Below are positions 1 to 64,000 of a stretch of 64,000 nt of DNA, in pieces. The notes under the pieces were generated by a model. That model searched no databases and was not told where the DNA came from. It saw only the letters and a list, made by a program, of their open reading frames with translations. The stretch spans positions 4,030,001-4,094,000 of the forward strand of contig OY725495.1 in assembly GCA_963281255.1 (NCBI GenBank), written 5' to 3'. The stretch's first letter is position 1; the number at the start of each line of letters is the position of its first letter. The position numbers and the translations under genes were made by a program. The stretch is from Aphrocallistes beatrix (taxonomy: Eukaryota; Porifera; Hexactinellida; Sceptrulophora; Aphrocallistidae).

Positions 1-1946
1 AATTTGGACCCACTACAGGTAGAGGTGTGTGTCTATCCATCAGCATAAAGCCAGGAGATTTGTCTTCTCGAGGTTCGCTACTCAATCGTTTCTGTCTATC
101 TGCCTCTCTCTTCTCTATCTCCAACTTCTGGGAAGCATCCAAGGATTCCTACGACAATTAAAGTTCAGAATAAACACTTTGATTACTCATAATTTGAATT
201 TAAATACTGTAACTAGAGTAGCTAGCTTTTACTGAAACATTACTGAACTATTTTCAGATTCAAAGCAAGTTTACCAAGATAACCAAATGGTATGATAAAG
301 AGTTTAGTTTTTAGTAATTAAATTCTCTAGAAAAGGTTACTGATTTTAAAATAACTTTATTGTAGAGAAGATAGTAGATTGTACCGTAGAACTCGGATAA
401 GACGTATTCCACAGGAAAGCAGAATAAATACGTACGAACCGATTTAATATTCCATAGGAATCTATATATTAAATGAATTTTGGTTCAGAGAAATGAGTAC
501 GTACTAAGCCAAGTTCTATTGTATATTAAATACAACACCTTTGCTTGCATTTGAGATACGAACATAGGACTCCTCTGCTGCTCTTCTATCAGATATCTGT
601 CTCCTGACTTCCGGACAGGTGTTACAGGTGGAGTTGATTCAGGAATAGAAGGAGGAATATCTGTCATTCCTAACTCCCCGAGAACTTCCTCCTGTAAGAA
701 CATATAAATTATCTCCAGTTATAACACACAGTTATAACACACATATTCTAATGCCTAACCTGCAGAGATTTGACTCTGTCAGATGCCATAGAGAACATAG
801 AGGGAGGAGGCGGAGAGAAGGAAACTTTATGCAGCTTAGGAGGTGTGGATGTGTGAGATGTTGACTCTACTTCATGCAGCCTATCGATAGTGAGGGTGTC
901 TGTCTTAGTGAGTATATCTTTTCTCTACAAGAAAATGAGACAATTATTCTGTAATTAATGTATTCAAACAATGGTAACAAAGAGTTCGCAATTTCATACA
1001 CATTTCGCATTTATTTCCATTTTTATTGACGTTATTTCGTCAGATAATTTACTTCGCTACTTACTATCTCCATTCTGGTGGGCAGTACTGCTGTGTCAAT
1101 TCCAGAATCAAACGTGTCATCTGATTGTTCTTTCTTGTGTAGGGTTTCTTGTTCCTTTGCATCAGCCGCGTCAATGAGATCAATTCCCTCCCGACTCCTC
1201 TGTCTCCACTTCTTGATTCGGTCGAGTCTGGATCCAGTGGCGCTGTCTCCTGTCTGAGTGATCGGGTCGATATGGCTTGTGGCTTCAAATGGTGAAGTTA
1301 TAATGGAGGGACGGAATGAATTTATTTCTGGGGATTCCTTCGTTTGTGAGAAGCTGTGAATAATTAAAATAATAATAAACTACTCATACTATATTATTTT
1401 ATGCATTTGTGTATTTGTAAAAAAAACAAACACAAAAAACAAACAAACAAACAAACAAACAAACAAACAAACAAACAAACAAACAACAACAACAACAACA
1501 ACGACAATAGATTACAATACTTAAACTTTCATTTGAAATATTTTCAACTTATAGGGATGAATCCAAACTTCAGACTAAGTAGGACACTTTCGGGATTTTT
1601 GTCAAGGCCATTTGAATTGTCCAATCCACTCCATGGATTAAACATGTCTAGCACTATATACGTACTATATAGTACTATATACGATGCATAGTATAGTATA
1701 CAAACATCAATACAAGTTCTACCTCGTTTCTTTGAGAGGAGAACTGAGTCTAAATGACTGCGCTTCACTGTTGGATTTAAAATCAGTGGAGAAAGGCTGT
1801 AAGGGAGAAGTGGTGGGGGAGGATACAGGAGTGATGACGTCATCTGGTGGAGAGCTGGTGGAGATATTGGTAGAGCTAGGCTTGGCACGACGAGCTCTTA
1901 TTCGCTCGAGACGAGAAGTCATGTCCGACTTAGCTAAAGGTTCCAT
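1..1946 (-). CDS. Anillin-like protein, 5' half (partial, five exons)
   Basis: Exons read by eye on the minus strand: 1946-1723, 1353-1065, 924-760, 691-539 and 148-1 (still open at the window edge). All joins are GT-AG; exon 1 to 2 joins in phase 2 and the others in phase 0, keeping one frame of about 326 codons. The first residues, MEPLAKSDMTSRLERIRARR, resemble the anillin N-terminus (an acidic/proline start followed by LLERTRARR-like sequence). Exon 2 has a basic segment, RLDRIKKWRQRSREG, of the type that follows in anillins. The rest is Ser/Pro-rich and then charged and helical (KLEIEKREADRQKR). Anillin is a cytokinesis scaffold at the contractile ring. Its diagnostic anillin-homology and PH domains would lie outside the window, so the name is tentative. 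It is in the same orientation as CCT3, whose stop codon is 316 bp upstream of this ATG. Confidence 0.45.
384..521 (-). repeat. MITE family P1, copy 1
   Basis: Reverse-complement copy of the element at 24697-24884. It is bounded by TA on both sides and has GTAGAACTCGG-type ends and internal AGTACGTACT motifs. It sits in an intron of the anillin-like gene. Confidence 0.6.
1425..1505. repeat. (AAAC)n/(AAC)n microsatellite
   Basis: Simple tandem tetranucleotide then trinucleotide repeat in intron 1 of the anillin-like gene. Confidence 0.9.
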
Positions 1947-2262
1947 TTCTACTAAAATAGTATACAGTTAATTGATAGCCAATAGAATCATGCCCTGGTA
2001 TGGCTACCAGAAGTCAGGTGCTAAAATACTGAAAGATCACAAGCTGTGAATATTTGTTTCAAACAGTATTTCTGTTTGTTTGTTTGTTTGTTTAATCTAG
2101 ACATGATTTCTACGGATCCAATAATTTGTAGGGAAATAACCTTGGATTTTTAATCAATGGCACTAAACCATTCTAATAGAACACAATCAAATCATCTAAT
2201 CAGCTACAGACTAATCTAAGAGTTCATATGCTAATTGGACTAAGGACGAGTGTCTGAGGAGT

Positions 2263-3081
2263 CTACATCTCCATCGGAGGCTGCTGAGGTTGAGCCGCAC
2301 CTCCTGCAGCGTCTCCAGAGGACTTCTTAATCCCAGAGACTATGTCATCGATGCGTAGTAACAAGATCGAGGTCTCAATCGCTGTTTTGTATACCTAGAA
2401 TAAAGAGAAATGACCCGTAAACGCTAATGACCTTGATAGATGGGAAAATAAGGTTGACGCATGGAGAACTCGTACCAACTACCAACTCATCCAAAAGCAC
2501 TAAGTCAACTAGTGCCAGGTCATAACTACCAAAAAGTCAACTCGTACCACTAACAAAAATGAAGTGTACGATTTCGATAGAATTTTGGATGAGATTTCTG
2601 TAGGAACACAGCGAAAAGCAGGATTTTCTGTTCACTTAGTACGAGCTGACATGGTACGAGTTGGTATGTAGTACGAGTTGAGTGGCATTCGTTCCTGAGT
2701 ATAGCTTATAGATGGAATTCCCTTGTCATGAAACTAAAAAAAATACTTCCAACTGGCCTGTAGCTTGACAGAGAGGGGATCCCATATGCAGAGGTCCTTC
2801 ATATCAGCCAGCACTCCCTTCTCTCCATCTATCCCCCAGCTGGAGTTCTGATTGGTCGCGTGCTTAGCTCTCAGTGTTGTGAGGGTTCGTATGGTGTTAG
2901 CGCCACAGTTCTGTATGAGTGTACGAGGGATTACCTCGAGAGATTTGGCTATGGCTTTGTACGGCCATTGTTCCACTCCTGTCACGCTCTTAGCTTGCTC
3001 GTTGAGGATGTTAGCCAGGGCCATCTCGCACGCCCCGCCCCCTGGGACGAGTTTAGGATCGAGTAATATATTCCGCGTTAC
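2263..3081 (-). CDS. CCT3: CCT3 exons 5 and 6 (C-terminal part)
   Basis: Exon 5 (3081-2758, 108 codons) begins after TTAG and carries the conserved GGG and EQWPY blocks of the equatorial domain. Exon 6 (2394-2263) encodes the last 43 residues: YKTAIETSILLLRIDDIVSG, then a Gly/Gln/Pro-rich tail ending PPMEM. Intron 5 (2757-2395) starts CAG|GCCAGT and ends CTAG. No GT donor nearby keeps the frame, so a GC-AG intron is the best reading. The intron contains a degenerate repeat with ACTCGTACCA motifs (2470-2690). Confidence 0.9.
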
Positions 3082-6000
3082 CTAACACAAAGAATTGGGA
3101 TGAGTACCCATTGGTTAGTTCGGGACACTTTGGTCCATTTTAATAAATGCACCATGGATGAATAACTTACTACAAAGTATTAACGTTATATCTGCATTGT
3201 CAAATTATATTCTCACTTTTATATACTTGCACATGCACATTTTCAGGAATTTTGAACATATATATATATAGATACACTTGTACGCATTATTTGAGTATAT
3301 TTTAAACATATTTTGAGCATAATTTGAGCGAATACATTTATTACAATTACGTATACAATCTTATGAAACATATGTATACTTCTGTTGATACAAATTTATC
3401 GATCGTTTGTTGATAATATTATCTTTTACAATAGATAGGCCGAAATCCTGAAGATTTGCAGTTTAGCTGTAGTCCCCTCAACTCTCTAATCACACTGTAA
3501 AATTATGTATGTGATGTGACACCACTAAACTCACGAGTCACAACCCATAAGCTACTTTTCATAATTGCAAACGAATACTTAGTACACATGATCTCCCAAA
3601 GTTACAAATATGACCACATAGAGAATAGTCATATAGTTAGGCACGTTCTCTATATAAATAGAGAAAGTATAATTATTACTGAAAGTAGAGAAGATTAACA
3701 TGGCGGAAGGAGGTAAATCTTTCAATTCAATCGATAACAAGGACCAACTAATGCTCGTGGAAATAAAAGATGGAAAATATGGAGGTTACAAGCAAGATCT
3801 TCTGCTGGGGACGTTATCCAAAATTGAAATAAAAGTATGCGTATGTATAGGGTGTACTGGTCTGGGTAGAGATGCGTGTAATGTCGGTGAAGAACAGAAT
3901 CTGATGTGTGAAAATTGTGTCCCAGAAGGTTCAATGCACACTCCACTAAAAGTGGCTCGAGATGAGCTGCCATTTATATCTGCGAAATGTCCACTTCACA
4001 CTCGAGGGTGTGTGTGGAAAGATATCATCGGGACATTGATTGGGCATTTGGATGAGTGCGAATATTTCGTCGTGAATTGTACGAACGATTGTCAAATGAT
4101 TCTACAGCGAATGGAACTCGTAAATCATTTGGCAAAAGACTGCACACATCGTAACGTTACATGCGAGCATTGCAATGGAACTGTCATGTTCAAGGATCTG
4201 ACTTCACATCATGAAACATGTCCTGAGTTCCCACTCGTGTGTAAGAATGAGTGTGGCGGCACTTTCAAGCGTAAAGAAATGCAAGGCCACGTGGACAATG
4301 ATTGTCCAAACACAGTCCTGCCTTGTGGTTTCAAGGTGTTTGGGTGTGGAACTGAAAAGAAAAGGTGTGAACTAGCGGAACACTTGAATGCAGAGCAGTT
4401 AGCACATTTGAATTGCACGAAAGAACATTCTAAAAGCAAGTTCGAATATATAGAAAGCACCTTCAAACAATTGCAGGAAGAAAAGGTGGGAAGTAACCAA
4501 CTTACAGAATTGCAACAGAAAATAAAAGAATTCGAAGGGAAGTTAGGAGAGAGAGAAAAAGAGAATGTATCAGCAACAGCTGAAAACAAAGCTTTGAAAA
4601 CTGAAGTTGAAGCGTTGAAGAAGACTCAAACCGATGCAAACACACAAATCGAAACGTCGAAAAAAGCACAAACCGAATTAGAGAAAAAGTCAAAAGAACT
4701 AGAAGGGAAATTAGGAGGGAGTGAAAAAGAAAATCAGACTTTGAAAACGGAGGTTGAAGCATTGAAGAAGGCTCAAACCGATGCAAATACACAAATCGAA
4801 ACGTCGAAAAAAGCACAAACCGAATTAGAGAAAAAGTTAAAAGAGCTAGAAGGGAAATTAGGAGGGAGTGAAAAAGAGAATGCATCAGCAACAGCTGAAA
4901 ACAAGGCTTTGAAAACTGAAGTTGAAGCGTTGAAGAAGACTCAAACCGATGCAAACACACAAATTGAAACGTCGAAAAAAGCACAAACCGAATTAGAGAA
5001 AAAGTCAAAAGAACTAGAAGGGAAATTAGGAGGGAGTGAAAAAGAAAATCAGACTTTGAAAGCGGAGGTTGAAGCATTGAAGAAGGCTCAAACGGCGCTC
5101 AAAACGGAATTTGAAGCTTTTAAGAAAGAAATATTAGCGAAAATACCTGCACCTCCAAAGTAAACTTTTACAAGCAATCAACATTTTGATCAGGAACAAT
5201 ATTGTATGTATTTTAAAGACTTTGCTGATTTTAAGTAGATAGCTTTGTTTTTGAAATTACTGTATATGTTTGATTTATTTTAGTATAAAGTTCCAATTTC
5301 TACTAACTAAATTGATCTAGATTCTGACTGCGTAATCTTTCTTAGCCCTGGAATGTTGCTAACTCATTCCGGTTATATCATTTTAGGCGGGGAAGCAATA
5401 CAAACATAGGATCTTTACTATAAATAGAAAAGAGCCTAGCTTGAACAACACTAATCAAGGTCGTCAGACCAAAAGGTACCACTAACAGGAATATCTTGAC
5501 ACAATACAGTGTTCTTGTGAGATTCTAAGGACAAGGCAATATCTCAATTATAGTCAGTCATTCTTTTCGCTTTATTCTAGACGAGTTAAAATTGGAACTG
5601 TGCAAGTCATCTGGAACACAACAAGTAATGGTAACCACAAAGTAATATTCACAAACAAAGTTGAGCTACTTCCTCATCACATAAATAGAAGAAATCGCTA
5701 CTTCTAAAATAGAAGTAGGATTAAAATGGCAGAAGGAGGAAAGTCTTTCAACTCAATCGACAATGTAGATCAACTCTTGCTTGTGGAATTAAAAGACGGG
5801 AAATTTGGAGGATACAAGCAAGAATTACTACACGACAGTTTGACTGCTTTCGAGATGAAATTCTTTATTTGCACAGGATGTAACGGTTTGGGACGAGACC
5901 CCTGTAACGTCGGAGAGGAACAGAAATTCCTGTGCGATACTTGTATCCCAGAGGGGCAAGAACGAACCCCGGTGAAACAAGCACGGGAATCGGTACCACT

Positions 6001-9000
6001 AATATCGGCGAAGTGTCCACTCAACACCAGGGGGTGTATTTGGAAAGACATGATTGGTAACTTGACTACGCATTTGGATGAGTGCGAATATTTCGTCGTG
6101 AATTGTACGAACGATTGTCAAATGATTCTACAGCGAATGGAATTGGAATATCATTTGGCAAACGACTGCACACATCGTAACGTTACATGCGAGCATTGCA
6201 ATGGAACTGTCATGTTCAAGGATCTGACTTCACATCATGAAACATGTCCTGAGTTCCCACTCGTGTGTAAGAATGAGTGTGGCGGCACTTTCAAGCGTAA
6301 AGAAATGCAAGGCCACGTGGACAATGACTGTCCAAACACAGTCCTGCCTTGTGGTTTCAAGGTGTTTGGGTGTAGAGCTAGAAAGAAAAGGTGTGAACTA
6401 GCGGAACACTCGAATGCAGAGCAGTTAGCACATTTAGATCTCACGAAAGAACATTCTAAAAGCAAATTCGAATCAATAGACGGTATCTTCAAACAATTAC
6501 GGGAGGAAAATAAAAGTTTGAAAGAAGAGGTTAAAAAACTGAAGGAAGCACAATCTGAAATGAAAAGCCAATTCGACACTTTTAAGAAAGAAATGTTGGA
6601 CAAAATTAACTAGTTAGTAAACATAGTTTATAGATGATGTTTAATATGTAGGGTTAACTTTGAGTAAATATAACCACTACGTACAGCGGTGGGCAACCTG
6701 GGGCCCGCGACTCTTTCAAAACACTCTATTATGGAGTCCGTGTGTTAGTGAGTGTAGTACAAAATGGACCCGCCTAATTTTGTATTACAATCACTAACAT
6801 GGGCCCGCCTAAAACTTATGTTATAAATGAAAAGCTTGAAGCTGGAAATGAAAGATTGTCAAAGAATTGTCATATACTCGAAAAACGTTAAATTGAAATG
6901 GATTGCAAAGTAAAAGAATTGACAGAAAAGATATCATATCCAGTTGTGTTAGCAGATGAATTAAAAAAGGAATTAATTGACTCCATTCTAAGCAAAAACC
7001 CATCACAAAAAGAAGGCGATATATTCCGTAACCCTCGTGGATTGGGAGGATCCTATGCTCCTATGCACTATTCTTTATTGGTCAACAAGTTTGAATTCCG
7101 CTGGAATGAACTTTTTATATATACGTAACCTTTACATATGAAAAGGATGAAAAGTTAATCAAAGTCACTATTAGTTTGAAAGATGGCGGGAAGAGACATC
7201 TAAAAAAGTTCGAGCATAATGCTAATTTCCCGTCATAAATGATTTCCTGTCATAAATAATTTGAGCATAATGTTAATTACCCGTCATAAATAATTTGAGC
7301 ATAATGTTAATTTTCCGTCATAAATGATTCGAGCATAATGTTAATTTCCCGTCATAAATGATTTGAGCATAATGTTAATTTCCCGTCATAAAAAATGGGC
7401 TTATTTTGAGCATAATTTGAGCATATTTTGAACATAATTTGAGCATATTTTGAGCATAATTTGAGCATAGTTTGAGCATATTTTGAGCATATTTTGAGCA
7501 TAATTTGAGCATAATTTGAGCATAATTTGAGCATATTTTGAGCATATTTTGAGCATAATTTGAGCATATTTTGAGCATAGTTTTAGCTAAAAGCAAGTTC
7601 GAAACAATAGAAATGCAGGGGGAAAAGTTTGAAAGAAGAGGTTAAATCTGAAGGAAGCACAATCTGAAATGAAAAGTCAATTCGACACTTTGAAGAAAGG
7701 AATGTTGGACAAAATTAACTAGCTAGTAATTATAGTTTATAGATGATGTTTAAACATGTAGGGTTAACTTTGAGTAAATATAACCACTACGTACGGTATC
7801 ATGAAATCTGTCAGGGGCAATCATTATACGTAAATCTCAAAGAGCCAACAATGGTCGTCATAAAAGAAAGACTCAATCATGAGGAACTTGATGTGAAATG
7901 TTAAATTTGGACTAGGGAATGGTTTCATTTCTATTAAAAAGCTTATTGTAAGAGCCTTCGCATCCATTGGAACGAGTGTGCACCTCCATAACACTATCTT
8001 ATAGGGTAGCTATGCATACTCAAGTATATAAGCAGTAACTAAGCTAAATAAATACAAAATTCATTTTGTATGGTTCTTTTCGATTACATTGTTTCGTATT
8101 GAGATGGCTAGCAGTAATACAATTGACTGTGTACAGCAACTTATATTCACTGAAATTATCAAAGGTCAGTTTCGAGGGTACAAACAAGATTTATTACTGA
8201 AAAAATTAAATGAAGTTGAGTTTGAATTTTACGTTTGCACTAAGTGCAATGGGATAATGAAGAATGCTTGCGAAATCGGAGAAGAACAGATACCAGTGTG
8301 CGAAACCTGTGCGGGAGGAGTGAAAACTCATCCAATGTTAAGATCCAGAAAGAAAATCTTAGAATTGAAAGTGAAATGTCCTTTACAAGGAAGAGGTTGT
8401 GAGTGGAACGGAACCTTGGCTGAGATCGAAATGCATTTAGGAATGTGTCCAGAATTCAAGGTTGATTGTGCAAATAACTGCGATGTCGTAATGAAGCGAT
8501 CTGAGTTGGTAAACCACTGTACAACTGAGTGTCAGAATAGAATGACCATGTGTGATCATTGCAGACAAAAAATGCAATACAAAATGTTAGAGAATCATTA
8601 CACAACTTGTGTTGAATTCCCTTTACAGTGTCCTAACGAATGTAAAGAAAAGCTCAGACGGAAAGAAGTATCTTCACACGTTAAAAACGAATGTCCCAAC
8701 ACTATTTTGAATTGTATTAATAAATGCGGCACACAACTAAAACGATGTGAAATGCAAAATCACTGCGAAAACAAATGTCAGTACAGAAAGGTTAACTGCA
8801 AGCATTGCAGAGTAATAATCTTATTCAAAGAGATAGACACACACAACAAAACATGTCCAGAATTCCCGCTGTTGTGTTCTAACGAGTGTTTGAAAGAGCT
8901 AACTCGCAAACAACTAAAGTCACATATTGAAAATGACTGTCCTAACACAATAATAGAATGTCCGTATAAGAAGATGGGATGTGAAGAAATGATGAAGCGG

Positions 9001-12000
9001 AGAGATGTAGAAGATCACGAGAAAAAATTCAAATCAAAACACCTGAAAGTAATGGCTAATAAAATGCTAGAAATGGATCAGGTTTTTCGAACTGAAATAA
9101 AAAACTTATGATGAAAAACTTGAAAATGAAAGGTCTTCAAATAATTGACATATTCTCGAAAAAAGTTTAATTGAAATGGATTGCAAAGTGAAAGAATTGA
9201 CAGAAAATAATGTGTATTTGTGAATATTTTCTGAAAATTATGAATAGCTTGCTCATTGTACCTACACTCTACTACATCACAACTTTTAAAAATATATTTT
9301 ATTTTAACAGTGTTTCATATTTTTTCAGTATTGGATTATTGTAATTATCTGCTAATTGGCTTTCCTAAAACTTTCAAAATTGTTGTTGTTAAAGCATAAA
9401 AATACGATCACATCAATCTGATCCGTAGAAATCTTGGGCGGCTAACAATAGATAAGCGAGTACAATTTAAATTACTAAATTTAACCAACAATATTCTTGT
9501 GCCCCACGCACCTCATATCTTTTGCAACTCCTAGTTAAACCCTCTCACAGTAGTGGCCAGAACCTGAGGTCTAACTAAAAATGTTAGCAACACCCAATGA
9601 TCAATACAACATAGTACTATGATTCTAGGTCATTTTCATACAGTGCATCATTTGCATGGAAAAAACTATCAGGCCAAATCAAATTGTTAATTCTCTATCT
9701 TTTAAGGGTTCTCTATTAAATTATATACTCCAAATTGAAAAATATCAAATTTTCTTAATTCATAATATTGTAACATTTCTCAATATTCTTTCTCTGTACT
9801 ACTTTGCTTGATTGTAAATTATTATTAGAGATACGTGGTATGTTTTGCAATGATTCATATGAAGTAATCTCCTATCTGATTACTTGATAACTTAGGAGAT
9901 TGCTTAATAACTTAGATGAATAAACTTTTGATAATATTATTTGAGATTATTTAATATCCTAATGATTCAAAAACAAGATTAGTCATAACTATATTATTTT
10001 AAATGTAAACTTATTTTTGATGTTCCATTATTAGAAATGTTATCTAGACACAATAAGAATTATTTCGTAGGCACACAAGAATTTGGTAGAAAAGGCTTGC
10101 CCATCATTAGTAATGATGCCATTGTTTCAAATTACCGTTGGACAGTACTGTATACTCCGAAATATTTTAGTGCAGCTTCTAGCATAGGAGATTCCTTACG
10201 TTATGATCGGCTTCGAATGTCCATCCGTTCGTCTGCTTGCTCCTGGAAATTCTATTAGACTAAATTGCACCAAATTTGGACCATATAATCTTTATATGTA
10301 TGGAGGATATTTGAACCTGGGTGCAAATTATCATTTGCAGCATTTTATGATTTTAGTATTTTGCCTATCTTGTATATTAAAACGCTAGGATTGTTTGCCC
10401 AAATTGATTGAAAAATTGGCAAGCCGTAGGGATATGAAAATTGGCATGTAGGTGTCAAATAATGAGTCTACGATTAAGTTTTAAGGTCTAAGTGAAATTT
10501 TCACACCTCTGCAAAAAAAGGAAAGCAATTTTCACACCTTTTCTATACAATATATATAGCTTCACTCTCGCAATAGAAATCATTGTACGGCACTACAATA
10601 AACTGTCATGTTATGAATACTACAAAGTAATAACATATAGGGGTATTATTAGTGCATATCAATGAAAAGGGTCGTGTCTATATTTTAAAATCTTTATATA
10701 CATATTTTCACATGCTTTGGCGAATTTTGAAAATATGCTAGAGATTAGCTTCCAACGATGAACGTCACTTAACGAGATACTAGCATTATGATCGTAATTT
10801 TTTATGACGGGAAATCAGCATTATGATCGTATTTTTAGTGGAGCTCCTGTAGGGAGATACCCATATGGCATTATCATCAATGACAAATTGAATAGTAGAT
10901 CGAACCTTACCAAATATTACATATATTACATAATATTACATATTTTAATTAAATAAACAACTCGTATGGTAAAATATAGTTTCAAAAGTTGTGATGTAGA
11001 GTGTAGACAATGAGCAGCTATTCATAATTTTCAGAAAAATATTCACAAATACACATTAATTAACAGGAAAGTAGGAGAGAATACATACAAATTTTTCACA
11101 TGAGATAATCATTAACTTCTTGCATTTGTAGCATGAAAGATATTGTTTGATTTTTAGTTCTTAACCTCTCTTCCGTCATCTTGTCTCCTGGTATTTCTGC
11201 TATTTCCAGATGGTTACTTTTCAACGGTTTCAACTCTTCAACTTTTGACCAAAATACAAGGGAATGTTGAATATTTTTTGTATCGATAATTATTAGTTTA
11301 CATTTGAACTTAAATATTTTTTTAAGATGTCTCCTCCCACCATATTTCAAACAAATAGTGACTTTGATTAACTTTTTATCTTTTTCATATGTAAAGGTTA
11401 TATACAAATCAAGTTCATTCCAGCTGAATTCAAATTTGTCGGTTAATTTTTCAAAAAAATCATCTACACAAGAATCATCTACACAAGAATAATTATGAAC
11501 TCTGTATTCCTTCATTTTACTACTGAATGACGGGTAAGGGATACGGAATGAATATTCGTTTTTTGATAGATTTTTGCTTGGAATCGAGTTAACCCATTCC
11601 TTTTTTAATTCACTTGTCAACACAACTAGATATGATATCTTTTCTGTGAATTCTTTCACTTTGCAATCCATTTCAATTAAACTTTTTCCGAGAACTTGAC
11701 AATTCTTTGACAACCTTTCATTCTCAGCTTCAAGCTTTTTATTTATAACATAAGTTTTTTCGGTTTGAAGAAACTCATCCATTTCCAGCATTTTATTAGC
11801 CATTATTTTCAGGTGTTTTGATTCGAATTTTTTTTCGTGATCTTCTACTTCTTTCCGCTTCATCATTTCTTCACATCCCATCTTCTTATACGGACATTCT
11901 ACTATTGTGTTAGGACAGTCAGTTTCAATATGTGACTTCAGTTGTTTGCGAGTTAGCTCTTTCAAACACTCGTTAGAACACAACAGCGGGAATTCTGGAC

Positions 12001-14255
12001 ATGTTTTGCTGTGTGTGTCTATCTCTTTGAATAAGATTATTACTCTGCAATGCTTACAGTTAACCTTTCTGTGCTGACAATTGTTTTCGCAGTGATTTTG
12101 CATTTCACATCGTTTTAGTTGTGCACCGCATTTGTTAATACAATTCAAAATAGTGTTGGGACATTCGTTTTTAACGTGTGAAGATACGTTTTTCCGTTTG
12201 AGCTTTTCTTTACATTCGTTAGGACACTGTAAAGGGAATTCAACACAAGTTGTGTAATGATTCTTTAACATTTTGTATTGCATTTTTTGTCTGCAATGAT
12301 CACACATGGTCATTCTATTCTTACACTCATTTGTACAGTGGTTTACCAACTCAGATCGCTTCATTACAACACCGCACTTATTTGCACAATCAACAATGAA
12401 TTCTGGACACATAGTACCTGAATGTGTTTCGATCTCAGCCAAGGTTCCGCTCCACTCACAACCTCTTCCCTGTAAAGGACATTTCGCTTTCAGTTCTAAG
12501 ATCTTCTTTCTATATCTTAACATTGGATGAATTCTTATTCGTCCCGCACAAGTTTCGCACATTGGTATCTGCTCTTCTCCGATTTCGCACGCATTTTTCA
12601 TGATCCCATTACACTTAGTGCAAACGTAAAATTCAACTTCAATTTTATCTAATTTTTTCAGTAATAAATCTTGCCTGTATCCTCGAAACTCACCTTTTAA
12701 AATTTCAATAAATAGAAGTCGTTGTACACTGTCAACTCTATAATTATTAATTCTAGCCATTTCAGTGCATAAAATGAAAATATTTGTCAAAATAAATTCA
12801 TCTATTTATCTGAATTGGGTAATATACTTGATTATGCATAGTAAGATATTGTGTTACCACAGTACTACTGACCAGCAATTTTTCTGATGGATGCTAGGGA
12901 TCTTACAATTTCAACTTTTCAATAGAAATGAAAATATTATTCAAAATTCCACAGTTCATATCGATTTCTTAATTATTTAGTACATTATTGATGCTTGAGT
13001 TTATAATATGCGACGCCCCTGATCATTTATAAATACATTGTAGATATTGTATTTCATGTAAACGTGATGGCTATACTTTTACTATAAATTATCATCATGC
13101 CAAGTACTAGGAGGCCTCGAGCAAACAAGCCTAGATATTTTAGGGCAGTGGGAATTGAACAGTTTATCAAATTTGATTGAGTATTGATCAAAGAGCGAAT
13201 ATTCAATAGTCCAAAGTTAGTATGACGATCATTATGCTTAATATTCCCAGTGGCTATTTAATGAGGCTTTTAAAACAAACACCACATGCCATTTACTTCG
13301 TCTATGAGTAGTATTTGTGATCACGGATCTGGATATAACTTGAATACTTTTGATCTTTGACTTTCAGCCCAGACTATATCCTCTACTTCTCCATTGCTTA
13401 GGAGGATTTTGTAGCTATAAAAAACTCGTACTGAAAGGAATTCGATCGCAAAAACCAGAGTAGTTAGTAATATCAGGGAGAGAGCCGTATCGTGAGAAAT
13501 GAAATTGTAAAGTAAAGATCAATTTGGTAAGATAGTTAGCTGTAATATTAATAGTAGTAATAAGAATAATGCCAATAACATTTCTAATAATGGAACATCT
13601 AAAATTAGTGAACTTTGTTTGCGTTTAAAATAGTATAGTTATGACTAATCTTGGTTTTGGATCATCATGATATGAAATAATCTCAAATAATATTACCAAT
13701 CAATTTTATTCATCTACTAAGTTATTAAGTAATCTCCTAAGTTATTAAGTAATCTCCTAAGTTATCAAGTAATCAAATAGGATATTACTTCATATGGATC
13801 ATTGCAAAACATACCACGTATCTCTATAATAAAATAAAGGTCATATTTGCACGACTTACTAAATTATTAGCATTGTGCTAATCCCCCAAAGGCCAATTCA
13901 CTTTGGTAGTCAAAATTTACAAAATTGCTCAAACAACAAGTTAAGGTATTTGTAAGTTTCTACAAAATTTGGATCATACATTTATTTCAAAAAATAGTAA
14001 CTAAAGACAAATAGACTAGTAGAAATGTTTCTAACAACCTAGCTTGCTTTGGTTAATTAATTACTAGCTGAGTTCCAAGAATTCCACAGTCGAAAAACTG
14101 AAATTTCCAATTATAAAAAAGGTGACAATGACGTCATAATTCCATGATGAGTCGATATTTTCGTCTGAGGTTAGAACTTAGTGGAGCCATATCCAAAAGA
14201 CTCCCACATGCCAAAAATCAGCTCTCTGTGTTGGCAATTTCTTCAATCAATTCGT

Positions 14256-14309
<54 letters not shown>

Positions 14310-17300
14310 CAGACATTAATCGAGTTTTAATAGTAAGGATTTAAGATTAAATGTTAAGCTGTGCAGCTTGGATATAACTCGAATAATGACAAGGAGAGTT
14401 CTGATAAGGAAGCAGAATAATACCTAAGAACTCTGAGTTGACAAACAAAAACAAAATAAGCAAGGCATGTCTAGAGACTAAACATACGTATTGTTGCACA
14501 GATTGGTTGGTAACTCAAGACAATTGTGTATAAATAGGGTAACTAGCCATGATATGTACTCTACTACTAGAAACCATAACTCTACTATACTATCAATATA
14601 TGGCTAGCAGAATATCTCACTTGTTGATTCAAAAGAACATTTATTCAAAAGAAAAAATTTTGTATATAGAAACAAAAAAGGGAGAGTATAGAGGATACAA
14701 ACAAAATCTACTCATTGAAAATTTGACTGAGGTAGAATCGGAATTCTACGTTTGTAGGAAATGCAACGGGCTTATGAGAAACGCTTGTCAAATCGGACCA
14801 GAACAAATACCAGTCTGTGAAAAGTGTGCAGGAATAACAACAACTCATACCACGATAAAAATAAGGAAGAGAATTTCAGAATTAGGAGCAAAATGTCCTT
14901 TGGAGAAGAGAGGGTGTGAGTGGAAGGGAACTATCAACACAGTCAATACACATTTGGATATGTGTCTGGAATTCAAAGTCAATTGTACAAACAAAAAGTG
15001 TGAAGTGATTATGAAGCGATCTGAGTTGATAAATCATTGTAACAATGAGTGTCAAAACAGAAAAACAAACTGCAAGCATTGCAGAGTAATAGTTGTCTTC
15101 AAAGATATAGACACACACAACAAAACATGCAATGAATTTCCAGTATTGTGTCCTAATCAATGTGAAAAATCTATTCTTAGAAAGCAAATCGAATTACATA
15201 CAAAAAATGAATGTCCTAACACAATAGTAGAATGTCCTTATAGAATGACAGGATGTAAGGAGAGGATGAAACGGAAAGAAACAGAAGATCATGAAAATAA
15301 ATTCGAAACAAAGCACTTGAGAGAATCTGTGACTTACTTTCTTAGCAAACTGGAACTGATGGAAAAAAAGCTGAAAGATTCGGAATCTAAAAATGAATTG
15401 CTTAAACAAGAAAATAAACGGCAAAGTAAAGAGTTCGCTGAGAAACTGAAACAATGTGAGTGCGAGTTGAAGGAAAGCACAAAGAAGTTAACTGCAATTG
15501 AATCAGAATTCGTATCTAAAGAGAATTATAACAGATATACTGAAAGCCTAGCATATACAAATTCAAAATTAACCTCAAATAACGAAATTCTAGAAACAAG
15601 TGTGAAGAGCATTGATGATAAAGTGCGAGAATTGTCAAAAGATGCGTTGTATCAAACGGTAGTTAGTGATGAAATAGGGAAAGGATTAATCGCTTACTCA
15701 ATAAACACAGCAAGGCCTACGTACCTAGATGAAATTACTAAGAGTCAGAAATTTGAATTCAGATGGAATCAGTTAAAATTAAGCTTAATTTTTAATTATG
15801 TGAGAACTCTACAACAATTTTTTGCTACAATTCGGAATGACACGGAACTAAAACCTTTCCTGAAAAAACACAAAATTAAGGCTAAATTAACAATTTTGGA
15901 TACAAAATTCTTTCATAAATCTCTCGTGTTTGTATCAAAAATTCTAGAGTTAAAACCCATCGGGCAAATGGGCAATGAGTTCAAACTAGCTGAAATATTC
16001 AGAGACCAGATGTGTGAAGAACGGCTCAGAAATACAAAAAATACAATCTCATTCATGCTCCAGATGCAAGAAGTGGATGTATAAGTTAACTATAGTCTTG
16101 TATCGTTATGTGCTAATGTCTATTAGTAGTAGCTAACATGATGAAAATGTATTGTCATTTTTTTTACTTGTGTGAGAAATGCAATAAATAAATTATTAAA
16201 TACATGCGCCACGCATTTGCACAGGGCATGCTGGCAGACATGATGTGTCTCCATGGAGACCCCATAGGCTATCTATTGAGTATTTCCCTAAACCATGGAT
16301 ACATAATTGCTTTGGCCAGAAAACTCGAATTTCTAATCACTATAAACAAGTAACAATGACAATAATTTAGTAGATGGAAAGTGGTAAGATACTGTTGGTC
16401 AAAATCTTGGATCATTAAACCCCAATCATAATGTGGTTACACAAACTAAATAATGGAACATTGGACTATTGTTGTGATTTGGTCTCAGGGTTGCCATGGG
16501 AACGGGATTGAATTTTTCCTAGGGGAATTCTATCCTCACGGCAACCCTGTTTGGTATCTAGAAAGCACTGCGCTTATAAAATCATTATGTTAAAAGTACG
16601 AAGAAAAAACGCAAATACACTCTAAGGATTTCCAAATGCAAGTGTATCCATAAAATATTCCACAAATTAAACAAGTCATTTTGGGCGGGGAACCCATAGA
16701 AATGCATGGTTCTACTATAAATAGATTAATTAATGATATCTTATCCAGGTTAACTAAGTAATTTATCCAATCTTAGCATCAATAACAAATCTACGTACGG
16801 ACCTGTAACATTATCTGCCATCATGTTATGCATAAATTGAGGCAATGTGATCTTCGATATATAAGAACTAGAGTACACGAGGAGGAAAATAATCCCTGAT
16901 ATGGCTAGCAAAAGGGTCGTTGATAGCAGAGATCAACTTCTATTCAAAGTAACTTCCATCAATAATGAAAAATTAATATTCGGAGGGTACAAGCAAGAAA
17001 TACTCGTGAACAGTTTGAAAAAAGTGGAAAGAGAATTTTACATTTGCACTAAATGTAATGGACTAATGCGTAACGCTTGTGAGTACGGCGAACAGGAAAC
17101 ACAAGTTTGCGAGTCGTGTGTAGGAAAAGAAAATGCTCAACCGGTAGCGAAACCTAGGAGAAAAATCAGCGGACTGAAATCAAAATGTCCTCTAAAGAAG
17201 AGAGGCTGTCCTTGGAAAGGGAGGATTGCTGAGGTGGATGCGCATTTACTGCAGTGCCCGGAGTTCATAGTTGAGTGTAAGGATAAATGCGGTGTAGCCT

Positions 17301-20300
17301 TGAAACGGTCGGAACAGGAAACTCATAGCAAAAAATGTCAATTACGAGATGTCAACTGCAAGTACTGCCAATCCGTAATCGTATTCGGAGAGTTAGAACA
17401 TCACTACAGATTCTGTCTTGAAATCCCGATTTTATGTCCAAGAAAGTGTCAGAAGAGCCTCATACGGAAAGAAGTAGATTCGCATCTTGAAAAAGATTGC
17501 CCCAATTCACTAATAGAATGTGTGAATAAATGCGGAATAACGCTTAAACGATCAGATTCTGTAAACCGACATCAGAAAGTGTGCGAGAACCGAGATATCG
17601 ACTGTAAGTATTGCAAGGAAGTGATCGTGTTCAATTCAATGCAAACACACAATGATGCGTGTCCTGAATTCCCTATAACGTGCCCTAACGATTGTCTGAA
17701 AAATCTTACGCGTAAAGAAGTGGAATCGCATATAAATAGCATATGCCCAAATACGGTAGTCGAATGCGAGAATGGCTGTGGGGAAAACGGAAAGCGATCT
17801 GAGATGGGGAGACATCACCGAAAAGAATGCCAAAGAAGAGAAGTCAACTGTCGACATTGCAAAACAGTCATTCTCTTCAAAGATATCGAGACTCATGACA
17901 CGACTTGTCAAGATTTCCCACTAGCTTGTCCTAATGAGTGTATGAGAGATATCACACGGAAAGATATGGAGTCACACATTCAAGATGAGTGCCCAAATAC
18001 TATATTAGAATGTCCGTACGTGAAAATGGGATGCACAGAACTGATAAAACGATCAGAGATTGCTGAACACAAGAAAAACTTCGAAATAACACACCTGAAA
18101 ACAGGAACGTTTTATGCATTGAATAGGGCAGAACAAATAGAAGTGAAGTTTCTTGAAATGGAAAAAGAGAACTCAGATCTTAGAGAAACTAACGAACTAC
18201 TCAGTAACAGAACCAAAATTATGCTACAAAGAATGGATGTTAAAATGACAAAAATAGAAATGACCAATGAAGATCTCAGACGAGAAAATAAACAATTAGC
18301 AACGAGAGTTCAAGTTCTGGAAAAATACCTAGACGAATTCAAACAACTCGAGAATAGGAATAAAAGGAACAGTCTAGATGAGAAACTCTACAAACTATTG
18401 TTACCGAGCCATGAGACAAATATTCCAGAACCTGACCTTTCGGAAAGAGAAACAGCTCTATAGCTTCAAGATTAATTCCTTGATATGAACACTGAAAATA
18501 ATCCAGGAATTAAGAATATGAATTACTTACGTATAAGCAAAATGAACCTCTCCCAAAGTGAAACAATAGTTAGCGAAATTCCTTCCCCAAGAATAGAGAA
18601 AATGATCTTATTTGTGATATTGTATAATAGTGTGCTCGTGTGTGAATAGTGTGTTTGGTTTATAGTTAATATTCATCGGAGTTATGGATCAATTTTCAAT
18701 ATTTATACCTAGATATTGTCAAAGTGTAACTAACCACCAATTTTGACCGAATTAGTCTGAAAAATTCATTAAAAAAAACACATAATTACTCTTTAAATTT
18801 AAAAGATTCGTCCGCAGTCTTAACAGTATAATACTTAAGTATTAGTCATTATGGCTATGATACTGTTTAGTCGTCAAACTTAAATCACCGATCGGCGGTA
18901 TTTTTCTAGTCTGACCATTTTCAAATCATTCCTGGAGATTTATGTTGTTTTCTCTCCTGATCATCATCAACATATTATATTTCTATGCTGTTGACAATTT
19001 GAGTCTTCATTAATTACTAAAATGCTATTACGTATTCTAATTGCTTAGCTTGGTAGGTATTTCGAATTTTGGTTCATACAAAAATTATGTGTCAAGTAAT
19101 CAAAACGATCAAAAATGATCGGAAAACTGACCGAGATCTTCTTTTTTACGATCGACTAATACCCTATACTTATATATGAAAAATTAAAGAGAACAATATT
19201 AGTGATGTTTCATTATCTTCTCGAATTAGTGTTAGTGTCTGGAATTGAAACAATTATGCTTACGTAGTTCATCTGTCATAAAGTACAATACAACTCTGCA
19301 AAAAGAGCAGAGTAGATAATTTATTTCATTTCTAATATATCGTCAGTATTGATGTGAGTATCAATATCAGTGTAATACAATATGCGCTTCCATGTGTATA
19401 AATAGGACTCAACTAGCTAATCTTACATTTTATAACTGAGATGGCTAGCAACAAGACTTACAATGGAATTGATTTGATAGATCAACTTCTATTTATAGAA
19501 ACTAAGAAAGGTGAGTTTAGAGGATTTAAACAAGATTTTCTATTAACTAGTTTGAACGAGGTAGAAAAGGAATTCTATGTTTGTACGAAATGTAACGGAC
19601 TTATGAGAAACGCTTGTCAAATCGGAGAAGAACAGATGTTAGTTTGTGAGCTGTGTGCGGAACAAGGAGACAAGCCTCTACCGACAGTGAAACCAAGAAA
19701 GAAAATCTTAGAACTGAGAGTGAAATGTCCTTTGCAGGGAAGAGGATGTAAGTGGAATGGAACAATTGCTGAAGTGGAGACACATCTAAACGTGTGCACA
19801 GAACTCATAGTCAATTGTACCAATAAGTGTAATGTGATAATGAAGCGATCGGATTTAATGAATCACTGCAAAAGTGAGTGTCGGAATCGAGATATCAACT
19901 GTAAACATTGCAATGTTAAAATGAAATTCAAAATGTTGAAAGATCATTACAAAAATTGCATAGATTTCCCATTACTGTGTCCCAATGAATGTATGAGGAC
20001 TATCACTCGGAAAGAAGTAGAGTTACATGTCAATGATGAGTGTCCAAATACTCTTTTGAATTGTGAGAATGAATGCGGCCTCAAACTAAAGCGAAGTGAA
20101 ATGCAAAATCACTACAAAAACGAATGTCAGAATCGAAAGATACATTGCATACAGTGCAGTGTAATAATCCTATACAAAGATATAGACACTCATAATGGAA
20201 CATGTCCTGAGTTTCCATTACTGTGTCCTAACGAGTGTTTGAAAGATCTTATTCGGAAAGAAATAGAGTCACATATTGAAAATGACTGTCCTAACACGAT

Positions 20301-23300
20301 GATTGAATGTCCGTATAAGAAGATGGGATGTGAAACTGTGATGAAACGATGTGAGATAGAGGAACATGAACAGAGATCCGAATCGAAACATCTGAAAAAC
20401 GTTGTAATATACTTTTCAAATGAAACGGAACAAATGAAAAGCAATTTCAAGTCCCAGGAACGCCATTTCAAGTCTCAGGAACAAACTTATAAGTTAGAAA
20501 TTAAAGGACTAAAAAGTGAAAATGACAAATTAAAAAGTAAAATGAAAGAATTAACCGAAAATATCTCTTATCCAGTTGTGTTACGAGATGAAATAACAAA
20601 AGAATCTCTAAGTAGGAATGTAAGATCATCCAATTGGGCAACTATTTTGTTTCATCTACATCGATTGAATCATCAGGTGGATTTTAATTGGAACCGACAG
20701 AAGTTGCAGCTTTGTTTTCAGGAAAACCTGGACTCCCTTGACCTCAACTTTACAATTCGAATACCATGCGATGAAAGAAAATTAAAACATATAAATTGGC
20801 CAGTTAACTGTAAGTTAACACTTCATGACACACAAAGCTCTCACTATTCTCTAGTTTTTGAATCAAAAATTCAGGAATTTCAGCCTCCACCAGAAAAACA
20901 AATTAGGCATCAAGAAACAGCAGTAATGGATTCTAAAAATTTTTTTCTTGGTAATGTTCCTAAAGCCCAGTTGCTTGAAGAAAGATTCAGAAATGGAAAT
21001 AATGCAGTATCATTCACGCTCCAAATGAAAGATACTAATTATTTTCCCAGCTGGTAATATAATAAACAGATAAATAACGCTAAATCAGGAAAAACTATTT
21101 ACTAAACAATAACCATTAAGCTACGAATATGTTATTATGTCTTAGTTTGTTTATTGGTTGGTTCCAGTATTTAGAATAATTCTTTGTAAATAGTTAACAT
21201 AATTATATCATTATTGTGAGTGTCATGAGAATCCTATTGTTAATCATAAATTTAGAATTATGGAGTGTACTTAGTATAAATATATATTCGTATTATTATG
21301 TTAATTAGTTGTCTCAGGAATGCGTTGCGTCATTTCCGGTTTAGCTATTTTAACAGAGAAGTCATATAAGTTTGAATAATTTTTAAAAAAAAAAAAAACT
21401 ATACTACAAGCATTCCATTTACAGACATTTGCTTTGTGATAATAATGATGATAAAATGGGCAGTGCAGTTCGTTTGAAATGCTAAAATATATTGTCACAT
21501 GGTTATCAGAATTGCGGGAAATTTACAGGTTCAAAGTATAAACAAATTGTTGGGGGCAACCCCCTATTGGTCGCTCGTTACGCTTGCTTTTGACTCTATC
21601 CGGGAACCCACGAGTCCACGAGAGATTGATATCGGAGGTAAAAATTTACGCCTATGTGTATAATATGCGAAGAATATTTTCAGATTTCAATATGTAAACA
21701 AGGCAACACCGATAAAATCAATTGTACTAGATTTAATATGACGTCACAATCTACACTGGTATTGAATAGTAAATGTTGGATATAGGACAAGGCAAGTATG
21801 AAAATTTGACAAATTCATCGACTTCATGGATTTAGTTGCTATTTCGGTACAAGAACTGAGATTCGACTTCAGTAGTCAAGAAGGATACAACTCTTCAAAA
21901 GAAATAGAATACATCGTCTCGTAGCTGATATCAATATCAATATCAGTGTAATACAATATGCATTTGTATGTGTATAAATAGGACTCAACTAACTAATCTT
22001 ACATTTTATAACTGAGATGGCTAGCAACAAGACTTACAATGGAATTGATTTGATAGAGCAACTTCTATTTATAGAAACAAAGAAAGGTGAGTTTAGAGGA
22101 CTTAAACAAGATTTTCTATTAACTAGTTTGAACGAGGTAGAAAAGGAATTCTATGTTTGTACGAAATGTAACGGACTCATGAGAAACGCTTGTCAGATCG
22201 GAGAAGAACAGATGTTAGTTTGTGAGTTGTGTGCGGAACAAGGAGACAAGCCTCTACCGATGGTGAAATTCAGAAAGAAAATCTCAGAACTGAGAACAAA
22301 GTGTCCTTTGGAGAGGAGAGGATGTTGCTGGAAAGGAACGATTGCTGAGACTAAAACACATTTAGATTTGTGTCTAGAATTCGCAGTGAATTGTACAAAT
22401 AAGTGTGATGTGATAATGAAGCGAGCTGATTTAATAAATCACTGTAAAAGTGAGTGTCGGAATCGAGAAGTCAACTGTAAACATTGCAATGTTAGAATGA
22501 AATTCAAAAAGTTGAAAGAGCATTACAAAACTTGCATAGATTTCCCATTACTGTGTCCTAACGAGTGTTTAAAGAATCTTATTCGCAAAGAAGTAGAGTT
22601 ACATGTCAATGATGAATGTCCCAATACTCTTTTGAATTGTGAGAATGAATGTGGCCTCAAACTAAAACGAAGTGAAATGCAAAATCACTACAAAAACGAA
22701 TGTCAGAATCGAAAGATACATTGCATACAGTGCAGTGTAATAATCCTATACAAAGATATAGACACTCATAATGGAATATGTCCTGAGTTTCCATTACTGT
22801 GTCCTAACGAGTGTTTGAAAGATCTTATTCGGAAAGAAATAGAGTCACATATTGAAAATGACTGTCCTAACACGATGATTGAATGTCCGTATAAGAAGAT
22901 GGGATGTGAAGCTGTGATGAAAAGATGTGAGATAGAGGAACATGAACAGAGATCCGAATCGAAACATCTGAAAAACGTTGTAATATACTTTTCAAATGAA
23001 ACGGAACAAATGAAAAGCAATTTCAAGTCCCAGGAACGCCATTTCAAGTCTCAGGAACAAACTTATAAGCTAGAAATTAAAGGACTAAAAAGTGAAAATG
23101 TCAAATTAAAAAGTAAAATGAAAGAATTAATCGAAAATATATCTTATCCAGTTGTGTTACGAGATGAAATAGCAAAAGAATATTGTGAAATAAGGAATGC
23201 AAACAGCTATTTTTTGATGCGTTTTAACAGGGATTTAAAAGTACGTGTATATGATTTTAAATGGAACCGACAGAACTTACAGTTGCGTTTTAAAGAAAAA

Positions 23301-26300
23301 TACGGAGGTAATAAAGAAGTTATAATTCGAATACCATGCGATAAAAGAAAATTAGAACATATCAATTGGCCAGTTAACTGTAAGTTAACAATCCATGACA
23401 CACAAAACTCTCACAATTCTCTTGTTTTTGAATCAAAAATTCAGGAATTTCAGCCTGAATCAGAAAAAGAAATTAGTCAACAAGGAGCAGCAGTAATGGA
23501 TTCTAAAGATTTTTTTCTTGCTAACGTTTCTAAAGCTCAGTTGCTTGAAGAAAGATTCAGAAATGGAAATAATGGAGTATCATTCACGCTCCAAATGAAA
23601 GATGTTAACTATTTTCCTAGCTGGTAATATAATAAATAGATACATAACGCTAAAACAGGAAAACTATTTACTAAACAATAACCATTAAGCTACGAATATG
23701 TTATTATGTCTTAGTTTGTTTATTAGTTGGTTCCAGTATCTAGAATAATTCTTCGTCAATAGTACATAATTATATCATTATTGTGTGCAGTGTCATGAGC
23801 ATGTTATTGTTATCATAAATTTAGAATTATGGAGTGTATAATTGAATATTCGTATATGATATTAATTAGTTATCTCAGGAATGTGTTGCGTCATTTCCGG
23901 TTTAAGCTATTTTTAACAGAGAAGTCATATAAGTTTGGGGTAGTTACTATAAATAGAAAAATCTCAGGGGCAAGTAGAATTATAGGGTAAAGAGCAATCG
24001 TAGAAATTTGGAATAAAACCCCGCTTCTATCCATAACCTAATAGCTAGCCTCTGGAGAATTTTTATGATTGTTTATTGGAGACGAGGTTATCATACGATA
24101 TTCGATCCGACACTACACGACACAATTGTGCCACTTTTTGTATTTTTAATCATAAAGTAATTGAGTTATCTTAGCAAACTCGATGCCATCGGATACAGTG
24201 AATGATTCTAAAATGTTTTATTATTTATCAGTTTCATTACGACGTCATTAGGGCAACATTAACATGAATGACTGTAATTAAAAAAAATATTTATTGGATA
24301 AAAAGAAATTTCACACGTTATGAGAAGTGCTAAACAGATCATGTTTTTGATTCTAACCATCATTTAACCCACGCTTGCCACAGGAATGTGTTGCGTCATT
24401 TCCGGTTTAAGCAATTTTCAATGGGGAAGCCATATAAGTTTGGGGTTACTACTATAAATAGAAAAATCCCAAATGCTTTCAAGGGTTAATCAATTTTTAC
24501 TGAAAACAAACCTTTTTAAATATCCATGGTTAAAAAGAACTGTCCATGAGTAGCGTCTAGAATCAAATGAGTGGCAGGTAAGACACAGTGAATGGAATGC
24601 CACTGTTATTAGTCCGTATAAAGGTTCAGTTCGCTGGGGAGAACCCAGGCAACCAGAATCACATGTTCTATGGTTCAACATGAAATGTATGAAATACAGT
24701 AGAACTCGGTTAGTACGTACTCTGGATAATACGTACTTCGGCTTAGTACGTACTCATTTCTCTGAACCAAAATTCATTTATCATATAGATTCCTATGTAG
24801 TATCAACTCGGTTAGTACGTACTTACGGATAGTACGTACTTTTTTCCGCTTCCCAGAGGGGTACGTACTAACCGAGTTCTACGGTATATACTATAATGAC
24901 ATTCTAATTGTAATGCTATGTGTCATGGCATTACGATTTAATATATCCAACATTATCCAAGAGCAAAGAATGGCTGTGGTGTCAACTAATTTTCCTATTC
25001 CTAGGAAGTAATTCTGGTTAATAGCATGTGTGGGCTGATAGCCATACAAACTCATGCTAACTTTGATTGAGAAGGTTGCACCTGCAGGATCAGTTTTTGG
25101 ATCGATACAGTTACCATATATGGTAATAGGAGTAGAAAATGCAATTTAATACATGGTTCAATAAGCACATTATAGAACTCGAATAGTTATATATGAGTAT
25201 TGCAATGAAGTAGCTCAGACTATTAGTAAAATTTCCTATTGAGATGGCGAGCAGAAAAACGTACAATGCAACTGATCCGTTAGAACAACTTCTATTTATA
25301 GAAATTAAGAAAGGTGAGTTTGGGGGTTACAAACAAGATTGGTTGATTAACAGTTTGAGTGAACTAGAAATAGAATTCTATGTTTGCACGAAATGTAACG
25401 GAGTTATGAGAAACGCTTGTCAGATCGGAGAAGAGCAGAAGTTAGTTTGTGAGACTTGTATGTCACAGGAAGACAAATCTCAACCGTTGGCAAAATCTCG
25501 AAATAGAATCTTAGAATTGAGAGTAAAGTGTCCCTTGGAGAATAGAGGCTGTGAATGGAATGGAACAATCGCTGAGATCACTGCACATCTACATTCAAGA
25601 TGTTCAGAAATAATAATGAGGTGTGAAAATATGTGTGACGTGATAATGAAGCGATCTGATTTGACAAATCACTACACATATGGGTGTCAGAATCGAATTG
25701 TCAATTGTAAGTATTGCATACAGGAAATAAAATGGAAAATGTTAGAGAATCATCACTCAACTTGTGTCGAGGATTTTACTCGGAAAGAAGTAGAGTTAAA
25801 TGTTCAAAGCGAATACCCGAATACTCTTTACAATTGTGAGAAGGGATGTGGACTCAAACTAAAACGAAGTGAAATACTAAATCACTTCAAAAACGAGTGT
25901 CAAAACCGAAAAATACATTGCAAACATTGCAGCGTAATAATCCTATACAAAGAGATAGACACTCATAATGGAATATGTCCTGAGTTTCCATTACTGTGTC
26001 CTAACGAGTGTTTCAAAGAACTTATTCGGAAAGAAATAGAGTCACATATTGAAAATGACTGTCCTAACACGATGATTGAATGTCCGTATAAGAAGATGGG
26101 ATGTGAAACTGTGATGAAACGATGTGAGATAGAGGAACATGAACAGAGATCCGAATCGAAACATCTGAAAAACGTTGCAATATACTTTTCAGACGCAGTG
26201 GAACAAATGAAAAGCAATTTCAAGTCTCAGGAACAAACTTATGAACTAGAAATTAAAGCACTAGAAAGTGAAAATGAAAATTTGAAAACTAATGGACGAA

Positions 26301-29300
26301 AAACGGAGATATGTTTGATGGAAATGGATTTCGAGATTAAAGATTTGGCAGAACAATTACTCTGTCCAATCGTGCTAAGAGGCCAAATCGGGGAAGTGAT
26401 AATGAAATCTATTTCAGAAGGAAAAGCACCAATTTTCAATGAAATACTGACAGATAAAAACGAATTTTTGTGGAATCAAAACAGATTTTTTCTATACATC
26501 AATTACAAAAGAGATCAAGAACTGATCAGTGCGAGTGTTACCACGGCTTCAGTTAAAAACTCGTCAATACGCGTCAAATTTAAAATAAAATTCCTAGATT
26601 TGAAAAATACATACAATTCATGTGTGTTCGAATCAACTGAGTCTCCTTTGTCGAAAGGAGCATTTCACTTAGCTGAATTTCATAAAGATGTATTACTTGA
26701 AGAAAGATTCAGAAATAAAAATAAGTCAATTTCATTCACGCTCCAAGTACAGGAAGTAGATGAATTCTCCTGGTGACATATGAATGGATGGATAGACTGA
26801 AAACTTTCTAAAGGACCCTTTTTTATATATATTCAAAACATCTCATTTCTTAAGTTCATTAGTCTACTGTCGTGTAGTGTCATTATTTTTTGCCTTATAC
26901 AATATATGCAAGTAATTGAAAATGATTAAATAAGCGAACGCATAAGTTTGTATTATCTTCGCCAGTAATTAGCTGCTAGAGTCAAATAGAAGTGCAAAAA
27001 CTTTTTCCTCTTCGAAATGTGATTTTGGGAAAGATATCGTTTGGCAACCTGAAAGGGTTTTCCACATTTCAATGCATTCGCTGGTCTCGAACAATTCCAA
27101 ACATGCATCATCTCTAGATATTATTAGGATTGATCATCAATATTCAGCGATCGTTTGATTCGAATAGATCAACTTGTTTACTAGAAGTATGCATATATGT
27201 ATGATGCCAGTCTACCTCACACGATGCATCGATATATATAAATAAGCAAGAGTTGCTGAATAAAGCATTTGTGTTTTATATCTTTCTAAACATACATCTT
27301 CCAAATTCTAAATTCAACAATAATCTGATTGTACTCCTACGGAGATGGCCACCATGATGGCATTTCCAGAAGGAAAATCATATTCAGTTGTGTTCAGAGA
27401 TGAACTACATAACGAAATATCAAAATACTTGAGAAATTTATTATGCTATGATGATCTCATGTTTCACAGATATAAAGCTCCAGCTAGAACCAGGATAACG
27501 CAGCCAGTTGGAAGTCTATTTAAAGAACATTTCCGGTCCGATACAACATTTGAAACTATGCATCACCACAGCGAAGGTAGAGAAGTCGACAAAGTCAAGA
27601 TAATATATACAAATAGTTTCTGTTATAATCATCATCAGTTTTATATACAATTTGAATACGAACAGAATGAATATTTGATCCGAGTAATCATCCTCGGGAA
27701 AAATCTTTTCGGAGAGGGTATAGCAGGAACAAAATTTAAGCTCAGAATTCTTGACAGGAAGAATATTGACGAATCTCCTGTATTTGAATCGATTGAATCG
27801 CCTTCGTCTGCAGGTGTATATCTCGTAGAGATTCCCAAAGATTTGATAGTCAAAGAAAGATTTCGAAATGAAAACAACTCAGTACCATTCATTATCCAAA
27901 GGCAAGAAAACAATTTACCTTGGTGGTATATGGACAATACTTAAGAGAAATAGACACTCACTTTGAGACAAATATTTACGTATCTTAAACTAATAACATT
28001 TCTATATTATCTTAAACTAACAACATTTCTATCTTTTCTTAAACTATTAACATTTCTATCTTACATTGTTACTATATATCCTATAACAATCAATTGTATT
28101 CGTTATATTTACTTTCATAATGTAATTCAAACATTTGACAATAATTATGTGTGAAATATCTTGTTTTATTCTACATAGGAGGAAAATCATTTAAGGGATA
28201 TTATAACAGAATCGCAATCACTTAACAGCACAAAATCCGAATCAGAATTTAAATACTTATTTGAGCCCAAACCTGACTACATTCTATTAAAAGTAAAAAA
28301 TATACTGTAAGCCTAAGCCTGACTGAACCTGATTCAACTCTGTGCTGAACATCTAGAATAGCTTCATGCTCTTTATCTCAAGCTTGGAGAGAGATAATAC
28401 CATAAAGTTTAGACAAATTCATAGCAAGTACTTGTATTTAAATAGCATTATTAGTAATGTATTGAAGTAATGGAGTACAATCATAGTTTTATCTAAAATT
28501 TTCCAGTCAGGCACTTTTTTGGAGGTGATAAAAGTTACATGGCACCCAAACAGGGGTTTATCTTGTAATTCCAGGGATGATGACAACCCGACGCAAGCAC
28601 CTTGGCTCCTCCGACGATACTAGACTGGCACCTAAAAGTGCCGGCCGAGCACCTTAAGCACCTTGATAAACACCTGAGTACAGAAGCGGCGCCAGGACGC
28701 CGCCACTGGGAGGCACCTTGGAGGCACAAATCATTTCCAGTGGGACACCAACATTTTTTGGGTACAGATTACCCGCCAATGAGAACTAATCATTAAAGAC
28801 ATTTGTAGCAACAATTGATTTATTATATCGGACGATCTTTCTCTGTTTATTGATAAAGTTCCAAGGTCTCCCAGCCTGTCATCGTCCATGACACTGTGTG
28901 AATATGCTTTCTTACTGAAAATGCCTACGTTTCAGCTCATTTGGACACAAATGAATGACGCATGTATTCCTGTCAGAAATTGGTGCCCCCTACAGGGGGA
29001 GCACCACTAATTATAGGGGGGGCACGTGCCCCCCTGGCGCCGCCACTGCCTGAGTACAATAGGAAAGTTAATACTAAATAAAGTATTTGGTAAAAAGGCT
29101 ATAAACAAGATTTTCAAATACATTTTCTTCGATCCAATATTAATCAACAATTATAAGTTCACTGCTATCGATTTAATTTGAGGTTTACAAGTGAAGAATA
29201 TTTTCAACATTAAATATGTAAACCACGCAACACCAATTAAATTAAGTGTACTAGATTTGAGATTCGTCACAATCTACACTGGTATTGAAACATCAAATAT

Positions 29301-32300
29301 TGGCTATATATACCGTACTAATGAACTTTTGACAAATTCATTAATACAATCAATATACAGTCGACTCAGCTTAATAAGGCCACTGTTTAAATGGGTCAGC
29401 CGCTTAATCGGGCCACTTTTGGCAGGACCGGAATAGCTCTCACATAGAGGTTAATACAAAAATATTTTCGGTTAATAGAGTTCTCCGCTTAATCGGGTTA
29501 AAATATCCCCTGACCGATGTGACCCTATTAAGCGGAGTCGACTGTATCTACGTATAAATCGAATATCTGCAGTAGAGACTTCATGGATTTAGCTGCTATT
29601 TCGGTACAAGAACTGAGATTCGACTTCAGTAGTTAAAGAGGATACAACTCTTCAAAAGAAATAGAATACATCGTCTCGTAGCTGATTTCAATATCAATTT
29701 CAGTGTAATACAATATGCATTTGTATGTGTATAAATAGGACTCAATTAACAAATCTTACATTTTATCACTGAGATGGCTAGCAACAAGACTTACAATGGA
29801 ATTGATTTGATAGAACAACTTCTATTTATAGAAACTAAGAAAGGTGAGTTTAGAGGACTTAAACTAGATTTTCTATTAACTAGTTTGAACGAGGTAGAAA
29901 AGGAATTCTACGTTTGTACGAAATGTAACGGACTTATGAGAAATGCTTGTCAAATCGGAGAAGAACAGATGTTAGTTTGTGAGTTATGTGCGGAACAAGG
30001 AGACAAGCCTCAAACGATGGCGAAGTCAAGAAAGAAAATCTCAGAACTCAGAACAAAGTGTCCTTTGGAAACCAGAGGCTGTGAGTGGAATGGAATAATT
30101 GCTGAGGTGGACACACATCTAAACGCGTGCACAGAATTCATAATTGAATGCACTAACAAGTGTGATGTGATAAAGAAGCGATCTGAACTGAGGAAACATT
30201 GCATGGATGAGTGTGAGAATCGAGAAGTCAACTGTCAAAATTGCAATGTTAAAATGAAGTTCAAAAGGTTGGAAGATCATTACAAAAATTGCATAGATTT
30301 CCCATTACTGTGTCCTAACGAATGCATGAGGACTATCACTCGCAAAGAAGTAGAGTTACATGTTAATGATGAATGTCCCAATACTCTTTTGAATTGTGAG
30401 AATGAATGCGGCCTCAAACTAAAACGAAGTGAAATGCAAAATCACTACAAAAACGAATGTCAGAATCGAAAGATACATTGCATACCGTGCAGTGTAATAA
30501 TCCTATACAAAGAGATAGACACTCATAATGGAACATGTCCTGAGTTTCCATTACTGTGTCCTAACGAGTGCTTGAAAGATCTTATTCGGAAAGAAATAGA
30601 GTCACATATTGAAAATGACTGTCCTAACACGATGATTGAATGTCCGTATAAGAAGATGGGATGTGAAGCTGTGATGAAACGATGTGAGAAAGTGGAACAT
30701 GAACAGAGATCCGAATCGAAACATCTGAAAATAACAGCGAATAAAGTGGAACTGATTGAAAAGACTTATCAGTTGAAAATGGAAAAATTAGAAACTAAAA
30801 TGCAAGAATTAATCGAAAATTTATCTTATCCAATTGTGGTACGAGATGAAGTAGCAAAAGAAGATCTTGAAGGTAGGAATTTAAGATTACCCAGTTGGGC
30901 AAGTATTTTTTTTGCACCACTTCGATTGATTCATCAGGTGGATTTTAATTGGAACCGACAGAAGTTGCAGCTTTGTTTTCATGAAAACCTGGACTCCCTT
31001 GACCTCAACTTTACAATTCGAATACCATGCGATGAAAGAAAATTAAAACATATAAATTGGCCAGTTAACTGTAAGTTAACACTTCATGACACACAAAGCT
31101 CTCACAATTCTCTAGTTTTCGAATCAAAAATTCAGAAATTTAAGCCTCCACCAGAAAAACAAATTATTCAGCAAGGAATAGCAGTAATTTATGAGAAATT
31201 TTTTCTTGGTAATGTTCCTAAAGCTCAGTTGCTTGAAGAAAGATTCAGAAATGGAAATAATGCAGTATCTTTCACGCTCCAAATGAAAGATACTAATTAT
31301 TTTCCTAGCTGGTAATATAATAAACAGATACATAACGCTAAAACAGGAAAAACTACTAAACAATAACCATTAAGCTACGAATATGTTATTATGTCTTAGT
31401 TTGTTTATTAGTTGGTTCCAGTATCTAGAATAACTATTTGTTAATAGTTCACATCATTATACATATCATTATTGTGTGACATGAGAATGTTGTTAATCAT
31501 AGATTTAGAAATATGGAGTGTATAATATATATTCGTATATGATGTTAATTAGTTGTCTCAGGAATGTGTTTCGCCATTTCCGGTTTAAGCTATTTTAACA
31601 GAGAAGCCATATAAGTTTGGGGTAGTTACTATAAATAGAAAATCTCAGGGGAAATCTAATTATAGGTAAAGAGCAATCTTAGAAATTTGGAAAAAACACT
31701 TCTAACCAAAACCTAATAGCTAGCCTCTGGAGAGCTTTTATGGTTGTTTATTGGAGACGAGGTTATAATATGATCTTCGATCCGACACTACACGACACAA
31801 TTGTGCCATTTTGTATTTTTAATCATAAATTAATCAATTATCTTTGCAAACTCGATGCCACAGGATACAGTAAATGATTATAAAATGTTCCATTATTTTT
31901 CAGTTTCATTACAACGTCATTTGGCAACATTAACATGAATGACTGTAATTTTTAAAAATATTTATTGGATAAAAAGAAAATTCACACCTTATGAGAAGTA
32001 CTAGACAGATCATGTTTCCGATTCTAATCATCAGTGAATTTATTTTTACTAAAGACCCAGTAATCCATTTATAGTCGATTGGCTCCGACAAATGAAATAT
32101 GACATCCCATAAATATTCATAGTTAAAAAAAGAACTGTCCAGGAGTCAAATGAATGGCAAGTAAGACACAGTGAATGGAATGCCACTGAACTAGAAATAG
32201 AATTCTTACAAAATGTGTCATGAGAAACGCCTATCAGATCGGAGGAGAACATATGTTAGTCTGCGAGACTTGTACACTACAGGAAGACAAATCTCAAAAG

Positions 32301-35300
32301 AAAGATCTCCTTCGGAAAGAAAAGAGTCACATGTTGAAAATGACTGTCTTAACACGATGATTGAATGTCCGTTTAAACCCGGGAAAACTTGGGGTCAAAG
32401 GTATAAATAGAAATGACCCAGCTTTCATTTTCATTTCCAGTTTACTTTCAATTAACTTTCACTTTCACTTCAACATTCCTGGACGTGCACGGGATTTATT
32501 AAGGAGATGGGATGTGAAGAGACGATGAAATGATGTGAGATAGAGGAACATGAACAGAGACCCGAATCAGAACATCTGAAAAATGTTGTAATATACTTTT
32601 CCAATCATCAATATTCAGCGATCGTTTGCATTCGAATAGATAAACTTGTTTACGAGAAGTATGCATATATGATACCAGTCTACCTCATACGATGCATCGA
32701 TAGATATAAATAAGCAAGAGTCGCGTATTATAGGTTTCTAAACATACATCTTTCAAATTCGAAATTCAACAAGATTCTGATTGTACTTGTACGGAGATGG
32801 CCAGCAGAAAGGCATACAATACAACTGACAGGGGAGATCAACTTCTATTTATAGAAACTAAGAAAGGTGAGTTTAGAGGATTTAAACAAGATTTTATATT
32901 AACTAGTTTGAACGAGGTAGAAAAGGAATTCTATGTTTGTACGAAATGTAACGGACTCATGAGAAACGCTTGTCAAATCGGAGAAGAACAGATGTTAGTT
33001 TGTGAGTTGTGTGCGGAACAAGGAGACAAGCCTCTACCGATGGTGAAACCAAGAAAGAAAATCTCAGAACTCAGAACAAAGTGTCCTTTGGAAACTAGAG
33101 GCTGTGAGTGGAATGGAACAATTGCAGAAGTGGAGACACATTTAAACGCGTGTTCAGAATTCATAATTGAATGCACTAACAAGTGTGATGTGATAAAGAA
33201 GCGATCTGAACTGAGGAAACATTGCATGAATGAGTGTGAGAATCGAGAAGTCAATTGTCAACATTGCAAAGTCAAAATGAAATATAAAGAATTGGAAAAC
33301 CATTACTCAACTTGCATTGAGTTTCCTTCGAAGTGTCCTAACGAGTGTTCTAAAGATCTAACTCGGAAAGAAGTGAAGTTGCATGTTCAAAACGAATGTC
33401 CCAACACTGTATTGAATTGTACAAACAAATGCGGCATCAAACTAAAACGATGTGAAATGCAAAATCACTACAAAAACGAATGTCGGAATCGTAAAATACA
33501 TTGTATACAGTGCAGTGTAATAATCCTATACAAAGAGATAGACACTCATAATGGAACATGTCCTGAGTTTCCATTACTGTGTCCTAACGAGTGTTTGAAA
33601 GATCTTATTCGGAAAGAAATAGAGTCACATATTGAAAATGACTGTCCTAACACGATGATTGAATGTCCGTATAAGAAGATGGGATGTGAAGCTGTGATGA
33701 AACGATGTGAGAGGTTGGAACATGAACAGAGATCCGAATCGGAACATTTGAAAATAACAGCGAATAAAGTGGAACAGATTGAAAAGACTTATCAATTGAA
33801 AATGGAAAAACTAGAAAGTGAAAATGACAATCTAAAAACTAAAATGCAAGAATTAATCGAAAATATCTCTTATCCAGTTGTGTTACGAGATGAAGTAGCA
33901 AAAGAATATCTTGAAATTAGGAATGTAACATCATCCTTTTTGACAGCTATTTATTTAGATTTATATCGTTTGAATCATCAGGTGGATTTTAATTGGAACC
34001 GACAGAAGTTGCAGCTTTGTTTTCATGAAAATCTGTGCTCCCCTGACCTCAACTTTACAATTCGAATACCATGCGATGAAAGAAAATTAAAACATATAAA
34101 TTGGCCAGTTAACTGCAAGTTAACAATTAATGACACACAAAGCTCTCACAATTCTCTAGTTTTTGAATCAAAAATTCAGGAATTTAAACCTCCATCGGGA
34201 AAAAATAGGCGACCAGTAGAAAAAATATTTTACGAAGAGTTTTTTCTTGGTAATGTTTCTAAAGCCCAGTTGCTCGAAGAAAGATTCAGAAATGGAAATA
34301 ATGCAGCATCATTTACGCTCCAAATGAAAGATACCAATTAATTTCCTAGCTGGTAATATAATAAACAGATGAACAACGAAAAACAGGAAAAACTATTTAC
34401 ATAACAATAACCATTAAGCTACGAATATGTTATTATATCTTAGTTTGTTTATTAGTTGGTTCCAGTGTCTAGAATAATTCTTTGTAAATAGTTCACATAA
34501 TTATATCATTATTGTGTGTAGTGTCATGAGCAGCTATTGTTAATCATAAATTTAGAATTATGGAGTGTACTTAGTATAAATATATATTCTTATTATTATG
34601 ATAATTAGTTGTCTCAGGAATGCGTTGCGTCATTTCCGGTTTAGCTATTTTAACAGAGAAGTCATATAAGTTTGAAAAATTTCAAAAAAAACAAACTATA
34701 CTACAAGCATTGAGTTTAGAGACATTTGCTTTGTGATAATAATGATGATAAATGGGCAGTGCAGTTCGTTTGAAATGCTAGAATATATTGTCACATGGTT
34801 ATCAGAATTGCGGGAAATTTACTGGTTCAAAGTATAAACAAATTGTTGGGGGCAACTCCCTATTGGTCGCTCGTTACGCTCGCTTTTGACTCTATCCGGG
34901 AACCCACGAGTCCATGAGAGATTGATATCAGAGGTTAAAATTACGCCTATGTGTATATTATGCGAAGAATATTTTCATATTTTAATATGTAAACAAGGCA
35001 ACACCGATAAAATCAATTGTACTAGATTTAATATGACGTCACAATCTACACTGGTATTGAATAGTAAATGTTGGATATAGGACAAGGCAAGTATGAAAAT
35101 TTGACAAATTCATCGACTTCATGGATTTAGTTGTTATTTCGGTACAAGAACTGAGATTCGACTTCAGTAGTCAAGAAGGATACAACTCTTCAAAAGAAAT
35201 AGAATACATCGTCTCGTAGATGATCTCAATATCAGTGTAATACAATATGCATTTGTATGTGTATAAATAGGACTCAACTAACTAATCTTACATTTTATAA

Positions 35301-38300
35301 TTGAGATGGCTAGCAACAAGACTTACAATGGAATTGATTTGATAGAGCAACTTCTATTTATAGAAAGAAAGAAAGGTGAGTTTAGAGGACTTAAACAAGA
35401 TTTTCTATTAACTAGTTTGAACGAGGTAGAAAAGGAATTCTATGTTTGTACGAAATGTAACGGACTCATGAGAAACGCTTGTCAGATCGGAGAAGAACAG
35501 ATGTTAGTTTGTGAGTTATGCTCAGCCCAAGGAGACAAGCCTCTACCGATGGTGAAATTCAGAAAGAAAATCTCAGAACTGAGAACAAAGTGTCCTTTGG
35601 AGAGGAGAGGATGTTGCTGGAAAGGAACGATCGCTGAGATTGAAACACATCTAGATTTGTGTCTAGAATTCGTAATGTATTGTACAAATAAGTGTAATGT
35701 GGTGATGAAGCGATCGGATTTAATGAATCACTGCAAACGTGAATGTCAGAATCGAGAAGTCAACTGTAAACATTGCAATGTTAAAATGAAGTTCAAAATG
35801 CTGAAAATACATTACATAACTTGCAAAGAACTTCCCTTGCTGTGTCCGATCGGATGCAAAAGAACTATAATTCGCAAAGAAGTAGAGTTACATGTTAATG
35901 ATGAATGTCCCAATACGCTTTTGAATTGTGAGAAAGAATGTGGCCGCACAATTAAACGAAGTGAAATGCAAAATCACTACAAAAACGAATGTCAGAATCG
36001 AAAGATACATTGCATACAGTGCAGTGTAATAATCCTATACAAAGAGATAGACATCATAATGGAATATGTCCTGAGTTTCCATTACTGTGTCCTAACGAGT
36101 GTTTCAAAGATCTTATTCGGAAAGAAATAGAGTCACATATTGAAAATGACTGTCCTAACACGATGATTGAATGTCCGTATAAGAAGATGGGATGTGAAGC
36201 TGTGATGAAACGATGTGAGATAGAGGAACATGAACAGAGATCCGAATCGAAACATCTGAAAATAACAGCGAATAAAGTGGAACTGATTGAAAAGAATCAA
36301 AAAGATCAAGAACAAACTTATGAGTTGAAAATAGAAGTACTAGAAAGTGAAAATGACAAATTAAAAACTAAAATACAAGAATTAATCGAAAATATATCTT
36401 ATCCAGTTGTGCTACGAGATGAAATAGCAAAAGAACTTATTAAAAGTGATAATGCATATATACCTCTTTCTACTGACTATAATCCCTCGGTTTATATCAA
36501 AAGATATGATTTTAAATGGAATCGACAGACTTTACAGTTTTATTTAGAGAACAATTACAATGATGACAAAGAACTCCGCTTTATAATTCTAATACCACAC
36601 AATAAAAGAAAATTGGAACATATCAATTGGCCGGTTAACTGTAAGTTAACAATCCATGACACACAAAACTCTCACAATTCTCTTGTTTCTGAATCAAAAA
36701 TTCAGGAATTTAAGCCTCCATCAGAAAATGAAATGATTCAACAAGGAACAGCAGTAATTTATGAAGCTTTGTTTCTTGGTAATGTTTCTAAAGCCCAGTT
36801 GCTTGAAGAAAGATTCAGAAATGGAAATAATGCAGTGTCATTCACGCTCCAAATGAAAGATACTAACTATTTTCCTAGCTGGTAATATAATAAACAGATA
36901 CATAGCACTAAAACAGGAACAACTATTTACTTAACAATAACCATTAAGCTACGAATATGTTATTATATCTTAGTTTGTTTATTAGTTGGATCCAGTATCT
37001 AGAATAATTCTTTGTCAATAGTACATAATTATATCATTATTGTGTGTAGTGTCATGAGCAGCTATTGTTAATCATAAATTTAGAATTATGGAGTGTACTT
37101 AGTATAAATATATATTCGTATTATTATGTTAATTAGTTGTCTCAGGAATGCGTTGCGTCATTTCCGGTTTAGCTATTTTAACAGAGAAGTCATATAAGTG
37201 TTGCAGTCAAAGTGCGTTTTCAGCCAAAACGCGTTTTGGCTAGTCAGAACGCGTTTGGACTAGAAAGTCAGTCAAAACGCGTTTGGAGTGAAATTTTCAG
37301 TCAAAGTGCGTTTTATATGATGATTTAAAATCATTATTTGACTTTGATGCTATGAATCTAGTTATTGAAATATAAAATCGGATTTATCACATTTTATATA
37401 ATAGAATATTATTCTTTTATTTTAGGTTCTTCAATCAAATTACTACCATATTTATTAGGAGGTTCCATTTAGATATTTCATCTTATCACTTGAAATTATT
37501 TAAATTTCTTAGATACTCTTATGTAACTAAGCAACGGCTATGCTTTCGAGGATGCGAATTTCATTGGTTATGACATCTAATTTTTCCTGGCCTAGAAGTA
37601 ATGAATATGTTGCAGTCAAAGTGCGTTTTGGCTGAAAACGCACTTTGATTGAAAATTTCAGTCCAAACGCGTTTTGACTGACTTTCTAGTCCAAACGCGT
37701 TTGGCTGAAAACGCACTTTGACTGCAACATAAGTATGGGGTAGTTAGGCTAGTTACTATAAATAGAAAAATCTCAGGGGTAAATTAGGGCTATAGGGCAA
37801 AGAAAAATCTATTTATAGAAATTTAGAAAAAAACCCACTTCTACCCAAAACCTAATAGCTAGCCTCTGGAGAGCTTTTATGATTGTTTATTGGAGACGAG
37901 GTTATCACATGATTTCCGATCCGACACTTCACGACACAATTGTGCCACCTTTTGTATTTTTAATCATAAAGTAATCAAGTTATCTTTGCAAACTCGATGC
38001 CCCTGGATACAGTGAATGCTTCTAAATTTTTTTAAAATTTTTCAGTTTCATTACGAAGTCATTAGGGTAACAATAACATAAGTGACTGTATTTTGAAAAA
38101 GTATTGGATTAAAAAGAAATTTCACACCTTATGAGAAGTGCTAAACAGATCATGTTTCTGATTCTAATCATCATTCAAATAATTTTTACTGAAGACCCAG
38201 TTTATACTCTCTAAGTCAGTGGTTCCCAACCTGGGGTCCATGGACCCCTTAGTGGTCCACAGAAGATATCAGGGCTCCACAGGATTCGAAATTTTGTATT

Positions 38301-41300
38301 ACGGTTAATAGGAGGGGGTCCACAGAATATAGGAAAAAAGATATAGGGGGTCCACAGCCAAAAAAGGTTGAAACCCGCTGCTCTAAGTCGACTGAGTCTC
38401 CTTTGTCGAAAGGAGCCTTTCACTTAGCTGAATTTCATGAGGATTTATTACGAAGAAAGATTCTGAAATAAAAATAAGTCAATTTCATTCACGCTCCAAG
38501 TACAGGAAGTAGATGAATTCTCTTGGTGACATAAGAATGGATACGGATAGACTGAAAACTTTCTAAAAAGACCCTTTCTATAATTTATATAATATCTCAT
38601 TTTTTTATTCGGCTACTGTCGTGTGGTGCTATTATTTTTTGAATTATGCTATATATGTAAGTAATGGAAAAAGTGATTAAATAAGTGAACGCATATGTTT
38701 GTATTATCCTCGCCAGTAATTAGCTGCTAGAGTTAAATAGAATTTAGCTGCTAGAGTCAAATAGAAGTGCAAAACTTTTTTCTCTTCGAAATGTGATTTT
38801 GGAAAAAGATATCGTTTGGCTACCTGAAAGGGTTTTCAACATTTCTATGCATTCACTGGTCCCTAACAATTCCAAACATGCATCATCTCTAGATATTATT
38901 AGGATTGCTCATCAATATTCAGCGAATCGTTTGATTCGAAAAGATCAACTTGTTTACGAAGTATGCATATATTATACCAGTCTACCTCACACGATGCATC
39001 GATATATATAAATAAGCAAGAGTTGCTGAATAAAGCATTTGCGTTTTATATCTTTCTAAACATACATCTTTCAAATTCTAAATTCAACAAGAATCTGATT
39101 GTACTCCTACGGAGATGGCCAACAGAAAGGCATACAATACAACTGACAGGAGAGATCAACTTCTATTTATAGAAACTAAGAAAGGTGAGTTTAGAGGATT
39201 TAAACAAGATTTTCTATTAACTAGTTTGAACGAGGTAGAAAAGGAATTCTATGTTTGTACGAAATGTAACGGACTCATGAGAAACGCTTGTCAAATCGGA
39301 GAAGAACAGATGTTAGTTTGTGAGTTGTGTTCAAACCAAGGAGACAAACCTCTACCGACAGTGAAACCAAGAAAGAAAATCTCAGAACTGAGAACAAAAT
39401 GTCCTTTGGAAACTAGAGGCTGTGGGTGGAAAGGAACAATTGCTGAGATCGAAACACATCTAAACACGTGCACAGAATTCATAATTGAATGCACTAACAA
39501 GTGTGATGTGATAATGAAGCGATCTGAACTGAGGAAACATTGCATGAATGAGTGTGAGAATCGAGAAGTCAACTGTCAACATTGCAAAGCCAAAATGCAA
39601 TATAAAGAATTGGAAAAACATTACTCAATCTGCATCGAGTTTCCTTTGAAGTGTCCTAATGAATGTTTGAAAGATCTAACTCGGAAAGAAGTGAAGTTTC
39701 ATGTTCAAAACGAATGTCCCAACACTGTATTGAATTGTACAAACAAATGCGGCATCAAACGAATAAGATGTGAAATGCAAAATCACTGCGAAAACGAATG
39801 TCAGAATCGAAACATCAACTGCAAACATTGTAAAGTAATAATAGTATTCAAAGAAATAGAAAATCATAACAAAACATGTCCAGAATTCCCATTGCTGTGT
39901 CCTAGCGAATGTTTGAAAGGTCTCCCGCGAAAGGAATTAAAAGCACATATTGAAAATGACTGTCCTAACACAATAATAGAATGTCCTTATAAGGAGATGG
40001 GATGTGAAGAGACGATGAAACGTAGAGATGTGGAAGAGCATGAGAAGATATACGAATTGAAACATCCTAGAATGACTGTACAATATTTCTCAAATAAAAC
40101 TGATCAAATAGAAAAGAATTGTAAATCTCAAATTGATCAAAATGAAAAGAAATGCAAATCTCAAATCGATCAGAATGAAAAGAAATATAAATCTCAAATC
40201 GATCAGAATGAAAAGAAATATAAATCTCAAATTGATCAGAATGAAAAGAAATATAAATCTAAAATCGATCAAATGGAAAATAATTGCAAATGTCAAATCA
40301 ATCAAAATGAAAAGAAATGGATATCTCAAATCGATCAAAATGAAAAGAAATGGATATCTCAAATCGATCAGAATGAAAAGAAATATAAATCTCAAATCGA
40401 TCAAATGGAAAATAATTGCAAATGTCAAATCAATCAAAATAAAAAGAAATTTAAATCTCAAATTGATCAAAATGAAAAGAAATGCAAATCTCAGCTGCAA
40501 ACTTTTGAACTAAAGATTGAATACCTTGAAACTGAAAATGAAAAACTCAAGAGAATGTTGATGGAAATGATGGCATTTCCAGAAGGAAAATCATATTCAG
40601 TTGTGTTCAGAGATGAACTACATAACGAAATATCAAAATACTTGAGAAATTTATTATGCTATGATGAGCTCATGTTTCACAGATATAAAGCTCCAGCTAG
40701 AACCAAGATAAAGCATCCAGTTGGAAGTCTATTTAAAGAACATTTCCAAAAGAAATCAATATCCGATAGAACATTTGAAAATACTATGCTTTACCACAGC
40801 GAAGGTATAGAAGTCGACAAAGTCATGATAATATATAGAAATAGTTTCTGTTATAATCAGGATCAGTTTTATATACAATTTGAATACGAAAAGAATGAAC
40901 CTTTGATCCGAGTAATCATCCTCGGGCAAAATCATTTCGGAAAGGGTATAGCAGGGACAAAATTTAAACTCAGAATCCTTGATTCGATGAATATTCACGA
41001 ATCTCTCGCATTTGAATCGATTGAATCGCCTTTGTCCGCAGGTGTATATCTCGTAGAGATTCCCAAAGATTTGATAGTCGAAGAAAGATTTCGAAATGAA
41101 AACAACTCAGTACCATTCATTATCCAAAAGCAAGAAATGAACAATTTTCCTTGATAGATGGACAATACTCAAAAGAAATAGTACACTCACTTTGAGAAAA
41201 ATATTTACGCATCTTAAACTAATAACATTTCTATCTTTTCTTAAACTATTAGTAATAACATTTCTATTTTAGTAGTACATTGTTACTTTATATATCTTAT

Positions 41301-44300
41301 AACAATCAATTGTATTCGTTATTTACTTTCATAATGTAATTCAAACATTTGACAATAATTATGTGAAATATCTTGTTTTATTCTACATAGGAGGAAAATC
41401 ATTTAAGGGATATATAACAGAATCATAACCACTTAACAGCACAAAATCCGAATCTGAATCTAAATCCTTATTTGAGCCCAAACCTGACTACATTCTATTA
41501 ATTAATTAATAACCCGGGCACGTCCAGGAATGTTGAAGTGAAAGTGAAAGTTAATTGAAAGTAAACTGAAAGTGAAAATGAAAGTGGTCATTTCTATTTA
41601 TACCTTTGACCCCAAGTATTCCTCGGGTTTTAAAAGTACAGAATAAAAAATATAAAGCCTAAGCCTGAACCTGAACCTGAACCTGATTCAACTCTGTGCT
41701 AAACATCCAGAACAGCTTCATGCTCCTTATCTCAAGCTTGGAGAGAGATAATCCCAGAAAATTTAGACAAAATCATAGCAAGTACTTAAATGGCACTATT
41801 AATAATATATTGAAGTGATGGAGTACAATTGGAAAGTTACTTGTAATATAGTATTTGGTAAAAAAGTTACAAGATTTGCTAATAGAACAACGTTAAAATA
41901 TCTCAGCATAAGATTGTAGAGATGTAAAATTAATCAACAATTATAGGCTCACTGCCATCCTTTCTTATTTGAAGTTTACATCTGAAGAATATTTTCATCC
42001 TTACTATTAAAACTCGATTAATATTTATTTGTGTATATATATATATATATATACGTGTATATACGTATATATACACTACCCGGACAAAAGTATTCGACCA
42101 CCACGAAAACTTCCATACAAATAGTATTAAATTAGATCTATTAAAAAAGGAATATGTCCTTAAACAATAGAAAATACTCTTTTTTTAGTTTCAATTCGTA
42201 ATCTACACATTCTAATTACTCATAATTGAGAGTTTCAACTCAATTACTTATTCTTATGTAGAAAATTATCAACCTATGCCACTTTGTGTCACTAAACGCC
42301 ATCATATATAATGGCTGTTACTTGGGACGAGTAGCATCAAGTATCAAATGTTGATATTTATTAACTTGGGAGTTAGTAATCAAGCTGAGGCTATCAATTA
42401 TCCTTACTATTAAAACTCGATGATTGTATATATATATATATCTGTAACGAATTGATTGAAGAAACTGCCGGGCGCAGAAGGCTGATTTTTGGCATGTGGG
42501 AGTCTTTTGGCTATGGCTCCAGTAAGTTCTGAGCTCAGACGAAAATGTCGACTCATCATGGAATTATGACGTCATTGTCACCTTTTTAAAAGTTAAGCAA
42601 TACAGTTATTCGAGCATAACTCAGCCATTATAGGAGATAGAAGGTTGAAATTTTAATAGAATCTGTATACTAACATGCCTCACATATGATACAACTATCA
42701 TCAAAAAATGATGACTCATCACTTTGCTATGACGTCATCATTACTCATCAAAATTTTAAAAATTGACAAATTTGGTGTTTTTTCGAGTGATATCGATTTT
42801 AAAACTAAGATGGACATATTTAGAGATGATATATCCCGTTTAATTAACCAATGTCACCTCCAGGCGACCGAAGGGAGCCTCCGGCGGACACAAAGTGTCC
42901 GCCAGCCGCGCAGCGCAAGCAAGCGCGAAGCGCGCTTGTAAACAATTAGAATGTGTAGTTTACGAATTTGAAGTTTGAGCACATTTTCCTTTATGAATAG
43001 ACCCACTTTAATACTATTTGTATGGCGGTTTCTGTGGTGGTCGAATACTTTTGTCCGGGTACTGTATATATCTATATCTGTAACGAATTGATTGAAGAAA
43101 CTGCCGGTCATAGAAAGCTGAGTTTTGGCATGTGGGGGTCTTTTGGCTATGACTCCACTAAGTTCTGAGCTCAGAGCAAAATGTCGACTCATCATGGAAT
43201 TATGACGTCACTGTCACATTAAAAGTTAAGCAACAGAGTTATTCGAGCATAACTCAGCCATTATAGGAGATAGGAGGCTGAAATTTTAATAGAATCTATA
43301 TACTAACATACCTCACATATGATGTAACTATCATCAAAAAATAATGACTCATCACTTTGTTATGACGTCATCATTACTCATCAAAATTTTAAAGTTTGAT
43401 AAATTTGGTGATTTTTCGTGCGATATCGATTATAACAGTAGGGCAGATGTATTTAGAGATGTTATCTCCTATATAATTAATCAATGGTGACTGCAGGCGA
43501 CCGAAGAGAATCTCCGGCAGACACGAAGTGTCCGCCAGCCACGCAGCGCAAGCAAGCGAAGCGCGCTTGTAAATAATAAATACATATGTAAACTACGCAA
43601 CACCAATTAAATTAAGTGTATTAGATTTGAGATTACGTCACAATCTACACTGGTGTTGATACAGCAAATATTGAAATATGTACCATACGAATGAACTTTT
43701 GACAAATTCATTAATACAACCAATATATCTATAAATCGAATTTCTGCAGTAGAGACTTCATGGATTGTTGTTGCTATTTTGGTACAAGAACTGAGATTCG
43801 ATTTCAGTAGTTAAAAGGGATACAAATCTTCAAAAGAAATAGAGAACATCGTCTTGTACTAGATGATATCAATTTCAGTGTAATATATGTACTACAATAT
43901 GCATTTGTGTATGTATAAATAGGACTCAACTAATTAATCTTACATTTTATAACTGAGATGGCTAGCAACAAGACTTACAATGGAATTGATTTGATAGAAC
44001 AACTTCTATTTATAGAAACAAAGAAAGGTGAGTTTAGAGGATTTAAACAAGATTTTCTATTAACTAGTTTGCACGAAGTAGAAAAGGAATTCTATGTTTG
44101 TTCGAAATGTAACGGACTTATGAGAAACGCTTGTCAAATCGGAGAAGAACAGATGTTAGTTTGTGAGTTGTGTGCGGACCAAGGAGACAAGCCTCTACCG
44201 ATGGCGAAGTCAAGAAAGAAAATCTCAGAACTGAGAACGAAATGTCCTTTGGAAACTAGAGGCTGTGGGTGGAAAGGAACAATTGCTGAGATCGAAATAC

Positions 44301-47300
44301 ATCTAAACGCGTGTTCAGAATTCATAATTGAATGCACTAACAAGTGTGATGTGATAATGAAGAGATCTGAACTGACGAAACATTGCATGAATGAGTGTGA
44401 GAATCGAGAAGTCAACTGTCAACATTGCAAAGTCCAAATGAAATATAAAGAATTGGGAAAACATTACTCAATCTGCATTGAGTTTCCTTCGAAGTGTCCT
44501 AATGAATGTTTGAAAGGTCTCCCGCGAAAGGAATTAAAAGCACATATTGAAAATGACTGTCCTAACACAATAATATAATGTCCTTATAAGGAGGTGGGAT
44601 GTGAAGAGACGATGAAACGTAGAGATGTGGAAGAGCATGAGAAGATATACGAATTGAAACATCTTAGAATGACTGTACACTATTTCTCAAATAAAACTGA
44701 TCAAATAGAAAAGAATTGTAAATCTCAAATCGATCAAAATGAAAAGAAACGCAAATCTCAAATCGATCAGAATGAAAAGAAATATAAATCTCAAATCGAT
44801 CAAATAGAAAAGAAATGGATATCTCAAATCGATCAAAATGATAAGAAATATAAATCTCAAATTGATCAAATAGAAAATAATTGCAGATGTCAAATCAATC
44901 AAAATAAAAAGAAATGGATATCTCAAATTGAACAAATAGAAAAGAATTGTAAATCTCAAATCGATCAAAATGAAAAGAAATGGATATCTCAAATTGAACA
45001 AATAGAAAAGAATTGTAAATCTCAAATCGATCAAAATGAAAAGAAATGGATATCTCAAATCGATCAAAATGATAATAAATATAAATCTCAAATTGATCAA
45101 ATAGAAAAGAAATGGATATCTCAAATCGATCAAATGGAAAAGAAATGGATATCTCAAATCGATCAAATGGAAAAGAATTGCAAATGTCAAATCGATCAAA
45201 TAGAAAATAATTTCAAATCTCAAATCGATCAAATGGAAAAGAATTGCAAATGTCAAATCGATCAAATAGAAAATAATTTCAAATCTCAAATTGATCAAAT
45301 AGAAAAGAATTGCAAATCTCATGAACGGACTTGTGAGCAATTCATTGAAAAACTGAAGCTTGAAAATGAAAGTCTAAAGACAGAAGAGAAAAATCTCGAA
45401 ACAAAGTTGAATAGAACGGAAACAAGTTCGAGGTTTCAAGAACAAACTTACAAAAGTCTGGAGTACAGCAGCCAGAGAATACATGATAGAGCTCTACACA
45501 AAATACCTAATCAAGAAAAAGTGATAAGGTGGCCCAATCCCATTCCTAACCCGTACATGAATATAAATCCACTCATATCATTCGACAGCCACGAATACAC
45601 TCTGCCTTTTTCGAAGGCGGCGATTAAAGAGACAATAACCGAAAGCAAGAAATGAACAATTCTCCTTGGTGGTACTATGGATAATACTCAAGAGTAATAG
45701 TACACTCACTCTGAGGAGACAACAAATATTTACGTATCTTAAACTAATAACATTCAATCTTACATTGTTACTTTATATATCCTATAACAATCGATTGTGA
45801 TTGGTTATTTATTTTCATAATGTAATTCAAACATTTGACAATAATTATGCGTGTGAAATATCTTGTTTATTCTACATAGTACGAAATCATTTGAATGCCA
45901 TAACAGAGTTGAAATCAAGCCTACTTTAAGAATCCAATAACACATACTCGAACCAGAATCTGAATCCTTGTTTGGCCCAAACATGACATGACTTTACTTT
46001 ATACGTATATTTTGAGTATATATTCTACTGTCAGTCCAACCTGAAAATTTGTCAATTTTAAAAATGTTTGATACATAATGATGACACTATAACAGTGATG
46101 AGTCATCATCTTTTGATGATAGTTGTATAATATGTAAGATATATTAATATACAAATTCTATGAAAATCTCAGCCTTCTATCACTTAAAATGGCTGAGTTA
46201 TGGTCGAAAAACTGAAATTTCATATAATAAAAAAGGTGGCAGCAATGACGTCATAATTCTATGATGAGTCGACATTTTCGTCTGAGCTTGTGGAGCTATA
46301 GCCAAAAATCAGCTTTCTGTGCCTGGTAGTTTCTTCAATATACATACAGTAGAACTCGGCTAGTACATACTCAGGATAATAGGTTCTTCGGTTTAGTACG
46401 AACTCATTTCTCTGAACCAAAATCAATCTAGAATATACAAGTAGATTTCTTTGTGGTACAAACTCGGGTAGTACGTACTTATGGATAGTACGTACTAATA
46501 ATTCCTTCCCGAAGGGGTACGTCTTATCCGAGTTCTACTATATACAAACATTAATCGAGTTTTAATAGTAAGGACGTATGATCTTTCGAAAAATTCATCA
46601 CTCCAACCAATATATCAATAAATTGAATATCTACAGTAGAGACTTCATGGAATGTTGTCCTTAATTAAAGGTACAAGAACTGAGATCTGGACTTAGTAGT
46701 CAAGAAGGATACAACTCTGCAAAAGAAATAGAATACATCGTCTCGTGTGATGATATCAATATCAATATCAATATCAGTGTAATACAATATGCATTTGTAT
46801 GTGTATAAATAGGACTTAACTAACAATCTTACATTTTATAACTGAGATGGCTAGCAACAAGACTTACAATGGAATTGATTTGATAGAACAACTTCTATTT
46901 ATAGAAACTAAGAAAGGTGAGTTTAGAGGATTTAAACTAGATTTTCTATTAACTAGTTTGAACGAGGTAGAAAAGGAATTCTATGTTTGTACGAAATGTA
47001 ACGGACTCATGAGAAACGCTTGTCAGATCGGAGAAGAACAGATGTTTGTTTGTGAGTTGTGTGCGGAACAAGGAGACAAACCTCTACCGATGGCGAAGTC
47101 AAGAAAGAAAATCTCAGAACTGAGAACAAAGTGTCCTTTGGAAACTAGAGGATGTGGGTGGAAAGGAACAATTGCTGAGATCGAAATACATCTAAACGCG
47201 TGCACAGAATTCATAATTGAATGCACTAACAAGTGTGATGTGATAATGAAGCGATCTGAACTGAGGAAACATTGCATGAATGAGTGTGAGAATCGAGAAG

Positions 47301-50300
47301 TCAACTGTCAACATTGCAAAGCCAAAATGAAATATAAAGAATTGGAAAACCATTACTCAACTTGTATTGAGTTTCCCTTAAAGTGTCCTAACAAATGTTT
47401 TAAAAGTCTAACTCGGAAAGAAGTGGAGTTGCATGTTCAAAACGAATGTCCCAACACTGTATTGAATTGTGCAAATAAATGTGGCATAAAACGAATACGA
47501 TGTGAAATGCAAAATCACTGCAAAAACGAATGTCAGAATCGAAACATCAACTGCAAACATTGTAAAGTAATCATAGTATTCAAAGAACTATACACCCATA
47601 ACAAAACATGTCCAGAATTCCAACTAATGTGTCCTAATGAATGTTTGAAAGATCTCACTCGAAAGGAATTAGAGAAACATATTGAAAATGAGTGTCCTAA
47701 CACAACAGTAGAATGTCCTTATAAGGAAGTGGGATGTGAAGAAGCGATGAAACGTAGAGATGTGGAAGAGCATGAGAAGAGATACGAATTGAAACATATT
47801 AGAATGACTTTACAATGCTTCTCAAATAAAACTCATCAAATAGAAAATAATTGCAAAACTCAAATCGGTCAAAATGAAAAGAACTGCAAATCTCAAATCG
47901 ATCAAATAGAAAAGAATTGCAAATCTCAAATTGATCAAATAGAAAAGAATTGCAAATCTCATGAACAGACTTGTGAGCTAGTCATTGAAAAACTGAATAT
48001 TGAAAATGAAAATCTAAAGACTAAAGGGAAAAATGTCGAGATAAAGTTGGTAGAAATGGAAAATAAAGTAAAAGAATTGACAGAAGAAATATCCTATCCA
48101 GTTGTGCTAAGAGATGAAATACCAAAAGAAAAACTGAAATATTTACAAAGTCACTTACAAGATAATGATCCCGCGCTTCATTCTACTAGAGAAATGGTCA
48201 ACCCCGGACTCCGTTTATTCAAACCCTATCTACACCAAAGATATCAACCCCAAGCTACAATGCAGCCAGGCAGAAGTATATATGACAAACATTTCCAAAA
48301 TAAACCTAATAAAGCCCAAAAATCCAAATCAAAAATTGAGAATACTCAGCCCCAACCCAGCGATGATCCAGGAACAAAAGAAGAAGAAGTAATGGAAATA
48401 TATAGAAATAGTTTCCGTTATAATCAGGGTCAGCTCAAAATACAGTTTGAATACGTAAAAGCTCAAGAATTGATTGCAGCTATCATAATCGAACGAGGAT
48501 ATACCGAAAAGGGTAGACGAGTAGAAACTAAATTTAAATTCATAATTCTTGACAGGAAGAATATTCACGAATCTCCTGTATTTGAATCGATTGAATCGCC
48601 TTCGTCAGCAGGTGTATATCTCATAGCAGAAATTCCTAAAGATTTGATACTCGAAGAAAGATTTCGAAATGTAAACAACTCAGTATCATTCATTATCCAA
48701 AAGCAAGAAAACAATTTACCTTGGTGGTATATGGACAATACTCAAGAGAAATAGTACACTCACTTGAGACAACAAATATTTACGTTCTTAAACTAATAAC
48801 ATTCCATCTTGCATTGTTACTTATATATATCCTATAACAATCGATTGTTTTCTTACGAACCTTCATAATTCAAATTTGACAATTATTATGTGTGAATATA
48901 TTGCTTTATTCTACATTGTTATCATTCAATCTTACATTGTTACTTTATATATCCTATAGCAATCGATTGTATTCGTTATTTACTTGACAATAATTATGTG
49001 TTAAATATCTTGTTTATTCTACACCATTCGAATGCCATAACAGAGTTGAAATCGGGTCCACTTATAAGAACTCAACAATTCAAAACTCCAACCTTTTTAT
49101 TTAAATTCATATTTGGGCCCAAACCTGACCCAATTATATATATATAAATATATGGTGTAACAAAAGTGTTGTCACATTTCATCTTAGCACAAATTTAATA
49201 GGTACAAGTAAACAAACATTTGATAATGGGAAAGGAAAAGTGTATTTCGCAAATGCTGTGATGTCACAAAATATAGTAATGCGTGATAGCTAACGACAGA
49301 CTAAGAGTTTTGTATTTGATTATTTTGGTTCGATATCAATCAATCAAGCATATTGATGAATAATCTAGGGTGAGAACACTTTTGTTACATCCTGTACATA
49401 TATTCTACTGTAATCCCAACCTGAACCCGATTCAACTCTGTGCCTAAACATATTCAAAATACAAATTCGGAGATAGATAATCCCAGAAAAGTTAGACCAA
49501 TCCATAAGTATTCTAAATGACACTTTTAGTAAATGCATATGGATACTACTTTTCATCAGATGGTATGTACAATTTTGTAACTAGAAGTAACAATCAAGAA
49601 CTATAGATACATGTCATCTATGCTCCGAGACAAGGAATAATGACACCCCTGATCTAACGTAATAGGAAAACATAAAGCAGTAGAAAGAGTCCAAAAACTT
49701 GGAGAAAATATTTTCATTGCTCTAAACACTATTTTTTACTATTTACATATTTACCATATTTATCGTACTCTATTATGTGTGTAGTATAAATTATAGTGAA
49801 TTACTACTATTAAATAACACAGTAATATGCTAAATTTGTAAATCTGATCAGTCTCTAATTCACATTTAATTCTGTGTAGAGTTACAACATTCTACACGTA
49901 CTAAAAAATCTCACGTCTGTACTATCTTACGTTTGCTAATGTTATACGTAATCACAGATTAATTTATGTTTGCTAGTAGAATCTATTTATAGGTTGAAAT
50001 ATATACACACATAAGCATAACATGGTCTGAAATAGTATGTACAACTTCAAAGTATAAATAGCTAGAATTTCAGTTGATCACAAAATTAGCATTGAGATGG
50101 CCAGCAAGAAGACTTATAATGCTATTGACTGGAAGGAACAACTCGTTTCAATTGAATTTAAGAAAGGAGAGTTCCGGGGTTTCAAACAGGATTTGTTAGA
50201 AATCAGTTTGAGTGAGTTAGAAAGTGAATACTATGTCTGTACGAGGTGTGAAGGACTGATGAGAAACGCTTGTTCCATCGGAGAAGAGCAAACTCCAGTC

Positions 50301-53300
50301 TGTCAGACTTGCACTCGACAAGGGGAGAATCCTCAAATAATGGCGAAGTCAAGAAAGAAGATCCCAGAGCTAAGAGCAAGATGTCCACTGGAGAGGAGAG
50401 ACTGTGTTTGGAAGGGAAATATTAGAGAAGTAGAAGCACACTTGGATGAGTGTCCAGAATTCTTAGTTTACTGCAATAACTCATGCAGCGAAATACTGAA
50501 ACGATCTGAACTCGCGAATCATTGCAAAACTGAGTGTGAATGCCGCGAAATAAAGTGCCATTATTGTAGCATTGCAATCTTATTCAAATAAATAGAAACC
50601 CATTACAATATCTGTCTGCATTATCAGCTGGTCTGTCCGAATGGCTGTTCTAAAAGCATAATTCGGAGAGAAATAGATTCCCATTTCGAAATGGAATGTC
50701 CTAATACGCTGGTTGAGTGCCCGCACAAGAAGATGGGGTGTGAAGAGAGGGTGAAGCGATGTGAGTTAGAGGAACACAAAACACAGTTTGGATCCAAGCA
50801 CTTAGAACTGAGTACTCTCTATGCAGTTAGTAAGGTGGAGATGTTTGAAATTAAACTTAAGAGAACAGAGCTGGAAAACGCGAAACTTAACACGAGAAAT
50901 GCAGAACTAACTAATGAGTTGAAATTTCTTCGAGATACGATCAGAAAAATGGATTCCAAAATTGAGAAATTCCTTTTCCCAGTCGTATTGAAAGATGAAA
51001 TCAATGGAAGGTTGATTGATTACATCGATAAAACTTCAAGAGGTTCTTTCTATGAACCCGCATCCTGTCATAACTTTTTATCGAATCAAATAAATTTTTT
51101 CCTGAATTATCACTACGCAAGAATACAAAAATTAATGGTTGCGACAATACGAATTAAGTTAGATAAGGATAAGATAGTCAATGTGAAATGGCCATTCAGG
51201 GCTAAGTTCAAACTAACAATCGTGGACAGAGAAGAAGCAGAGAGTTCGTTAGTATTTGAAACAGGAGAACAGGAGCTACAACCGAAGAGTAAGGAGATGA
51301 TCTCGGGTATGGATGAGGCCACTCTAGCTGAGATACCTGGAGCTGTATTGACTGAAAAAAGATTCAGGGATGCAGGAAACAGAAAAATATTAAAGTACTT
51401 TAATTCTAAACGTTTCAGTTTTGCTATGTTAAATAGGTTGCTATGCTTGTCTTTACAATTGTCTGATTATCCAGTGCACTGCCTGTACTAAGATTATGTG
51501 GTCGTTATTATATGCTATGAACATAGTATCTTATTTGGGTCACTTTACCTTAGTGCAGCTCCTATAAAGGGAGATGCTCTTATGTAGATGGTAACCGCAA
51601 AATCCTGCGGAATTATTAGAGTTTAGCTATGTAGAATTGTGCAATTAATATTGGATAAAGTGGGTTGAATAAGTTGGTAATTACAAATAAGTTGTTTGTG
51701 GTTGGTAAATCGAGCAGTTTGAGTTTAGGTCTTTCATATGGAATGCTTGTATTGGATGATCATGAAGGTAAAAATGTTGTTATAGAGGAACTCATGAATG
51801 CGAAGATACACATTATTAAATTCAATATTATACATGTTCTTTCCCGGTTCAACATCTACCAGCATTACTATAGCTGAACACTTCGTTATGTATCTCAGAT
51901 CTTTATATAATAAAACAGTACTAACGAATAAATTATAGAAAATAACTGAACTAGGAGAGAGAGAGAGAAAGTAAAAATCAAAAAATGGAGAAAAAGAAAT
52001 TTATACAAACATGTCAACGCATTTACGACATAAAAGTTAATAAACATGCAACACAAATAAATGTAACTAACCTGCAGTGCATCCTGTATATTCCTGTCCA
52101 CTTCATTCAATATGTCCTTACTGGGGCCTCTCAGCATAATCGTGCATGCTTTCGGGTTCTTGCATTGAACAAGAAAACTGAAGTACTCATCTCCGATTTT
52201 CCTAATCTCAAACAGTCCACAGCCCGTGCCAACGTCCTCCTCTTTCAGATCAGAGGTGTCGCTGGCGATATTGGCGCCCACAGCTCGTGCCACTCTGTTG
52301 CAATCAGATTTTTTGAGGCGGCGTAAACAAGAAATGTTGTTCTTGACAAGGAAGTGTTGAGCTAAGTCTGAGACACCTTTCTCAGTGATCACGAGATCAG
52401 GCTTGAGAACTATAATCTCGTCGCACTGCTTCTTCACTGCCTCTTCTTCTAGCTGCAAGATACGCATGAAGTCTTCCTCCTTGAACATCTCGATGTTAGT
52501 CTGACTCTCTCCCTAAACCAGCACAGCTCATACACAGCAGTCTAGCCGCATTCAGAATGTAAGTACAACAAAGTTAGCCTATTTCACGCATAATTCTGTT
52601 TCAAACGCGTTTAAATGATTTAATCGCGTTTGAAACGTAATAAAATATTGAAATGAACTTTCAAATTCAATATTAAACAATTACAAATTGAATTAATGTA
52701 TCTACCCCTCACATAGATATACAGTAGAACTCGGTTAGTACGTACTCGGGATACAACGTACTTCGGTTTAGTACGTACTCATTTCTCTGAACCAGAATTC
52801 ATTTATTATATAGATTCCTATGTAATATCAACTCGGTTAGAACGTACTTACAGATAGTACGTACTAACCGAGTTCTCTGTACATGTAGTTAAAAAAATTA
52901 ACATAATTTCTAGCAACAGAGCCAGTAGGATACCTTCTTGTACTCGAGGGGGCAATCTAGCAAGATGACTCTGGGGTTGTTTATCTTTCTGCTCATCTTA
53001 GGATGTACTACGTCTTTGTTGATCAGAATACCATCCAGAACTCTGGAGTCTTCCATGGAACCCCCGGGGATCTTCTCCACGCGAGCGTAGCGCTTGATAT
53101 CGATCTCTTTCCGTCCGTTCTCTTCCAGAGAGACTGTCTGAACGGCGTCCAGTGCTATCTCACACACTTGGTGAGACCATCTCTTCACCATCTGAGAAGT
53201 AGACAAGATTAAGCTTGTTATTAATAACCCACAAAACAGTTCAGTTATGAATTGTGCTTACTAATAGCACATCTCAGGATAACTTTACTGAACTCACAGG

Positions 53301-54492: not shown

Positions 54493-56345
54493 TCCTTCTA
54501 AGCGCTAACGTAACTAAGGCCAATAGCGGATTATAATTAATGTGGCACTTAGATATCTAAAATTACAATACAGAGCAGGCCTCCTCTCAACCTCCAATCT
54601 AACCAAATGTGTGATAGTATGCAACAAGGGTAATGCGGAAATGGTTCGACTTTTCGAAAAGGAAATAGTTCGACTTTTTATCATTAGGATTAATGGTGGG
54701 TTTTTTTTCGAACTATTTCCGGTTTTGGTTCGAACTATCTCCATCATACCGCAACAAGCCGTGAGATGTGGTAAAATAGTATTATGAACAGTATTCTAAA
54801 TCGTTAGATAATAGTGAGTAATGGTCTCATATAACAAGGAAAACCGTGAGAGTTGAGAGGCCTGCCTCAATATGTTTGAGCCTCACCAAGTTCTGGTGCA
54901 TTCCGTGAGTATACATACTACAGTATTACTTTTTGATAGAAACACATTTAAGATTTAATTGAGTGATACAAAAGGAAAAGTTCAAGTACAGGCTCAGTGG
55001 GCTTAATTTCCCAAAAGATTTGGAGATCACAATTTTCGCTTCCCTCGTGACCAACCATCGTTGGACGCCCAGTTCCAGGTTTATATCAGGTCTGTATCGT
55101 GAATCGTTCTGAGCGGTTTCTCACAATTCTTGGCAATCTTTCTGCACTATCTTACCGATTATCATGCCGATGGCTCGGTTACAAACTGATTCTGGTGATT
55201 TGGAAATCCATTGAATTAAACTACAATGATAAACTCTTCAAAATGGGTAAATTCACTATATCATGTCACAAATAAGTAAAAAGAAATGTACTGAAGATAA
55301 AACAAAACAAATTAAAGATGAATGAAACTGTATCGTGTCATGTGATGTTAATAAATTGTTAGTGTTTATAACTCAATTAAGGAGACACAGTGGATTACGA
55401 GCGTTATCTTAGCAGCCGACACGAAAAGCATTTTAATGCGGGAATCCCGCAAATGTCAAATTAATTAAATCAGATAAGAATAATGTGATTTCTCAATTCC
55501 GTCCAGCTTGGTTTGTAAGAAGGGAAAAAGCGAATTAGATTCTTGATGTGTTACATACCAGTAAGCAAAATGTTCAATCCCTTTAATGAATTTGTTCTCT
55601 CAGCATCAAATCATCTTCACTCGTCCAGGACTGGATCAGAAGATAACGTTATCAGCTCATCTAGCTATATTTCACTCTAATTTGAGATATCTATGAAGAG
55701 GTTAAAAACAAGTAATCAAATACAAATAAAATAATTGAATAAATACAAAAGTAGGAGAGCAAAATTTTAAAAAAAGAAATAATAAAACAAACAGGGAAAA
55801 TATGAACAATTAATGCAAATGAAAAAATGTCGGTCGACAGACCGATAGTGCAGCTCCAGGAAGTGACTTGAAGGAACATGTAATACAAATATCGGATTAC
55901 ATCGAGAATTATTAACCTTACGGCATTCTAAGTGAAATTTGGAATCTACATATTAAAATACCCTATATTTGCCATTGAGAGCTAGCTTTTAGCTCAAAAT
56001 AAGTTTTTTTTAAAGGTGTGAAAATATGTATATATACATATGTTAGAAACTCATAAAATATTCATATTATTACTTTCAAAGTGCGAAAATCGGTCCTACA
56101 TGGTGAAATACCCTACATTAGTCGTTGAGATCTTATAATCTTTAAACAAAGCTTTGCAGTGGAGGTGTTAAAATATGAATATATACTCATAAAATCCGGA
56201 AGCGATGAGATTTCGCGAAAAAATGTTGACGGTGCACATCTACACCATAAAGAAATCCTACATGCGAAATTTGGGAAAATTCGGTTAGATTTCGCAGTAG
56301 CGCGAGTACGGACATTACCGGACTCTGACTTCATGTTCTGACTGT
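54493..56345. other. Upstream of CCT3
   Basis: No gene recognised. 54625-54745 has repeated GGTTCGAAC/GGAAATAGTTCGAC motifs in both orientations. 56314-56341 is a 28-bp copy of CCT3 exon 1. Confidence 0.4.
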
Positions 56346-56348
56346 TAC

Positions 56349-56972
56349 TAGATACTGGAATTGATTATTTAAGTATAATAATATTTAGCAATGTGAACTT
56401 TGTGTATTCATTGAGCTTACATTCAGGAGTAGTTGACTTAATACGAAGTAAATTATATTTATCACGAAACAAAATTTCTGCTACAGTTCTGATTTCATTC
56501 ATGTAACCATAGACAAATGACAATCCAGCATACTTAGTATAAATCAAGAAAGCGACGTATTCTTTCTCTAATATTCGCAAGCGCCCACTGGGTAAATCTG
56601 CAGACACGCAGTGTCTGCAAGCCGCGCAGCACAAGATAATTATATAATAATTATATAATAATTATATAATAATTATATAATAACAAGCGCGCTTCGCTTG
56701 CTTGCGCTGCGCGGCTTGCGGACACTGCGTGTCCGCAGATTTACCCAGTGGGTGCTTGGGAATATACGTCACTTTCTTGTTTTATACTAAGTACGCTGGA
56801 TTGTCATTTGTCTACGGTTACATTAATGAAATCAGAACTGTAGCAGAAATTTTGTTTCGTGATAAATATAATTTACTTCGTATTAAGTCAACTAATCCTG
56901 AATGTAAGCTCAATTTGAATTTACAAAGTTCACATTGCTAAAGATTATTGTACTTAAATAATCAATTCCAGT
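56349..56972. repeat. Large palindrome with AT-rich loop
   Basis: Arms ~56349-56632 and ~56690-56972 are inverted copies. The inner ends are GC-rich (CCGCGCAGC, GCGCGCTTCGCTTGC) as in the repeat A/B termini. The loop is a tandem TAATTATATAA run. Confidence 0.85.
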
Positions 56973-57244
56973 CCATGTCGTTAAAAGTTATTTCATGATC
57001 GAATTGATTGATCGTAGCATATAACACGCTTTAATTGGTGTTAACAATCAAATAATAGACTCAAAATAGCAGTATTCAATCATTTATATGAAATAGAATC
57101 GTGTGAATGGCATTATAAAAGGCTGATAATTGATTGGTTCACATAAACCAATGAATTTCAATCACAATTAGTTCTTTTGATTGTAGGCATAAGTCAATAC
57201 TATTTTATTCCAATGTATTTGCATTATAAAATAATCGAATTTGA

Positions 57245-57438
57245 TTGGTCAGCACATTTTGTCACCTATCTCGGCGAGGTGAAAACATTTCGCTTAGATC
57301 TTCGAACTTAATCCTAGATTCATCATTTGACACCTACATGCCAATTTTTGTATCTCTACGACTTGCCAATTCTTCAATCAATTCGGACAAACAAACAAAC
57401 AAACAAACAAAAAAATCCTGGAGTTTTAATATATAAGA
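57245..57438 (-). repeat. Repeat family A, inverted fragment
   Basis: GACTTGCCAATTCTTCAATC, then (AAAC)n and TTTTAATATATAAG, the reverse of the family A start. Confidence 0.65.
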
Positions 57439-57575
57439 TTATATAATAATTATATAATTATTATATAATAATTATATAATAATAATATAATAATTATATA
57501 ATAATAATATAATTATTATATAATTATTATATAATTATTATATAATAATTATATAATTATTATATTATTATTATA
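57437..57575. repeat. AT-rich TAATTATATAA satellite
   Basis: Pure A/T run of short TAATTATATAA/TAATAATATAA units; same motif as the palindrome loop. Confidence 0.85.
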
Positions 57576-58842
57576 TCTTATATATTAAAATGCTAGGATT
57601 TTTTTGTTTGTTTGTCCGAATTGATTGAAAATTTGGCAAGTCGTAGAGATACGAAAATTGGCAGGTTGGTGTCAAATGATGAATCTACGATTAATTTCGA
57701 AAATCTAAGAGAAATTTTCACACCTCAGCAAAAAAATGGAAAACAATTTTTCACACCTTTTCTATACAAAATAAAGGACTACACTATCACAATATAAATT
57801 ATTGTACGACACTACAATAGATCGTCATTGTTAATAATACTTCAAAGCCACAACTTATGTTTGATATCTTAAATGTATTATAGTGTATAGCAATAAAAAA
57901 TATTATGTGCATATTTTCACACCTTTTGAAGAATTTTGAAAAATATGCTAGAGACTAGCTTCCAACGGTTGACATGGGGTTTTCAGGGGTGTAGATTTCG
58001 AATATCATATTTTCGAATAAATTTGATGATCAATTTGTTTACTTTTGTTTACAATAGATACATAAAGTAAACAAATGACAAAAATAAGCTAGAAACTAGC
58101 TTCCAACGGTTGACATGGGGTTTTTATGGGTGTAGATTTCGAATATCATATTTTCAGATCAATATGATAAATTATTTGTTTACTTTTGTTTACATTAGAA
58201 AGATAAAGTAAACAAATGACAAAAATAAGCTAGAAACTAGCTTGAAGCTTCCAACGGTTAACATGGGGTTTTAGAGGTGTAGATTTCGAATATCATATTT
58301 TCAGATCAATATAATAAATTATTTGTTTACTTTTGTTTACATTAGATACATAAAGTAAACAAATTACAAAATGAGCTAGAAACTAACTTCCAATGTTTGA
58401 CATGGGGTTTTCAGGGTTTAGATCTTGGATATTATATTTTTGTATCCATATGAGAAATTACATGGTATAACAAAAGTGTTGTCACCCTAGATTATTAATC
58501 ATTATGCTTGATTGATATCGAACCAATAGAAATCAAATACAAACTCTTAGCCTGTCGTGAGCTATCACGCAATACTATATTTTATGACATCACACCATTT
58601 GCGAAATGCACTTTTCCTTTCCCATTATCAAATTTTTGTCACCTATTAAATTTGTGCTAAGATGAAAGGTGACAACACCTTTGTTACACCCTGTATTTGT
58701 TAACTTATGCTCACAATATTTATATAAATTAAACAATTTCCCTAAATAGGCTAGATTGGGTCATTCCAGGCGCCCGTAGGGCGACTCTGCGGACACGTAG
58801 TGTCCGCAAGCCGCGCAGCACAAGCAAGCGAAGCCCGCTTGT
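57576..58842 (+). repeat. Repeat family A, long copy with internal tandem units
   Basis: Starts TCTTATATATTAAAATGCTA and ends AAGCGAAGCCCGCTTGT. From 57946 to 58460 it contains about four ~120-150-bp tandem units (AGCTTCCAACGGTTGACATG ... GTTTACTTTTGTTTACA). Interrupted by MITE G. Confidence 0.7.
58461..58695 (-). mobile_element. MITE family G, copy 2
   Basis: Ends GGTATAACAAAAGTGTTGTC and CACCTTTGTTACACCCTGTA; inverted relative to 49153. Confidence 0.75.
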
Positions 58843-58865
58843 TATTATTATATTATTATAATATA

Positions 58866-59620
58866 ATCTTATATACAAAAACGCTAGGATTTTTGTTTGT
58901 TTGTTTGTTTGTCCGAATTGATTGAAGAATTGGCAAGTCGTAAAGATACAAAAGTTTGTAGGTAGGTGCCAAATGATGAATCTAGGATTAATTTCGAAAA
59001 TCTAAGCTAAATTTTCACACCACTGCAAAAAAAATGGAAAATAATTTTTCACACATTTTCTATACATTACTATGTACGGCTTCACTCACACAATAGAATT
59101 AATTGTATGACACTATTGTATGCTGTCAATGTTATGAATACTATATAGCAATAACTTATATAGATGTCTCAATTATATTAGTGAATGGCAGTAAAAAATT
59201 ATGTGTATATTTCCACACCTTTATATACATATTTTTACACGATTTGACGAATTTGAAAATTGTGGTAGAGACTAGCTTCCAACGGTTGACATTAGGTTTT
59301 CAGGGGTGTAGATTTCGAATATCATATTTTCAGATCGATGTGATAAATTATTTGTTAATATTTGTTTACAATATATACATAGAGTAAACAAATTACAAAA
59401 ATAGGCTAGAGAATAGCTTCCAACGGTTGACATGGGGTTTTCAGGGGTGTATATTTAGAATATAATATTTTCGGATCCATATGAGAAATATTTCGTTAAC
59501 CTTTATTTATAATATTTATATAATGGAAAAATTCCCAAAATAGGTCAGATTGAATAGGGCGACTCTGCGGACACAAAGTGTCCGCATGCCGCGCAGCGCA
59601 AGCAAGCGAAGCGCGCTTGT
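58866..59620 (+). repeat. Repeat family A, shorter copy
   Basis: Same start and GCGCGCTTGT end, with two internal tandem units (59270-59500). Confidence 0.7.
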
Positions 59621-59834
59621 AGTTTTTAAATTTCAAAGTAGTTTTTTTGCTACGTTACTTTTAATGTCACTCATAGGTAGGATTTCGATAAAAATTAAAA
59701 ATAATTTCACTTTATCAGATAACTATTTGATCAAAAATTAAGCATATATTAATGACCCATACTGTACCCTGAGCACCCAGTACTGGCTTTAAATTGAATT
59801 CTCGATCCATTTTGATTTGAATGAGTCTTATGAG

Positions 59835-59843
59835 TATAAATAG
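59835..59843 (+). promoter_or_regulatory. TATA box of small gene S1
   Basis: TATAAATAG, 44 nt before the S1 ATG. The ~45 bp upstream (ATTCTCGATCCATTTTGATT) are repeated before S2. Confidence 0.65.
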
Positions 59844-59878
59844 AAAAAGGAAATACTGTAGTTGCTATTTCATAAGTT

Positions 59879-60136
59879 ATGACAACGGTAGTGATATTAA
59901 GGAACAAAGTCAGAAAAATCGTACTCGCTTCTCAGGTAAAGGACTTTGGCCCACAAATCCGGGTAGAGTGGAATTGTGAAGCAAGACCAACGTGGTGGCC
60001 CATAGGGATACCTTTTATGGATCCCAAAATGATGAGAAAGAAGGAATTGATGATAATAATTGAGTCTGCCAACTCAATTAATCAGTCATCATTGTCCTCA
60101 CCCTCACCCTTGCCCAGAAAAATGACAAGAATCTAA
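59879..60136 (+). CDS. S1: small unrecognised protein with TWWPIG motif
   Basis: Single exon, 85 aa. MTTVVILRNKVRKIVLASQV, then DFGPQIRVEWN, TWWPIGIPFMDP and a helical RKKELMIIIESA segment before a Ser/Pro tail. I do not recognise the family. The compact core with WWP and a following helix looks like a folded DNA- or protein-binding module, but that is a guess. Tandem paralogue S2 starts ~500 bp on, with the same promoter. Both copies keep the frame, and substitutions between them are conservative (R/K, V/A, I/L), which supports a real gene. Lies outside the CCT3 intron. Confidence 0.6.
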   Translation: MTTVVILRNKVRKIVLASQVKDFGPQIRVEWNCEARPTWWPIGIPFMDPKMMRKKELMIIIESANSINQSSLSSPSPLPRKMTRI

Positions 60137-60340
60137 GCGATCGACGTAGTCTTCAATAGAATTATTCAACAGTATTTTGGAAATTTGTCTAATTTGAGAT
60201 ACTATTTTGAATTCCACAAATATTGTAGAATACCTTAGGAATATGATTTCTGAATTGGATGATTCTAGTCAGATTTTATCAACAGTATGCATAGATAAAA
60301 TTGGAATTCTCGATCCATTTTGATTTGAAAGAGTCTTAGG

Positions 60341-60349
60341 AGTATAAGT
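60341..60349 (+). promoter_or_regulatory. TATA-like box of small gene S2
   Basis: TATAAGTAG, 40 nt before the S2 ATG; one base different from the S1 box. Confidence 0.55.
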
Positions 60350-60380
60350 AGAAAAGTAAATAGTTACTATTTCATAAACT

Positions 60381-60938
60381 ATGACAACGGTAGCGATATT
60401 AAGGAATAAAGTCAGAAAACTCGTACTCGCTTCTCAGCAGGTAAAGGACTTTGGCCCACAAATCCGAGCAGAGTGGAATTGGGAAGCAAAACCAACGTGG
60501 TGGCCCATAGGGGCACCTTTTATGGATCCCAATAAGTTGATAAGGAAGGAACTATTGACAATTATAAAGTCCGCCAATCAAGCTACATTTATATCATCGT
60601 CCTCTTCCTCATCCTTACCCTCACCCTTACCATCTTCCTCTTCCTCACCCTTACCCTCACCCTCACCCTCACCCTCACCTTTACCTTTACCATCTTCCTC
60701 TTCCTCACCCTTACCCTCACCCTTACCCTCACCTTTACCTTTACCATCTTCCTCTTCCTCACCCTTACCCTCATCCTCACCTTTACCATCTTCCTCTTCC
60801 TCATCCTTACCCTCACCCTTACCATCTTTCTCTTCCTCACCCTTACCATTTCCTCATCCTTACCCTCACCCTTACCATCTTCCTCTTCCTCTATTCCACT
60901 TCCTCACCCTCGCCCTCACCATTCACTTCGCTCAATGA
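60381..60938 (+). CDS. S2: paralogue of S1 with a minisatellite-encoded Ser/Pro/Leu tail
   Basis: Single exon, 185 aa. The first ~70 residues match S1 (MTTVAILRNKVRKLVLAS, TWWPIGAPFMDP, RKELLTIIKSA), with one extra Gln after LASQ. From residue ~73 the frame runs through a CTTCCTCTTCCTCA / CCCTTACCCTCACC minisatellite, encoding Ser runs and PLPSPLP repeats to the end. The S1 tail (SSLSSPSPLP) shows the short starting form of the same motif, so the tail is probably an expansion. Tail length should vary between individuals. No signal peptide or membrane segment is evident in the core. Confidence 0.55.
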   Translation: MTTVAILRNKVRKLVLASQQVKDFGPQIRAEWNWEAKPTWWPIGAPFMDPNKLIRKELLTIIKSANQATFISSSSSSSLPSPLPSSSSSPLPSPSPSPSPLPLPSSSSSPLPSPLPSPLPLPSSSSSPLPSSSPLPSSSSSSLPSPLPSFSSSPLPFPHPYPHPYHLPLPLFHFLTLALTIHFAQ

Positions 60939-61250
60939 TTTTGTAGTACAGTAGCATCTTAGTTTTTTCTTTATTATTATTTTTTGTTTGTTGTGTGTTG
61001 TGTGTTGTGTGCTTCAAATCAAAATTAAATTTCCCTTAAATTACTGAGTGGAATTAATCTCGTATTGGGAGGGAGAAGGAGTAGCTATTTATAGTTTCAA
61101 CTATAGCTGAGCCGAACTAGGGAATAACAGTTCCTCGAGTTATTAAATAATTATGGGTAGAACACGCATTTCCTTGATAGGAAGTTCTGGTAAAATTTTA
61201 TTTGCACAAACGAGGCACCCGCTGTGATGTAGTTAGTTCGAATATTAGCT
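60939..61250. other. Spacer between S2 and the retroelement
   Basis: GTGTTGTGTGTTGTGTGC short repeat at ~60990; no gene seen. Confidence 0.4.
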
Positions 61251-61492
61251 TCGTGGGGGATTTGTAGAAGACCTGCGGAACGTGAGGTTGTTCGCGAGGT
61301 GGTTGAAGAGGGGAAGACACTTGACGAGGCTTTCGAAATACTCCGAACTTTGGACCCCCCGAAGGACAAGACCCACGCCATGGTATCGCTTTGTAGGCTA
61401 GACTGGGCCCCAGGGGTTTTAGTTGATGATTTTTTCTTCGAGTTAAAAATGCTAGCAAGTCGTGCTCAAGCCCCTTTGAATATGGTATGTAC

Positions 61493-61614
61493 CTAGGGAC
61501 GTAGCCAGTGGCGCCGACAAGGGCCTGCCAGGGGCTACGGCCCGTCTTAACTGGGACTGCAGGATATTTAGTGGGCCTGCGGGCAGGCTCTGCAGGCCCA
61601 TTGGCTACGCCTAT
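61493..61614. mobile_element. hAT-like MITE inside gag
   Basis: 122 bp; GGACGTAGCCAGTGG / CCATTGGCTACGCCT ends. GTATGTAC lies on both sides (61485-61492 and 61615-61622). Confidence 0.8.
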
Positions 61615-61821
61615 GTATGTACCCTATTTACTGCCCAGTTACCTGCCCCACTTCAAGGACCCATCAAATATTGGTTGGCTACAAGGGAAGAAGTCGGTCC
61701 CAAAGAAGTTCGTAAATTCATTGATTTTGTTCGACAGTCTCTGAGCAAAAAAGGAGTCCCGCTGGACAAAGGAAATCGGGACTTTTCACGCGTTTGTGTG
61801 CTAAAAGAGGAAGCACTAGAG

Positions 61822-61994
61822 CAGGGTTTTTTAAGGGCGATCGTGGTGTAAAAATTACACCACGAATTTTGGGAGTTACACCACGATTTGGGTCGGCCGC
61901 TGCAGCGTGGGCAATATTTGGTTAATATTTTTTCGGTGGTTACACCGTGATTAAGCTGAGTTACACCAAGGTCTCAACCTTAAAATAAACCCTG
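61822..61994. mobile_element. MITE with 8-bp target duplication inside the retroelement
   Basis: Ends CAGGGTTTTTTAAGG / CCTTAAAATAAACCCTG, flanks CACTAGAG and CACTACAG. Internal repeated TTACACCACGA motifs. Confidence 0.7.
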
Positions 61995-62229
61995 CACTAC
62001 AGAGCCAAATAAACGAAAAGAAGCAGAGAGAGGAAACTCTGGATATTTCCTACGAGCATCCAGAGAAGAATATACAAACGTCTAAAGATAACGTAAATAC
62101 GATCCGCGACCAAAACCAAAGAAAAGGATTTAGGCGCGACAGACTCGAGGGACGGATGAGAAGAGTCCGCTTGTTTTGAACTCACATAAATCGGGATGCT
62201 TTATATGTGGAATCCAAGGGAATTTTGCT

Positions 62230-62291
62230 GGGCATGCCTAATTTACGGGACGGGAAGGCATCCCGTCCCGTCCCGTAAATTAGGCATGCCC
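62230..62291. repeat. Perfect 26-bp inverted repeat interrupting the zinc knuckle
   Basis: Arms 62230-62255 and 62266-62291 with a 10-bp loop. It separates CFICG..GNFAG from HFARSCPD. Confidence 0.85.
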
Positions 62292-63460
62292 CATTTTGCT
62301 CGTTCATGCCCTGATCAATTTGTCAGCAATGTGGGAAGAAGGGCCACCACTAGAGTGACTGCAGAACCGGTAAGCGGGTGTTATGAGCAAATACGACTGC
62401 ATCTCAGCGTGCTAGTGAATCAGGAGTTGTTGTGCGAATTACCCTGAACGATGTTCCAATCGTAGCTTTGCTTGACTCGGGTGCACAGCCAAGCATAGTG
62501 GATAAGGGAATTCTAATTTCCATGGGAGTGGAATTTCTCTCTTATCCAGGATATATTCATGGTGGAGGTTCGACCCCGGTAGCGACTCTAGTAAGGGTTC
62601 AACTTGTTATTAGCATTGGTCAGGATTATTCGATTAAGCATACATTCCTCGTTATCGATACCAACGATTCTACAATTATCTTAGAGAGAGATTTCTTGTC
62701 ACGATTTGATTCAACTGAATTCGATTGGGGGAATCATAGAATCCGTCTTGGGAAACAGTGGCTCCCTACTGAGGCAACTCTTCATGGAGGACCAATATTA
62801 GCACGTGCAATGATGCTAAAAAGCGTGGTTGATGAAGAAGAAGTTTGTCCAACCCGTCAAGTGTGGGACATCAACCTTGAGTTGGATTTCAGTCAACATC
62901 AGGCACTACTAAACATTTTGATACATAAAGTATGCAGAAGTATTCGCGAGGGATCCTAAAAAGCCAAATGTCACACATTTAACTGAACATGTGATAGAGA
63001 CAGGAAGATCCAGACCTGTGAAGTCTAAATACCTTAGAGTTGACCCTTGGACAGAAGAGGAGATAAACAAACAAGTGGATCCGATGCTTTCGAACGGGGT
63101 GATACAGCAATCGAACTCCCCCTGGGCAAGCAGGATCATTTTAGTCAAGAAAAAGATGGCGCTAAGCGCTTTGTTGTTGATTACCGCTCACTCAACGATT
63201 GTACGAAGAAAGATTCTTATCCTCTGCCAGAGATGCGATACATTTTTGATAAGCTAGGAAACAGTCAGTTTTACTCGACACTGGATGGCGCCAGTGCGTA
63301 TTGTAGCATACCAATCTGTCCAGAAGATATCGGAAAAACCCGCATTTGTTACTCCAAGAGGGCAATATGAATTTCGTGTAATGCCTTTTGGTTTATGTAA
63401 CGCCCCATCAACATTTCAGCGTGTGATAGAAAATTTGAAATTCACATTTCAGAGCTAGAT

Positions 63461-64000
63461 TTACCCTGTGGTCAAGTTATCTAACTACTGAGATTCTCGA
63501 GATGATAGTGTTGAGGTTAGCTGTTGTACAATAATAACAAATCATTTTATCACAAGTTTCTTTTAAAATTAAAGGTAATTTTAAAACTTGAGGGTAGTTT
63601 TTGTAGTTTGTACTATGTACCATATTCTGCATATCAGTATACCTCTTCAATCTATATACATTGATGTTGTGACCACTGAAAATGATCCAAAGTCACAAGC
63701 ACCTGTAACAAATATTACTTATGCAAAAAATTTGACTAACTCAGCATGTTAAGAATAGGCTTTCTACTACCATTGTATTTGATTAGGAAGTGAAAATAAC
63801 TTAGTACTAAATATACCATACAGTAATCTACCTAAATATACCTCAAAACGGTAATTTACCTAAATACATACAATAGCACAACAGTTGCGTTACGAGGTAG
63901 AATTGTCTTTACTAACACATCAGGGAAATGTTCATGAACTCGCAGGAATCAAGTGATGTTCAAAATGAGATCTTTTTATTCATCATATCAAGTTGTCAAC
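63461..64000. other. Right end of window
   Basis: No gene or recognised repeat. A short duplication, ACCTAAATATACCTCAAAAC / TACCTAAATACAT, lies near 63830-63870. Confidence 0.4.

Follow-up and report, generated by a model that had tools for sequence, protein, structure and literature searches.

The chaperonin gene CCT3 of Aphrocallistes beatrix raises the question of how one of its introns came to house an array of other genes. In housekeeping genes that are used heavily, short introns are the expectation. The window analysed here is a stretch of 64,000 nt (assembly GCA_963281255.1, contig OY725495.1, positions 4,030,001-4,094,000; position 1 is its first letter). Very probably, CCT3 is functional and present once in the genome, and its fourth coding intron carries a long-established tandem array of genes that have a single exon and TRAF-type zinc fingers; the intron reached 49 kb because 17 copies of this family are housed there.

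Structure and copy number of the host gene

CCT3 is located on the minus strand and consists of six phase-0 exons, each of whole codons, which are numbered here by coding exons only. Exons 1 to 3 (54271-54492, 53569-53847 and 52934-53191) are followed by exon 4 (52072-52512), exon 5 (2758-3081) and exon 6 (2266-2394), directly after which a stop codon is found. Joined, they form an open reading frame of 551 residues without stops. The intron lengths, in order, are 423, 377, 421, 48,990 and 363 bases. In the first-pass annotation, exon 4 ended at 52072 and exon 5 started at 3081, with matching phase and splice signals, and the remaining introns were put at about 0.4 kb; the joined stop-free frame confirms the former, and the four short introns indeed measure 363-423 bases. 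Intron 4 (3082-52071) has the donor CAG/GTTAGT after 52072, the slash marking the splice site, and the acceptor TTCTTTGTGTTAG, ending in GTTAG, directly before 3081. An in-frame TAG immediately precedes exon 5, so that translation starting within the intron could reach this frame only through splicing. The last intron has a GC donor at the 3' end of exon 5 (CAG/GCCAGT), a correction to the first reading. The host pre-mRNA would span the whole array, and the 49-kb intron would be spliced out in one piece.

The joined protein matched chains of T-complex protein 1 subunit gamma in the PDB over residues 8-541 (E = 4.9e-252); across the junction of exons 4 and 5 the two sequences align without a gap. 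The best 11 of the 164 matches, of which the best 60 were examined, were gamma chains or a gamma fusion. The proposed check for a complete second CCT3 elsewhere was run as a protein search of the 100.5-Mb assembly and found none; what it did find was a duplicate of exon 1 and some decayed remnants. Among the best candidates, which alone were scored, there is one copy of each CCT3 half, and these exons alone match at 96-98%; the exon 1 copy matches at 87% identity and everything else at 47% or less. The relics of duplication, namely the exon 1 copy (98.6%) and decayed pieces of exon 2, are located 12.5-14 kb upstream of exon 1. At gathering score, no known RNA families were found in the window.

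Seven other CCT-like genes of the assembly fit the expectation of short introns: the longest gap between their matched exons is 4.2 kb, and the outermost matched exons are 1.5-7.1 kb apart. Given such compact paralogues, an intron of 49 kb is odd for a chaperonin gene, and this counts against the single-gene explanation. The CCT3 array tests the limit to which an intron can grow by hosting genes.

Inventory and domains of the nested genes

Intron 4 contains 17 TRAF-like loci, comprising 13 intact loci, one deletion derivative and three interrupted loci, and TRAF-like open reading frames (ORFs) make up about 53% of its length. A tblastn search with one nested protein detected all 17, together with a fragment at 32202-32605; this count and the joined exons bear out the array of 17 loci in a single 49-kb intron that had been described at first. 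All of the ORF stretches lie within 3082-52071, that is, inside one intron of another gene. Sixteen are on the plus strand, antisense to CCT3. ORFs are intact at loci 1 (3673-5163), 2 (5708-6613, short), 3 (8032-9111, short), 5 (14543-16084), 6 (16865-18463), 7 (19417-21057), 8 (21993-23627), 9 (25214-26776), 11 (29750-31315), 12 (32734-34341, with the fragment just upstream), 14 (39082-41154) and 16 (46820-48754). Locus 4 (11096-12805), an inverted duplicate of locus 3, is alone on the minus strand with CCT3. The ORF of locus 10 (27324-27944) is also intact and has its zinc fingers missing; of a gene of the locus-14 type, this locus has the start codon with the region upstream of it and the C-terminal part. 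Locus 13 (35282-36885) is frameshifted into two overlapping frames, and loci 15 (43934-45655) and 17 (50058-51491) each contain one in-frame TAA. The three interruptions and the one truncation among the 17 loci were counted against the explanation preferred here.

The zf-TRAF family (PF02176) was found above the curated cut-off in every locus except locus 10. A coiled-coil-like stretch is indicated by weak matches to coiled-coil families and by 33-base repeats, which are seen in the coil of locus 14 and in locus 15. MATH was above the Pfam cut-off in none of the 17 loci, and a sub-threshold match was seen only at the last one (MATH_2, 16.5 bits against a cut-off of 32), in a scan that admitted E up to 0.001 only for nine loci and E up to 1 for the rest. 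At the same thresholds, no Pfam match to a RING family appeared in the nested loci. A profile of 11 C-termini found no PDB sequence match at E up to 10. TRAF proteins are defined by RING and MATH; the nested proteins resemble them in their TRAF-type zinc fingers and coiled-coil-like stretch, but give neither a RING match nor a MATH match above the Pfam cut-off.

Growth of the array by duplication

Much of the array expanded in place through DNA duplication. The 4.5-kb block of loci 7 and 8 is repeated within the intron at 87.7% as loci 12 and 13. Single units are repeated with their flanks, such as 19334-21374 and 21908-23937 (89.5%), and one unit is inverted (7871-9207 against 12981-11640, 85.3%; loci 3 and 4). 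Moreover, distance in the gene tree tracks the neighbourhood of the loci (16 of the 17; Mantel rho 0.48, with 0 of 2000 permutations as high). Since flanks are common to the duplicates, the duplication took place at the DNA level. The external relatives C9:3152k, C13 and C11 also look like DNA copies, because their match to a nested locus extends 80-180 bases upstream of the ATG; C9:3152k matches locus 6 at 89%, including short flanks, and those on C13 and C11 have the upstream region of locus 9 in common with it. An origin of the duplicates as retrocopies, for which homology should end at the transcript ends, was judged from the flanks and is unsupported: both upstream and downstream flanks are common inside the intron, as are upstream flanks outside it.

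The array would have lengthened where it stands through unequal exchange and the duplication of DNA blocks that took in spacers and upstream regions as well, stretching the intron to 49 kb and leaving the splice sites untouched. The nested loci are under purifying selection: dN/dS was 0.18-0.43 in all 15 pairs, of which 12 were between nested loci (two with an interrupted locus) and three between a nested and an external gene.

Origin of the array

Two trees, of 35 and of 42 sequences (the latter rooted), were built from sequences chosen among 93 match rows. Locus 10 was left out of both because it is without the aligned region, and the TRAF-like ORF at C9:3963k is likewise in neither; locus 13 is represented by its first piece only in both trees, as are loci 15 and 17 in the 35-sequence tree. 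In the 42-sequence tree, four separate branches sit in intron 4 and span the deepest sampled branches, and loci 1 and 2 together are sister to the remaining subfamily. Outside the intron, the subfamily forms other arrays and singletons, spread over further parts of the same contig and six additional contigs. Descent of all nested genes from one founder within the intron is strongly rejected (p-AU about 1e-56), and the array has no single recent origin. A clade of the nested genes with C11, C13 and three C9 genes gave a borderline result (p-AU 0.045, p-SH 0.196). The trees conflict on locus 17, C9_3966 and C9_3968, and their deep branches may be distorted by sequence exchange among paralogues. 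The early claim that the whole family had grown inside CCT3 therefore stands for the expansion, which the repeated blocks place in the intron, but not for the word whole, since a single origin is rejected and members are found elsewhere.

The intron was probably settled once, long ago, by a TRAF gene or a small number of them, and single copies would later have left it; intron 4 may thus have been a long-standing source of departing copies. With equal costs, an ancestor in the intron takes 7 steps on both trees and one outside takes 6, a count that does not discriminate between one entry and several. A bolder and rather unlikely proposal is that intron 4 was the ancestral nursery of the TRAF-like subfamily, the outside members descending from departed copies; its basis is that the deepest lineage of the subfamily is located there. 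Under this proposal, the array may grow and shuffle without wholesale loss, because an exchange or deletion crossing an essential exon would be lethal and exchange within the intron harmless, and the CCT3 exons on both sides would serve as anchors. The locus also tests whether a gene family that changes fast, and may be related to immunity, gains stability from having essential exons on both sides. In the flanks of two external groups, the C9:3966k pair and C9:4478-4574k, single-exon ORFs resembling histone H2A, an NHL-repeat protein and a transporter were recognised by eye; no split host gene was seen in these flanks, which is a weak test.

Alternatively, a TRAF array that already comprised several lineages entered intron 4, or was trapped by it, as one segment, and its middle then expanded, in which case the intron is a late home and not an old one. 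The presence of four branches together in the intron and the rejected single origin speak for this possibility, which is not the likelier course of events, as does the outside pair C9:3966k/3968k (minus strand), which in the 35-sequence tree matches the head-to-tail order of 3673/5708 and 50058. However, these pairings are not repeated in the rooted 42-sequence tree, where the branches that separate the in-place duplicates are also far shorter than those at the two ends of the array. Nor is an insertion scar seen: the intron ends (599 and 581 bases) have only two 10-base matches, in a comparison that a short target duplication would escape. Fusion is very improbable. It would place the TRAF genes between tandem CCT3 copies, of which the upstream one lost its last exons and the downstream one its first, splicing then bridging the gap. 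The relics mentioned above do give the CCT3 locus a history of duplication, but they lie upstream of exon 1, away from the intron, and no CCT3 exon relics were found inside intron 4 by tblastn and blastn at E up to 1. Tandem arrays are prone to assembly errors, and the array could have been misplaced between the CCT3 halves; this is scarcely credible, because the halves are on the same strand, ordered and in phase, on one 5.0-Mb contig of the 28 in an assembly taken as given, the window is free of N, and exon 1 is the only part of either half for which a further copy was found.

Transcription and possible coupling to CCT3

Together with an old array in a working CCT3 gene, the preferred reading takes the nested genes as separate transcription units, read mostly from the strand opposite CCT3, and most of them would have a TATA-like box close upstream of the ATG. 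Visual inspection of 16 upstream stretches recognised such a box in 12, which is suggestive at most of separate transcripts. The strand count agrees with the geometry pointed out in the first-pass annotation, by which the CCT3 pre-mRNA would be antisense to 16 of the 17 loci. CCT3 transcription through the array might then silence or tune the nested genes through antisense RNA or polymerase collision, and human nested genes are able to disturb their hosts (PMC3192792); these are mainly nested genes on the strand of their host, a description that fits one of the 17 loci here. Such coupling is unlikely. Its favourable evidence, the convergence of 16 loci with CCT3, is one of geometry only, and one shared direction is expected anyway from head-to-tail duplication. 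The orientation bias has a binomial p of 2.7e-4, which treats the loci as independent; this value was left unused because duplicates are not.

Selection against premature polyadenylation on the host strand left no clear sign in the signal counts. In 23,260 non-ORF intron bases, compared with 300 Markov resamplings, AATAAA is not depleted (36 observed, 30.2 expected); ATTAAA falls a little short of expectation (23 observed, 31.3 expected, sd 5.6). A search of both strands of the non-ORF intron for the strict recursive splice motif gave no instance. These sequence tests, although weak, suggest no adaptation to coupling and lend no support to coupling with CCT3.

Comparison with known systems

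Large numbers of nested genes have been described in other species, with 2357 in 1654 hosts in Hormiphora californensis (PMC8527503) and 2432, or 12.4%, in Aphrocallistes vastus (PMC10282587). Those genes and the ones in CCT3 are alike in being whole genes in one host intron, on either strand. The example figured for H. californensis has four genes in one host (PMC8527503), as opposed to 17 paralogues in one chaperonin intron here. No report of such an array of paralogues inside an intron was found in the open-licence literature, by titles and the openings of abstracts.

The AIG1 block of A. vastus is one of the tandem expansions of immune-type genes in sponges: it is lineage-specific, most of its genes have a single exon, and further members are located on other scaffolds (PMC10282587). 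It resembles the CCT3 array as a tandem single-exon expansion with members elsewhere. It differs in that an intron location is not described for AIG1 in that source. There, the mechanism was left between replication slippage and retrotransposition (PMC10282587), whereas in the CCT3 array the flanks point to DNA duplication. Nested genes are common in animals, and the CCT3 array is a striking variant of them, an extreme case and not a new kind.

Structure and copy number of CCT3

CCT3, on the minus strand, consists of six exons, all in phase 0, which together encode a protein of 551 residues. Against the PDB this protein matches T-complex protein 1 subunit gamma over residues 8-541 (E = 4.9e-252), and gamma chains fill the best eleven rows, the eleventh being a gamma fusion. 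Exon 4 ends at 52072 with the donor CAG|GTTAGT, exon 5 starts at 3081 and is preceded by TTCTTTGTGTTAG, and the junction (DALQ/VTRN) is gapless in the alignment to a solved gamma chain. An in-frame TAG stands immediately before exon 5, and read-through from exon 4 into the intron reaches a stop after 58 residues; thus, neither half of CCT3 makes sense alone. At the sequence level, exons, junction and stops agree with one spliced gene. The alignment, the phases and the splice signals uphold the first-pass annotation, in which exons 4 and 5 adjoin in the same phase and the remaining introns are about 0.4 kb long. The measured introns are 423, 377, 421, 48,990 and 363 bases, the short ones spanning 363-423. 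The donor of intron 5, at window 2757, is of the GC type (CAG|GCCAGT).

The assembly (100.5 Mb, 28 contigs) was searched in six frames with the CCT3 protein for a second complete CCT3, which that annotation had named as evidence against the arrangement. Besides the exons in the window, the best candidates scored comprised chaperonin-family matches of at most 47% identity and one further close site, a copy of exon 1 at C9:4098164-4098433 (C9 is the contig of the window). This copy is 98.6% identical across 288 bases, including 45 bases 5' of the ATG and the donor site; two occurrences of this block were found genome-wide. Beside it lie three decayed pieces of exon 2, at 68034-68145 (78%), 67294-67372 (77%) and 66987-67036 (81%) in window-extended coordinates. 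An exact 28-base match to exon 1 (coding bases 40-67) is located at 56316-56343, between the gene and the upstream relic. These sequences are the remains of a partial upstream duplication and do not form a second CCT3. At C9:4098034-4098478 (L017:4034-4478 in the numbering of a separate stretch), approximately 14 kb upstream of exon 1, the exon 1 copy adjoins the 78% exon 2 piece; the contrast between 98.6% and 78% suggests recent gene conversion or a role as a second first exon.

The remaining family matches, apart from C2:638629, C2:581902 and C16:3826751, were grouped by us into seven other CCT-like genes. From the first to the last matched exon these genes extend over 1.5 to 7.1 kb, the largest gap within any of them being 4,194 bases.

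Nested loci and growth of the array

By tblastn and ORF inspection, intron 4 contains 17 TRAF-like loci and one small fragment, and the TRAF-like ORF stretches occupy 25,730 of its 48,990 bases (53%). An uninterrupted zinc-finger ORF is present in 13 loci, while three are interrupted: 35282-36885 by a frameshift, 43934-45655 and 50058-51491 by one TAA each. In the Pfam scan, zf-TRAF exceeds the cut-off in 16 of the 17 loci, and neither MATH nor RING was detected by the criteria used. In 11 loci the C-terminal regions can be aligned with each other as a single domain-like stretch, with a mean column identity of 40%, to which no PDB sequence matched. The genes are named TRAF-like, not TRAF. In the coil region of two of them, 33-base (11-residue) tandem repeats occur at 39965-40627 and 44562-45422 in differing copy numbers.

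Comparison of the intron with itself (matches of at least 700 bases) shows that 19435-23934, with two genes, recurs at 32791-37199 (87.7%, 4,537 aligned positions). Single units were duplicated with both flanks, such as 19334-21374 and 21908-23937 (89.5%), and one copy is inverted (7871-9207 and 12981-11640, 85.3%). From the intact ORF at 27324-27944 the zinc fingers are missing, as is most of the coil; this locus joins the upstream region and start codon of a 39082-type gene to its C-terminal part, about 1.4 kb being absent according to the matching pieces 38388-39133 and 40567-41501. If expressed, its product could act as a decoy. These patterns reflect duplication and deletion of DNA, not retrocopying.

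Outside the array, a dispersed repeat (96.9%) is shared by 62554-62872 and L017:8856-9174, inside an ORF that by eye is retropepsin-like; a mariner-like transposase ORF was seen by eye at L018:2277-2726 in another stretch.

All 15 pairs tested gave dN/dS of 0.18-0.43: 12 between nested loci (two including an interrupted locus, 35282 and 43934) and three between a nested locus and the gene on C13, at C9:3152k or on C11.

Origin of the array

TRAF-type genes are numerous in this genome: a single nested protein gives at least 93 match rows and the Pfam family at least 151; some genes yield several rows, and only the best candidates were scored. In a rooted tree of 42 sequences, the nested loci fall in four branches. 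Loci 3673 and 5708 are sister to the remaining sampled subfamily (support 92 for the remainder), 16865 groups with C9:3152k (100), 50058 stands on its own branch, and the others form a single clade (96) with the C13 and C11 genes inside. Details shift between trees, since an earlier one (35 sequences, no outgroup) placed C9_3968 with 3673/5708 (100) and C9_3966 with 50058 (80), both being genes elsewhere on the same contig; the split of the nested loci stays. A big cluster of zf-TRAF plus MATH genes at C6:4430000-4674000, and another TRAF-like ORF recognized by eye at C9:3963650-3965074 (L062:2151-3575, + strand) beside the 3966k/3968k pair, lie outside the sequences used.

Forcing the nested loci and the C11 and C13 genes into one clade cost 196 log-likelihood units and was strongly rejected (p-AU about 1e-56); the same set minus 3673 and 5708 cost 170 (p-AU about 1e-48). 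Extending the full set by C9_3152, C9_3966 and C9_3968 lowered the cost to 32, which is borderline (p-AU 0.045, p-SH 0.196). The proposal that a tandem family grew inside CCT3 therefore holds in part: duplication in place is seen in the two-gene block and the flanked units, but the nested loci are not one clade. The main alternative is that a ready-made TRAF-like array was taken into the intron as a block. Fusion after CCT3 duplication is less likely, as is misassembly of the array and CCT3.

The step count does not settle the direction of movement. At equal cost, the best tree needs 7 steps for an ancestor within the intron and 6 for one outside, and the inside ancestor is favoured once an entry costs at least 1.5 exits; under the borderline tree, an ancestor outside remains one step cheaper at all costs tried. 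Because nearly all nested loci share an orientation, a single entry would be the most economical physical story, and five or six exits would then have to follow it. The copies on C13, on C11 and at C9:3152k retain 80-180 bases of upstream sequence.

Relation between host and array

Transcription of CCT3 would run through the array, intron 4 then being spliced out, and the nested genes would be driven by their own promoters. A TATA-like box, mostly ATAAATAG, was seen by eye some 45-70 bases 5' of the ATG in 12 of 16 upstream stretches (the loci other than 50058).

In the non-ORF part of the intron, AATAAA occurs 36 times on the CCT3 strand (30.2 expected) and 26 times on the TRAF strand (37.0 expected); for ATTAAA the counts are 23 (31.3 expected) and 28 (35.2 expected), respectively. 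The strict recursive splice motif is absent from both strands there. Neither the poly(A)-signal counts nor the motif search gave a clear sign of mutual adaptation between CCT3 and the array, so geometry is what suggests the antisense coupling raised in the first-pass annotation.

Comparison with known nested genes

Among open-licence papers, judged by titles and the starts of abstracts, no report was found of an array of such size in one intron or of this TRAF-like family. Nested genes are ordinary in animals. According to the parts of the sources consulted, Hormiphora has 2357 nested genes and smaller animal genomes tend to hold more (PMC8527503), 12.4% of the genes of Aphrocallistes vastus are nested (PMC10282587), and human nested genes, studied chiefly for same-strand nesting, can disturb the host transcript (PMC3192792). 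The arrangement itself is not special; what is special here is the size of the array, its host and its likely age.
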